From the NCBI GenBank assembly GCA_030141605.1, contig JAQGDQ010000458.1, positions 1 through 64,000 of the forward strand: 64,000 nucleotides of DNA, given 5' to 3'. The position numbers and the translations under genes were made by a program. This DNA comes from Tubiluchus corallicola. Its lineage: Eukaryota > Priapulida > Priapulimorpha > Priapulimorphida > Tubiluchidae. The notes under the pieces are model-generated. The model had not been told where the DNA came from and did not search any database. It worked only from the letters and a program-made list of their open reading frames with translations. Positions 1-64,000 of this stretch are shown here, piece by piece; positions within the stretch are counted from its first letter, which is position 1; every line of letters begins with the position of its first letter.

Positions 1-1227
1 AATAAATAGCAAAGGCCCCGCAAAAGATTTTGCGTATAAATACACGTGTAATCAATAATACGCGAACATCCTACCTAGTCCACATTTATAACACAAAGCC
101 CGTAACATCGTGCCTACTGTTTGTTTAACTAACGCAAAGCCTGTAGCTTTTTGCTGAATTAAAGTTATAAGATTATAGACCAGTGGTTCCCAAACTTTCT
201 CGGACCGTTACCCAAATCGGGAAACCCGGTCGTTTCCATTACCCCCCACCTAGTACTACTTCTCCAACTCAAAAATTAAACACACGTATATGCCACAAGC
301 AAGCAAAATTATTTATGTTTGCTCGTGACATAAATAAATTTCCAGGTGTTGTTGTTCTATTGTTGCCAAAACAAGAATTACAATTACTGAACCTGCTAAT
401 TATTACTCGAACAAACGAATGATGGACCCCATGACACAGTGTTGCCTGCCGGAGGCACTCTCTTCAAGAAGAAAACTACATAAAATGCATTCCGAGCGAA
501 GTTTTAAAAATTTTCAGAGGGGTGCCCGTTACCCCCCCCCCCCCAAAAAAAACCATATTACCCCCAGGGGGTAATTTACCCCTACTTTGGGAACCACTGT
601 TATAGACAGAGTACAATGGATGACGTCACAACAATGCCTTTGCGTCAGCAGTTTTCTAAGCGAAAATTGCCGAAAATAGAACTCCTAACTAACTCGTTGA
701 TACTCCTCTCGGTGGACCTGCCCCCACATCATCGTGTAGCCCTGTCCTTCCTCATTCTGATGAGCCGTATATCTCCTTCCCAGAGTCCCACCGGGCGCCG
801 CTAGAACGTTTTTCCCGCATGATGTTTGGTCAAAATTTCGAAAAAATTGCGAGTTGGGTCTGGGAAAATGCCCGTTGCGGGACGCCGTGGTCCTCTCGGG
901 AATTCTAAATATGCCTACTACACCCACCGCTGAACGGGCTATCTATCCATACCCAGCACCACCCTCGGCCCGTTCCCGTTCTTCAGATCTCAGCCGTATA
1001 ACTTTTGCAAAAAACGGCCGAAAAATGGCCATTTTTGGAGGTTTTTCGCCCCCCCCCTTCCTCCCGGTGGGCCAGATTCGAAAAATAAACCATCAATGAG
1101 ACGACACTAGATCGAGACCTTTCGTTTGATATATAGATCGCCGCAAATGGTGCCATCGTCCGAGCTGTAGCCTCGAATCTTATATATATATATATAAATA
1201 TACCAAGAATATTAATATAAGAGACTA
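1..1227. repeat. Long dispersed repeat, copy 1 (interrupted by a hAT-like insertion)
   Basis: The sequence from AGCAAAGGCCCCGCAAAAG near position 8 to the AATATTAATATAAGAGA end near 1226 recurs at 2009-2731 in the same order. The match includes a block around GGCCATTTTTGGAGG and a GATCGCCGCAAATGGTG block near the right end. A third start of the same unit is at 1228-1256, running into the ACCACACC array. Copy 1 is longer because a 419 bp element has inserted at 181-599. I see no coding potential; the short reading frames here are not gene-like. The repeat class is unknown. Confidence 0.8.
181..599. mobile_element. hAT-like non-autonomous element with perfect 8-bp target duplication
   Basis: The ends are CAGTGGTTCCCAAACT and its complement TTTGGGAACCACTG. 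They are flanked by the direct repeat TTATAGAC (173-180 and 600-607). An 8-bp duplication with CAG..CTG ends is the hallmark of hAT transposons. The equivalent place in repeat copy 2 (about 2177) has no insertion, so an empty site is available for comparison. There is no transposase; it must have been mobilised in trans. Confidence 0.9.
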
Positions 1228-1258
1228 GCAAAGGCCCCGCAAAAGATTTTGCGCACAA

Positions 1259-1872
1259 ATCAACACACAACCCACACCACACCACTCCACCTCACTGCAC
1301 CACACCATACCACTCCACCTCATCGCACCACACACCATACCACCTACACACCACACCACCCACACCATACCACTCCACCACATCACACCACACTGCACCA
1401 CACCATACCACTGCACCACCCACACCATAATACTCCACCACATCACACCGCACAGCACCACACAATAACACCACACTGCACCACACCACCCTCACCATAC
1501 CACTCCACCACATCACACCACACCATACCACTGCAGCACACCGCACCACCCACACACCACACCACACCACCCACACCATACGACTCCACCACATCACACC
1601 ACACCATACCACTCCACCACATCACACCACACTGCACCACACCATACCACACCACACCACCCACACCATAATACTCCACCACATCACACCGCACTGCACC
1701 ACACCATAACACCACACTGCACCACAACACCCACCCACCCACACACCACGCCACCCACTCCATACCACACTACCCACACCACACCCCACACACCCTATCA
1801 CCCCACCACACCATCCATAGCACAACACACAAAGCACACCACCACAACACCACATCAAATCCACCACCTCAC
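1259..1872. repeat. ACCACACC-type low-complexity array
   Basis: About 600 bases of ACCACACC, CATACCACTCC and CACATCACACC variants, C- and A-rich on the plus strand. The array produces long open frames on both strands made only of T, H and P or of V, W, C and G. These are artefacts of the repeat and not genes. It lies between two copies of the long dispersed repeat. Confidence 0.95.
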
Positions 1873-2008
1873 GTGGTGATCATGATGTTGATGATGATGA
1901 TGGTGGCAATGATGACGACACCTATAACACAAGCACCAACAGCACAGCATTACAACAAAACCATTCCAAACATTTTTCACAAAGTCGAAACTATGTGCTA
2001 TAATATAA

Positions 2009-2731
2009 TAAATAGCAAAGGCCCCGCAAAAGATTTTGCGTTAAAAACCACGTGTAATCAATAATACACGAACATCCTACCTAGTCCTCATTTATAACAG
2101 AAAGCCCGTAACATCATGCCTACTGTTTGCTTAACTAACGCAAAGCCTGTAGCTTTTTGCTGAATTAAAGTTATAAGCAGAGTAGAGTACAATGGATGAC
2201 GTCAGAACAATGGCATTGCGTCAACAGTTTTGTAAGCGAAAATTGCCGAAAATAGAACTCCTAATTAACTCGCCAATACTCCTCTCGGTGGACCTGCCCT
2301 AAAATATAGCCCACATCATCGTGTAGCCCCGTTCTTCCTCTTTCTAAAGAGCCCCATATCTCCTTCCGAGAGTCCCACCGGGCGACGCTAGAACGTTTTT
2401 CCCGCATGCTGTTTGGTCAAAATTTCGAAAAAATCGCGAGTTGGGTCCGGGAAAACGCCCGTTGCGGGGCGCCCAGCACCACCCTCGACCCATTCCCGTT
2501 CTCTACATCTCAGCCGTATAACTTTTGCAAAAAACGGCCGAAAAATGGCCATTTTTGGAGGTTTTTCGCCCCCCGTTCCTCGCGGTGGGCCCGATTCGAA
2601 AAATAAACCCCCAATGAGACGACACTAGATCGAGACCTTTCGTTTGATATATAGATCGCCGCAAATGGTGCCCTCGTCTGGGCTGTAGCCTCGAATCTTA
2701 TATATATACCAAGAATATTAATATAAGAGAT
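2009..2731. repeat. Long dispersed repeat, copy 2
   Basis: Colinear with 1-1227, including the left block AGCAAAGGCCCCGCAAAAG, the TACAATGGATGACGTCA block and the right end AATATTAATATAAGAGA. It lacks the hAT-like insertion. No coding content is supported. Confidence 0.8.
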
Positions 2732-2866
2732 AGGATTGTTTGTAACCATTTTATGTTTTCTCTGTCTCTGTCATTTTATTTTAGTTTTCAATGTAGTACT
2801 CTCTGAATTTGTAACATTTTACTGTCAGTTTTATAGTGCATTAATTTAACTTTTAATCGAGAAACC

Positions 2867-3200
2867 AAAATCTTCTAGTCTGAAATCAACTTTGAGATTA
2901 TAGCTTATGAGAAGCTTTGAGTCTTAAACACTATATTGTGCAATGAATGAAGCTTAGCATTAATACGGCACAATTCTCCCTTATTCAATAGAAAAATGCA
3001 GAGACTAAAATCTTCTAGTCTGAAATAAACTTTGAGATTATAGCTTATGTGAAGCTTTGAGTCTGCGCTTGGCATTAATACGGTACAGTTCTCCCTTATT
3101 CAATAGAAAAATGCAGAGACAAAAATCTTCTAGCCTGAAATAAACTTTGAGATTATAGCTTATGTGAAGCATTGAGTTTTAAACACTATACTGTACAATG
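2867..3200. repeat. Three-unit tandem repeat
   Basis: Units begin AAAATCTTCTAG at 2867, 3007 and 3122, giving periods of 140 and 115 bases. The middle unit has lost about 25 bases (the TTAAACACTATA..CAATGAATG part). There is no open frame. It lies downstream of ZF1. Confidence 0.85.
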
Positions 3201-3635
3201 AATAGAAATTAGACATTTTGATATTCAGTACTTTAGCTATTAAATTAGAAATTAGTGAGCTTACAGAGTATAATGCATTTTTATAATGTTTTATTGCTTT
3301 GTTGTTCCTGTGTTTTGTTGTCCATTTATATTTGTACGAATTTTGCAATCTTCGATGTATGTATAAACCTGGGGTACGTTTATTTAGACTGTCCACATCC
3401 AGGCTTTATAGTATTAAATAAAAATATATTTATAAAAAACGGACAACTTTTGCACTGAAACTCAATTTCTAGAAGAAAATAGTAAAACCGTCACACAATA
3501 AGTGGAAACTCAGTAACTCCACAGAGAAGTTAATATAACACAATTTTTTTTGATAATTGCAACAATCATTAGAAGCAAAGGAGTCAAGGAGATCTTTGTC
3601 TTTCACAGAATAGCAACTGAACAGAGCCTTATTTG
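3201..3635. other. Intergenic, presumed 3' flank of ZF1
   Basis: AT-rich sequence with no recognisable gene. A minus-strand AATAAA (TTTATT on the plus strand near 3380) could be a distant polyadenylation signal for ZF1, but this is weak evidence. Confidence 0.4.
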
Positions 3636-3839
3636 CCAGCTACATTTCTGTGCATGTCTTTAAGTGATTTTCCACGTTGTACTTCCTCCTGTAACGTGCG
3701 TTGTCAGCTACGTTCCTATGCATGTCTTTAAGCGACTGTCCACAATGTACTTCCGATTGTAACACGCGTTATCAGCTACGTTCCTATGCATGTCTTTAAG
3801 TGATTTTCCACAATGTACTTCCGACTGTAACATGCGTTG
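3636..3839. repeat. 68-bp triplication of the ZF1 coding end
   Basis: Three direct copies start at 3636, 3704 and 3772. The rightmost copy covers the last codons of ZF1 (helix of the last finger plus stop). The other two are duplicated finger-end sequence now lying beyond the stop codon. The 68-base period is not a multiple of three, so the extra copies do not extend the protein. Confidence 0.85.
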
Positions 3840-4561
3840 CACCTAGGACACTTAAACGGCCGTTCTCCAGTGTGTTTTCTAACATGAGCTTGCAAATTGC
3901 TCTTCTTTTCCGTGTGATAAAAACACATTTTACACTGCCACAGCTTCTTTTTGCTGGTACACATGAGCGACTCACTACTCGTTTCTAGCTTATCAACAGA
4001 CCTGCTGCTCCTTGCACCTGATGAGGCTTTTTGCAATGTCGCCCTTTTCTGCTTAGATTCTCTGGAATGCTGACCTTGTGGATGCATTACATTTTTGACC
4101 AGATTAGCCACAGTTGGCTGCACTGGTTCAAGTTTCTGCACTTGTTGCAGTGGAAATGAACCAAATTGCCTAGATGCAAAAGACAGATCCACCCTTACAT
4201 TCCGATCCTCATTTCGAGTATTAGTACATGTTAACCCAATTGGGTCAGCATTGCTTGCACGAATGGATTCGAAAAAGTGATCGGTAATAGTGCGTGTACC
4301 ATCATAACTTTTTTCTTCTTCGACGTTCAATTCCATAAATTGGTGACTTGAACAAAGTTCACTCTTTATAGCAGTATCATCTAAATCACCAAGGCTGGCC
4401 GCGGGCAAATCAGTATTATATTGTTCCGTAGCCTGAGCCTCACACACCAGTATCTTACAATGCCATGTTCTTGTATGTGCGAAAAAGATATCCTCACTAA
4501 TAAAACATTCAGAGCAAGCTGTGCACTTGTAGTAAATTTCTGGGCCAGCACATCCCTCCAT
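3776..4561 (-). CDS. ZF1: array-family C2H2 zinc-finger protein, last finger CCHC
   Basis: Predicted nuclear DNA-binding protein of 261 aa. Residues 10-40 are the family N-terminal finger: C13-x2-C16-x12-H29-x4-H34, with additional C19, C35 and C40. The linker has an IKSE SUMO-type motif near K66. From W208 there are two C-terminal fingers: C-x2-C-x12-H-x3-H, then a second ending H-x3-C. Predicted helix contacts (-1,2,3,6) are K,S,N,A and R,Y,I,N. The start is the ATG at 4561, in MEGCAG. The frame stays open to 4600 only from a non-ATG codon. A TTTCAG acceptor puts the first exon base at 4616 (or 4604), so the 5' UTR is spliced. The coding end lies in a 68-bp triplication. A possible donor (CA|GTAAGTC on the minus strand) is near 5379. 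Membership in the family is clear; the biological target is unknown. Confidence 0.93.
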   Translation of the reverse strand: MEGCAGPEIYYKCTACSECFISEDIFFAHTRTWHCKILVCEAQATEQYNTDLPAASLGDLDDTAIKSELCSSHQFMELNVEEEKSYDGTRTITDHFFESIRASNADPIGLTCTNTRNEDRNVRVDLSFASRQFGSFPLQQVQKLEPVQPTVANLVKNVMHPQGQHSRESKQKRATLQKASSGARSSRSVDKLETSSESLMCTSKKKLWQCKMCFYHTEKKSNLQAHVRKHTGERPFKCPRCNACYSRKYIVENHLKTCIGT

Positions 4562-4616
4562 GTCAGAAGACAGCCGTGAGTAGTTTAGACGACTTATCAC
4601 CGGACTGAAAATTCCG

Positions 4617-5463
4617 CTGAAATAGTTTTACAGTGTTAATATAGAATCTGCTTAATAATCATTTACTAGCAGGCCCTATGATTTGCTTATAATTCAGCAG
4701 AGCACGGAACAATACTTAATTGGCTGGCGCATATTTGTAATGTGTATTTGCAAATTTAACGTTGTCAACGTAAGATGTCCACAGTCAGTAATAGACTCAA
4801 TGTATTTACAATGTTGAAAGATTATAAAAAAAGAATAAATACAGCATAAAGACAACAAAGAAGTAAATCCAACTATTGAAATTTTATTAATTTCACATAC
4901 AGCTTTTGCTAAAATAATTAATCGAGCTAATCACTGCTTACAAGGGATACACCGGATCCAGACCATTAAGTCCGAATTCCGATGAAAACTGCAGTGTGGA
5001 TCCAGTCCGGGTCTGGTCCTAGCTACAAAAATCAAGATCCGGCTCCGATAACAACGAATTCTTTTCGTCACTATCGAAACCTGATTAGGCTATCAAAAAT
5101 TATCATAATTATCCTTTAGTAACCAATAACTGACTCAACTACTAAAAATTTGAACAACAACGATGCAAATGAGTACAGTGCAAACAACGAAGATTATGGT
5201 AACACAAAGACCTTTGCTATACACACTCACATAAACCAAAGGATTAAAAAACATACAGATAACTTAAATTAGTTAAATCAGACAAATAACAGACGGTCAA
5301 CGAAAATGAGAAAAAGAATCAACATAACTTCCTTTCCGGTATAAAATATCAAATTATTAGCGAAAAAGTCATTAACGACTTACTGAGTACTTTACTAAAT
5401 TTCACTCACAACATAGCATGATAACTAACTACAGTCCTGACCATGAGTAATGTAATTGCCGTA
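4617..5463. other. Intergenic upstream of ZF1
   Basis: AT-rich spacer with no gene seen. Around 4950-5060 there are GGATCC/TCCGG-rich short repeats that may be a degraded mobile element. A minus-strand donor-like CA|GTAAGTC near 5379 could end an untranslated leader exon of ZF1. Confidence 0.4.
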
Positions 5464-6005
5464 CAGTGGCAGCTCGTGTATAGGTACTGTGGAACTGCAG
5501 CACCCCCTATTTTCACTCGATATTATCGCTAATATTCAATATAATGAGCCTTTTTTCTTTAATTCTTTCTTTATACTTGTAAATCCTTGTAGAGAACCGA
5601 AGCATGTGATGGAACTATATGGTTCACAGCTCCAGCAATGTGCAGTTTGGCTGTTGTGTGCATGCAGCCATGCGCACATGTCAGAGATAAGACACTGCAC
5701 GATAGAGGTAGAGAAAGCACTGTCGCTCATGCAGTCTCGATCAAGGAGAAAATTATTCATTTTTTGCGCAAAGCAAAACAAGAAGATTGGATTCTGTTTT
5801 TAAATAACTGAATCAATTTCAACTTAATTTAACTTAATAAATTAATTAATTTACCTTGAACTGTAACAATTTAGGCTACTGGTAAGTAAAAGATTTTTCT
5901 GTTTAGGGTTTTATCAAATTTATGTATAAATTTTCTTTTTATATGTTTGTTTCATTTTGCACAACATTAAAACAATGGCCAAAATTTCTTGAAGCAACAC
6001 CCTCA
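5464..6005. mobile_element. hAT-like MITE, degraded second copy of the 43-kb element
   Basis: The left end CAGTGGCAGCTCG is followed by TAGGTACTGTGGAACTGCAG and a TTTTTTCTTTAATTCTTTCT block, colinear with the intact element at 43055-43603. The right terminus is eroded, ending approximately at a GAAGCAACACCC motif, and I see no clear target duplication. The reading frame 5456-5803 lies within it and is not a gene. Confidence 0.75.
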
Positions 6006-6750
6006 CTGCAGCCGTCCATATGCATCGATGCATATCTTCATTAATATTTGATTGGAAGGTGCCATCACCTTGACTGCGCAATGGGCAGCAAACTGTGTAG
6101 TTCCATTTGCATTGTTCTCAGTATGTATTGTTAAGAGGAGAAAGTTCGAGAGGTGGTCACGTCACCTGCATTAAGTGCGTTTCCGGTGATATTAGCAAAT
6201 ACTGTGATTGCGAACAGTGTTGTATGTCTTCATTTGTCGCAATGAAGATGTTTGCATTGATTTTGATTATGGAAGTTCGCTTTGATTATGTCAAGTTGAG
6301 TATTCATTATTTTTCACCCGATGACGGTGTAACATAACCCTCCTCAAGTCAAATCAAACGGTCACTGCAACTACGGAATAATGATATACTATTCAAATTT
6401 AGTAATGCTAATTTGTGAGCAAGACTTAGTACATTTGACAAGTTTAACATTTTGTCACGTGTGTAAATCAGCATTAATTTTCAAGTGCAAAACCATCAAT
6501 TCAAAATACCGACTTTTATACCAGCTAAAGCCAAAGTTAGCAAAAAACAAATCAAGGTTATCATTATAATTTCAAAATTTTCAACACAACAGGTTGCATT
6601 ACTGAAGTTAATAATCCATTCTGTGGAAAAACAAAGTTTACGTTTTTTAAATATGGTTTCATCATTGAAATTTGAGGTGAAATGATGCCTTGTGGATGCG
6701 CAAAATCCTCGTTACAAAAACATCCCTTACGTGCATAGAATCACAGTTTC
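6006..6750. other. Intergenic, 3' flank of ZF2
   Basis: No gene recognised. A perfect 18-bp palindrome (ATATGCATCGATGCATAT) lies near 6016-6033. The short open frames at 6107-6685 have no family resemblance. Confidence 0.4.
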
Positions 6751-7596
6751 TCATTCAATGCTGTGCACTGTTTTCAAGTGATTTTTCAACCTGTAATTCC
6801 TGTTGTAACATGCATCGCAGTAAGAGCATTTGAAAGGCTTGTGTCCTGTATGAGTTCTAACATGAGCTATCAAATTAGTCTTCCATTTTGTGTGATAAAA
6901 GCACATTTTGCACTGCCATAGCTTCTTCTGGCTTGTACTCATAAGTGATTCTTCACTAGCAAGTAAATTATCATCAGAGGTTTTCCCTATTGGGATTCTC
7001 CGTTTTCCCGTCTTTTGAGGCAAATTTTTTTTACGATGTTTGCGCTGCGTTTCTGTGCCGTCCTTAAACAACCTTCCTGTACGCTGTACATGTTGTACTG
7101 GCGTAAAGCGCGGCACGACTTCATGCAAGTACGTTGGCAATTCAAAATTCATTTCTGGCTTCACATTGGGTGCAGTTATACTATCACTGGTGCTAGCAAA
7201 CTGAAAGGAATCAACACTACTTGTATGGACACTTTCAGCAAAATCATTAGTAATACCACAGGTGTTGTCATAATCAGTTTCATCTTCTGGACTTGGTCTC
7301 ATTGCCCGTTGAACTGCCTGAGTTTCAGTCTTTATTATGGCACTCTGGGAAACTTCAGCACCGATCATAGACAAAGGATCGTCAGGGCATTGTACGTTGT
7401 ATAATTGTTCCGTGTCTTCGCCGCTCATAGACAAACAAGCATTATCAAGGCTATCATAATAATGTTCCGTGCCCTCGCATATTAGTATCTTACAATGCCA
7501 TGTTCTTGTATGTGCAAAAAATACTTCTTCACTGAGGAAGCATTCCGAGCAAGCTGTGCACTTGAAATAAATATCCAGGTATCCGTAATTTTCCAT
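6751..7596 (-). CDS. ZF2: array-family C2H2 zinc-finger protein
   Basis: 281 aa. The N-terminal divergent finger has the full set of family cysteines and histidines. The acidic linker carries two SUMO-type motifs, IKTE and VKPE. The basic patch TQRKHRKKN..GKRR is a likely nuclear localisation signal. The C-terminal finger pair from W227 is C2H2 then C2H2 (final spacing H-x4-H), with linker THTGHKP, where H replaces the usual E/K. Contact residues are W,T,N,A and R,Y,R,N. The start is the only ATG just upstream of the family motif (7596). The acceptor leaves the first exon base at 7646. The linker block FAESV..SSVDS resembles ZF1 and ZF3-5, so these five form a subgroup. Confidence 0.93.
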   Translation of the reverse strand: MENYGYLDIYFKCTACSECFLSEEVFFAHTRTWHCKILICEGTEHYYDSLDNACLSMSGEDTEQLYNVQCPDDPLSMIGAEVSQSAIIKTETQAVQRAMRPSPEDETDYDNTCGITNDFAESVHTSSVDSFQFASTSDSITAPNVKPEMNFELPTYLHEVVPRFTPVQHVQRTGRLFKDGTETQRKHRKKNLPQKTGKRRIPIGKTSDDNLLASEESLMSTSQKKLWQCKMCFYHTKWKTNLIAHVRTHTGHKPFKCSYCDACYNRNYRLKNHLKTVHSIE

Positions 7597-7646
7597 GTCG
7601 GAACTTTAGAGCTGATACTTTGATGAACTTCCTGGCACGAAGTTTG

Positions 7647-8317
7647 CTGAAATGACAAATTCTCTGCTTAGTGGTGAAGGTTATTGCAAATCTCCAGAAA
7701 AAGTGTTTTGTGCAATTTGTAAATGTTCCCGAAGGTCTTTTCGATGGTCACACTAACAGAATTATGCTGACTATCGCCTTGCAACAGATTATATTTTGAA
7801 GCTTAACGTATGGTGTACATAATTGTAAACATGTTACAATTATGGTGCAAATGTGAAGTGATAGTAACACTAGTGCTTAAAATGTTTTACAGCCTAAGCC
7901 TACAGTTGTTCCACTTGTACTAAAAGGGAAAACAAGCCTTTTGGAGAGGCTTATTTTAATGCCCGCAAAAATGTCAGAAGGATTTAGTAATAAAAGTGTG
8001 ATAACCGCCTTGTGTAACTAGTAAAATCACTTTAAGGCCGTGATCATTTCACGGTTGGGCACTCCCATTTTGAATGCCAGTTCTTCCCCAAAAGACATTT
8101 TTCGTTGGCTGGAGAAAAGCAGCGCGCTGCCAAGTTTCGTAAAATGTATAGCGCGCACTTACTGAAAGCCACGATGCGTTTACAAGAAATCATGAAGTCC
8201 ACAAGTTACGTTAATAATGTTCAAGTGAATGTCGGCAATCACGGTGCCTCAGAATTTTGATTCAGACATAAATTATGTTTTCTAGACAGTTTTCTTGCAA
8301 ATTCCTTTGTTGTATTT
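7647..8317. other. Intergenic upstream of ZF2, candidate leader region
   Basis: No coding sequence. On the minus strand, CTTTCA|GTAAGTGC at about 8157-8167 is a good 5' splice site, next to a GC-richer stretch (AGCAGCGCGCTGCC near 8120). It could be the end of an untranslated first exon for ZF2, with an intron of about 0.5 kb. This is inference only. Confidence 0.4.
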
Positions 8318-9092
8318 TTCTAAGTTTAAGTCATAGCAGTAAAACAGACCCAACATGCTAAGTAACTTGTCCCTTCTTCTAAGTTAAAGTCATGGCAGTA
8401 AAACAGACCCAACATGCTAAGTAACTTGTCCCTTCTTCTAAGTTAAAGTCATGGCAGTAAAACAGACCCAACATGCTAAGTAACTTGTCCCTTCTTTTAA
8501 GTTTAAGTCATTGCAGTAAAACAGACCCAACATGCTAAGTAACTTGTCCTTTCTTTTAAGTTTAAGTCATAGCAGTAAAACAGACCCAACATGCTAAGTA
8601 ACTTGTCCCTTCTTTTAAGTTTAAGTCATAGCAGTAAAACAGACCCAACATGCTAAGTAACTTGTCCCTTCTTTTAAGTTTGTCATTGCAGTAAAACAGA
8701 CCCAACATGCTAAGTAACTTGTCCCTTCTTTTAAGTTTAAGTCATAGCAGTAAAACAGACCCAACATGCTAAGTAACTTGTCCTTTCTTTTAAGTTTAAG
8801 TCATAGCAGTAAAACAGACCCAACATGCTAAGTAACTTGTCCTTTCTTTTAAGTTTAAGTCATAGCAGTAAAACAGACCCAACATGCTAAGTAACTTGTC
8901 CTTTCTTTTAAGTTTAAGTCATAGCAGTAAAACAGACCCAACATGCTAAGTAACTTGTCCCTTCTTTTAAGTTTAAGTCATAGCAGTAAAACAGACCCAA
9001 CATGCTAAGTAACTTGTCCTTTCTTTTAAGTTCAAGTCATGGCAGTAAAACAGACCCAACATGCTAAGTAACTTGTCCTTTCTTTTAAGACT
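8318..9092. repeat. 13-copy, about 60-bp minisatellite
   Basis: Thirteen near-identical units of 57-60 bases, each containing ACATGCTAAGTAACTTGTC and CAGTAAAACAGACCC. Variation is mainly in the CTTCTAAGTTAAAG versus CTTTTAAGTTTAAG part and in CATGG/CATTG/CATAG. The first two junctions carry the first variant and the rest the second. No gene; the minus-strand open frame at 8973-9173 is a by-product. Confidence 0.97.
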
Positions 9093-9341
9093 CAGTACAA
9101 AATGTAATACCACCAAAGATACGAAACACGCGCTGATAGTAAAAATCGGAACTGACTTTATTATAACATACAATGCAGAAGAATATCAGATAATATTTAT
9201 TTATCAGATAATAAAACTTATGAACATACCTTGGAAGTAAGTAAGCATATGCACAATATGTCAAAAATTTTCGACCAAAATTGATATATGCTACAAAATG
9301 ACAAAGGATATATATGATAATCGTTTGATGTGGCTAATGAT

Positions 9342-9451
9342 TTATAAATATATATATATATCATATATATATATTTATAATTATATATATATATATATAT
9401 ACATTTATATATATATAGATATATATATAAATGTGTGTGTGTGTGTGTGTA
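9342..9451. repeat. (AT)n and (TG)n microsatellite
   Basis: TATATA-rich tract followed by (TGTG)n at about 9431-9450. Low complexity, no coding sequence. Confidence 0.95.
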
Positions 9452-9787
9452 AATAAATGTTACAAAATATTGTAAGCGGTTATTTAAATAAAATGCAAAA
9501 CAGTTAAACAAAATGGCCACCACACTGTACAGAAATCATTAGCCACATCAAAAGACCCCGTAAACGTCTCTGTCAATTAATGTTAAACATGAGAATCAGG
9601 GTATGTGAATAGCTAGAAAATTTTAACTGCTGACTTGTGGATGATTTTGCTATACACGCACACATATTACTTAGACACTATTACAAAATGGTTAACATAA
9701 CATTATGAATCATCTAGAAGTACATCTACAGACATTTTCATTTCGAGAAACACACGAATTCATCGTATCATCGTCTCGCACTCTACG
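9452..9787. other. Intergenic, 3' flank of ZF3
   Basis: AT-rich, with no gene or clear repeat. Presumably contains the ZF3 3' UTR. Confidence 0.35.
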
Positions 9788-10576
9788 TCATTCGTTTGCC
9801 TTTTTGCATCTTTCTAAGTGATGTTTCAGGTGATGTTTGTGCCTATAACTTATATGACAATGGGGGCATTGAAATGGCCGCTCTCCTGTATGTGACCTAA
9901 TATGACCTATTAAATTCGTCTTCCATTCTGTGTGATAGGAACAAATCTTACAATGCCAAAGCTTTTTGTTACTGGTACAAATTAGCGATTCGCCACTCGA
10001 CTGTAATTTCTCAACGAGGTTCTTCCCTTGAGCAGTCAACGTTGTCTTTGGTTTTACTGGCCTTTGGTTTTTACGAACACCGGGATACTCATTTTGCAGT
10101 CTCTTTTTATTCTTAATTTGGCTCAGTGCAAGAACAGCACCTTGCATCGAGGTAAATACTTGCTCATTCTGTAGTCGGAATGATTGAAATGTCAAATCTG
10201 TTTCAGATTTTACATTATGATTGCCAAAAGCGGAACTGGAACTAGCTAGCTGAAGAGAAGCAACATTGTTTGTATAGGTGCAGCTGGGAAAATCCTCAAT
10301 ACCAATGGATGCATTATCACAACTGTCACTTTCTTCATGACTGGCTTCCATTTGCTCGACAAGTTGAGTCTCCAAAGCATTGTTCTCACCATCTTCATCG
10401 TCTGTCGTGCAGAAATAAGCAGTAGAAAAGCACTGGTCGTACTGTTCCGTACCCTCGCATACTAGTATCTTACAATGCCACGTTCTCGTATGTGCAAAGA
10501 AAATGTCTTCGCTGATAAAACATTCAGAACAAGCAGTGCACTTGAAGTAGATTTCTCGATTCATAAATTCTGCCAT
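9788..10576 (-). CDS. ZF3: array-family C2H2 zinc-finger protein, last finger CCHC
   Basis: 262 aa from the ATG at 10576 (MAEFMNREIYFKC). The frame runs to 10603 only from a GTG. The N-terminal family finger is complete. The acidic linker contains VKSE and the subgroup block IEDFPSC..LQLASSS. The C-terminal pair from W207 has contacts W,T,N,G and H,H,H,H. The second finger ends H-x3-C instead of H-x3-H, and four histidines at contact positions are unusual. The acceptor CAG leaves the first exon base at 10617. The next gene upstream, ZF4, stops 736 bases away. Confidence 0.93.
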   Translation of the reverse strand: MAEFMNREIYFKCTACSECFISEDIFFAHTRTWHCKILVCEGTEQYDQCFSTAYFCTTDDEDGENNALETQLVEQMEASHEESDSCDNASIGIEDFPSCTYTNNVASLQLASSSSAFGNHNVKSETDLTFQSFRLQNEQVFTSMQGAVLALSQIKNKKRLQNEYPGVRKNQRPVKPKTTLTAQGKNLVEKLQSSGESLICTSNKKLWHCKICSYHTEWKTNLIGHIRSHTGERPFQCPHCHISYRHKHHLKHHLERCKKANE

Positions 10577-10617
10577 GTCTTTTGATAATATGGTAGCATC
10601 CACGGTAAATGATTTTG

Positions 10618-11352
10618 CTGAAATACAGTGTCACAGTATTAATGCTAGCTGGCAGATTAGAGGCAAATTCTAATTAGATGATGAACATAGTTTGGGAGGG
10701 GGGTTATTATCAATCGGCAATCATTTGCAGTAATACCGAAGACCTTAACACCAACTATAATGTCACATTTGCCAAAGCTTCCAGAATGGCTTAACCACAA
10801 ATTTTGCTTAGGCCAATTATACACCCAACTGCATTTTCATTTGACACAGGTAATTCAATTTCACATTTACGTGATGTCGTATTTTGCAATATTTGAAAAC
10901 ACTGCCAATTATTGCAGTGTGCAGTTAAAACAACAGCTAATTTAGATAATTCATTTATAAGGGCACTAGACACAATAGATGGTATCCAACAACTAAACCC
11001 TCTCTAGATATCAAATCATTACATAGAAGAGCTCACGAAGCTTTAAACTTGACATCCCCTTTCACCCCATATAACTTATCCCATTTCACTGTAATACAAA
11101 ACACAAGCAAGGAATTAGAATGTGTTTTAAAGCCACTAGGCACTTACAATCGCACACACCGTTAAATACGGAGGATGAGGGTAGTCTTACATATCACGAA
11201 CAACTTACAATGAATGACCACACCGCTCACTCCCCAAAGTAATAAATGAATCTCTAATCAATAAAAGCAAGTCAAGTTGTCAACTTCAATAAGTTGTTTA
11301 CAAACATGAATAATAATAATTGGTGCAACATCTCATTCTGGTTAAGAGGCGG
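10618..11352. other. Spacer between ZF3 acceptor and ZF4 stop
   Basis: 735 bases with no gene. Minus-strand donor-like GTAAGTGCC near 11140 and GTAAGAC near 11185 are the only candidates for a ZF3 leader exon. No repeat was identified. Confidence 0.4.
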
Positions 11353-12201
11353 TCATTTTTGTTCTCCTAGGCAGTTTTTCGAAGCCATGTGATACTTTAG
11401 ACTACTGCTGTCTTTGTAACGTGCGCCACATTTAGGACACTGGAAAGGTTTTTCTCCCGTATGGTTTCTGATGTGCGACAGCAAATTGTGTTTGTTTTCG
11501 GAATGATAAAAGCACATTTTACACTGCCACAGCTTCTTATTGCTAGTGCAAATAAGCGACTCTGCACTCGTCTGATGATTGCCAATGTTGTCGATCTGCT
11601 GCCTATTCCCAGTTATGCGAGAGGCAACTTGCCTTGGTCGTTTCTGTTGAAATCCTTTATTGTATGGTAGTTGCCTTTTAAAGCTTGTTTTGGAATGAGG
11701 TTCCAGGTGCGGCTTGTGTATTTCCTGTAGGGCAAGGTCTCCTTGTCTCAGATCTGATTCAGTTTTGACAGCACTCACTTCTGAATCAGTAGCTAGCTGA
11801 TAAAGCTCAACATCATGTTCAACTCCAGCGACAGTTCCATCGGTAAAGTCCTCAATAACTATGCATGCATCGTCATCATCATCATTGTCGTTATTTTGGC
11901 CATTACAAGATTCACGAAGGGCTAATTCTGTTGTCTGTGGAACAGACTGCGTATCATCAGTCTCATCCTTTATGCTCGTGTTCTCGGTGGTTTCATCATA
12001 AGGTACAGACAAGCTGGCTTCATTGGCATCAGGACAAGGTATAGGCAAGCTAGATTGATAGTTAAAATGTTCTGTGGCTTGGCAAACCAGTATCTTACAA
12101 TGCCATGTTCTTGTATGTGCAAAGAAAATGTCCTCATTAGTGAAACATTCAGAGCAAGCTGTGCATTTAAAGTAAATCTCTTGGTACACGCACTCTTCCA
12201 T
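11353..12201 (-). CDS. ZF4: array-family C2H2 zinc-finger protein, last finger CCHC
   Basis: 282 aa, starting at the ATG at 12201. The N-terminal finger is complete (C-T-A-C-S-E-C, then W-H-C-K-I-L-V-C). The very acidic linker has an eight-residue run of D/N (NNDNDDDDDD type) and two SUMO-type motifs, IKDE and VKTE. The C-terminal pair from W225 has contacts N,H,N,S and D,S,S,Y. The last finger ends H-x5-C, so it is CCHC. It is very close to ZF5 in the fingers (GAR-Y/F-KDSS), which points to a recent tandem duplication. The acceptor places the first exon base at 12240, only 251 bases from the ZF5 stop. Confidence 0.93.
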   Translation of the reverse strand: MEECVYQEIYFKCTACSECFTNEDIFFAHTRTWHCKILVCQATEHFNYQSSLPIPCPDANEASLSVPYDETTENTSIKDETDDTQSVPQTTELALRESCNGQNNDNDDDDDACIVIEDFTDGTVAGVEHDVELYQLATDSEVSAVKTESDLRQGDLALQEIHKPHLEPHSKTSFKRQLPYNKGFQQKRPRQVASRITGNRQQIDNIGNHQTSAESLICTSNKKLWQCKMCFYHSENKHNLLSHIRNHTGEKPFQCPKCGARYKDSSSLKYHMASKNCLGEQK

Positions 12202-12240
12202 GGCGTTAGTAAGTTTCCAAATTCAAGGCTTTGTCGGTTG

Positions 12241-12491
12241 CTGAAATACAACATACAACATTAAAGTCAAATGTCTGCGCGGTGCTTTGCAAAAGTCAGT
12301 CAACATTCTGCAAGAAAGAAAGCAATACAAACAAAGGCCTAATGAAAAGCTGCAAACGAACAATTGCTTAGTTATATCAATGAACTCTAACTAATACACC
12401 AAAGTTAGATTACACACAGGTAAACCCTCACTATAGATGTTAATACGAACATTTGAGGTTATCCATTAACACCTGAATTATTTTGTGTACT
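12241..12491. other. 251-bp gap between ZF4 acceptor and ZF5 stop
   Basis: On the minus strand this short interval has no AATAAA or ATTAAA and no strong 5' splice site; the best is a poor CTATA|GTGAGG near 12431. There is little room for a ZF5 polyadenylation site, a ZF4 promoter and a leader exon together. It is compatible with ZF4 being spliced to a leader located upstream of ZF5 or supplied in trans. Confidence 0.6.
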
Positions 12492-13316
12492 TCAATTTGA
12501 AAGCAGATCACTCCAGTCCCTGTATATATTTGCGCATTTTGTCAATACGTGATACTTGAGACCACTACTATCTTTGAAACGCGCACCGCAGTTAGGACAT
12601 TGAAATGGTCGTTCCCCGGTGTGGTTCCTAATATGTGACAGCAAATTGAACTTCCTTTCTGTGTGATAAAAGCACATTTTGCACTGCCACTGCTTCTTTT
12701 TACTGGCAGAAATAAGTGATTCTGGACTGCCTATAGAGCTATCAATGCTTTGTTTACATCCCGTTTTGGGCAAAACGGTCCTCGTCAATGGCCCTCTAGA
12801 TCTCTTCTGGGCAAATGTGTTGCTATATTCATGGTGTAATCGCCCGCGAATTTGGTGTTCCGGCTTAGTTCTCGGCGCTTCCTGCACTGCAAAATGTTTT
12901 CGTCTACAATCTGATTGTGTTTTTGCAACAGTTATTTCAGGATTGCTAAATGATGCATATGAATGAATGTCATTCTCACGAGAAATTTCCGCAACAGATT
13001 CAAAATCTTCAACCACAATACGTGCATCATTATTATCAGTGCTGTCACTTTGATAATTCACCATTTTGCCAACATTGAATTCCATGTCATAGACAAGCCC
13101 TTCATCAACAGCTTCAGTCTTTGCATCATCATTGTTGAAACATTTGCTCTGAGACGTGTGTAAGTCAACATGATGAATATCTGTGCCTTCACACACTAGT
13201 ATCTTGCAATGCCATGTTCTTGTATGTGCAAAGAAAACATCCTCACTCAAGAAACATTCGGAGCACGCCGTGCACTTATAGTAAATTTCTTGACACACAA
13301 ATTCTTCCATAGTCAT
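12492..13316 (-). CDS. ZF5: array-family C2H2 zinc-finger protein, last finger CCHC
   Basis: 274 aa from the ATG at 13316 (MTMEEFVCQ); an ATG two codons later is an alternative. The open frame continues upstream only through a GTG that lies at the splice acceptor. The N-terminal finger is complete. The linker has AKTE and a diverged AKTQ at the usual SUMO-motif places. The basic patch KRSRGPLTR precedes the fingers. The pair from W210 has contacts R,F,N,S and D,S,G,Y. The last finger ends H-x4-C. The acceptor (TATTTCAG) leaves the first exon base at 13354. A donor CAG|GTAAAA at 13402/13403 would give an intron of about 48 bases; others are farther upstream. Confidence 0.93.
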   Translation of the reverse strand: MTMEEFVCQEIYYKCTACSECFLSEDVFFAHTRTWHCKILVCEGTDIHHVDLHTSQSKCFNNDDAKTEAVDEGLVYDMEFNVGKMVNYQSDSTDNNDARIVVEDFESVAEISRENDIHSYASFSNPEITVAKTQSDCRRKHFAVQEAPRTKPEHQIRGRLHHEYSNTFAQKRSRGPLTRTVLPKTGCKQSIDSSIGSPESLISASKKKQWQCKMCFYHTERKFNLLSHIRNHTGERPFQCPNCGARFKDSSGLKYHVLTKCANIYRDWSDLLSN

Positions 13317-13354
13317 CGACAAGTAAATTTCCGGAGCCTTGCCAACTGATTTCA

Positions 13355-14414
13355 CTGAAATACAGTATTAATAACGTGTTTATTACCAGCAGCATCTTTT
13401 ACCTGATTATTATGTACAGGATACAATGCAGATGTGCATTAGTATGATGAATAGTAATAACTAGCAGTCACAGAAACAGCTAGTAAATGCTACAGTATAG
13501 CAGTGAAAATCCAAAAGATACATAGTGATGATCCTACAGGCTGGTTCTTGGCGACATAGCATTTATTTATCTTTAGCCCACAGATAAACGACTACAAATG
13601 ATTAAAACAGATGTTAATAAAGACGGATTAAACGGGTTCGTTAAAACTGTTAAAAAAATCAATACGACTTTCTAGACGAAATGCAATCGCTATTTGGCCT
13701 ATTCAGGTATTCCCACTGATGAGTATAAAGTCACAAATGCATGGCCAATTACACAGGTTATATCAGATCTATATTTTGTCTGCAGTGACTTGGAACTTGT
13801 TAATGTGTACAAAGCTTAACTAGAACAAAACTGAAAATACTAAAAATAAAAATCTTACGTGAATCATTGTCAAACAACAAGCATCCGATATTAACGCATT
13901 TCATGCAAAGTTTTATACAACCGACTGAAGTTACTGATTCATTTAATAATTAACCTGGCTTGGCTCGCTCAAAACTTCTCCAGAAATGACAGTATATGCA
14001 GGTATGTGAAATCTGCCATGCATGTGCTTGGTGTCATTATTTTGATTCAATGAAAGTAAGTAAAATTTTTATTTCGAAAAACAAAGTAACTCGGAAGTGA
14101 CTTAAATTACCTTCTGTATAACTCAAGGAAGTCAAGTCTGATTCAGGGACACTTACACAAAATTCACTTTGTTCTGACTCTAAAAACACAAAACTGGAAC
14201 TTGTCAATTTTGTCAGTGATTACCACATCACAAACATGTGCACGAGATAACAAGACAACTAGGCGCTAGGGTCAATCAACTTGCACAGCTATTCTCGAAG
14301 GCCGCGGGGTTTGTTCAAGCAGGTGAATGTTTATTGGCTTTAGACATTGGCAGTCAGATCTGTAGTCCCGGCAACAAATATTAACACATTGCATGGCTGT
14401 TATCTTAAACTATG
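13355..14414. other. Intergenic between ZF5 and ZF6
   Basis: AT-rich, with no gene. Minus-strand donor candidates are CAG|GTAAAA (13402), CAC|GTAAGAT (near 13858) and AAG|GTAATT (near 14110). Any of these could end a ZF5 leader exon. Confidence 0.4.
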
Positions 14415-15302
14415 TTATATTGAACAATGAAGGCTCTTGATGTGTCTGTTCAAGGTACTCTTCTGAGAAAATGATCTGAAACAGTAAGCACACTGATGCG
14501 GTTTTTCACCTGTGTGAGTTCTTATATGTTCTTTAAGGTGTTGCTTATAAGGAGTATGATAATAACACAATTCGCATTGCCACTCTTTCTGATTGCTGGC
14601 TCTCATGAACGTTTCGCCCTGCGCTGGTATACTAACTCTTTGCTGCACGGTTTTCCCTCGAGCAGTTGAATTTGGTTTCCTTTGGAAGCTCTTGCCCTGT
14701 ATTGCCACACCAGATCTTCTCTGCCAAGTTCTTCTTAGCGAACCAACACATGATCTCTGCGGAGAAGACAATGATTCGTTCTCAGAGATTAGCGCATCAC
14801 TGGTTTGCATTCTTTTCGCAGAGCCGTTCTCATCTCGCATGAAATCTGCTACAGTCTGATATGCTGGTGCCAGGTCACTGTCTGTTGTCGTTAAGTGCAA
14901 GGCATGTTCAGGCCCGGAATCGTCGTCAAAGGTATTATATTTTTCTGGCACTTCCAGTTCGTGCCTGAAATCTACATTGAAGTTACTATATTTTTCTATA
15001 CTAAAATCGTCTCCGTGCCGACTGAATGCTCCACTTTGGTGTTCACCAAGACTGGCAAAATTTTCTGGCATCACCCCCTTGATGTTTCTTTCGGCAGACT
15101 GACAAACGTGTGCTTCTGATTTTGCAATCGCATTCACTGGTTCTTCTTTTGAGTCGCCTTCCATACTAGTGCTCTGCCCTTCGCACACCAGTATTTTACA
15201 GTGCCACGTTCTGGTGTGTGCAAAAAAGACATCTTCACTCATGCAACATTCGGAGCAAGCCGTGCATTTGTAGTAGATTGGCGACTGCTGATACTCGTCC
15301 AT
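14415..15302 (-). CDS. ZF6: array-family C2H2 zinc-finger protein
   Basis: 295 aa from the ATG at 15302 (MDEYQQSPIYYKC); the longer frame to 15344 begins with TTG and crosses the acceptor. The N-terminal finger has C in place of the usual F after the third cysteine (CSECC). The acidic linker includes AKSE and two YNTF/YSNF-type repeats. It is followed by S/R-rich repeats (QGKSFQRKP, RGKTVQQRV, QGETFMRAS) just before the fingers. The pair from W241 has contacts Y,Q,H,E and Q,S,T,R and ends H-x4-H, a regular C2H2. The acceptor leaves the first exon base at 15333. A strong minus-strand donor at 20557, 5.2 kb upstream, is the best leader-exon candidate. Confidence 0.93.
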   Translation of the reverse strand: MDEYQQSPIYYKCTACSECCMSEDVFFAHTRTWHCKILVCEGQSTSMEGDSKEEPVNAIAKSEAHVCQSAERNIKGVMPENFASLGEHQSGAFSRHGDDFSIEKYSNFNVDFRHELEVPEKYNTFDDDSGPEHALHLTTTDSDLAPAYQTVADFMRDENGSAKRMQTSDALISENESLSSPQRSCVGSLRRTWQRRSGVAIQGKSFQRKPNSTARGKTVQQRVSIPAQGETFMRASNQKEWQCELCYYHTPYKQHLKEHIRTHTGEKPHQCAYCFRSFSQKSTLNRHIKSLHCSI

Positions 15303-15333
15303 TTTCAAAGACAACGTTTTACTGTACTCTTGT

Positions 15334-16017
15334 CTGAAATGCAAGAATTCAACTAATTTTCAGTCCACGCTCTGCAAAACCTGTAGACGAATTGCTTAAA
15401 GACAATGCCGTTATTCAACCACAATGCCATTGCTCACAGACAATGCCACTGCTCACGGACAATGCTGTTTAAAGTGACTGATTACCATTGTGATGCAAGA
15501 TTGTTAAGAAAACAGATACATAGAATTCAGTTATAGTCTTGAAAATTAATGCACTGTGAAACAACGCCTCCATTTTCAGGACTTTGGCCGTCTCATTTAT
15601 ATTTTGCAAAACAAAGCAAACTCAGTGTGTAGTGACACTCGGCAAAGACACATGTAAAACAAAGATGACACAGTGACAACTTAAAGGAAAACAGGATGAT
15701 TTTTCACATTGTGTCCCATTATGAAGTACAGTTATACAGTATACATTTAAAGATCTACAAATAGCACAGCCAAAGTGTTCCTGATAATTAAATAACAGAC
15801 TAAAACATAACAGAGGTTAACCAAACTAATGATGACATTCCACGTGCGTGTTACACATTTTTGTAAAAGTAAAAAACTGCTACTTTATAATTTTCACTGT
15901 GATATACAAAAGTTTAAGATTCAAATTTCAAGTTTACGCCGTGATCACGCAAGTGTTCTTGAACACATATACTATGTCACAACTGAACATCTCTGAGACA
16001 CAGCGCCTGTTTTTGTG
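15334..16017. other. Intergenic upstream of ZF6
   Basis: Contains short imperfect repeats of GACAATGCCNNTGCTCAC at about 15400-15470. No gene recognised. Confidence 0.4.
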
Positions 16018-16565
16018 AAACACATTTCGGAGATGCAGGGGCTATGTCTATCTAAATAGCGAATTTCTGCGAAGAAGGGACGCTATACTTATTCTAGTAG
16101 TTATATATTATTTTAAGTCTTTATGAACCCTCCCCACACTCTTATACATAACCCTTTCCTAGATACGTAATTTTAAAAATTTGACATGTGTTGTGTACAA
16201 TCTCACGTCGGCAAGTAGCATCTCAAGCGGGCGCAAATACTACATTTCGTTTTTGGTGTGTATTCATCTGCCGAATAAATACACTATTTACTGTAAATGT
16301 AATTTTTTATGATTTATAATATTCTTTTAATGTTAGAATTAATATTTTTAATATATTTTTATACATTTTGTGATTTTTTATGCAAAGTTCATCAAATCTA
16401 TACATTACTGTACAATACGTACCACACATGTGCAAAAATACTTTAGACATAGTACCGCAAAAACCTGCGAAACAGCGAAAATACCCAGATAAATATTTTA
16501 CATTAATATTTTTGAAAACCCGCGAAACAGGGAGTCCGGGATAAACGAACCGCGAAGTAGCACTG
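16018..16565. mobile_element. Probable pogo/Tigger-like DNA element, left end unclear
   Basis: The right end CCGCGAAGTAGCACTG is followed by TA. The interior has repeated GCGAAACAG motifs (16466-16530) typical of sub-terminal repeats in pogo-like elements. The left end, near a TAGCGAATTTCTGCG block, is not a clean inverted repeat, so the start is approximate. Confidence 0.45.
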
Positions 16566-16664
16566 TATAAACTTCCAGTAAAACTTGTCTCTTTTGATTC
16601 TGTATCACTTCATTGTATTATTACCACAAACACAATTTCAAGTCTGCACCACTAGTTCTTCCCT

Positions 16665-16733
16665 CATTACTTTCAGTGACATCATGACTCATGATGAATG
16701 ATTTTATGAGTCATGATGTCATTGAAAGTAATG
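16665..16733. repeat. Long near-perfect palindrome with AP-1-like cores
   Basis: Arms 16665-16692 and 16706-16733 are inverted copies of 28 bases with one mismatch, separated by 13 bases. Each arm contains TGACTCA/TGAGTCA. It may be a tiny foldback element or a cruciform-forming site. Confidence 0.85.
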
Positions 16734-16870
16734 AGCGAGTAAACTCTCAAACAGATTTGGCAGCAATCAGGTACAACAGGTAATCTCAAGTTTTGCCACA
16801 CCTTCGAGCAGTGACAAAAAAGCAAACTGACTATTGGCAATAGTTTTTATTCTTCTCCATTCACTGAGTA

Positions 16871-17988
16871 GGATAAGACCTCGCTTAGTGACGTCACACT
16901 TAGCAACGTTTCGTTTTAATGGCAATTCTTGGCCTTACTTTAAGCCAGGGGTGTGCAAATTGCAGCCCGCGGGCCACTTGCGGCCCGCCGAGAGAATTTG
17001 TGCAGCCCGCTAAGAGATTTGTCAACCTAATGAAAGTGCGGCCCGGGCGATTAATTGAGTGTATCCAGCTGAAGTCCGTGCTACGATCCCAAAAATAGTG
17101 CGGGTAGTTTTTTCTACTAGATCGGATGCCATTAACCCTTACCAGACGGTTGTAGCTTAATTTCACTGTACTACACAGACTGTGTGATACACATTACTAA
17201 TATGCATTGTAATGAAATTACCACTATCAGTCCTGAAAGTAGAAATATATGGTTTGTAATATAAATTTTAATAACTTCTAAAATAGTTTCTTGAGTGTAG
17301 CAGTAATGATGTACGCAGGTCGGATGCAAAAAAAATCGTTATTAGGCCTTTCTGTACTTGGCTCCTTGATCAAACTGCCTGTGGCCTGCAGGAATTGCGG
17401 GAAAGTTTAATTATGGCCCGGCTAGTCAGATAATTTGCACACCCCTGGTTTAAGCACTAAACCTTGTTTATTATGCTCCCACTCTATAAAATGAAGCCCA
17501 CTATTTAACCCAGTCATGGTACAGTTATTAGGCATGTAATAATTTATCCAACTAAAGTGATAGCAGGCATCCAGACCACAATGATTCATTGCTTTCCCAC
17601 GACAAAAGTTCTTTAGTTAATAAATGTTCTCGTGTTAAATAGTTAATTGCTGCATTCACCGGGAACGAAAACAAAAAGAGAAAGCAGGAAAAAACGATTG
17701 AAGGAGAGCAACCAGAGGAAGACAGGCCCATGTTTCAAATCTAGATTGTATTTTCATACTTTAGTTACTGTCCAGCTTTTTAACTAAACACATACATAAT
17801 GCAGAACTGCAAGCAATAAACCCTAAAGTGTTTATTTTATTAGGAAGCTTTACTGATTTTTTTTCCTGCAAGATAAAGGAAGGCACTTACATTATTTTTT
17901 ACGGAAAGCATTGCTTCGTTTAGCGATGTTATTTTCCTTAACGATGCATTTTGCTGGAACGCATTAGCGTCATTAAGCACGCTTACTG
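16871..17988. mobile_element. Tigger-like DNA element, interrupted by a hAT-like element
   Basis: The left end has GACCTCGCTTAGTGACGTC just inside a TA. The right end TTAAGCACGCTTACTG is followed by TA. Internal blocks such as TTGCTGGAACGCATTAGCG match the element at 25709-26413. The middle is interrupted by a hAT-like insertion at 16946-17447. There is no transposase frame. Confidence 0.75.
16946..17447. mobile_element. hAT-like MITE (CAGGGGTGTGCAAATT ends), nested
   Basis: Termini are CAGGGGTGTGCAAATT and its complement AATTTGCACACCCCTG. Flanks CTTTAAGC (16938-16945) and GTTTAAGC (17448-17455) agree at 7 of 8 bases as an 8-bp target duplication. The same family is present in the opposite orientation at 47368-47850. 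It lies inside the Tigger-like element, so it is the younger insertion. Confidence 0.9.
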
Positions 17989-20556
17989 TACATAATATCC
18001 TTATTCCTTAACATGCACAATTTCAGTTAGGAAGCCGTATTATCAGATAGGCAGTTTTGCATCATGCTATCCAAAAGGCATCAACATCGATAATAACATT
18101 GCACAAGACGACTGGTACGGAAGATCATAGCAGCCCTAGAGCTACTACTGAAATCTCCATTGTACATCTCTAGTGGAAAGATGTCTGCAGGTAGTTTTTA
18201 TTTTGTACATTTAACCAACATTCGTGGCAGTGTGTCGCCTGATTTTGATGATTTTCACAAGCTACTTCAATATGGCTTTGCTTTTAGATTGGTGTCAGGT
18301 TAGAATTATGTATGTCCGCTTTCGTACTGACACTATAGAAGCCAACGCTCAGTTGGTATTTTTCTCCATTACCTTACAACCATCAACAGTAGACTACTGC
18401 CATATTTTATTGTTTTTTTCACCTTTTATAGAACACACTGTATTAAGTCTAAGACCAACAAAGACTGAGGAACATTGACTGAGAAGACTGAATCCCTGAA
18501 GTCATTGTTAATCAATTTTATACAAACGTAGGTAAGCTATTACCAAATAACAAAAATGTCAAAGTTCAAAAGACGTTACGCGATTCGCTTTGCATACCAT
18601 AACAGATAGTATTAGGCCTAAATGAACTATACTGATGACGTATTATGAACAGAAGAATGAGTCGCAATGTGCAACATCGAAGTAAAGTTGTCATACTATA
18701 CATAACACACATTGTTCAGTGTTGAATGAATAAAAAATTATTGCACAATACCATTATTTAAATGAAAGAAAAATTGTGGCTTATGAATGCTACGTAGTCT
18801 ATACGATAAAAAATATCTAATAAATAACTAAAAAAAGTTAAAGTTTTAATAAAGTTATGTTGTCTTAACTATAAATGAAAAAGTTCCAAGAATTTTATTA
18901 GTAATTATCATTATTTAAACAGTAAGTTTACAGAAAAGGTTTTCTGCTATTAGCATAATAATTGTTTGAATATATATAGGTTAAAATGCAGAAAAATGTA
19001 CTTGTAGCGGAAATGGTGCACCAAATTACGGTAGCTTACAGCGCATAACCCTCAGGCATCATAGGCTTACACCATTTGTCACTGATTCATTATCTGGATG
19101 TCAAAATATATCTCAGATGTCAATATATCTTTGATAATGGTAATCACCTGCATTCTTTTTCCACAGTAATCTTAATAAAACGTGACTATGCTCAACAGGT
19201 TACTGAACACTTTATAATCATGATCACAGTTTTTCTTAGTTCTCGCTCCATTTCATCTTTCATTCACTACTCCCCACGCCACATTTATGTATATATTATC
19301 ATTATTTCAATTATTAATCACTTCTTTAAGATTTTCACGTACAGTTTGGCCTGTCAAGCTATGATTTTAGGCACAAACTGTATGCATCAAAATTATTCTG
19401 TAATGTAATTTGCACATGTATATGCTGCATTTTGTAATTTCTGGATAATATAGCATTTATATTTATATTTACTTCAGTAAAATTATCTGTATTTTTATTA
19501 TAATTGTTAGATGCAGAGTGGAAATAAATAAACTTATAAATGGGTTAAAATGCACAGAAATGTACTTGGGCTGAAATGCTGGAGCCCACTACGGATGCTT
19601 ACAGCTCATAACCTTCAGATACCCTAGGCCCACACTTTTTATTTAGTATCTAGCAACTCTATTCGAGAAGCAGTTGTTTTGAACTTGTTTTACAGCAAAA
19701 TATTAGTTCAATATTAAATATTTACACGCGTGGAGTAGGACACAATCCAAACCTTTTATATCTTAAATGGCTTTGATTGCACTGATTTCCACTTCGCACG
19801 TTATCATGGTACTAGAAAGCATGCATATAAGATTAAGGAGAACAAACTCCAACAGATGGAGCAGAAAACTGGAGATACTTCTGACGTGGGTAGCTGATGA
19901 ATGGACCAAGTTTCCCAATAATGTAGTTCAGGCCACTAATCCTTCTCAGTTTAAGTTATGATTGTAGCACAATCAAGAAAAGTTTGTTGATCACAGACTG
20001 CCTCATTGGCAGCAAGATGTCTTGCGATACGGTTCAAGATCGCTGAGTACCGCTATTCTTTTTATACACAAGTATAGAAACTAACAAGATTAGAGGGGTT
20101 CATAAGCTATCAGCATATAACCACTAATTTCTATCCACTGACGGCAAAGGAAAAATTTAATCTTGAAACGTTATAATATCTGCACATAAATTGTCTGCAG
20201 TAAAGTCAATTACTATTTTCTCAAACTCTCAGAAACAATGTAGTGAATTCAAAAGAGCTATTCTTGCAGCAAAAAACGTAGGTGATATGTAGTAGCCAGA
20301 TGGCTGTCCTTGTTAGACTGACCAGTGAAGTACGTAGGAGGAAAACATACTAGTGATTATTCTGGTGCAGCATTGCTGCTAGGGTATAGCTTAATGTAAG
20401 GGACCCAGGGAAGAAAAAACACGGCAGCAGACCATTACGTTTCTCTAAAAACTTTTAAAATGCAGATCGAACGTTCCGCCATTTTACAACAGTGATTAAA
20501 CCGAGCTACACATTATGATACATCACATAAAATATTATATTGAAGATTAGTCTTAC
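17989..20556. other. Large intergenic stretch upstream of ZF6
   Basis: No gene recognised. A diverged direct repeat of about 85 bases (GCTTACAGC-CATAACC-TCAG core) occurs at 18987-19075 and 19549-19633. Open frames at 18224-18478 and 19076-19408 lack family features and look like chance. Confidence 0.5.
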
Positions 20557-20745
20557 CTGCTATACTTGGTGCAAAGTACAATTTTACTAATAATCTCTGA
20601 ATTACACAGCACGTAAACTTTTATTCTTTGAAAACTTTTGTTTCTTTGTTCAAACTGACAAACTCCAAACTCGCCACGAAAGCGTGAAAAACCCAAATTA
20701 GAAACCTTGCTGTCAGTTCGATTCAATTCAAGTTTATTTTGCACA
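20557..20745 (-). other. Candidate untranslated leader exon (5' splice site CAG|GTAAGA)
   Basis: On the minus strand, TATAGCAG|GTAAGACT is a near-ideal donor whose last exon base is at 20557. The sequence before it is slightly richer in GC than its surroundings. It lies between ZF7 and the ZF6 acceptor and could be joined to 15333 with an intron of 5.2 kb. The left (5') boundary of the exon is not visible; 20745 is a guess. Confidence 0.4.
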
Positions 20746-22237
20746 AATACTTTTAGGTGTCGTGGGCTTCTGGCAGACAGTATGGCGCAGAAGACTATGT
20801 GTTCATATATGTAGCCACGTTTCTTGAGGTGCCACGGTTTGCGATCAGTCGATTACAGTCATTAGTTTCAAGTTTGGTTCAAACTCATCAAAGGAGCAAA
20901 ACCATATATTCAGCTCATCAGCTCAGTGTCATCTATTTCAAGATTATTATTTCGTTATTATTAATTTTAACATTTAGTTGTGTTAGCTAGTGTGTCAGAA
21001 TCCTGAGAGCAAGGCAAAATAAGTTGATAAGCAGCCCAGTTGGTGTAATTATTATCAATGCACATGAATAACAATACATTCTAACTACATGTAATTTTCT
21101 TATTTCATTATGCAGCCGATAAGCACTAATGTGGGTGGATTAATCACTTCAGTTCTGGAATCTTTTTATTCCCTCCATAACATAAACTTAGGTAACCAAT
21201 AATACCCAAGTATAAATTTATTCATTAAAATTAATTAGTATGGTTATTACTAAAGCACGATGGCATGAACATAATAATATTTATTATTTATACATAATGA
21301 TTGCTGATCACGTCATTTAACGGCATAAAGGTACCATTAAATGTTTCACTTTACACATGAAGCAGCACATTCTAACTACTCACATCTTCTAATCACGCCT
21401 GCAAATGTCTGACAATTTTGTGAGAAACAAAATTAATAACAATAATTGTATTACCCATGACAACTGTACTAATCGGAAAAGCAGAGTTCTTTTACTAAAT
21501 ACACGTGAAAATTTTCAAACAAAGAAACGTCCAAAACACGTTACTTGAAGACAACAATTAAGTGACTAAGCATGGTTAACATTCAACAGTAAGGAACTAC
21601 ACAACTAAATTAGCTGAGGTAATTTACCTAACAAAGAAACATGAAACATAGTTCAAACTTTGAGACTGCTTATAAGCTTTGTTGAATTGCTTATAACCAG
21701 AGCAATAAAACAAATCTAAACAGTTACATATCAGAATATTTGTGCAACATATACATACTAAATTCAAAATCTAACATAACCTATATGTATACATAACCTC
21801 TTTCCTATAATGCTTTTTAAATTTTCTTACTTTCGTTGTCTAAATTCTAATATTTCATAAACTCGAGTCGTCTTGCATAAATTTTCATCCAGTCGCTGCT
21901 TATTTAATAATCATCGAATAAGGGCAACATGTTGATGACCTAACGGTCGTACTTTGGCATACCCTCGCATTTTGGCAATTTTTGCATATTACTGTGTGTC
22001 GCTGTATTCTGTGTTTTCTCACTTATGAGAAATATAACAATTTAAATGTTAAAATCGTTAAATCTTAGAACTAAGTACAATTATTATTACCGTAATTGCA
22101 TCTGGAATTAACGTCAAAATTTGTGTGTAACATTGAAAAACATTGTGAACATACAATCCTTTCCAAAATTTCAAATTGGATGCCTCGTAAGAAAATGGCA
22201 GTAGGTATATCCTTTACTGGGATATTAGCATCATCAG
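20746..22237. other. Intergenic, 3' flank of ZF7
   Basis: AT-rich. The plus-strand open frame 20757-20990 has no recognisable domain. Nothing else seen. Confidence 0.4.
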
Positions 22238-23077
22238 TTATCCCTGCGGTTCAAGTCGTGACACATCCGATCCGTGAGAACACACAGAACTTTTTTCTAG
22301 GTGTCTTTTTAGATCTCTGTTATGCTTGTAACTTGTGTTACACGTAAAACAATGAAACGGCCGTTCTCCGGTGTGTTTTCTAACATGAGCTTGTAAATTG
22401 CACTTCTTTTCTGTGTGATAAAAGCACATTTTGCACTGCCACTGTTTTTTGTTACTTACACACATGAGTGACTGGCCTTCAACAGAATTATCGGCTGTAG
22501 GTCTACTCTGTCTGTAAGATGACGCACTTGACTTCTTTGACGGCTTCCGGGACGCCATTTTGAATGATTTGTCGAATCTTTTTTGCTGTCGAACATAACC
22601 CGTAGGGATACGCACTGCATCTTCAAAGCACCCCAACTGCAGTAAACTTGTTTGTAGTGAAGTGTTCTCCAACGAAGATAAATTGACATCTGTTCCTGCA
22701 TTTGTTTCTAATTCTAGATCAATGATTTCAGGTTTAGCATTTACAAGTTCACCTTCTGCAAAAGCTTGCGCAACCTCACCGGAAATATCTCCACACAAAA
22801 CGTTACCGCGATCACAAATATTGTCTACGTTTCTGTCGAAGTCGTTAACATCGCCAGCAGTGGCCTGAAACAACTCCACCTTGACGCTTTTGTAACCACA
22901 TTCCTCATTGGTCAACGATGCCAAACCAGGATCTTGCTGGTATTGTTCCGTACTCTCGCACACTAGAATCTTACAATGCCATGTTCTCGTGTGTGCAAAG
23001 AATATTTCTTCGCTCATAAAACATTCAGAGCAAGCTGTGCATTTGAAGTAAATTTCTCGAGGCAGAAATTCATCCAT
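22238..23077 (-). CDS. ZF7: array-family C2H2 zinc-finger protein, unusual last finger
   Basis: 279 aa, ATG at 23077 (MDEFLPREIYFKC). The N-terminal family finger is complete. The linker carries VKVE and AKPE. The first C-terminal finger from W213 is almost the same as in ZF1 (FYHTEKK-C/S-NLQAHVRKHTGERPF), although six genes lie between them in order. Contacts are K,C,N,A and H,R,D,R. The last finger ends H-x6-C, a long and non-standard spacing that may weaken zinc binding. A C-terminal tail of about 15 residues follows. The acceptor gives the first exon base at 23124, only 355 bases from the ZF8 stop. Confidence 0.93.
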   Translation of the reverse strand: MDEFLPREIYFKCTACSECFMSEEIFFAHTRTWHCKILVCESTEQYQQDPGLASLTNEECGYKSVKVELFQATAGDVNDFDRNVDNICDRGNVLCGDISGEVAQAFAEGELVNAKPEIIDLELETNAGTDVNLSSLENTSLQTSLLQLGCFEDAVRIPTGYVRQQKRFDKSFKMASRKPSKKSSASSYRQSRPTADNSVEGQSLMCVSNKKQWQCKMCFYHTEKKCNLQAHVRKHTGERPFHCFTCNTSYKHNRDLKRHLEKSSVCSHGSDVSRLEPQG

Positions 23078-23124
23078 GTTTCATGGGATTTGTTTTGCAG
23101 GTCACTCTTTATCAAATATTCTTG

Positions 23125-23479
23125 CTGAAAAATTACAATTAATAAAGTTAATACAAACAGTGACCTGGCTGCTGTGGTATCTGTCATGTTTTAATAAAGG
23201 CTTCATGAAATCAGTGCTGTACGTTTGTCAGAATCACAAAACTGAAATCGCCAACAGCGTTAGTTTGATTATAACAATTATGTACAACTGAATGTAGTTG
23301 CTGTATACAAATGCGTAATATAAAGCTGCAGTGGTTACCTATCGGTACACATACAATATAGAATACAATAATTTGTTATAAAATGAACAGTGAAAAGCAA
23401 CTGCAAACATATACAGTTCACATAAGGCTCAAACAAAAATAGTTGGTTCAGCACATACAGGGTAGAAGCCGTCATGTCC
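23125..23479. other. 355-bp gap between ZF7 acceptor and ZF8 stop
   Basis: Contains one minus-strand ATTAAA (23190-23195) that could polyadenylate ZF8. There is only a moderate 5' splice site (GATAG|GTAACC near 23338). There is little space for an independent ZF7 promoter and leader exon. Confidence 0.55.
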
Positions 23480-24268
23480 CTATGTCCAATTAGAAGGTGA
23501 GTGTTCATTAGCATTTCTTGCTGCGCGGTGAACATTAACTTGGTGAGTTCGTAAATTGCCTTTTAGGGTGAAGCATTTGTTACAATCATTGCACTGAAAT
23601 GGTTTTTCTCCTGTGTGAGTCATAATGTGTCTTCTAAGATCACCTTTCAGACTCGTGTGATAAAAGCACAAGTCACACTGCCATCGAGTCTTATTATTTG
23701 CACTCATTAAGAAATCTTTTTGTGTCGCGTAATCAACCTTAAGTCTTGGAGCACGAGTGCCGGATGTCTTGCGCGAAAATCTTGTTGCCGATGTTCGTTT
23801 TTGCTTTAAGCTGTTTCTTTGCTGTGGATGTCCACTCTGCAGGACACCAAGACCAGCAAAAGGGAGGTGACTGTTAGCAGGGTTACACTGAAATGAAGGC
23901 AAATGGTCTCCTTTACCAGGTGAACACACATCACCACTCACGGGTTCAATTGCCATACTTTTACCAGTTCTATATTCATTTTCATTTATTTTATCACACC
24001 GTTCACTATCGACCGCTTCGTTAACTCCACAGCTACTAGAGAGCAATTCGACATTTTCATAGTCGACAAGCGGCTCGGTTTTTGGTACAACGATAACGTG
24101 TTCTTCGTGCAAACTTTGTTCGTGTTCGTAGCTTGAACTGCTACCCTCACACACTAGAATCTTACAGTGCCATGTTCTTGTATGTGCAAAGAATATGTCT
24201 TCACTCATGAAACACTCGGAGCAAGCGGTGCATTTGAAGTAAATTTCCTGAAGCAGTTGTGCGTCCAT
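23480..24268 (-). CDS. ZF8: array-family C2H2 zinc-finger protein
   Basis: 262 aa, ATG at 24268 (MDAQLLQEIYFKC). The N-terminal finger is complete. The acidic linker has PKTEP, a SUMO-like motif lacking the leading aliphatic residue. The basic segment includes KQKRTSATRFSRK. The pair from W196 is regular C2H2 (last spacing H-x4-H), with contacts L,G,D,R and L,G,N,T. The shared frame LRRH-x-MxHTGEKPF groups it with ZF9. The acceptor is TTTTCCAG, with the first exon base at 24313; it is the only family acceptor with CCAG. Confidence 0.93.
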   Translation of the reverse strand: MDAQLLQEIYFKCTACSECFMSEDIFFAHTRTWHCKILVCEGSSSSYEHEQSLHEEHVIVVPKTEPLVDYENVELLSSSCGVNEAVDSERCDKINENEYRTGKSMAIEPVSGDVCSPGKGDHLPSFQCNPANSHLPFAGLGVLQSGHPQQRNSLKQKRTSATRFSRKTSGTRAPRLKVDYATQKDFLMSANNKTRWQCDLCFYHTSLKGDLRRHIMTHTGEKPFQCNDCNKCFTLKGNLRTHQVNVHRAARNANEHSPSNWT

Positions 24269-24313
24269 GTTTCAAATCAATAGTTTAGTTGAACCAGTTA
24301 TCAAATGCTCTCG

Positions 24314-24902
24314 CTGGAAAATTATAAACAGATTCAATAAACGTTAAGACAGAAGAGCCACCAGCCACCATATTGCTGTAAATTAGTAAATGTATAATGT
24401 AATTTATGTTCACGTGTTTTGAATCCGAGTAAGTACTAATACCTTCAAAATTTCGGACAAAATTTTGTAATTAATAATGCACAGATGTACAAGCTACAAG
24501 TATGCAAGACCTATACCTTTGTTCACTTTTAATAAGAATGCGCAAACAAACTTTTCAATATAGTTTTACGATTTTTACCCGACAAATTTACAAGTAACTA
24601 AGACTAAGCTCAATGTTAGAAAATGGAAGCAAATGTGTTCATTCACAACCCAACAACGTGGCTAGTACTACAGTCACAAGGAGTTCAATTTAGTTTCAGA
24701 GCACCATGGTTTAACTAAACAAAGAACAAAAAGCACACACGCTAGTTAGCATTGATTTGAAGGTGTTCTCAGCAAACACCATAAACACCTTGACATTGCG
24801 TATTCTACAAATATGTGGAAAAAACTACTGATAAGAGGAAAAATTATAAGTTTAACTCTCATTTTAATACCAGATGTCGTCAACACATTTGCTGACAATG
24901 TA
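24314..24902. other. Intergenic upstream of ZF8
   Basis: AT-rich spacer. No gene and no strong splice donor seen. Confidence 0.35.
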
Positions 24903-25386
24903 CAGTCAATCTCGCTCATAAGGGACACTCTCTTATAATGGACCGCCAACACCGGTCCCGATTTTTCTTAATGTTTTTCCTATGTAAAAATCTTCGTATA
25001 TAAGGTACTCGGATGAAAGGGATTTTCGGTATAAGGGACAATATTTTCAAGTGCCGCATATTAGAGACCCAGGTAAATTACCTCGCATGTAAGGGACCCT
25101 ATAATCGAAGTGAAATTGATCGATTTTTAACCTCAATTTTTCGCAAACTTGGCCTTCGAACAGCTCGGTTTCCGCGGTCACAGACATCTCGCATCACTGA
25201 ACGAGCTTCCTACATACCGTTTGCACTGAATGTGTAGCAAAAATCCATAAAAATATGTGTAAAAGTGCAGAAAAGTACAGGTCTAGATACACCCACGGTC
25301 TGACTCAACTTCGGCTATAAGGGACATCGGATATAAGGGATGATTTTTTCTGGTCCCGAGGTGTCCTTTATATCCGAGGTTAACTG
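24903..25386. mobile_element. pogo/Tigger-like MITE, copy 1
   Basis: Ends are CAGTCAATCTCG and CCGAGGTTAACTG, with TA on both sides (24901-24902 and 25387-25388). The sub-terminal motif TATAAGGGACA occurs in both orientations. About 480 bp, no transposase. Four copies of the family are in the window. The open frame 25013-25237 lies within it and is not a gene. Confidence 0.88.
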
Positions 25387-25708
25387 TATTTCGTAACTTC
25401 ACTAACAGCACTTAACAAATGTTGACATCCAAGTGCATGACGAAATCAATAGTTATTTGACAAAATGGGCAATTAATGCCAAATGTCTTATATTATATAT
25501 GTCATTATATATATATTATATTGCCGATTTTGCAAAAAACTGTGTATATCTACTTTTAACGCCAGCAGTCAAACTAAGAAACATTTTTAACAAGACTTCA
25601 GTTGAAAATTTGGAATTCCACGTATCCCAAGCTACAAAAATCTAATCAATTACACAAAGCTAAAAACAATAACAAAAGTCATTAGTAACAAGCGTTAGAA
25701 ATAAAATA

Positions 25709-26413
25709 CAAAAAGTCCTCGCTTAACGACTCCCCGTTTAGCGGCGTCTCGTTTTACGATGCTGAACACTTGACAACATTTTCTCACTTAATGATGTATG
25801 TTCACTAAAACAACGATTTTTTACTGTGTTCAAAACCTTTCTTCATTTTAGCTATAACTTTTTTTTACCTAATTTCAAGCATTAAATTGGTACATTCTGT
25901 CACTAAAACAATTATTTGTGTTTATGCTTCCCGACTTACTGCTAAAAGCAACCTATTTGTAGCAAGGGAGGAATATTTGTGATTTCCAAGCTCCTGAGTT
26001 CAGACTTCATGCAAGGGAATTTTGTTTGCAACCTGTTGCTGTAGCAACCAGTATCTCGATGAAATTGTGCCAAGGCTGTCACGGGGCTTTGGCTTTTACT
26101 ATGCAGTGTTTAATCACTAACTGCTCAGAGAGAGGCGTCAACATTAGTGAAAGAGAAACTGCTAACTACGTATTGATAAGAGAGATATATAAGCAGTTTC
26201 AAACAAGCAGAAAGAAATTAATCAGAAGAAATATGAATAAAACTCATAAAACATTTAATTTACATGAATTAAGCAACATCGTCTTTGCCTCTGGAAACAT
26301 ATCTCAATTCTTTTACGTTACTCTCTACGGAAATCTTGGCTTCGTTTGACAACATTTTCCTCAACGTTGCATTTTGCTGGAACGCATTAGCGTCGTTAAG
26401 CGAGGATTTAACG
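25709..26413. mobile_element. Tigger-like DNA element with GTCCTCGCTTAACGAC ends
   Basis: The left end CAAAAAGTCCTCGCTTAACG follows a TA. The right end TTAAGCGAGGATTTAACG precedes a TA. It shares TTGCTGGAACGCATTAGCG with 16871-17988. No transposase; the plus-strand frame 26026-26349 inside it does not resemble one. Confidence 0.8.
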
Positions 26414-26749
26414 TAATGATACACGGGCGCTACCTAACAGAATTATCAAGCAATCATTTTAGAATGGCAAATTAATTTCAAAACATGTGAATAACTTTAA
26501 CATCAATGAAGAAATGATATCAACTTGTACTGCATTTACTTTACAAGCAAGATCATCCACTGGATAGTAATCAAAGCATTGTTCGAATGCCAGTTAAAAA
26601 TGCTAAACATACATGTCTTTACGAGTGTCGACTGACAATCCATAGCATCTGTATTGACAAGTAAAGAAGTCCCAGGCACATAATTCCAGCAGTATTACAT
26701 CACTAAAAAACAGGAGATGCTGTCATTGTTACAAGTTGATGCCTTCAGA
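26414..26749. other. 3' flank of ZF9
   Basis: AT-rich, nothing recognised. Confidence 0.35.
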
Positions 26750-27544
26750 TCAGGTCACGTAATTCTGATGAATCACCGAGTGAGCTTTCAAATTACCTTT
26801 TCTATTAAAACGTTTTTTACAGTAATTACATTCAAACGGTTTTTCCCCCGTATGAACCATGACATGTCTCCTAAGGTCAGTTTTGGACCGGGTATGAAAA
26901 AAACAGAGGTCACACTGCCACTGAATATTTTTACTAGCACTCATGAATGAGCCTCCCTGGGCCGGGTTCACACTAGCGGCTTGAGCGCGAGACGGCTGAT
27001 GTTTGGTAACCCTACGCCTAACTGCCGATCTTCTTTTTTGTCTTGCGGTAAGGCCGTGCATTTCCGGGCGTTTGGTGAGTGTAAGACCAAAACGAGGAAC
27101 GAGCAAGTGACCGTCATCGGCGTTGTGTCCAAGCAGTCCTGGACAATCTTCCGTTCTGTCGGCAAATTCAGCTGTTCTGTTGCTAAAAGCTTCTCCATTA
27201 TCGCTCTCAAGACTCACCTCAGTCACTTCATTGGCTTCAGACATCAGAAGCATGTGTGTTCTATCAAATTCAGGGGAAGTAATCACGTCTTCAGCAGCGC
27301 TAATGTCAACTGCACCACAGATAAGATCACTTTCGTTTTCATACGTTGCAGGATCACATTTAACAGCGGCTAGAGCGTGTTCATCGTGTGCACCCGGTAC
27401 ATCTATATTTGGATTGTTACCGTCGCATACTAGTATCTTACAATGCCATGTTCTCGTATGCGCAAAGAATATCTCCTCACTGATGAAACATTCAGAGCAT
27501 GCTGTGCATTTGAAGTAGATATCTCGAGAAGTGCTTTGTTCCAT
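26750..27544 (-). CDS. ZF9: array-family C2H2 zinc-finger protein
   Basis: 264 aa, ATG at 27544 ([13 protein letters not shown]). The N-terminal family finger is complete, ending I-L-V-C. The SUMO-type motif is degenerate (VKCD). A strong basic stretch, [15 protein letters not shown], precedes the fingers and is a likely nuclear signal. The pair from W209 is regular C2H2 with contacts S,T,D,R and R,G,N,A. Its partner in similarity is ZF8. The acceptor leaves the first exon base at 27576. The upstream gap of 6.5 kb before ZF10 is filled by degraded mobile DNA. Confidence 0.93.
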
Positions 27545-27576
27545 GTTGGGCGGAGTTGCTTAATTTAGTATAGATG

Positions 27577-29432
27577 CTGAAAAAAATTTTGCAGATTTTT
27601 AAAACTACTAAATAATTAATTTCGTATGGGAATTGCCATCAAAATAAGTCAAAAGTAAGAAGTTACAGATTACAGGATGATTGCAGAAAAACAAATTGCA
27701 AATTAGAGAGATTTAAAAATTATAAATTAACTTTCATTTAACAGAAGAAATTGTGTCAATGTGACTTTAACTCCTTCGGAACCGCATCATTCAAAATAGG
27801 TCTTGTAAAATCTGATTTTTCTGCTACTGTATGACCACAAAAGTTTGTAAACAATTACAAATTAGGTACTGTTCTGTTCAGCAGAATCTCGGCTATCCAA
27901 TCATGCTATTTGTTTGAACATTTATAAGTGATTTAATTGAATAAAGTGCAGAAAAACAACCCCTCTTCAGACACTCCAACATAGCCGATTGAGTAGCTTA
28001 GTCTGGTGCACACTTGCGTGATCGTACACACTGCTTGCTTGCTACAGTCCAAGCTGTGCAGTGTTCTGCTGCTATTCCAGAGTAGACATGAGGCCAAAGT
28101 GTATGAAACTGTTGTGTCTGGATAGTTGAGATTTTCTGCATTAGCTGATTTCACACAAGTGATACTGTACATTGTTACAGTGCAAACACTAAATTTACTG
28201 AAAGCTTTTTCAGATTATTGGTCAAAAATAATCGACTATTCGTTTGTCTAAGGTAAGCGAATGCATTTCGTATATAATTTTGCAGGAAAGTCCATTGTGT
28301 GAGGAGTAGAAACCTATAACAATTATTAAATATAATGTAATTGTTACCTAGCGAGGACAGTTTTCCATGAACCCATGCAAAATGCAGCAAACGCTTACAC
28401 TCCTGAAGGAGTTAACCAGAATATGTTTTCATAAACAAAAACAAGTTCAAATATGTTCCATAATGCTACACATCATCAAAACTTTCACTTTTGTTCACCA
28501 AAATAATATATTAATACAAAAATATAATCTTTTGAAACAAAATTACACAATCAGTACGGAACACGAACAATATCATGATTATCACAATGAACTGTCACGT
28601 AGCTTCAAAGACTATTCAACAATATTCAAAGATGTATTTCATCTTTGAGCCAACTATTTGCCAGTAGGATGTAAGTAATTAAGAAAATTACACCACTCCT
28701 TTTTGAATTTCTAAATCTGTATTCACATGTTAGAAAACATACTGTAAATCTTTAGGCTAAAATTTTCGCTATTTAATTAGCAATGTCTTTTGCATTTGAG
28801 CATCATTTGCTACGCCACGTTTTTGCTTCAACTCTTTGTGCTCAAACTTTACGTATGCTTTCCCTTATATTTGCAAATTAAATGATAATACTACAAAAAA
28901 GTAGTTACAAGCAATGTTAAAATAAAATATGATAGACAGAACAGAACAAATCCAGAAAAATTCAGTGTTATGTGAAATTTGCAATTTTAAATGTGAATGT
29001 ATTGAAAGATTAGTAATTTTTTACCTAGATCTATATATAGCCTACATTATATTACAATAATTATACACACCATGTTAATTACTGCAATTAGTAAACAAAC
29101 ATTAGTTCAACTAGAAAACATCGTTCAATAAGCAGTAGTTTATCCACATCAGAGACACAAACAGAATGTGTTTCAGACTACAAATTACTGTGAATACATC
29201 ATATTACATAGACAGATTAGAAGAGAAAGAAGCCACTAATTAAGTTACAACTTTGCAGTGTCAAGAAACCAACGAGTCAAAATGATGAAAGGAGCAGACT
29301 AGGTAAAAACTCAAACAGAAATGCACTACGTCTCTCATTGCTTAAAAAATCTGCTGTATCAAAGTGGACTCAGTGAGTATCAGAGCAACGCTGTACAATC
29401 AAACCGACTCGAAGTCAAGAACTGCACGTACT
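27577..29432. other. Intergenic upstream of ZF9
   Basis: No gene recognised. A minus-strand CTAG|GTAACA donor-like site is near 28347, and another CTAG|GTAAAA near 29025. Open frames at 27933-28648 have no domain. Confidence 0.4.
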
Positions 29433-29624
29433 TGTACTTGACGCGTACAATTTCTTCCGGATACTTGTAACTTTTAAAAACAAAGTATTTGTACTTGATC
29501 GTAAAGTACCAGAAAATATCATCTAGACTGTACTTGACGCGTACAATTTCTTCCGGATACTTGTAACTTTTAAAAACAAAGTACTTGTACTTGATCGTAA
29601 AGTACCAGAAAATATCATCTAGAC
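29433..29624. repeat. 96-bp tandem duplication
   Basis: Two adjacent copies (29433-29528 and 29529-29624) beginning TGTACTTGACGCGTAC and ending ATCATCTAGAC, with almost no differences. The GTACTTG words continue to 29960, suggesting a degraded mobile element around it. Confidence 0.92.
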
Positions 29625-31699
29625 TTTCAAATGTGATGCTTTATATAACTACACAAGAAAGTAAAACAATAAATTAGCTGTTTAAGAAAAATTCTGAAAA
29701 TTATTTTCATTTTATTGGCACCAGGGTGCGCCACAGCAAAGTTCTGTTGCAGTAAGTGTAATGACAAATAAAAACATTATCTTGAATTAGTAATAAATAT
29801 AATATTTTGTGAAAACATGGTTTATTTAATTAGAAAGTACTTGTTCTCGTATTTGTAATTGCACTTTGAGAGCATTTGTATTTGTACTTGTACTTGATAG
29901 TGTTCAAAAAGTACCTGTACTTAATTCAAGCACAAATTATAGTACTTGACCCAAGACTGCAAACAAAAACTATCTTGAATTTAAGCAGGGTGTTAGGAAA
30001 GGGGAGAAGCTGTGCAAGAAGCATCACTATTTCTTCATAAACTGTTTCTGAGAAACAGGCTGAGCAACGGACAGCTGAATAAAGGCAGTTTGCTTTAATT
30101 GACGGAATCTGTAAATTTTACACAGAATGAGGCAATCAGCTTAATTTCATTTTTGTAAATCTCTGCCAATCATTACTGTCATTCCGCTTCATGTATGCCT
30201 TGTTTTAAGTTTGACTAAAGATAAACCAACTTAATCGGTTGAGAACTTGTTGTAGACAGTGATATGCCGATACCGATGTGCTGCAAAAAGCGCAGTTAAC
30301 AGTCTGCGTTGCAACGATAACACATAGACACACGCATACGTATTATACGCTGTTCCTTTAAAAATTAATTTTGAAATGAAACCTTAAATTAGAATCTATA
30401 CTGGCTGCATTTTCTGAGGCCGGCCGGAATTTGTTGGAGTAGTACAATTAATTGCTCAGAGTATATACGGTACTCATTACACTAGTAAAAATTAATTTTT
30501 TTATTGGCACGGTAAATTAGATTATTCTGTAGACCTTAAAGTTGACAGTACTAATACTTACTTTTTAGAAATCTTGTAGAAATTTCTATTTAGTACTAGA
30601 CTAGAAAAATTTATTTTTCTAATTCGGAAGAAATTAAACAAACAGAATTTCACCTTAAAAATTGGGCATCATACCAGAAATCTTCTTTACAAAACTAACA
30701 ATGAACAGAAGCATAGAGATCAATTTGCCGCGACCGAGCTTATGGTTCAGAGGACAGTGGTTCATTCATTAGTTCATGATGCTGTTGAATCCGAGCTAAT
30801 GAGGATTCGCTGAACTTATCAAATGCAGTAAATGCTAGGATAATAATTATTGTTAAAATTTTAGCCCAAGGCGAATTTGCGCGTTTATAATTTTATTATC
30901 CACCTTACGCAATTGTATACTGACATAATTATGCTCAATCGTGAAAAATAGGGTTTCCTATGTGCAAAAGAAAACCAGTAAATGCATTATATAAGTCATA
31001 TATTAATACATATTATTAATACACATACGTATATGTGTGTGTATACTGTACAATATAAAGTATACAAACACATATATGTATACATAGACATATATATTAT
31101 ATAAAAACAATGTTACAATAGTATGGCCTACTTTGTGAGGAAATTATAATCCATTACATTAAAACTAAACAAGGTGAACAAAAAATTTCTTACTCTAAAA
31201 TGCTGTTTCATAACAACAAACGGTAGTAATTGGTCATTAGTTATTAGATGGAAAAGCTTTTTCACTTTTGCTCAAACAATAAGGCTAATTAAACCAATAC
31301 AAAATGCATATATTAATTTATAACAGTTGTTAAAAACGTTTTAGATTTAGATTTATTTATTCATCATTTAGCACATACAAAAATCAAAGTTATACAGTAA
31401 CAAATTAACAATGCATTGCAGTGCTATGAGCGCAGCAGAAGGGATTAACTTAAGAGCAACACTCAACATGGAGAAGACTAAGTTAATGATATAAACAACA
31501 ACTAAAAAATATGTTAAATGGAGCAAACCAAACATATGGGAGAAAATGATAATGACAATGTTGATGATGTTGATGATAATGATGACAATCATGGTGATAT
31601 TAATGCTGATGACAATGATAATGATTTGATGCTAATGCGCCAGGTTCGATGATATAAACCGAGTTAGCCATCTTTGCAATGTTACGAAAATTGTATTAA
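29625..31699. other. Intergenic, degraded repeat-like DNA
   Basis: GTACTTG-rich sequence to about 29960, an ATATAT/ACATATGTATAC-rich patch near 31000-31110, and a GATGATGATAATG low-complexity tract near 31550-31640. No gene. Confidence 0.45.
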
Positions 31700-32850
31700 A
31701 TAATAACTAACTAAAAAATATAAAGATATGTTATTTTCAATTACAGAAATTGACTAATTAGGCCCATATGACCCAAGAATTGATTTCTTAAATTTATGTT
31801 TGAAAATATGTTCTGATTTAGCATTTTTTCTATTTCTAGGCAAAGTTTATTCCATAGTAAAGGCCCTGTGAATGTTAAATGATGTCTGGTTGTGTTTGTT
31901 CTGCAGTACTGCACTTCAAATTCATTTGACCTAGTACTACGAAATTTAACATATAATTGAACTGGATTATTAAAAAAGATTGATACCTAGGTTATATACT
32001 AAATCATCAACTAATAATATTTTACATTCTTTAAAATGGATATTATTTATATGTGCCCTTCTATTTTGTTTATGAAGAATACGCAAAAATTTTCTTTGGG
32101 CTACCTTTAGATTAGATAATTTTGAAAAATACATTTTTCCCCCAAAGAATGGAACAGTAATTAAGATAAGGAACAGTAAGTAAGATAAGATAAGTAACTG
32201 AAATAAAATAAAAGACACTATTCTCATTGAGTAAGAACTAAGCTATTATATAAAGTAACTATGCAGGATTTTGAAAGATAATAGCGAATATAAGTAATGT
32301 TTCCTAGATTTTGTTGATATTTTTTTACCAATATATTTAATATGAGAAGTCCAGTCTAAATGCTCTTGTAAAATTATCCCCAAGAATTTTATTTCTTTTA
32401 CTATTTCGATGTTGACATTATCAATCATAAAATTTAGATTTTGTGGAATATTTGTATTTTTTGGTCTAAAAATTATGCATTTAGTTTTACTGATATTCAA
32501 AGATAGTTTGTTACCGTGAAACCAATTAAAGATGGTGCACAATTCATTGTTAATTTGTTGTACATTATTTAGGTTGCTAATTTTTAGAAATAAACTGGTG
32601 TCATCTGCAAATAAAATAATTTTTGCCTCGGTGATATTATTAGTCATTTATGAATAATAGAAATAACACTGGCTCTAAAATGGATCCCTGTGGAATGCCA
32701 TACAGCAGTTCTTGACTATCAGATTTTATATTATTGTATTTAACAGCTTGAGACCTGTTTGTGAAGTAACTATGAAACCATTGATAAGCAAGTCCTTGTA
32801 TTCCATACGTGGTAATTTAGTGATTTCAGTTTCTTTGCCTCTGGCATGCC
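31700..32850 (-). pseudogene. LINE (Jockey/CR1-like) reverse transcriptase 3' fragment, broken
   Basis: Reading the minus strand leftward gives YQWFHSYFTNRSQ, then GIPQGSI, then LFLLFIND. After a small frameshift come the catalytic FADDTSLFL, KLSLNISKTKCIIF and FLGIILQEHLDW. Another frame carries the C-terminal part QRKFLRILHKQNRR, and then GPLLWNKL-like sequence near 31860. These are reverse transcriptase and post-RT motifs of non-LTR retrotransposons. The endonuclease and N-terminal RT are missing, and frameshifts break the reading frame, so this is a 5'-truncated dead copy. Family assignment beyond Jockey/CR1-like is uncertain. Confidence 0.88.
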
Positions 32851-33256
32851 TAAAATTGGAGAGCATCCATTAACTAATACAAAGAATATAAACAGTAATA
32901 TATATAAACAGCATTGGTTGATTTTTTCTACTTCTAGTCATAAACACATTATACAGCAAAATTTTGCAGTGAACCAACATTGGAGGAGATACAACATTAG
33001 AGATACTTTGGCCACCACATTTTTTTAATATATACAAGTGTAAAAAGTGAAAATGAATCATTAGACTGCTGACTTACAGATTCCAGCAAGGCCTTTTGAT
33101 GAATTTTCATTATGATTAACAAAAAAATTTACATTTTACAGTACTACACCATAAATGTACATGTATCACAATAGCACTACATGCACATTATGCATTTGTA
33201 TAAACTCACAGTACTTCTCATATAATGTAATGCAAAACAAAAAAGTAGCCAGTATG
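32851..33256. other. Intergenic
   Basis: AT-rich. No gene or repeat recognised. Confidence 0.35.
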
Positions 33257-33731
33257 CAGTCAACCTCGGGTATAAGGTACTTGCTTATAAGGGACACTCA
33301 CTTATAAAGGGACCACCAACATCTGTCCCGATTTTTCATAATGTTTTTCCTATGTAAAAATCTTCATGTAAAAGGGACTTTCAGTTATAAGGGACGATAT
33401 CTGCAGGTCCCGCGTAATAGAAACCCAGGTAAATTACCTCGCATATAAGGCACCCTGTGATCAAAGCGAAATTGATCGATTTTTAACCTCAATTTTTCAC
33501 AAACTCGGCCTTCGAACATCTCGGTTTCCATGGTCACATACATCTCACACCACTGAAGGAGCTTCCTACATAGATTTGCACTGAATGTGTAGCAATAATC
33601 CATAAAAATATGGGTAAAACAACAGGTCTAGATACATCCTGGTCTGACTCAACATCAGCTATAAGGGACATCAGATATAGGGGACGATTTTTTTCTGGTT
33701 CGGAGGTGTCCGTTATATCCGAGGTTGACTG
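33257..33731. mobile_element. pogo/Tigger-like MITE, copy 2
   Basis: Ends are CAGTCAACCTCGGG and CCGAGGTTGACTG, with TA after the right end; the left TA has mutated to TG. Same orientation and interior as 24903-25386 (GATCGATTTTTAACCTCAATT block). Confidence 0.88.
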
Positions 33732-34034
33732 TAGTAGATAATACAAACAATTGCTGCTACAATGTGAAGTATGTTTATGCCTGCAAAATCACATATGTAA
33801 CAAGCGCTAGTTGTGAAGTATTGTCCTGCAGGAATCAATACCGTGCTACTGTCATGCTTTCAGTTTTTAAAAAGTTCAAAATACTTTAAGTTTCGATAAG
33901 ACAAGACAAAGCTGAAAACTTGCCCGATGGAATTATTATGAAAAGCTTTGTCGGAATGTCTTTATCAATGGTCAGCAAACAAAGATAACATTGAAAAACT
34001 GGACGCTGCTGGCTGGTCAGTAAACGACATCATG
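33732..34034. other. 3' flank of ZF10
   Basis: About 300 bases, nothing recognised. Confidence 0.35.
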
Positions 34035-34832
34035 TCACCTGGTATGAAGTTTCAAATGTTTTGTTAAGGTGAAATTCCTACTGAAACATTTGTTGCAGTA
34101 GCTACACTTATACGGTTTTTCTCCCGTGTGCTTTCTAATGTGTCTTATGAGACCGCTCTTATGAGTTGTATGATAAAAGCACAAGTTACACTGATACCTC
34201 CTCTGATTCGTAACACTCATTAAAGTTTCGCTTTGTTCCACACTCACACTGCTGTTTTGAGTAGTACTGATTCTTACCGGCGCACTCTTTTGAATAGTCC
34301 TCCGTACCGGCACTTCTTTGTGCGTTAACTGCTTTTTTTGCTGCTCGCGTCTCTCCCAGGAAGGCTTGTTGCTAACACCGGAAATAGAGGTTGATGAGTA
34401 AGCGTCATCAGGACCAAAAGATACCAGGTGTTTTGTTTCAGTTTTATTGGTAGATAAGTGCTCGCCAACATCAGTACATTCGCTGCCATGGGTACCTCCA
34501 TGGACTACATTGGGTTTCTCAGAATCTTGCACGTGTAGCAATTGTTCATCATTATGTTCATCGCTACTCGCTAGCTGCTCAACAGTAACGTTATTCTCAA
34601 CATCATACTCAGTCAATTCCATGGCTTCAGTTTTCACTACGTTTACCGTCTGGTCGTATTCGTTCTTCAAGGTTGGTTTAGGAGTGGTCTCACTCGTACT
34701 GTTGCCTTCGCTAACCAGTATTTTACAGTGCCATGTGCGAGAATGCGCAAGGAATACCTCCTCTTTCAGAAAACACTCAGAGCACGCAGTGCACTTAAAA
34801 TAGATGTCACGATCCAGCATAAATTCTTCCAT
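34035..34832 (-). CDS. ZF10: array-family C2H2 zinc-finger protein
   Basis: 265 aa, ATG at 34832 (MEEFMLDRDIYFKC). The N-terminal finger keeps C-x2-C-x2-C and W-H-C-K, but the last cysteine is serine (ILVS). The SUMO-type VKTE is followed by AMELTEYD, the same element as in ZF11 (IKTEVMELSDYE). The pair from Y213 starts YQC instead of WQC. Contacts are H,S,G,R and R,F,T,K, and both fingers are regular C2H2. Closest to ZF11. The acceptor leaves the first exon base at 34875. Confidence 0.93.
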   Translation of the reverse strand: MEEFMLDRDIYFKCTACSECFLKEEVFLAHSRTWHCKILVSEGNSTSETTPKPTLKNEYDQTVNVVKTEAMELTEYDVENNVTVEQLASSDEHNDEQLLHVQDSEKPNVVHGGTHGSECTDVGEHLSTNKTETKHLVSFGPDDAYSSTSISGVSNKPSWERREQQKKQLTHKEVPVRRTIQKSAPVRISTTQNSSVSVEQSETLMSVTNQRRYQCNLCFYHTTHKSGLIRHIRKHTGEKPYKCSYCNKCFSRNFTLTKHLKLHTR

Positions 34833-34875
34833 CTTCGCAACAATTGCGTTATCTCTCTGGTGATACGTTTGATTA

Positions 34876-35687
34876 CTGAAATAAATTTTGTAGGATTACC
34901 ATTTCTGTATGCATCACAGGTGACAGATCAGCAGTTGCAGATATGTAGCAAATCAGAAAGAGGTGAAAATCAAACTAAACCCTCAATATAACAATAGCCT
35001 TTACAACCTAAAATTCTACTATCATTACGAATATTAAATGTATTTTATTATATTTACTGTAAAACGTGTCTCTTTTGATTTCTTATCACTTCGTTGTTAG
35101 CGGTATGAAGAACCGCCAATTTTCATTGCGCGAGACGAATGATGTAGTGAGTACAGTCGCGACGTCACCTTTCTGTACATGTGGGTAAATGTGCCAAGTT
35201 TTGTAAACGAACATCGGTAACCAAAAACTTTCTGCACAACGTACGTCATTCTCGCTCACTTACTCCAAAGATCCAAAAAAATATTCGAAATTTGCCAGAA
35301 TAAGGTAAGTTATTTTATTTAACCTTCTTTTGTGTAAAAATAACTATGAATTCTTTGCGAAATCATAATAACGCATTAAAAAAATGTCAATGTCTGTTGG
35401 AGTTATAAAGGCCTTTAATTCACATACTGGTAGAATATTACAGACAAAATAATCAAAACCAGGTGTATCTTTTATAAAAATTATAAGCAAGCATTTTATT
35501 AGTTAAATAGCATGGGCTAGTGTTACCTTATTGTAAGGCGAGTACAAGTTTTAACATTACAAACAAAATAGTCGATACATAAGACCAGATTCAAATGATT
35601 GTCACCAGAATCAATAAGATGTTTACATGGAGAATTCTTGAAGTGCTTTCATTAAATTAACAATGTCATTAAAGGACAAGAAAACGG
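34876..35687. other. Intergenic upstream of ZF10
   Basis: Contains AAG|GTAACA donor-like sequence on the minus strand near 35530. A segment near 35055-35099 (GTGTCTCTTTTGATT) resembles 16573-16617, indicating a shared degraded repeat. No gene. Confidence 0.4.
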
Positions 35688-35908
35688 GTACCTAAAGTAG
35701 GTTTCAGAAAAATTGCCTTAAAAATTATATTATTTTACAGCAATTTTATGCACATATCGTATTTGAGTTGAAAGCAATTTTCGTTTGTTTGCATCTAAAT
35801 TTCCCGCAATACTGTTTCGACGGCGCCATTACATGACGCCACTAGAACACATAAATCAGGGGAAGAAAAGGCAATGTTAAATTATGAACCAAAAAACTTT
35901 CCGTGCAA
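35688..35908. repeat. Dispersed repeat, copy 1 of 2
   Basis: Begins GGGTACCTAAAGTAGGTTTC and is colinear with 49294-49521 over about 220 bases, including CCATTACATGACG and AAATCAGGGGAAGAAAAG. Both copies lie upstream of a ZF gene (ZF10, ZF13), but the type of element is unknown. Confidence 0.85.
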
Positions 35909-36077
35909 ATCTATATTTAACTGCAAAAACAAAGTATTATTTTCTGTAGAGCTAAATAAATCTACATAATGTCTATATATAAGTACACATATCAAAATAC
36001 AGGTATTATGTTTTTCTCGATATACTATTATTTGACGATCAAGAAAAACAAAGTTATGCAGTTTTGCATAATGTATA

Positions 36078-36152
36078 CATATACATACATACATACATAC
36101 ATACTATACATACATACATACTATACATACATACATACATACATATATATAT
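36078..36152. repeat. (CATA)n microsatellite
   Basis: Runs of ACATACATAC with TACTATACATA interruptions, followed by ATATATAT. Confidence 0.95.
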
Positions 36153-36784
36153 ACCAACTCATCAATGAAGACTACTCATTTAATAAATCAATTAATTAGC
36201 AAATTTAATTTAGTCCTCCATTAAAACAGAACGAAAACGGCGACAATCACGGTTCATGGGATATTTCTTTAACCGGAAACGCAGATTAAAAAGCGACGAT
36301 AAAATCTTGTAGAAACATTCGTTGATTGGATAACGACAGGTAAGCTGTCACCTGTCAGGTTGGAGGCATTGCAAATACATTCTAAGTAATTTAACATAAG
36401 AAAAGACCCAATTCAACTGAAGTATACGCAGTAGAATTCACTTAATATATTCGCGGATAATAAAGCCAGCTGCTTATTGTATCCACAATGGCTGGAACAG
36501 AGCTGTATAATGCTTTAACCTAGTAAAAGCCATCGTTTATCAAACCTAAGCTTCACTTTATAAATCCATCACGAATGCTGCAAAGACAAGAAAATTGTGA
36601 TGAAAGATCAGATGATTGTCCCACATCTTCACTTGAGCTAGATCAGCATCTTTGTTCTGAGCACATTTTTATACCTTTGCATTTTTTCCACTTAAGTCTT
36701 TAATGGTCTAATTTACACATTACAACATAAAAGAGTCAATTCAGCATGAGCTGAGAGATCTAATTAGGTTAAACTAACACGTTC

Positions 36785-37048
36785 ATCCCCATGTTCGAGC
36801 CGGCGCCGGCGGCGGTGGAAGCAACACGCCGCTACACGTGGAAGTGCCGCAGAGGAGGTCAGCAGAAGTATTTCAGGCATCAAATCAAGTGCGATATTGT
36901 GTCTCCTCTTGGGCTCGACCGCTACCACCAAGTTTCTGACGATCTCACAGAGCTGCCGCCGTACTGCGAGGACCAGCAGGAGTGGCGTGCGATGGTTCGA
37001 GATGCTACCTGTGCTGGCCTGCCTCTACCTGGTGGGGGCAGCAAGTAA
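36785..37048 (+). pseudogene. Probable LINE ORF2 C-terminal fragment, GC-rich
   Basis: An open frame of 85 codons in strikingly GC-rich sequence compared with its AT-rich surroundings. The peptide has the order RRGGQQK, LDRYHQVSDDL, QEWRAMVRDATCAG. It resembles the C-terminal tail that follows the reverse transcriptase in some LINEs (W-R-x2-V-R-x-A-T type), though I recognise it only by pattern. It is followed by AATAAA near 37078. It probably represents a 5'-truncated insertion. A small host gene is less likely. Confidence 0.5.
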
Positions 37049-37659
37049 GTAAGGAAACTAACATGCTGATTCTTGCTAATAAACTGTTGTGCACAAGAAC
37101 TTCGACGACTCAGAAAATGAATGCTGAATCATCGCCGATATTAAAATCGTGTTGCATTTTTTAACTTGGCAAGCTGCTCATCACATGTTAAAAGTAACGG
37201 CATCATAAATAGACAATACATACTTTACAAGAGTTGCTGTAATTACGCAAACACTAATGAAATATTGCAGCTTACTTAAAAACTTTTCGCAAGAAGTTTG
37301 CTAAGTATTAAGAATATTGGCTTCACAAATGAGCAAAACAAACTGTAATAACATAACAAATGCTAGGTAGGTCTCGTTGGTTTATAAATCCAGCCGCTCA
37401 AAAAAATCCGTTTAGCTTCACACCAAAGTGGATTCATTAAGCTGAGTATACTGTAATACCCAAGGACCATGTTTACCATTAATCAACGTCTCAAGAACTT
37501 TACAATCAGAAGTAACTTTTTAAAAGTTTCGTCGTGCAGAAAGTCTTTTGTAAGTGACTCGAGTGTCTCATTAAAACGTTTCCCACATTTTTGCAATGAA
37601 CCTCGAGACTTTCACATTGCAAGGTGATGAAAACGATCGTCTCAGGTAGTTCAGATAGT
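37049..37659. other. Intergenic
   Basis: AT-rich, nothing recognised. Confidence 0.35.
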
Positions 37660-37765
37660 CTCAGGAGTACGTGTAATGACTATTGTCAGCAACTAAACTT
37701 TGAGAGTTAGATCTCAGGAGTACGTGTAATGACTACTTTCAGCAACTACACTTTGAGAGTTAGAT
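37660..37765. repeat. 53-bp duplication at the ZF11 coding end
   Basis: CTCAGGAGTACGTGTAATGAC begins at 37660 and again at 37713. The right copy encodes the C-terminal tail and stop of ZF11; the left copy is beyond the stop. It parallels the 68-bp triplication at the end of ZF1. Confidence 0.85.
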
Positions 37766-38517
37766 ACTGCGTGAATTCTTTTAAAGTGTTTGTTTAGATC
37801 ACTGTTTCTGCTGAAAGATCTGTCACATTGACTACACTGATAAGGCCTTTCTCCCGTGTGCTTTCTAATGTGTCTGACGAGACCAGTCTTATGAGTTGTG
37901 TGATAAAAACACAAATTACATTGATACTGTCTTTGATTACAAACTGTACTAACACTCATTAACGTTTCCGGATGTTCCACGCTGCAGTTTTCAGGATCCA
38001 TTTTCCCTGTAACATTCTCTTGAGAAAACCTCGATGAACGTTCCAAGTTTCGCTCTGTCCTCCTCCGCGGTTGAGGTTTGCGCAAAGGCTCGCTGATGAA
38101 ACCAAGACCAGCATCTGTGCTTTGATGAGCATTAGAGTCGAAAGAAACCGGTCGGCTTGTTTCGGCATCTCCGCTATCAAGGCGAACACATATGCTAGTT
38201 TGCGCAGTTTCATAAACTGCATGCTGTTCTTCATTATCTTCTGCATGAATATGATCAGCGTTAATGAATTCATGCTTTTCATCAATACAGTTTTGACTTT
38301 CATAATCGGACAACTCCATAACCTCGGTTTTAATCGTATTAACAATGTTTTGCTCTTCTTGATCTTCAGAAATTAATCCTCTTGGACAGTTGCCTTCATT
38401 GACCAATACTTTGCAGTGCCACATCCTTGAATGAGCAAAGAATGTCTCTTCTTCTAGAAAATACTCAGAGCAAGAGGTGCACTTGAAGTAGACATCTTGA
38501 AGCAGAGGCTCCTCCAT
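37714..38517 (-). CDS. ZF11: array-family C2H2 zinc-finger protein, N-finger lacks one cysteine
   Basis: 267 aa, ATG at 38517 (MEEPLLQDVYFKC). The N-terminal finger keeps the zinc-binding C-x2-C and both histidines, but the third cysteine is tyrosine (CSEYF) and the last is asparagine (VLVN). The linker contains IKTEVMELSDYE as in ZF10, and RKPQPRRRTER precedes the fingers. Contacts of the pair from Y198 are H,T,G,R and R,S,D,K; the last finger is H-x4-H. A 19-residue S-rich tail ends the protein and lies in a 53-bp duplication. The acceptor leaves the first exon base at 38564. Confidence 0.93.
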   Translation of the reverse strand: MEEPLLQDVYFKCTSCSEYFLEEETFFAHSRMWHCKVLVNEGNCPRGLISEDQEEQNIVNTIKTEVMELSDYESQNCIDEKHEFINADHIHAEDNEEQHAVYETAQTSICVRLDSGDAETSRPVSFDSNAHQSTDAGLGFISEPLRKPQPRRRTERNLERSSRFSQENVTGKMDPENCSVEHPETLMSVSTVCNQRQYQCNLCFYHTTHKTGLVRHIRKHTGERPYQCSQCDRSFSRNSDLNKHFKRIHAVSNSQSVVAESSHYTYS

Positions 38518-38564
38518 GCTGATTGATAAAATTTTCTGATCTCTGTCAGTCTGTGTGTCTAATG

Positions 38565-41486
38565 CTGAAATGCAGTTTTTTACAGTTTATTTTATACCCT
38601 AAAAACCATGTGCATTATCATTACTGTGGCATTACGGTGAATTAGAAATACAAATATTCACTTAGATCAATGTAAGAATGACGGAGGCACTGTGACCATC
38701 GACGTTCGAGTCATTTATTTGTACAGCTGCAAAAGGCGAACAAGAAATGGCAGATTCATACTGGCCCAGAGTCCACGTTCATAGATTATGTAAGGTGACC
38801 ACCCGTCCAGATTTTCAAGTGCATGTCTGGGAATTGGGCTTCGTGTCAGTGAGCCAAGTGTGTCCAAAAAGTGTCAGAAAAAATCAGCAATTTGCAGTCG
38901 ATCTCATATTTTTGAAACCAGCAACCAATTCAGATGCAGGTTAATGAAGCTAGATCTAAAGATCTAGAAATAAATACTGTCAGTTAATTTTTAGGACAAT
39001 TATAATTAAGTATGATTTTTTTAGCTTTTTTGCATTTGTTTATAAGTTTCGCTCAATGTTTAACTCATATGACTTTTTCGGCAACTGGTACTGGTAGCGC
39101 TGTTAGCATGCCTAGCCAAGCACCTATACATCAAATTTTGCAAAGCTTGGTAAACCTGCGATGACGATCTAGAATGACTTTGGTTACACGTGCGAAAAAT
39201 TTGATATAATAATAATTACATAAAATTTAAATGAAAACCATTGCCTGGCAATGCAAGCTGCGATTGAAAACTTAACTGCACTCCTTGATACAAAAAGGTC
39301 AAGGCACTGAACTGAACTTAAGATATAGCATCAAAGCATAAAATTTTCGTTATTTGTGCTACTAAACTGGATATCGTAATTCCTGAGGGTGCAAGGGAAA
39401 ACCACTTTCACAAGGTGGTTACCCACAGATCATCCTAGTACATCATTACAACGGAGTGATTAAGGTAAATTACACGAGTAGTGACTAGACAGCCGACCTT
39501 CCAGAAGCTTCGTACCAGTCGTTAAAACAAAATAAGAAATTAAGGTAGACTAAAAACTTAACAAACCGTTAGAACTGGCGCTTTCTAGTCTTGTCTTCCG
39601 TATTTAACAATTTTCAAGTGTTGCAATAGCAGCAATCTCCGACTTGCTCGAAATACTGCTTGTGATTTCTGGGCCTTGCCACAAACTAGCGTTTACGGCT
39701 AAGACACCTGAACGTAAAAACTGATAATTATTAACGACTAATGCACAGTTTTAACTTTTCAAATGATGGACATTTGCATGACTCTCGTATTTTCACCAAT
39801 TAAATGTTTTTCCAAATTTGAATTATACTCACCAATTACAATTACAATCCAGATAATGGTTTAGCTCGAGAAAATATTAATCAACTAGCATTAATAATAA
39901 ATTATTGTGTAATGCATTAACTACTGTTGCACTTCCGAAGTCAAACTCGGCGAAGAAGATAGGGAACATGAAAAATTCAAAATTAAGTCCGACTTGAGCC
40001 AAAGTCCAACCCAGTGACCACTAGACTACATAACACTTTAAATGATTGTGACATGACAATGATGGTTAAAATCAACGTTTACAGCTAACTAGCTTATTGT
40101 GTCAACTGTTAATGCATTCACACTAAAATGAAATTCAAGTGTACATTAATAGTATAAAATGTGTGAACAAGTGGTATTTCAATGTCTGAAATTCGGCTAT
40201 CAAGAAAATCCTTAAAAGCCCATGTCTTCGCATAGCATAACAACTGATGTCGTGAACAAAAAATATGAAGCATTATAGGTGAATAAGATAAATCGGAGTG
40301 TATCTGTACCTTGCAGGCATGTAATGCATAATAAATAAAGCCAGAATGTTTTACTGTCATCAATAATTGCTAACGTAACAAGCAAGAAAATTTAATGAAG
40401 TCCCACTTAAGCAGCCCCGATTACAATGCCTATTTTTTACTGGTTGTTTTCTTGCAGATTTGAAAAAGTAATCAAACATTCTTTCTATTTGTGATTTATC
40501 ATACAATCAATATCTTCAAAATTCTCTTCTATCACAAATACCAGTATAAAATTTCAATAAAGGGAACACCTATACATGTACATACTGAAACACTCAAACA
40601 GTTTGTTTTAATTGCTGATTTAATTGATACACATTCTTGGTTCACAGGTTCAAATAAGTGGCAGTGTGAAAACGCACATAATAGCAAACTGATTACAGAC
40701 AATGTCAGTAATAAACTAGTGCATGCCAAAAACTGTGTACCACGTTGTTTCGAAAGGGAAAACAGCCAAAAAATAAAATGAATGTTACTTATGACTATTG
40801 TAAATTGTAATGTATATACACACATATATACAGTATATATATTGGGCAGATAACAAACATTGTGAAACACCTCACACAAGAAACAAGTTAGCAACAAACT
40901 GTACAGTAAGTAAACTATTATTTTGTACCATCCATGTTGTTTTGCATAAGTTTTAGTTTCTAATTTTGCATCATTTAATTTGTTTACTAAACCATAAACA
41001 AGTCACAAATATAAATAACTCTTCTAAATGCTAATGTCGCAAATAAAAAACAATTTGATAAGTCTTAATTATCTCAGCTTTTCGGCATTTTTAGTTTGTA
41101 GAGAGTGAAAGCTCTCAAGTATAAATCTTTCATTCCACAAACTATTAAATGCATTAAGTTATTTAAGTTCAATTTACTGTACAAAATCTGCATCTGGACA
41201 ATACACATGGGCAAGTGTGTTTGTTTATTGCCAACAAAAAGAAGCAAAAATAAACACACAAAAAAAATCTCTTATCACAATACAAAGAGATTCAAATTTA
41301 AAAGCAAATCAGTTGCACAATTTTCCACAAATAATTACATTGGCAAAATTATGGTTGTAATAATATGTAACAACAAAGTCTGACCTATGCAAATAAAGAG
41401 GTACATATGTCAGAACTGCATAGCTTTTCATACGGCTTGAATGAACTTGGAGTGAAATTAGAGTTCGTTTGTCCTTTTCTAAAAGT
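38565..41486. other. Intergenic between ZF11 and ZF12
   Basis: 2.9 kb without a recognisable gene. A minus-strand donor ATTG|GTGAGTA with last exon base near 39833 could end a ZF11 leader. TTTATT at 41224-41229 (AATAAA on the minus strand) may be the ZF12 polyadenylation signal. Open frames at 40118-40897 and 41074-41383 show no domain. Confidence 0.45.
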
Positions 41487-42908
41487 TTACGCAAGCAGCG
41501 TTGGGGCAGGTTGTGCTGGTTCCAGTACTGCCACCTCTCCACTTTCAAGAGCGACATTCACTCCACTTTTTGGTAGGCTTTCAATTGGAAAATCTGTTTG
41601 ATTGTCAAGCTTACCATGATGCACTTGAAATGCCGGTGCCTGAATCGGAAAATGAGTTCGTAAATGCTTCGTTAAGTTACCGTTATCACTAAAACGTTTA
41701 TCGCAGAACGAACAAGGAAACGGCCGTTCCCCCGTGTGCCTTCTAATGTGCCTTATCAAATGGGCCTTATAACGAGTGTTGTAATAACACAATTCGCACT
41801 GCCATATTTTTCCCATGCTAATTGTTCCCTGACCCAGCTGTACGTCACCACACTCGTAAAACGACATGGGTTCCTCGGCGCTTGACATGCTCTTCCTCGA
41901 AAGGTTCACGGACTTTTTTGGTCTTGGAACTAACTGCATGTTGTCCTGGTGGCGATTTGAGCTCAAAGTAGATTCGACGCCTGTGAGATCGGAGTGTGGC
42001 AAATCTTGAGCACTGGTGGTGCACACGAGGCCCGATTGATCAGCATCAACAGCTTCTGCTGATTCCGATGCCACTGGTTCTTCATGTTCATCGATGGCAG
42101 TCGTTCCTTTCTTTTTTCGTAGGCTTTCAATGGGAAAATGCGTCCGTAAATGTTTCAACAAATTGCCCCTGTCACTAAAACGTCTCCCGCAGTAATCACA
42201 AGATAGTGGCCGTTCACCCGTGTGTTTCCTAACGTGCCGTGTGAGATGAGTTTTATAACGCGTGTGATAATCGCACAGTTTACACTGCCATCGGTGCTTT
42301 GCAGTCATAGAAGATTTACCCAAACCTTCACCATCGGAAAGAGACGAAGAAGTTTTGGATTTGTCAATCTGCACTTCCTTTGCTATGAATTTTTTTCTCA
42401 CTCGCGAGTGATGCTGATGTCGTTTTCGTAAAATCGATTTAGTAAATTTTATTTTCAGACTAGAATTGGATGGCTGCTGAGCGACATACGACGAACGTGT
42501 CATCCTGGATGACGTTTCCGCTTGTTTAAGCATTTTTGTTTCCTCGCCATCGCGCTCGGGAGGGATTTTAACGATACCGCTATCTTCCTCGCAGTAACTT
42601 TCTTCACGACATTTTTCACTGTCAACTTCATGCAGTAATTCATTTTTACTAAAGCCATCATAACCCAGAAGCTCCTCTAATGTTATGCCTTGCTCTTCTT
42701 GGCAATCCAAGACATCGACAGGTTCAAGTTTGATGTTTTCACTTTCTTCTTGCACGTTCGACGTACATATTCTTACAGTCTGCCCTTCGTTGACGAGAAC
42801 TTTGCAATGCCACGCCCTTGAGTGAGCGTAGAACACAGCTTCAGACAGAAAGCATTCCGAACAGGAAGTGCATTTGAAATACATGTCCGGAAGTATGTCC
42901 TTCTCCAT
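41487..42908 (-). CDS. ZF12: array-family zinc-finger protein with duplicated finger pair
   Basis: 473 aa, the longest member; ATG at 42908 (MEKDILPDMYFKC). The N-terminal finger is of the S-C-S-E-C variety, ending VLVN. IKLE is followed by PVDVLD. The basic patch LRKRHQHHSRVRKKF precedes a first finger pair from W207 (contacts Y,T,H,R and D,G,N,K). A second pair from W369 has almost the same contacts (Y,A,H,R and D,G,N,K). Each pair is followed by HFPI, and FPIESL occurs after both, so the whole module including its flank was duplicated internally. About 50 residues follow the last finger. The acceptor leaves the first exon base at 42938. A donor CTTG|GTAAGTC at 46965/46966 is a leader candidate. 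Confidence 0.93.
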   Translation of the reverse strand: MEKDILPDMYFKCTSCSECFLSEAVFYAHSRAWHCKVLVNEGQTVRICTSNVQEESENIKLEPVDVLDCQEEQGITLEELLGYDGFSKNELLHEVDSEKCREESYCEEDSGIVKIPPERDGEETKMLKQAETSSRMTRSSYVAQQPSNSSLKIKFTKSILRKRHQHHSRVRKKFIAKEVQIDKSKTSSSLSDGEGLGKSSMTAKHRWQCKLCDYHTRYKTHLTRHVRKHTGERPLSCDYCGRRFSDRGNLLKHLRTHFPIESLRKKKGTTAIDEHEEPVASESAEAVDADQSGLVCTTSAQDLPHSDLTGVESTLSSNRHQDNMQLVPRPKKSVNLSRKSMSSAEEPMSFYECGDVQLGQGTISMGKIWQCELCYYNTRYKAHLIRHIRRHTGERPFPCSFCDKRFSDNGNLTKHLRTHFPIQAPAFQVHHGKLDNQTDFPIESLPKSGVNVALESGEVAVLEPAQPAPTLLA

Positions 42909-43054
42909 GTGAAGAGGTGGTAAATCGCTTGGCTCATGCTGAAAGAGAGGTCAAAAAAATCCTGTCAGCAAACGGGCACCTTTGTGAAAATGTGAGATAA
43001 TTTCTTAATTATGTACAAAGACTTAGGTCTCAATGATTGGACAGCTACATCAGC

Positions 43055-43603
43055 CAGTGGCGGGCTCATGTACAGGTACTGTGGAACTGCAGCACCCCCT
43101 ATTTTCAGTAAATATTACCGATAATATTTGATATAATAAGTCTTTTTTCTTTAGTTCTTTTTTTATACTTGTACGGAATCAGAGCACGTGAGGGTAGTAC
43201 TGTTTGCTCCACAGACCAGCACAGTGGTGTGTTTGGCTGTTGTGCGCATACGGGCATAGCACGGTGTACCCTCTATGCTGCACTGCTAGCGTCTGCTGCT
43301 AGGTAGAGACAGTACTGTGGCTCACACAGTGTGTTGTCAGTTGTCACGTGCTCAAAAACCGTGTACCGGCATATTCTTCAACTGCAGCAATTTAGGCCAT
43401 TCTTAAATAAAAAATTTTTTGGTTTATCAAGTTTATCAAGTTTATATATAAATTTTCGGATGTTTGCTTTGTTTAAAATTACAAATATAAATTACAACAT
43501 TAAAATTACATATGTTTGTTTCATTTTACACAATATTAAAACAATGGATATTAAAACTGTCTGAAGCACCACTCCCACTAAATTTTATTACGTGCCGCCA
43601 CTG
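43055..43603. mobile_element. hAT-like MITE with perfect target duplication
   Basis: Ends are CAGTGGCGGGCTC and GTGCCGCCACTG, flanked by exact 8-bp repeats ACATCAGC (43047-43054 and 43604-43611). Interior matches 5464-6005. Located 0.1 kb upstream of the ZF12 acceptor, so it sits inside the presumed ZF12 5' intron. Confidence 0.92.
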
Positions 43604-43734
43604 ACATCAGCTATAACCTACTGCAGCTATCTATTTCAGTCAATTTTGGTTTCAAACACTCAGTTATTGTGTAGCAATAACTGACACTTAAGTGAGTAAG
43701 TAAGTAAAAAAATTTATTCGTCTCTGAATGTTAC

Positions 43735-43840
43735 AAAATAAACATAAACAAAAGCTAAAAACTAAAATAAAGACGGAAAAGAGACCGGGTGGCGAAAATA
43801 CCAAGGGTCATCAAGTCAACCACCCCTATCCAAACTGAAG
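43735..43840. repeat. LINE-tail-like hairpin element, copy 1
   Basis: The segment GGGTGGCGAAAA..GGTCATCAAGTC..CCACCC (43787-43825) matches 62757-62796. It is preceded by TTTATTCGTCTCTGAATG and an A-rich stretch. A structured 3' end of a retroelement is the likely origin. Confidence 0.65.
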
Positions 43841-44260
43841 AAAACTAAGTGACCTGTCCAGTAAGGTATGTACAAATGAAAATAATCAGCAACTTAACAA
43901 AATTAGTTAAGTAAACCTTATTATTTCCTAAACCTTCTTTCTTGTGCCAAGCCATGCTTTTGAACAGTAAAAGAGTTGTTGTAAAAAAACTTGCCATACG
44001 TGAAAACGCACATGTTTTTCTTTTCTTATTGCACAATAAGTCAGAGTTAACAGTTACTTGTGCTATTTCCTGCAGCTATTCGCTACGTCAAAATTTCAGC
44101 AGACAGTTGAGACAGTAGCTGTAATAATCATATTACTGTTAGGTCTAACGGACTTTTAAAAAACGACATCTATAAAGTTTAACAACTTTACTTTCTAGAA
44201 AAGAAATGCTGGCAGTGGCAGCAGGAGTAGGAGCTGCAGTTTTACTTTCAAAGAAACAAA
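43841..44260. other. Intergenic
   Basis: AT-rich. No gene. A chance ATG at 44206 opens the trinucleotide frame that follows. Confidence 0.4.
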
Positions 44261-44385
44261 GTGTTGGTAGTAGTAGTAGTAGTAGTAGTAGTAGTAACAG
44301 TAGTAGTAGTAGTAGCAGTAGTAGTAGTAGTAGCAGTAGTAGTAGTAGCAGCAGCAGCAGCAGCAGCAGTAGTAGCTGTAGTAGT

Positions 44386-44432
<47 letters not shown>

Positions 44433-44479
44433 TAACAGCAGCAGCAGTAGTAATAGTAGTAGTAGTAGCAGCAGTAGTG

Positions 44480-44522
<43 letters not shown>

Positions 44523-44740
44523 CAGCAGCAGCAGCAGCAGCAGCAGTAGCAGTAGCTGTAGTAGTAGCAGCAGCAGTAGTAATAGTAGTAGTAGTAGCAG
44601 CAGTAGTGGTAGTAGTAGTAGTAGTAGTAGCAGTAGTAATAGTAGTAGTAGTAGCAGCAGTAGTGGTAGTAGTCGTAGTAGCAGCAGCAGCAGCAGTAGT
44701 AGTAGTAGGAGGAGGAGGAGGAAGAGGAGGAGCAGTAGCA

Positions 44741-44825
<85 letters not shown>

Positions 44826-44842
44826 TAATAATAATAATAGTT
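44261..44842. repeat. Compound trinucleotide array (AGT/AGC)n, (AGG)n, (AAT)n
   Basis: About 440 bases of AGT and AGC triplets, then a short AGG/GGA block at 44706-44732, then about 95 bases of pure AAT. Two plus-strand frames run through it as poly-Ser/poly-Asn or poly-Val/Ala/Ile. Neither has a credible start, splice context or non-repeat sequence, so I treat it as non-coding. Confidence 0.95.
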
Positions 44843-45256
44843 AATTAATTTGCACTATGTACATAATCCAAAATTTGCCAGAAACTATAGCAAACTTTTA
44901 TGGCGAAAAAGCTAAAAGAGCATGAAGATGCTTTGAGAAACAGTGCATTTTTACAAGACTGGCTATAAAAACAAAATAATTGGTATCATCTTTGAATAAA
45001 ATAAACAAGTGCACAAAACTGTATTGCAACACATTTTATCAGAATAATATTATTATCCTCATATGTGAAACCATAAACAAACTTTTATTCCACATGTAAT
45101 GACTTAACCAGTATTGTTTACTTGAAGTAACCTTTCAGCTATTTAACTTAAAACACTAGCAATAGCAGCGGTTGCTGTGTAATTAACAATGGAAGCCGTG
45201 ACTGTGAGATTTTCATCAATTTTAAGACACCGTCTAAGACACAAACACATGGAGTA
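44843..45256. other. Intergenic
   Basis: Nothing recognised. Confidence 0.35.
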
Positions 45257-45754
45257 CAGTCAACCTCGGTTATAAGGGACAACTCCGGACCAGAAAAAAT
45301 CGTCCCTTATATCCGATGTCCCTTATAGCCAAAGTTGAGTCAGACCGAGGGTGTATCTAGACCAGTGCTTTTCTGTACTTTTACCCATATTTTTATGGAT
45401 TATTGCTACACATTCAGTGCAAACAGTATGTAGGCAGCTCCTTCAGTGATGCGAAATCTGTGACCGCAGAAACCGAGCTGTTCAAAGGCCGAGTTTGCGA
45501 AAAATTGAGGTTAAAAATCGATCAATTTCGCTTTGATCATAGGGTCCCTTATATGCGAGGTAATTTACCTGGGTTTCTATTACGCGGGACCTGAAGATAT
45601 CGTCCCTTATAACCGAAAGTCCCTTATGTCCGAGTACCTTATATACGAAGATTTTTATAAGGAAAACGTTACGAAAAATCGGGACCGGTGTTGGTGGTCC
45701 CTTATAAGCGAATGTCCCTCATAAGCGAGTGTCCCTTATACCCGAGGTTGACTG
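45257..45754. mobile_element. pogo/Tigger-like MITE, copy 3 (reverse orientation)
   Basis: Ends are CAGTCAACCTCGG and CCGAGGTTGACTG with TA on both sides (45255-45256, 45755-45756). Internal order is inverted relative to copies 1 and 2. Best-preserved copy. Frames 45403-45594 and 45533-45724 are internal and not genes. Confidence 0.92.
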
Positions 45755-45929
45755 TATCAAAAGGATCAACCAGAGAGGATTCCTGCAGTTCAGACTACCA
45801 GTGTGTCAAAAATAAATAAATTTTTATTTGTAATTTCTTGTCATTTCATTTGTACAGAAGCTGACTGTATGCAAAACTTTGGTATGCCCTACAACCTGCC
45901 TACAAGCAAGTAGGTTCGAGTCTCCTCCA

Positions 45930-46510
45930 TCAAAAAGCGAATAGAAATCAAATCGAATTTGCACCTTTCTAACTCAAGTCAAACCAAATTTAAGCATCTT
46001 AGAATCCGAATCGAATTCAGTTTAAAGATTTTCGATTCACCTGTAAAAAGTGACCTCATAAAGGTCAAGCATATTACTCAATTTCGTCTTACAGTAAAAA
46101 CAGGAATAATTCGTTTAAAAATTGAGCCCAGTAATTGCAGCTAAGCTGTGCTGGCTGCATGATGTTTCAAAAGTTTTAACGATAAAGGATGAAGGTGGTT
46201 GGTTTAAACATAATTTATTGAAGGTGTAACATCTAGATTTGAAACAGAGTTTTACAACTAATATATGTTCTCCCCTAGTGGAAGCGAAATGCTAGACAGA
46301 TGCAAAACAATGGTGACCACAATGAATAATAAATATTGCAAAAAATATGAACATTAAAATGTAACAAGAGTAACAAAGTTAATACTATTTAAAGCGAATG
46401 AATGTGGTTGACGGGCTGAATAATTCGAATCTATAATTTTAAGTTAGAATCGAATTCAAACTAAACAAACTTGTTCGAATCAAATTCATAAGTTCAATGC
46501 TCATCCCTAC
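45930..46510. mobile_element. Possible MITE rich in GAATCGAATTC
   Basis: Starts around AAGCGAATAGAAATC and ends near GCTCATCCCTAC, with many GAATCGAATTC-type words in both halves. GTAGGGATGAGC is a common end for hAT-like elements, but I cannot find a matching left terminus. A B-box-like GGTTCGAGTCTCC lies just outside at 45912. Confidence 0.4.
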
Positions 46511-47367
46511 GAACAGTAATATCAGTAATATCACTTAGAAACGAAATGTAAAATGTACAGCCAAAGCTAACTATAAAGTACAAAAATATGCAATACATTT
46601 GACTGCATTTCAAAAAGCATAAAAACTCATTAAGGTTGCATTCACACTGGGTCAGCAACTAAAAGACAACTTATTCCTAAAGGCGCATAAAAATATCAAT
46701 TACTTCAAGTCTGAATATTGATACATGCGTATAACAGCTATACGTTTTTACAGCTAAACTAAACGAAACTTAAATTGAAATGTCAGGCTTGTGGAACACC
46801 GACTGATCACCACTTTGGATAGCCACACATTCTGGATGGATCAAGTTTCAATGGCCGGCAAGTGATAGTTACGCGGAAAGAAGCGATTTGATATTTTTTC
46901 TGCCCACCTGGCTGGCAAACTGGTATAAGTGCTGCTTAAAACAAAAGAACGTTCTTCAGACTTACCAAGTCATTAGTAAGCAAGGCCTAATCAGTCAAAT
47001 AAATAATATCTTAAAAAAAACTTGTATATGAAAGACCGAAACTCGTTGTGTAAATAAATTCAAAAACGCAGTTCAAAATTCACATTCAAATTCAAAATTC
47101 AAGTACATATCAAGAGACATCATAACAGTAGGTAACTAATAATTTAAAATAAAGTTTTTTTAATGCATTTAATACTTACAATTGTTGTAAACCCATCGAG
47201 ATGCAATTTACTCTATGGGTCTAAGTAAAATTAATTGATTAAGGCAAATTAAAACATAAAAAGTTCGTTTTTCGCAAAGGTCAGAATCATTATAAAAAGG
47301 ATTTTTTATACTTTTGGGTCCAATCACTTCAAATCCCATTTAAAATACCTTAACACTTGTTTTAAGC
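46511..47367. other. Intergenic upstream of ZF12
   Basis: Contains a good minus-strand donor ACTTG|GTAAGTC (last exon base 46966) that could serve ZF12 with an intron of about 4 kb. No gene. Confidence 0.4.
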
Positions 47368-47850
47368 CAGGGGTGTGCAAATTATCTGACCAGGAGGGCC
47401 ACATTAAACTTTCCCGCAATTCCAGTGGGCCACAGGCAGTTTGATCAAGGAGCCAAGTACAGAAGGGCCTAATAACGATTTTTTGCTATTATAGCTATTA
47501 TACATCATTACTACTACACTCAAGAAACTATTTTAGAAGTTACTAAAATTTATATTACAAACCATATATTTCTACTTTCAGGACAGATAGTGGTAATTTC
47601 AATACAATGCATATTAGTAATGTGTATCACACAGTCCGTGTAGTACAGTGACATTAAGCTACAACTGTCTTGTAAGGGTTAATGGCATCCGATTTAGTAG
47701 AAAAAACTACCTGCACTATCTTTGGGATCGTGGCACGGACTTCAGCTGGATACACTCAATTCATCGCCCGGGCCGCACTTTCATTAGGTTGACAAATCTC
47801 TTCGCGGGCCACACAAATTCTCTCGGCGGGCCGCAATTTGCACACCCCTG
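47368..47850. mobile_element. hAT-like MITE (CAGGGGTGTGCAAATT ends), second copy
   Basis: Ends match 16946-17447 in inverse orientation. The exact 8-bp target duplication TTTTAAGC is at 47360-47367 and 47851-47858. Frame 47648-47920 is the counterpart of the minus-strand frame at 16900-17166, both part of the element and too short to be a transposase. Confidence 0.93.
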
Positions 47851-48135
47851 TTTTAAGCTGTGGGGAAAGTCTGCAGTCAGTTGCTCCACTGTCTGTAATG
47901 ACATTTCGACACTCCAATAATGTCAAATGGCTCACAGTTTTAAACAAGACATATGATGCTTGTCAACTCACTAATGCAGACATGTTCCAGCAGCCACATC
48001 TGGCCGTATTCTTTGTTGCGAAATATTGTCCACGAATAATCAAGGAGAAGCTGTCCTGACGACAAATCACCTGTTACTGGCACAGCAAAGACAGCAAAAC
48101 CGTAACTATGACTAAAATCGTGAAACTCTGCTTTA

Positions 48136-49158
48136 CTACTGAACCTGAGCATGAGTTCGCAAATGCTTAGTCAGATTACTGTTATCCGCGTAACGTTTGT
48201 CGCAGTAAGCGCAATGATATGGTTTCTCTCCTGTATGTTTCCTAATGTGCAACTTCAAATGACTTTTGTACTCCGTGTGATAAAAGCAGAGATCACACTG
48301 CCATTGCCGCTTATTGGTGACAGTCATAAAAGTCTGCTTTTCCGTGCCTCCCGTACCGCTTGTTAGTTGAGAGCCAACAGTACCTGAGTTCTTTGACTGG
48401 GCGTGGCTGCGCATGTGAGCCACTAACTTGCCTTTTTCTGCAAAGCGTTTACTGCAGTAAGAACACTGGAATGGCTTCGCTGATGCGCTTACGTGCGCGG
48501 AGGTGCGCACCTTGAAATGCCTCTTATTGCTTGTACGATAAGAGCACACGTTGCGCTGCCATTGTTCCCTATTTGAGTTATTCGTTTGTGTGACTTCTGG
48601 AAAATTGTTACGAGGCAACAGCTCTGTATTACGAAAAGATCCACCTTGCAACTGCAAATCTGCAATCCCAGTTCTTTTAGTGTTTTGTGGACACGGCAAG
48701 CGCTCATTAACCTCAGTCAAACCGTCTGAAAATGCACCTAATAACATAGGTCTATTACTACACCCGTTAATACTATACAGATCGAAAACGTCTGCTACCT
48801 CTGCAGTTTCATCAACTTTATTACACTCTTCAGCATCAGATGTATGCGCAATAATTTCTTCATCGAGTCCTTGACAGCGATACGCTGCTGGGAATGCTTC
48901 AGCGTTTGTTGCGGCCATTTCTTCACACTCTTCCATTTTAAGTTGTAACTTATCGCTCGGAATGGCAATGTATGCTTCTTGCCGACTTCCACAAGCGACG
49001 TCTGTGGATGATTCATCCACGTACGAATTGTCGCCCTTGCTAACCAAAATCTTACAATGCCATGTTCTCGAGTGAGCAAAAAATACAGCCTCCGTCATGA
49101 AGCATTCGGAACACGATGTGCATTTAAAGTAGATTTGAGAATCATCTTCATCTTCCAT
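48136..49158 (-). CDS. ZF13: array-family zinc-finger protein with a decayed middle finger
   Basis: 340 aa, ATG at 49158 (MEDEDDSQIYFKC). The N-terminal finger is of the S-C-S-E-C type, ending ILVS. LKMEECEE is the SUMO-type motif. Two finger pairs follow. The first, from W200, starts WQRNVC, losing its first zinc cysteine, and has VRTSAH where the first histidine should be. The linker is SASAKPF, not TGEKPF, so this finger is dead. Its partner (contacts E,G,K,A) keeps all ligands. The second pair from W286 is intact (Y,S,H,L and D,S,N,K). It groups with ZF12, with which it shares the doubled module. The acceptor leaves the first exon base at 49186. A strong donor CTGGAG|GTGAGT at 49633/49634 would give a 0.45-kb intron. 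Confidence 0.93.
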   Translation of the reverse strand: MEDEDDSQIYFKCTSCSECFMTEAVFFAHSRTWHCKILVSKGDNSYVDESSTDVACGSRQEAYIAIPSDKLQLKMEECEEMAATNAEAFPAAYRCQGLDEEIIAHTSDAEECNKVDETAEVADVFDLYSINGCSNRPMLLGAFSDGLTEVNERLPCPQNTKRTGIADLQLQGGSFRNTELLPRNNFPEVTQTNNSNREQWQRNVCSYRTSNKRHFKVRTSAHVSASAKPFQCSYCSKRFAEKGKLVAHMRSHAQSKNSGTVGSQLTSGTGGTEKQTFMTVTNKRQWQCDLCFYHTEYKSHLKLHIRKHTGEKPYHCAYCDKRYADNSNLTKHLRTHAQVQ

Positions 49159-49293
49159 GCTGACACAGAATATTTTCTCTGCTGCACTGAAATATAAGGT
49201 TTTATTATTGTAGCCGAATGACCCCTAGAAAAAAACTGATAATTGTTTTAATGAAAACCTACTAAGAGGGATGATCCTAAAGCACAACAAAAG

Positions 49294-49521
49294 GGGTACC
49301 TGAAGTAGGTTTCAGAGAAATCGCCTTAAAAAACTTTATTACTTTGTAGCAACTTTAAGCAAATATCGTAATCGCGTTGAAAGGATTTTTGTTTGTTTTC
49401 ATTTTAAATCTCCCGCAATACTGTACCGTCCGTGCCATTACATGACGTCATATAAGGACAACGTAAATCAGGGGAAGAAAAGTAAATGTTAAACTATGTA
49501 CCAAAAAACCTTCCATGCAAA
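49294..49521. repeat. Dispersed repeat, copy 2 of 2
   Basis: Begins GGGTACCTGAAGTAGGTTTC and is colinear with 35688-35908. Lies in the presumed 5' intron of ZF13. Confidence 0.85.
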
Positions 49522-49633
49522 CTTATGTTACTTAGCATTGTCCTTGCCTGCTTGAAAGACTCATGTAGCTAGAAAAGTAAATTATTAATTATTTAAAATG
49601 TTTTTGCAAATTGGTAAAATGTTGTTGACTCAC

Positions 49634-49780
49634 CTCCAGGGTGCACCGCTCACTAATCAAAAAACACTTTGAACGACTTATGTAATTTCAAAAACAAATT
49701 CTTAATAATTTAAATGTTCGTGCCACCTGATAAAACAGCACCGCCTCATCTTCTCAGTGTGCATCAAAAAATGTTACTAG
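49634..49780 (-). other. Candidate ZF13 leader exon end (CTGGAG|GTGAGT)
   Basis: The minus-strand 5' splice site at 49633/49634 is strong and lies 448 bases before the ZF13 acceptor. The upstream edge of the exon is not defined; 49780 is only a placeholder before the minisatellite. Confidence 0.4.
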
Positions 49781-49844
49781 CTTACCAAAAATATATTCTT
49801 AATCTTATTGACATGATACAGTAATTTACACAGTGGTCACAGCA

Positions 49845-50337
49845 CGTTTGTGTAGTAATAATTCTTTTGTTTGTGTAGTAATAATTCTTTCATCTGTGTG
49901 GTAATAATTCTTTCATCTGTGTGGTAATAATTCTTTTACTTGTGTGGTAATAATTCTTTCATCTGTGTGGTAATAATTCTTTTACTTGTGTGGTAATAAT
50001 TCTTTCATTTGTGTGGCAATAATTCTTTCATCTGTGTGGTAATAATTCTTTCATTTGTGTGGTAATAATTCTTTTATTTGTGTAGTAATAATTCTTTCAT
50101 CTGTGTGGTAATAATTCTTTCATTTGTGTGGTAATAATTCTTTCATTTGTGTGGTAATAATTCTTTCATTTGTGTGGTAATAATTCTTTCATTTGTGTGG
50201 TAATAATTCTTTCATTTGTGTGGTAATAATTCTTTCATTTGTGTGGTAATAATTCTTTCATTTGTGTGGTAATAATTCTTTCATTTGTGTGGTAATAATT
50301 CTTTCATTTGTGTGGTAATAATTCTTTCATTTGTGTT
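49845..50337. repeat. 23-bp minisatellite, about 21 copies
   Basis: Unit TAATAATTCTTTCATTTGTG plus TGG. Left units vary (CATCTG, TACTTG, TATTTG), while units from about 50110 onward are almost identical, showing recent expansion at the right end. Confidence 0.97.
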
Positions 50338-50504
50338 CAAACAACATTCTTTCAAACAGCAAAATCAATGTTTAAATATTAAAAGAACACGCTGTACTGC
50401 AAATATTAATCAACACAAACTCTGACACTATAACATCAGCCTTGAAAAACACAGAAATTACAATATTGACAACAAGTCACACATTGATATAATATATAGA
50501 TTAG

Positions 50505-50574
50505 CATGGGGGCCCCTATGCTCGTGGGGCCCCCAGGCAACTGCCCGGCATACCCTTGCGTAAAGACAGCCCTG
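50505..50574. mobile_element. Solo end of a hAT-like element
   Basis: GGGGGCCCCTATGCTCGTGG, then GGCAACTGCCCGGCATACCC, ending GACAGCCCTG, resembles the terminal part of hAT elements whose ends read CAGGGCTGTC. No matching second end was found. Confidence 0.5.
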
Positions 50575-51215
50575 GTGTGGACGGAGTTGGCTGCAAACGC
50601 AGCTGGATCACCAAAATTCAAACTAGCCGTGACAGTAAAACTACGCAGAAAGTGTTGACACGAATGAAAAAGTCGCACGCACGTACACACAGTTGCTGCT
50701 ATAGACTTAGGCGACACAAAAACCTGTTTATTTTGGCAGCCAGTTAATGCAATGAATGCCTCGCATCACATATTGGGAATCCAAGTGACATACTCTAGCT
50801 AGAGCTTGAGAACGCTACGTGGGACTCACTACATGTTCACGATTGTCTACATCCCAGTGTACCACCGCGCCGAGTATTGTTGTAGCGCCAAACCGTGTGC
50901 GGTATTAAATTTCATTTATAATTTTGATGGGCTGTACATGATAACACACACACGGGGAAGTTTGTTGTGTATTCATGTTTTCATCACCATTTTCTTTCTT
51001 TAGTTTAAATTATCTTTTTTGTATTCATTCATGCCATTTATTAAGTTAATTTATTAAATTTATTAAGTTAACACTGCATAAATTTTCTTATAGTGTTGAC
51101 TTGATGTGTCTTCATGTGCTGATGACTTATAAACTTTACACGTTACATCTATTATATATAACGTTCTCTATGTAAGTGTGCACATTGGCATTTTATATAA
51201 TAAATCTAATCTAAT
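50575..51215. other. Intergenic with a LINE-tail-like ATCTAA repeat
   Basis: Ends with AATAAATCTAATCTAATCTAA (51198-51218), a polyadenylation-like signal followed by a short tandem repeat, as seen at LINE 3' ends. Upstream frames 50556-50747 and 50806-51003 show no domain. Confidence 0.45.
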
Positions 51216-52844
51216 CTAAAGTTGAGCAAACGTGCACGTCCCATGTAATGTCCGTTAATAACAATGCTTTTAAAAGCGCATGCTGATTCATGTAGTACAC
51301 GACATGGGCAAACTAGATCTTACCAGAATAAAAAAAACTGACCGGAAGGGCCTTTCCTCTCAAAGTTCCTATCTTCGTAGAATGCCTGGAACGCTTGTAA
51401 GACCCGAGTTATGTGGCTTGCGTTTAAGATTCCAAAACAGACAATTATTATAACATTTACGATTTAGAACCAATTGTTGTACAAAAGTATTATGACAATC
51501 AAATTCGTTTCCGGTAGAAACCGTCTGATACACTACATTTCTCTCTTTGTCACAGCTAAAAGTCGTTGACGGAAATCTTTGTAAGGCCCTTCCCTAAAGT
51601 TTATTACCAAAACTGTGGCATGTAACCAATAAACTATTTAACGAACGTGACTTACACACTGGGTCCTTATTCTTTAATAATAACAAAATGCCGTGGAAAT
51701 CAAACAATGTTAACAAAATAATGAGCATCGTAGTCATCATACAGGTATTAGCAAATTATGCAGAGTAATAATTGAATTATCCATTATCTTTTGTAGAAAA
51801 GAATACAGTTTTATAATTTGAAACAATAGTTCATAAAACTTCACGTAATATAATTTTATTACATACAGTCTTATGAAAAGCAAATATTGTTAATGGACAA
51901 CTAGGGATATCATTATGCATTGACCACTACTTCAATATTACTTAAACATATGTACATTTTTTATAATGATAATGTATATATTTTGTGTTTATATAATATC
52001 AGCTTGTGAGATTGCACTTAGATTATGCTAACGAGTCCATGCATGCTAATTAAAGAAGGGCACCAAAAAGCACTTTAAAAATGGTATAACTATTTTATTA
52101 TATTTCAAATTATAATAGCCAGGTAGAGTAAAATTACGGTGACTGTATAGATTTTATAAAGCATCCAAATCGCTTACAAAGTTTCCTATTTTGAAGTGCC
52201 CCAATAATTAAAAATTTAAGAATAACACATCTATGTATTTTTCGTGTGTACATATTTATATTTCTCATGGTGTCTATTTCGCACAACATCTTGTTGTACA
52301 GATTTGTTTGTTTGTGATTGCAGGAGACATCATCAAGAGGCATAGTGCTTGCTTCTTTCAGTGAATATAAGAAATGTTTATGTGAAAATATAGCATTTAT
52401 CAAAACAAAGAAAGAAGGAAACAAATTTTTGGTCATCCTTCTCACATCGTGGTTTTAGCATCCATTGACCAAGTGCTCGTTGTTAATGGTTTTGCCAAAG
52501 AAACAAAATGTCACCTTCTTTAATTGTTCACGCATTCTACCAACCAGATAAATTTAGTAGATCACTCCCTGTGCTACATTACTTATAAAAATACTTGTAA
52601 ATATTAGCAGTAACTGTCCATCATGATCAGATGTTGGTGCAAAAGTGATGCAGAGACAAACGAAGATACTACAATAACAACACTCATTAAATTGGTAGCA
52701 AAACCAATAGCATTTCTGTTACCGATAAACTGATTAATTTATCTCAACGACAACAATTTTCTTCAAGAATCTTCATTATGACAAATTCTCAAATGCCTTA
52801 TCAGTTTCTTGACTTTCGATTACAGCAATAGAAACAGTGGAAGG
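51216..52844. other. Intergenic, 3' flank of ZF14
   Basis: No gene recognised. A 103-codon minus-strand frame at 52134-52445 has no motif I know. Remnants of the lost last finger of ZF14 lie at 52770-52844. Confidence 0.4.
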
Positions 52845-53876
52845 TTATTCTCCAGTATGAGTTTTTGCATGATTCTCATAATGACTTTTAAGCTTCGTAT
52901 AATATGGACACAGATCACACTGCCAAAACTTCGGCTTAACCCATTTGGCAAAACGTAAGCTTCTGGCGGGAACACGATTACGAGATCCAGGAACTCTTGT
53001 GGCTTTACTTCTGACGGAAGTGAGAGAGGTTACATTTTCAAGTGACATTTCATTATGCTTGCGCAAGTGTGCAGTTAACGTGCTCTTTTCTTTGAAGTGT
53101 TTAGTGCACTGAGGACAATGAAAAGGCTTCTCTCCTGTATGAGTTCTAACGTGGCTGTCATAATGGCTTTTGAACCTTGTAATATATGAGCACAACTGAC
53201 ACTGCCATCGCTTGTAAGCTTTAGGCTTAATGCGATACGAAGGGCTAAATGCGGGCAACGGCTGAGAGCACTCACTTTCCAACTGAGAACACTCACTTGC
53301 TGCTTGCGACAGAAATTGCCCCGATGCATTTTGGTCATCTGGTGTTATGCCGTTATTCTGCCACATGCTCCTAACGGTGTAGTGATTGGCAGTGTTATTA
53401 AGATCTGCAGATATACGTTCGTCATTTGTATTCGTATAGGAAAGCACAAGCTGATGATTTTGTACATCATTCGATGATTTATGATCACCATTGTCAAATT
53501 CTACATTCTCAGTACAGACATCTACCCTGTCCTTTTGAGCATATTCGTTATTACCAAATGCAGAAGGCACATCACTTCTGCTAATGCTTTGAAGAGATGA
53601 TGACTCTCCAAAATTGCTTTCGATCGTTACGGCATTGGCAACCTCAATTTTTACAGAACCATCTGCATCATCGGGGCATTTACCACTGTCGTCGGGACCT
53701 TGCTGTACAACCATTGCTGACTCACACCGGTTAAGATTTTGACCTACGCTGATAAGTATCTTGCAATGCCAGAATCTTGTATGCACGAAGAATTTTTCCT
53801 CGGTTGCCAAGCACTCAGAACAGGCTGTGCATTTATAAAACATTTGCAAGTCGTGATCATCAACCATGGAGTCCAT
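52845..53876 (-). CDS. ZF14: array-family zinc-finger protein, truncated in its last finger pair
   Basis: 343 aa from the ATG at 53876 (MDSMVDDHDLQMFYKC); the longer frame to 53915 begins with GTG and crosses the acceptor. It is the most diverged N-terminal finger (CSECLATEEKFFVHTRFWHCKILIS) but keeps all zinc ligands. VKIE is the SUMO-type motif. A first pair from W224 is intact (F,S,H,S and E,S,T,A). A second unit from F317 has one intact finger (L,S,H,N). The protein then stops directly after THTGE, where the paralogs continue KPF plus another finger. Downstream bases in other frames still encode CFYC, NRK and LIRHLRICH. The acceptor leaves the first exon base at 53894. The donor CAG|GTGAGA at 55466/55467 is a good leader candidate. 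Confidence 0.92.
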   Translation of the reverse strand: MDSMVDDHDLQMFYKCTACSECLATEEKFFVHTRFWHCKILISVGQNLNRCESAMVVQQGPDDSGKCPDDADGSVKIEVANAVTIESNFGESSSLQSISRSDVPSAFGNNEYAQKDRVDVCTENVEFDNGDHKSSNDVQNHQLVLSYTNTNDERISADLNNTANHYTVRSMWQNNGITPDDQNASGQFLSQAASECSQLESECSQPLPAFSPSYRIKPKAYKRWQCQLCSYITRFKSHYDSHVRTHTGEKPFHCPQCTKHFKEKSTLTAHLRKHNEMSLENVTSLTSVRSKATRVPGSRNRVPARSLRFAKWVKPKFWQCDLCPYYTKLKSHYENHAKTHTGE

Positions 53877-54153
53877 TTTGAGCTCTTTGGTGAGCTGAAA
53901 CAATAATTTCACCACTTTGAGTTGACAAAACCTGACAACATACGCGCAAATGTAAAGCTGTGTTCACTCATTACATCTTGTTCAAGTGTCAATGCAAAAA
54001 GTCATTAGTTAACTATGCAAAACAGTCCCAGTTAGTTATGTAACCACTTTTCATTGAAATTGCTTAAGCTTTGTTTGTGGTGTTAACTGAATTTATTAAA
54101 ATGAACGAGCTTGTTCATCTTGAATGGGGCAAAATAATACTATGTGCTCCAGA

Positions 54154-54538
54154 CAGGGCTGAATGTTGACCTTTAGGGGCCCTTAGACTAAAGAAATTAT
54201 GAGGCCCCATCTGACGGAGTCACTCTCTAACTTGCCCATACTCGTCTCGAACATTTTTACTCCCAGTATATTTTAGTGACATTTACATAGCCTGAAATAC
54301 ACTTATTGCAAATTCTTTAAATAAACTAGACTAGCTATCATTTGTCTGTCAATAAAAAAATTCTTTAAGAAATACCACCATTTTACTAATTATTACAAAC
54401 CAAATTAACACATATTTCAATAGTGTGTGTTAGTAACTAACAGTAGTGAAAAAAACTAAGTTTTTTAATCAAATGTTACCAAAGCTTGAAAGGCCGTAGC
54501 CTGCAGTCTATACTAACCTATATGATAATCCGGCCCTG
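54154..54538. mobile_element. Probable hAT-like MITE (CAGGGC ends)
   Basis: Left CAGGGCTGAATG and right ATAATCCGGCCCTG. GGCCGTAGCCTGCAG and ATATGATAATCCGG near the right end are typical of a common hAT-like family. Flanking 8-mers GCTCCAGA and GCTGAGCA do not match well. Confidence 0.6.
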
Positions 54539-54616
54539 GCTGAGCAACAATAAAATGTGGCTGAAATGAAGTACAAATCAGCAAATAACAAACTTAACAC
54601 TCTTATAGTGAAATAA

Positions 54617-55092
54617 AGTCAACCTCGGATATAAGGGATACCTTGGTCGACCGGAAAAATGTCTCTTATATCCGCTCTCCCTTATAGCCAAAGTTGAGTT
54701 AGACCGAGGGTGTATCTAGACCTGTACTTTTCTGTACTTTCACCCATATTTTTATGGATTATTGCTGCACATTCAGTGCAAACGGTATGTAGGAAGCTCC
54801 TTCAGTGATGCGAGATGTATGTGAACGCGGAAACCGAGCTGTTCGAAGGCCGAGTTTGCGAAAAATTGAGGTTCAAAATCGATCAATTTCGTTTTGATCA
54901 TAGGGTACCTTATACGCGAGGTAATTTACCTGGGTTTCTATTGACCTGAAGATATCGTTCCTTATAACCAAAAGTCCCTTATATCCAAGTATCTTATATA
55001 AGAATATTTTTATAAGGAAAAACGTTACGAAAAATCGGGGCTGGTGTTGGTGGTTCCTTATAAGCGAAGTCCCTTATACCCGAGGTTGACTG
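54617..55092. mobile_element. pogo/Tigger-like MITE, copy 4 (reverse orientation)
   Basis: Left end AGTCAACCTCGG (first base mutated) and right end CCGAGGTTGACTG followed by TA. Colinear with 45257-45754, more diverged. Confidence 0.88.
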
Positions 55093-55466
55093 TATTAAAT
55101 TTTGTATTGCCATTTAATATACATGTTTATAAGTAAGTTTTTGCAAATCTTAAGACTAAAAGTATAATTGTGTATGTGAAGAATTTAATTTACATATGCT
55201 TGAAAACTGAAGTAGACAACCTAAGTACACAATTCCAAAAATATACAGTAAACTAAAAATATTTTCTTAAGGTACCAGTACTTACATGACTATGTCAGAT
55301 TAAACAATAAAGTTAGAAGAACAATGAAACTAACAACAATGGAAAGGAACAAGTACTAAATTCAATTTATTGATATCACTATAAGAGCAACTAGCAGATG
55401 GAATGTCAACAACACAACAATACATAGTAAGTGAGTATGACATCATAAAGGGGCAAGCTGTCTCAC

Positions 55467-55515
55467 CTGACATGCACCAGTTTTCGGCTTTGAACTGGAA
55501 AATGACACAAATAAC
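55467..55515 (-). other. Candidate ZF14 leader exon end (CAG|GTGAGA)
   Basis: Minus strand ATGTCAG|GTGAGACAG is close to the ideal donor. Last exon base 55467. Joining to 53894 would give an intron of 1.57 kb. The exon's 5' end is unknown; the 21-bp minisatellite begins directly upstream. Confidence 0.45.
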
Positions 55516-55522
55516 AAAATAA

Positions 55523-55880
55523 ATGTTCACTACATACGTACATGTGTTCACTATAAACGTACATATGTTCACCACATATGTACATGAGTTCACTACATAC
55601 GTACATGTGTTCTCTACATATGTCCATGTGGTCGCTACATACGTCCATGTGTTCACTACATACGTCCGTGTGTTCACTACATACGTCCATGTGTTCGCTA
55701 TATTCGTACATATGTTCACTACATACATACATGTGTTCACTACATCCGTACATGGGTTCACTACATCCGTACATGTGTTCACTACATACATACGTGTGTT
55801 CGCTACATACGTCCATGTGGTCGCTACATACGTCCATGTGTTCTCTACATACGTCCGTGTGTTCACTATATACGTACATG
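55523..55880. repeat. 21-bp minisatellite, about 17 copies
   Basis: Unit TTCACTACATACGTACATGTG with variants. Because the 21-base period is a multiple of three, several frames on both strands stay open (55330-55959, 55463-55879, 55523-55906, 55578-55913). Their products are simple peptide repeats; no gene is inferred. Confidence 0.97.
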
Positions 55881-57299
55881 TCACAACCACTAGTACACGG
55901 TCATGAGTTATAATAAGAAAAGCGTCATACTCTAGCCCATCTATAAAAGTAAACAGCACGAAACAAAAAAAAAACCACTTTTCAGTACTTACACAAGCTT
56001 GAATAAATTAATAAAACAACAAAATTTAAATATCATAATTAAAAAGAAAACACGTATAAAACAGTATGCCCAACAGAAAGACTAATGTAAAGTTTTAGCT
56101 TTACCAAATGGTTATTTTAACACTGAAAACGTATCAATCATTTTGATACCATGACCACTATACACTAACAACTGTACTTAATGCAATACATACAACTCCA
56201 AACATTTTGATTAAATTAACAACCAGTCTTTTCACACTGTTTATAAACTGATACGTGAAGACCACCATCTTGAGAAATGCTGAAAGAAGAAGGGGGGCTG
56301 ATAAAATGTCAGTCAACTTGCAAATGAGTACAAAACGACCCGGCATAATGATATTTATAAATGTAGATGCATTGCTGTTTTATTGGTACGGCTAATAGCT
56401 CAAAACTAACTGAAATAGTTTAATGGGAGAAAGAGATAATTTATTAATGCAGCCAAACGTCGTTATACTGCCAAACTCGCTCACAGCCTGCAAAATGACC
56501 AGGAACGAAGTGGCCGTATTCAAATGTATATAAAACTAACATGTTATATCACCACCTATTACTCGCCAGGGAAATTAATATACATGTTCAATGGGAAAAT
56601 ACTGTCAGCAGTCTCAACTAGCACCAGTGGCTTCTCAATATAATGCCAAGTGCACGAGTCTGATAGTTGGGTTGTTGATAGTTCCGTCGAGTTGCTGACG
56701 CTGACCAGTGGTCACACATTATGAAAAATAATGCAGCATGCTATCATGTTTTGATTGTTTATAAGCTGTACTGCACATTGTACAATCACAATAATATTAT
56801 TGTCAATGTCATAATGACAAGAAAACATGTGGCTAAGTTACATTTCTAAATTTGTAGTTACGACAAAACCTTTTTTACATATGCATGTTTAGTTTAGCAG
56901 CAGGCTTACAATCTATTACATAGCTGAGTAGATGATACATTTATTATGAAAATAAAAAGCCTCTAATAAAGATGATTGACCGTTAGTGAGTCAACAAATT
57001 GCAAATTAATTTAATCATTTTCTTTTAATTCATTAACTTTTAGAATTAAAAATTAAGGATCCTCTAACTTGTGGACATTTGTCTGATTGTTTTCTGATTC
57101 GTTTTATGGCAGAATTTAACACCTTGTAAAAATCCCAAACTGACTCACAGACTGATTTATTTTTTCTTCCAAAGTGGGCAGTATAAGGAGGTTTGAATGT
57201 AGATAAACTTGGCATTTTAACTACCAAACGGCAGTCACTTTCAAGAGACTTAAAAGATTTAAATCTAAAAGTTCAATTTAAATTTAAACAAAATAAACT
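55881..57299. other. Intergenic between ZF14 and ZF15
   Basis: AT-rich with no gene. Minus-strand GTAAGTACTG donor-like site near 55990. Open frames at 56158 and 57033 have no domain. Confidence 0.4.
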
Positions 57300-57767
57300 T
57301 CTATGACTTTTCCCTGACGAAATATTGATTTTCCATGACCAAGATAGGCAGAAATTGCATTACCAGTATACATATTCAAACATTTTTGTGTATGGACATT
57401 CATACATATACTGATATATAATGTGTCAACGCAGTTGCAGTAGTGGTAACGAAATTACACTAATCACATTAAATGAACTTTCTTAATCCAATCATTATTT
57501 TTGGAACAGAAATCAAAACTGGGAACCTGCAGTAGCAAAATTTTATTTGAACACGAATCGGTGAAAAATGTGTTTGGAAAAATATCGGTTCACACTGATT
57601 ATTTTTGCAACCCTTTCCAATTTCCCTGACTTTTCGCCCCATTTTCATCATTTTCCCTGAATTTTTACCAAATTATCTTCTTCCCTGACTTTTCCATGGC
57701 TTTCCAGGATAGCCTGTATTTTCAAGGATTTTCCAGGATTTTTCCTGACCATAGGAACCCTGCATGC
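57300..57767. mobile_element. Probable hAT-like element with CCCTGA/CCATGA words
   Basis: The right end GACCATAGGAACCCTG (complement CAGGGTTCCTATGGTC) follows many TTTTCCCTGA, TTTCCATGG and TTTTCCAGGA words. This is a pattern seen in a widespread hAT-like family. The left end near TGACTTTTCCCTGACG is indistinct. Confidence 0.55.
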
Positions 57768-57880
57768 TCTTCTCATAAGAACGACAGCCATTAGATAGAT
57801 GAAATATTGAGTTTATCTAATCAACAAATCATCTCTTATTCATTCAATACATTGTGCATATAAGTACCACGGATAAAATA

Positions 57881-58747
57881 TCACCAAGATGATGTCACGG
57901 AAATAACAGAAGGAGCTGCGGGAGAGTGATGAGCCCGCCGATGCTTCGACATGTTGCTCTGATCGCTAAATCGTTTGCCGCAGTGTTCACAAGAGTACGG
58001 TTTTTCGCCGGTGTGCTTACGAATGTGCCGCTGCAAGTGCTCTCTGTTTTCCGTGTGATAAAAGCACAATTTGCACTGAAACTGACGTTTATTGCTGATT
58101 TGCATGAAGGAGTTCGGATCACCAGGATTTTCAATGTCTTCAACTTTTGGAAACGTTTTCCTGCCGCACATTTTTTGAGTGTTCTTTCGCTGCTGTAACC
58201 CCTGCTTTGGTCTAACTTTGCCTCTGCTAGGTCGACAATGCATGCTGGTTTTGGAAAATGACCGAGAAACACTACTCTGCGGTAAGGCAAATGCTCCCAC
58301 GGGTGTTGACAAAGAGTTAACCTGCATTTCCGTTTTTACCACGCCTTCTATGTCACACGGACTGTTAAAGTGAAAGGAAGGCACCTTCGCTTTTGCTATA
58401 GCAACTGATCCTGCTAAAGTGTGAGTTAGATCATTCTCTGCATCTAAAACGATAGCACAAGAGTCAGCATCATTATTATAGCTAAACATCTCCATCATGT
58501 CTCTTTCCACATTAGCACTATAGCCATTGTCTACATCATCTAATTCTTCCTCAATAAAAACGTTTGGTTCAGCTTTGAGCGCTACAGTGGCTGCACTGGC
58601 TTCATATGCGGAGGTCGGAGGATTCTGTCCGATGCAAACTAGTATCTTGCAATGCCACGTTCTCGTATGTGCAAAGAAGATCTCCTCGCTCATAAAACAT
58701 TCCGAACACGCTGTGCATTTGTAATAAATCTGCGCTTCTTCCTCCAT
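57881..58747 (-). CDS. ZF15: array-family C2H2 zinc-finger protein, first gene in transcription order
   Basis: 288 aa, ATG at 58747 (MEEEAQIYYKC), the shortest leader before the N-terminal finger. That finger retains the final cysteine (ILVC), like ZF1-9 and unlike its neighbours ZF10-14. The linker has two SUMO-type motifs, LKAE and VKTE. The basic region RPSRGKVRPKQG..QRKN precedes the pair from F223, which starts FQC. Contacts are N,E,H,R and D,S,N,K, and the last finger is H-x3-H. A 15-residue S/P/V tail ends the protein. The acceptor leaves the first exon base at 58770. The RPS9 start is 3.4 kb away in divergent orientation. Confidence 0.93.
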   Translation of the reverse strand: MEEEAQIYYKCTACSECFMSEEIFFAHTRTWHCKILVCIGQNPPTSAYEASAATVALKAEPNVFIEEELDDVDNGYSANVERDMMEMFSYNNDADSCAIVLDAENDLTHTLAGSVAIAKAKVPSFHFNSPCDIEGVVKTEMQVNSLSTPVGAFALPQSSVSRSFSKTSMHCRPSRGKVRPKQGLQQRKNTQKMCGRKTFPKVEDIENPGDPNSFMQISNKRQFQCKLCFYHTENREHLQRHIRKHTGEKPYSCEHCGKRFSDQSNMSKHRRAHHSPAAPSVISVTSSW

Positions 58748-58770
58748 ACTGAAACATAGGGAGATTTTAG

Positions 58771-58885
58771 CTGAAATTAAGATGCAAAATACTCTTAGTG
58801 AGCACTGCTCTGAGAAAACATTAACTGGAGCATAAACTAAATTAAAATTATAACATTGAATGTTTGTGTATTTGGAAAAACAGGC
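58771..58885. other. Presumed 5' intron sequence of ZF15
   Basis: Directly upstream of the acceptor. AT-rich. Confidence 0.35.
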
Positions 58886-58889
58886 AAAT

Positions 58890-58924
<35 letters not shown>

Positions 58925-58926
58925 TT
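58886..58926. repeat. (AATC)n microsatellite
   Basis: About ten AATC units followed by AATTTATTTCACTCC. Confidence 0.97.
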
Positions 58927-60808
58927 ATTTCACTCCAGCAATACATATACAATACATCAACATACAATATTATTGAAACAAAAAGAAACAGTATAGGTAA
59001 AAAAATGTTGATGAAGTCAAATTAACCAAATAAAAGAATTGCTGTATGACACATTGAAAGCTTGGCTTGTTAAGGTGGCAGAAATGTGAATGAAAGAATG
59101 GTTAGGGTTAGTAGACATGATGGAATGGAAAAAAAATAGTAAGATTAGGGATAGGAAGAAGGAAGAGGAGAAGAAACGACCACAGTGTATCTTTAATTTA
59201 CATAGAGCTGTATTAAAATAGCATTATAATTGAGTGGAGGCCATATATTGTGACTGCATGAGACATGGAACCATTAAAATTGTATTATAAGTATGAATCA
59301 AAAATGGTCCTTTTCAAGTACTTTTTGAAACTATAAATAGTTTTGTGTATTTTTACTCGGGCACTTATTTTATTCCAGTTATTGGGGGCTGTGAATTTAA
59401 TAAAGTATAAAATAAGTGACCTTTACATGATATTCATAAAATACAAGTGAATAACCAACTGCACAGATGATGACAGTAACTTCAGAAACAAATGTGGCAG
59501 CACTGTACATTTCTCATCACTATATTAAGCATAACGTGGTGTTGTAGCTGTGTTTAGTAAGGCACATTAGTAGAATTGCATCTAGAGTAACGAAGTAACA
59601 ATGTATTAAAAAAAAGAAATTCCACGTAGTTAATAATTTTATTTAACAGCAGCACTAAAAGTATTTGTCAGTAAAAATAACTGTAAAAAACCGCTGACTG
59701 CAAGTCCACAATGTGTCTATTGCAAATGCTGGCAGTTTAGTTAGAAGATGCACAGAAAAACTTTTCTTGCAAAACATTTGTTTACGCAAAAGGTGCAAAT
59801 TTTGTTCAATGTTCCTACAACTCCTTATTTTGGGTCCATACATTACATGTTACTTAAATAATAAAAGAGCATATAAGACCAAAAAGACTCAGTTAGTCAT
59901 AAGTGTAAATTAACGATATCAGACAGCCACATAAGTTAAAGAAAAAGTACAGTCGCACTGCTACAAGACATAACTTCTTCAGCTTGAAGGTCATGGACAG
60001 ATGCAGGGGTGTATTAACCAATAGGCTAACTGCGCTATGGCCTAGAGTGTGAAAGTTTTAATGGCGTCACATTTTAGAAAAAATTCTTATTCTCCTCAGA
60101 AAATGTGTATACTTTCAAATTCATGTAAAGGCCGTATTTTATAACACACCACAGGCAGTTACAGTGGAGAGCTTTTATATAAGTACCACATAATGAACAG
60201 GTGCAAGGTATTACATCTTAAGCAGTTATGCAGCCTGCTTAAATATAAGTGCTATGCAAATATATGTAATTAACAATGACCAGTGTTAACCTCATTAACA
60301 GTGTTTCTAGTTCATCACAAGTAATTGTTTAATCTGCTCATGACATAAACAACCATAAATTCACAATAGAGATGGGCGGTACAGAACTATCAGCTTAGGG
60401 CGTCGTAAAGTCTCGATAAGCCCCTGGATAGATGGAACAGTTTCCCAGAGAATGCGGTTTTTTGCAAGCTTTGTAGCTTCTTTCAAAAACATTGTTGGTG
60501 ATACACATGGCAGAACTATCAGATACAGCATCAAGATTGTGACACTAAATAGATTTTAATATGTCAGATAGTTATGATCTGTCAATAGGCAAAGATGCCT
60601 AACACAGTACCAAATGTCTATGATGTGATAAGGCCATATAAGCAACATAATAACAGTGTAATATATCCTGGTATGTAAAGTACATGTAAAATTATGAATT
60701 TAGTGGAAACCTAGAAAATCTTAAATCAGATAAGTGAATATTCAAGAGCTCAAGATGTCTAACAGCTTACCCAGTGTAACTATTATCAATTTGTTGTCAA
60801 CTATACAT
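58927..60808. other. Spacer between array and RPS9, part 1
   Basis: No gene recognised. It begins with a tract resembling a LINE 3' tail next to the AATC repeat (CACTCCAGCAATACATATACA). A minus-strand donor-like CTGG|GTAAGC near 60768 could belong to ZF15. Any promoter for ZF15 or the whole array would be expected between here and RPS9. Confidence 0.4.
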
Positions 60809-61358
60809 AGGGTTACCATACATCTGGGTTTCCCCGGACACGTCCTCTTTACGGGCCTCTGTCCGGGCGGGTTTTCAAAAAATCGGCAGTTTGTCCGGGT
60901 TTTGCCTCAATCCGTATGTATGGACATTGCCAACTGCAGGGGCGTGCGACAGTATGAGACAAAAGAAAAGCTCGTTAATTTTCAATACAAGATGTTGCTA
61001 ACATCTCAAAATGCAACCCTTGTATAAGCTTTGTGTACATATTTACTGAACAAAAGTAAGCGATGCATAAATCACTATGAGTCACACAACTCAGACGGCT
61101 GTCGATACTCGGCATATTCGCTAATGAATAACTATGTGCAGCATGGTACCAACGCACTTGATCTTGACATTGAGTCACTACTGTTAAAAATTTACAACTT
61201 CTTCTCAATTTACACTGGTCGAACCGAACATCTGAAAGAATACTGCGAATTTGTTGAAGTGGAATATTGTCAGCTCCTTTAATTTATCACTATTTTTGCC
61301 TATTTACAAGTGAGCGAAAAAGTGTCCTCTTTTTCAACTCAGGCAACATGGTAACCCT
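60809..61358. mobile_element. DNA transposon remnant with AGGGTTACCAT ends
   Basis: Terminal inverted repeats AGGGTTACCAT and ATGGTAACCCT, 550 bp apart. The left sub-terminal part is unusually GC-rich (GGACACGTCC..CTGTCCGGGCGGG) and ends of the same character occur near GTGTCCTCTTTTTC. Flanks CTATACAT and CCATACAT are similar but offset, so the target duplication is uncertain. Confidence 0.65.
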
Positions 61359-62134
61359 AACCATACATGCATTGTGTGTGAAAATGTGTGCATATTCTGA
61401 TACAAATTGTCACAGCACGCTTTTGCTATCTGTAAAATACATAGGTTTAGGCTTCAGCAATTAATTTTTTAATTACTAATTTTAATCATTCGATAACACC
61501 ACAGGCAAGCGTAGAAAACGGACTTTTTATATTTCAAGTGCAAAAACAATTTTGTAAAAATCAGATTATCAAATCGGATTATCATGCTTTGCAGTAAAAA
61601 CCAAAACAGGAAAAAAAATCAATAAAGTGTGACCTCGCTGGCACATTTTGTACGAGCTCATTCAACAGCAACGAAGAGTGAGCACCAGAATGGAACTACG
61701 CCAGTCTTACAAGCTGCAATGTCACAAAATAAATTTAAAGAAAGCTCAAGTATAGACCCGCTTTCATAACCCGGTTGATAATTGTGTATATTTAATATCT
61801 TTGTCTACCTTTTCAATGCAAAGCTTAGCTTGTACTTTTTGCGGTGCACACAAATAAGTTTAGTTGCAGAAGCCTAGCAGCCTCCCAAATAAAAACAGTA
61901 CGCGCTAACATCGCTACATCAAAAATATGTACTTAGTACTCTTATGTGCCAAGCCTTCACACGGTTCTTTAAAGACCTTGGACAGGCGTCGCAACGATTT
62001 AAAATCAGTTGCTTTTAGAAGTCTTCTTTTTTTGTCACTTATTATAAATGAATGGTAAATTATGCGCATTAATACTAAAACTGCTGTAGAAGGAAGTGAC
62101 GACATTCGCCAAACGGAGGTTACGTACTACATAA
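61359..62134. promoter_or_regulatory. Region upstream of RPS9, presumed promoter
   Basis: About 0.8 kb between a transposon remnant and the inferred RPS9 transcription start. No TATA box near the start (GGTTACGTACTACATAA precedes it), as usual for ribosomal protein genes with a pyrimidine initiator. Confidence 0.4.
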
Positions 62135-62184
62135 CTTCCTTTCGGTGTTATGGTGTACGAACGTTAGTTCGTGTTTAGCGTTTG
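62135..62184 (+). other. RPS9: RPS9 untranslated exon 1 with 5' TOP-like start
   Basis: CTTCCTTTC at 62135-62143 looks like a terminal oligopyrimidine start, the translation control element of animal ribosomal protein mRNAs. TTTG|GTAAGA at 62184/62185 is a good donor. The inferred intron runs to an acceptor near 63604. One short upstream reading frame (ATG at 62150, five codons) lies in this exon, which is unusual for a TOP mRNA and makes the exon model provisional. Confidence 0.6.
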
Positions 62185-63604
62185 GTAAGATATTTTCTGA
62201 TAATGCTAGAACGTTATCGCTTAATTTGTTAATGTCTTTCAACGTCTATTGCATTAGTAATCGCGTAGATTTATTTTCGAGGCCTGCTGTTGACTAACGA
62301 GATTGGATTTTTTAGATTCCAATTTTAAACAATACTGTAGCGTTAATTTTGAAGATTTGAATACCAGAGGATTATTAGCTAGTTATTAAAGGTACGCTTA
62401 TGAAATGCGGGAGTGCTAAGCTCCTTGAGTAAGACTTGATCTATAGTCTTTTATATGCACTAACATGTTAGCGGATAATAAGCTTTAAATCCTGTACTTA
62501 AGTGTTTATGAACCATTTTTGAATTTTCTTGCCAAATTGTGCCCATATAATAGGACATATTTGAATCTATTTGTTCAATTTTTGCCAGCAAGCCTTTCAA
62601 AAAATAAACTGAAAATGTAAAACAATAGCTTTTAATGTCTGTATAAAAACTGTGTGCAGTGGAGGGTGCAGGTAAATACAGATACGGAATAATTTATTTG
62701 TCTCAATAACATAATCAACATAGCATTAACAAATGATATGACTACTAAGAGAGACAGGGTGGCGAAAAGACCGAAAGGTCATCGAGTCTGCCACCCTTCT
62801 ACGGATTTAATAACAAAACTCTACTTAGATTAGTACTGTGAACTATGAAAGTTAAACTATAATGTAAATTAAATTATATTTTATCTAAAGCATTATTCTT
62901 GTATATCAACAGTTGTTAGTTACTACCACATGCATATGTTATACTTGCATAGCTGGATTAGTCAGTAATATGTGAAAATAATTTGAAGTTACAAATTAAA
63001 ACTTAATCAACATTTTCTCATATAGCGTAACTGTTAATTGATACTGACCACATGCAGCCATAAGCATAGCGAGGGCATGCACCACTTACCACAGGTTTGA
63101 CTATAAGTGTTTCGCTAAATTCACATGTGCAAACTGAATAACCATCCATGTATAACGTAATTCCATAAGGTCATTTTCAGTATTTTATCTCAAACCTTAA
63201 GCATCTGGAAATATTTACAAACACGATTAACAGGACGTAAAATAATTAACGAGCATAGAATTATAAATCAATCTATAGCTTAAGATGATTATTAATAAAT
63301 ATAACAAAAATCAAACAGAAAATGTATTGACGCGAATCGTAAGTCTATAACTGCTGTCTTTGTATGTTGTCTATAATGTAACATTGTGGAGAACAAAATT
63401 TAGCATGAAGAAGTATAAGATGTTATAGCCCAAAATGTCTTCTTCGTATAAAAATTTAATCCTGGGTATACCCTAGGACCGTGGTGGAGAGGATATATTT
63501 TATTGTGTACATGGCTTGCGGTGTATGAAATACACTTGGCTAAGCTTTTCTATGTGGAATATAAATTGAGCATTAATGTTATTTTTATTTATGTTTTTCA
63601 AAAG
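62185..63604 (+). other. Inferred RPS9 intron 1
   Basis: AT-rich. Contains the hairpin repeat at 62680-62800. The acceptor is proposed at TTTTTCAAAAG (first exon base 63605). Confidence 0.5.
62680..62800. repeat. LINE-tail-like hairpin element, copy 2
   Basis: GGGTGGC (62757-62763) pairs with GCCACCC (62790-62796). Inside is GACC-GAAA-GGTC (62769-62780), a small stem with a GNRA-type loop. Preceded by AATTTATTTGTCTCAATAAC. Related to 43735-43840. Confidence 0.7.
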
Positions 63605-63624
63605 TAGGTAGGACTAAGACGTAA

Positions 63625-63777
<153 letters not shown>

Positions 63778-63956
63778 TGACTAATTTAAATGATGGTTTA
63801 CAATTTTGCTGCTATAATGATAATAGTTAAAATTTTATGGATGGGTTTTTCTTCGTAAATTATATTATAGTCGTGTTTGATGTTTAATATACAGTCTTAT
63901 GCAAGCTTTACTCCAAGTTTAAAATAAAAACTGATGTGAGTTTACAAATATAACAG

Positions 63957-64000
63957 GAGAGTATGGCCTGCGCAACAAACGCGAAGTATGGAGGGTGAAA
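63957..64000 (+). CDS. RPS9: Ribosomal protein S9 (uS4), coding exon 2 (partial, runs off window)
   Basis: After the acceptor AACAG (63952-63956) the frame continues G-EYGLRNKREVWRVK, matching the next conserved part of RPS9 without a gap. The intron 63731-63956 is 226 bases. The rest of the gene lies beyond 64000. Confidence 0.97.

Follow-up and report, generated by a model that had tools for sequence, protein, structure and literature searches.

Fifteen ATG-to-stop frames on the minus strand of a 64,000-nucleotide stretch of Tubiluchus corallicola DNA (the window; frames at 3776-58747) all open with one module of about 34 residues, a C2H2 zinc finger with a conserved hydrophobic tail. The genes probably encode transcription factors that contact a partner protein through this common finger, accept SUMO on the linker and read DNA with variable C-terminal fingers. 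Large zinc-finger families with one common N-terminal domain have arisen repeatedly. The present family is a clean case: its common domain is a zinc finger too, and a very strongly constrained one, and a SUMO motif is kept in an otherwise free linker. Finding the partner of the module would show what unites all these regulators.

The gene cluster and its family

All 15 window genes lie on the minus strand, and the first Cys of the module is residue 11-16 of each protein. A SUMO-type [VI]KxE motif is present in the linkers of gene 1 (3776..4561, 261 aa, module at about 4436-4537; IKSE), gene 2 (6751..7596, 281 aa, module 7471-7572; IKTE and VKPE), gene 3 (9788..10576, 262 aa, module 10451-10552; VKSE), gene 4 (11353..12201, 282 aa, module at about 12076-12177; IKDE and VKTE), gene 7 (22238..23077, 279 aa, module at about 22952-23053; VKVE), gene 10 (34035..34832, 265 aa, module 34704-34805; VKTE), gene 11 (37714..38517, 267 aa, module 38392-38493; IKTE), gene 12 (41487..42908, 473 aa, module 42783-42884; IKLEP), gene 14 (52845..53876, 343 aa, module at about 53742-53843; VKIE) and gene 15 (57881..58747, 288 aa, module 58628-58729; VKTE). 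It is missing from the other five, namely gene 5 (12492..13316, 274 aa, module 13185-13286), gene 6 (14415..15302, 295 aa, module 15177-15278), gene 8 (23480..24268, 262 aa, module 24143-24244), gene 9 (26750..27544, 264 aa, module 27419-27520) and gene 13 (48136..49158, 340 aa, module 49033-49134). In gene 1 the C-terminal fingers number two and start at residues 210 and 238, gene 12 has four, arranged as two pairs, and gene 13 has three by pattern; in gene 14 the stop codon stands right behind the HTGE linker of the third. Rfam gave no matches in the window, and no tRNA genes were found there.

The sequence-only reading had counted a family of fifteen genes. Its actual size is about a hundred: the genome from which the window comes holds at least 115 module matches at E<=1e-3, drawn from 128 scored candidates and spread over 43 contigs (counted from the match rows), with 15 of the 115 in the window. 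We read 97 of the 115 matches, comprising a main set of 84, three that fail the main-set pattern and 10 divergent carriers. The pattern that defined the main set demanded C1, C4, H17, H22 and H-C-[KRQ], which makes these columns invariant there by construction. Two of the three failing matches (L019 482292 and L025 45465) nevertheless keep every ligand residue and C23, and the third (L020 500902) is a degenerate match without H17 and H22. Linkers, tree and fingers were analysed in 77 of the 84 genes, those encoding more than 240 aa. In the tree, genes group by contig overall (17 changes, compared with 41.9 in shuffles), but those on C1347 (6 changes, shuffles 5.9), C2191, L032 and L035 do not. 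The family grew largely through local duplication.

Sequence and fold of the module

A common module of about 30 residues had been described at the start of all 15 window genes, and it was recovered in every one, at the slightly greater length given above. The W-H-C-K-[IV]-L string claimed for it is found in 15/15, as is the spacing C-x2-C-x12-H-x4-H. The module is a C2H2 finger with extra cysteines. C1, C4, H17 and H22 are present in all 15 window modules, which fit the general pattern C-x2-4-C-x12-H-x3-5-H, and the core hydrophobic residues are likewise in place (F at helix position +4 in 15/15, F at C4+4 in 13/15). The string C-x2-C-x2-C-F, said to be common to all, is exact in 12/15 and deviates in genes 11 (C7 to Y), 6 (F8 to C) and 14 (F8 to L). 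As to the two or three extra cysteines that had been proposed, C7 and C23 are typical, and C23 is kept in 10/11 divergent modules, which were chosen without the H-C-[KRQ] demand. C28 is no family feature; it is C in 38/84 genes and S in 40/84 and was ruled out as a family ligand.

Structure models were made for gene 8, both at full length and for the module alone. The AlphaFold2 model of the module alone has a strand at residues 9-13, a bridge at 19-20 and a helix at 23-33, that is, a beta-beta-alpha arrangement with pLDDT of about 84 across residues 11-30; zinc is absent from the model. The hydrophobic tail possibly forms a third strand, modelled at residues 37-41 in the module alone and reduced to one residue in the full-length model.

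Against Pfam, the named-domain search suggested by the sequence-only reading returned only weak matches to the 15 modules (best E 0.003). These included zf-C2H2 in 5/15 (best E 0.026) and zf-C2H2_4 in 4/15 (best E 0.022). The first member scored 13.5 bits against a gathering cut-off of 27, and by their E-values the remaining modules also fall below threshold. Single fingers commonly score low. A broader profile, A3, to which divergent members were added, matched C2H2 proteins of solved structure, the strongest being 2i13 (E 2.5e-9, over a whole multi-finger chain), with the matches falling mostly on the finger and not on the tail; the module still belongs to the C2H2 superfamily. The earlier failure to recognise it as ZAD, KRAB, SCAN or BTB was borne out by Pfam searches of 10/15 full proteins and 15/15 modules, which likewise gave no match to BED or THAP, and none to ZAD (PF07776) at E<=10. 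Foldseek found no PDB match for the module at E<=0.001, and NCBIfam, a prokaryote library, gave none. Pattern matches in prokaryote genomes (75) and viral contigs (10) yielded no confirmed case, which says little on the spread of the module among animals. No description of the module was found in the literature as judged by titles and abstract openings, and one may still have been published.

Selection on the module

Constraint was measured in six independent pairs without overlap, taken from the 1173 with 80% coverage. The dN/dS ratio was 0.057 for the module, 0.48 for the linker and 0.10 for the finger scaffold, which agrees with the earlier statement that the module is far more conserved than the linker. 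Module and linker have nearly the same pS (0.44 and 0.46), whereas pN is 0.037 in the module and 0.277 in the linker; the sameness of the modules thus reflects selection on the protein and not recent copying. That the modules are alike merely through recent duplication or gene conversion, with no special function, would suit the grouping of genes by contig in the tree, but is contradicted by the equal pS in the same pairs, since conversion would lower that of the module, and we regard it as very improbable.

The linker and the C-terminal fingers

The linker has a median length of 179 residues in the 77 proteins, and in the full-length model of gene 8 it is mostly at pLDDT <50, with both finger regions higher. 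The [VI]KxE motif occurs in 61/77 linkers, compared with 6.7 in shuffles (maximum 14), and control motifs (reversed, K-to-R and E-to-D) fell below the shuffle means. It is short, and common descent may explain its sharing, though it is also present in 47 of 63 linkers that BLAST does not match to one another (shuffles 5.3, maximum 13). Among the divergent carriers it was seen by eye in only 4/10 (L049, L054, L056 and L058). Motifs for CtBP, HP1 and Groucho were not enriched in the 77 linkers.

By pattern, 49/77 proteins have exactly two C-terminal fingers. Their contact quartets are highly diverse, with 73 distinct among 77 for the first finger and 68 among 74 for the second; in the window, those of the first finger differ in 15/15 genes. 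Variation at the DNA-contact positions only slightly exceeds that elsewhere in the finger (0.45 vs 0.36, p 0.03), and positions +1 and +5 of the helix are just as variable. Since the excess is slight and these two positions are equally variable, the pattern does not demonstrate positive selection on DNA reading. In L058, one of the divergent carriers, the module is followed not by fingers but by a CENP-B-like DNA-binding stretch (E 0.0045, 17.1 bits vs a cut-off of 21.2).

Proposed function

The composition of the module differs from that of the C-terminal fingers: its median charge is -2, compared with +3 for the latter in the 77 proteins. At helix positions -1, 2, 3 and 6 there are 29 quartets in 77 proteins, four of which (SDIA, SDVA, TEVA and SEIA) account for 40/77. 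The contact positions hold hydrophobic and acidic residues. Aromatic residues and a beta-branched tail are conserved, and the conservation of the tail runs past the second His. Alternatively, the module could be a DNA-binding finger of the usual sort that stays constant since every paralogue recognises the same half-site, and its C2H2 pattern and fold agree with this. Its acidic character, its contact residues and the conserved tail argue against such a role, as does the long, low-confidence linker that parts it from the other fingers. Even with non-basic residues, a lone finger can make contact with DNA. We consider the half-site explanation unlikely.

We favour a protein-docking role for the module. 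The genes would be single-coding-exon transcription factors with a three-part plan. This plan, the selection pattern and the motif enrichment were computed, whereas the binding of zinc, the existence of a partner, the addition of SUMO and the repression are inferred. The module would bind zinc and, rather than read DNA, make contact with protein through the surface of its helix and through the hydrophobic tail ([IV]Y[FY]KC ... HCKIL[VI]), its partner being either one common cofactor or a second copy of the module. The disordered linker, through its SUMO acceptor motif, may help to recruit repressive chromatin factors. DNA would be read by the C-terminal C2H2 fingers, usually two, whose contact residues differ among nearly all paralogues, and tandem duplication would thereby supply further readers, each docking onto one common partner. 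In favour of this docking model are the dN/dS pattern, the contrast in contact quartets and charge between module and C-terminal fingers, the enriched motif, the poorly modelled linker, the precedent of the CLAMP finger described below and the domain swap in L058. It is weakened by the weak matches of the module to known families, by the shrinking of the third strand in the full-length model and by the missing [VI]KxE in five window genes and six of the 10 divergent carriers.

ZAD families multimerise through their N-terminal domain. The module might similarly serve homo- or heterodimerisation, so that joined pairs read a longer site and paralogues combine; we hold this to be doubtful, though by no means negligible. 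The 49/77 proteins with only two C-terminal fingers, too few alone for a long site, fit such an arrangement, as do the conserved aromatic residues and beta-branched tail, and multimerisation via the N terminus is also described for TTK-type BTB families. The nearest solved analogue speaks against it: according to PMC9226498, CLAMP 40-153, which includes the N-terminal finger, formed no dimer in vitro, although the longer fragment 1-153 bound full-length CLAMP in a yeast two-hybrid assay.

Comparison with known systems

The docking plan, with its constant front domain and variable DNA fingers, is similar to that of large families of regulators in mammals, flies and carp, and the module family is a variant within this known kind of system (KRAB, ZAD and FiNZ families). 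ZAD-ZNF proteins consist of a zinc-binding N-terminal module, a linker and C-terminal C2H2 fingers, ZAD being a longer domain with four cysteines; KRAB is helical and zinc-free. The present proteins share with ZAD-ZNF a zinc-binding N-terminal module (predicted here), a linker and C2H2 fingers, but lack a ZAD match in the 10/15 proteins and 15 modules searched. With KRAB-ZNF they share one common region (a putative cofactor contact here) and diversifying DNA fingers, again with no KRAB match in those proteins and modules. ZAD-ZNF genes (PF07776) were amplified in a lineage-specific manner in insects, according to PMC7655104, and PMC10547256 describes tetrapod KRAB-ZNF proteins as having a common cofactor-contact region and diversifying DNA fingers.

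PMC10547256 also reports that FiNZ-ZNF proteins of cyprinid fish carry a Glu-rich N-terminal sequence of 28 aa, encoded by its own exon and like no known domain, and that zebrafish has about 700 FiNZ genes. Going by that description, both systems are expansions of C2H2 genes with variable DNA fingers, each defined by a short N-terminal sequence that is conserved (28 aa and Glu-rich in FiNZ, about 34 aa and net acidic in the module). The systems differ in that the sequence is here a C2H2 finger sharing its exon with the rest of the protein, and in number, about 700 genes in zebrafish and at least 115 matches here. It is conceivable, and we put it forward tentatively, that the family is an independent counterpart of KRAB and FiNZ in which an extended C2H2 finger is a universal docking module for a silencing complex, is followed by a SUMO-acceptor linker and is mobile onto a non-finger DNA-binding domain (as in L058).

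The N-terminal finger of Drosophila CLAMP, as presented in PMC9226498, is isolated, has atypical contact residues and binds the MSL2 protein, mainly via its helix; to that extent it is like the module. Its structure (7nf9) ranked second in the PDB profile search without reaching significance (E 0.092; A3 profile E 0.16; Foldseek E 2.7), and the HMMER alignment ends ahead of the second His, which leaves the HCKIL tail outside it. The zinc finger of AFV1p06 from an archaeal virus (2lvh) has 14% identity to the module (Foldseek E 4.6), differs in a long loop ahead of the third strand and in Glu as fourth ligand, and has a Z so low that the common arrangement alone may explain the likeness.

Elsewhere in the same genome, one locus (L059) carries a long, creatine-kinase-like phosphagen kinase frame. 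It scores 513 bits to a mitochondrial creatine kinase; among the single-domain arginine kinases, 3ju5 reaches 405 bits and the remaining rows lie at 113-255 bits. Arthropods and molluscs use arginine kinase, and the frame is thus a weak sign against an arthropod. A search for COX1 gave no match. The top row of the kinase frame by whole-sequence score (549 bits, in two stretches) is the two-domain arginine kinase 4rf6, a sea anemone enzyme.

Organization and history of the family

In the window, part of contig C2149, the minus strand carries 15 ATG-to-stop frames of 261-473 aa, spread from 3776 to 58747. In all 15 the same module opens the protein, with its first cysteine at residue 11-16; a linker and then C-terminal C2H2 fingers come after it. 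The frame translations thus bear out the common N-terminal module described in the sequence-only reading. In 72 of 84 family genes an acceptor-like site (TTNYAG or TYTYAG) precedes the start by no more than 80 bases, versus 28% of 2000 random stretches, which suggests a 5' untranslated exon, with the coding part probably forming the final exon after it. At 52845-53876 (-) the frame stops right after the HTGE linker of the third C-terminal finger, and a finger-like start, seen by eye, comes next in another frame; this member is probably shortened or decaying.

The same reading took the family to be one of fifteen genes. That number holds for the window, but of 128 candidates found with a 34-residue query in the genome (343.5 Mb, 2344 contigs), 115 match at E<=1e-3. 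These matches, a minimum count, are spread over 43 contigs, and 15 of them fall inside the window. The main set comprises 84 genes from the window and loci L009-L048, 77 of them longer than 240 aa; among the seven shorter genes six close early, one merely runs off its locus, and two have finger remnants below the stop. Outside this set are 3 matches in the same loci that fail the filter, 10 divergent genes analysed apart and 18 matches left out. In a tree of the 77 genes, members group by contig overall (17 label changes versus 41.9 in shuffles; 6 versus 13.6 for the window's own 15), with the exception of six genes of contig C1347 and three two-gene groups, which argues that the family grew mostly by local duplication, with birth and death. 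Like the known families KRAB, ZAD and FiNZ, as described in PMC10547256 and PMC7655104, it joins a common N-terminal domain to changing fingers. In the present family, the domain that all members have in common is a modified C2H2 finger in its own right.

Constant module and variable fingers

In six independent pairs (identity 46-90%), dN/dS was 0.057 for the module, 0.481 for the linker, 0.102 for the finger scaffold and 0.358 for contact positions -1, 2, 3 and 6, and the claim that the module is conserved far beyond the linker is upheld. Since pS of the module (0.44) equals that of the linker (0.46) in these pairs, conversion is disfavoured as the source of module sameness. Among 16 reciprocal-best pairs, 12.5% of sites differ in the module, 35.5% in the scaffold, 45.3% at contact positions (p 0.03 versus scaffold) and 60.8% in the linker; because helix positions +1 and +5 are as variable as the contact positions, we claim no positive selection.

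Distinct contact quartets number 73 in 77 proteins for the first C-terminal finger, where all 15 window genes differ, and 68 in 74 for the second, versus 29 in 77 for the module, where SDIA, SDVA, TEVA and SEIA together account for 40. Median charge is -2 in the module and +3 in the C-terminal fingers. This is the pattern of a putative constant docking module with a variable reader.

The module would thus dock a common partner or another copy of itself, while the two C-terminal fingers would choose the DNA site. The N-terminal finger of CLAMP stands apart as a single C2H2 finger, has atypical residues at its contact positions and binds protein, and a fragment holding it forms no dimer in vitro, according to PMC9226498. 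Dimerisation, in which the module joins another copy, seems to us the less likely of the two, and docking is favoured because of that CLAMP fragment.

Linkers have a median length of 179 aa (77 proteins). The motif [VI]KxE, the SUMO acceptor consensus, occurs in 61 of 77 (10 of 15 in the window) versus 6.7 in shuffles (maximum 14), and in 47 of 63 linkers with no mutual BLAST match versus 5.3 (maximum 13), at differing distances from the module. Control motifs all fall below shuffle means (reversed E.K[VI] 5, [VI]KxD 5, [VI]RxE 2). Absent from the sequence-only reading, the motif is the strongest new clue to function; SUMO on the linker would add repressive recruitment.

Module sequence and relatives

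C1, C4, H17, H22 and C23 are constant in the 84 genes by construction of the selection pattern; E11 and F14 occur in 84, C7 and L26 in 82, W21 in 81 and C28 in only 38. Eleven modules in the 10 divergent genes from other genome parts, nine of which encode multi-finger proteins, keep C1, C4, F14, H17 and H22. C23, kept in 10 of the 11, is thus ancient, and C7 either came later or is needed less.

Pfam matches are weak, both for the 15 window modules (best CPxCG_zf, E 0.0032 over 2 members; next zf-C2H2_4, 0.022), in line with the sequence-only reading, which recognised the module as none of the known partner domains, and for 18 rows including divergent members (C2HC_ASCIZ, 0.0011, 1 member; zf-C2H2_4, 0.0016). 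Against PDB C2H2 chains the 15-member profile scores weakly, with E 0.015 for 2i13 and E 0.092 for 7nf9, the CLAMP N-terminal finger. The broader profile matches such chains clearly (E 2.5e-9 for 2i13, counted over the entire chain), and its matches lie mainly in the finger; the module tail is reached only by the five BCL11A rows that stop at profile position 40 (E 0.8-1).

Three other carriers were observed. L051 (G000:C1139:123400-125200) has two tandem modules at the N terminus of one protein, the first with H for C23. In L049 (G000:C545:327500-329700), a 1689-aa open frame, IKTEP follows the module, and GRPKKK repeats resembling AT-hooks are also present. L058 (G000:C816:2350-3400) has the module, a VKQEP motif and, instead of C2H2 fingers, a stretch that resembles CENP-B's N-terminal DNA-binding domain (E 0.0045, short of the Pfam cut-off); judging from this locus, the module may be able to join DNA-binding domains of other kinds.

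Other features

The 212-aa poly-serine/asparagine frame at 44206-44844 (+), over a GTA/TAA microsatellite, is probably not a gene, and the open frame at 55330-55959 (-) is not a family member and consists largely of a 21-base unit repeated in tandem, with 17 copies at 55524-55881. Satellite-like arrays lie at 8321-9089 (59-base unit, 13.1 copies, 97% matches) and 49847-50336 (23-base unit, 21.3 copies, 94% matches). Elsewhere in the genome, a weak hint that the animal is no arthropod comes from the phosphagen kinase genes: two of them, L059 and L060 (G000:C1461, C1820), have long frames without interruption, the former creatine-kinase-like, and contig C1070 holds one more, split into several matches.
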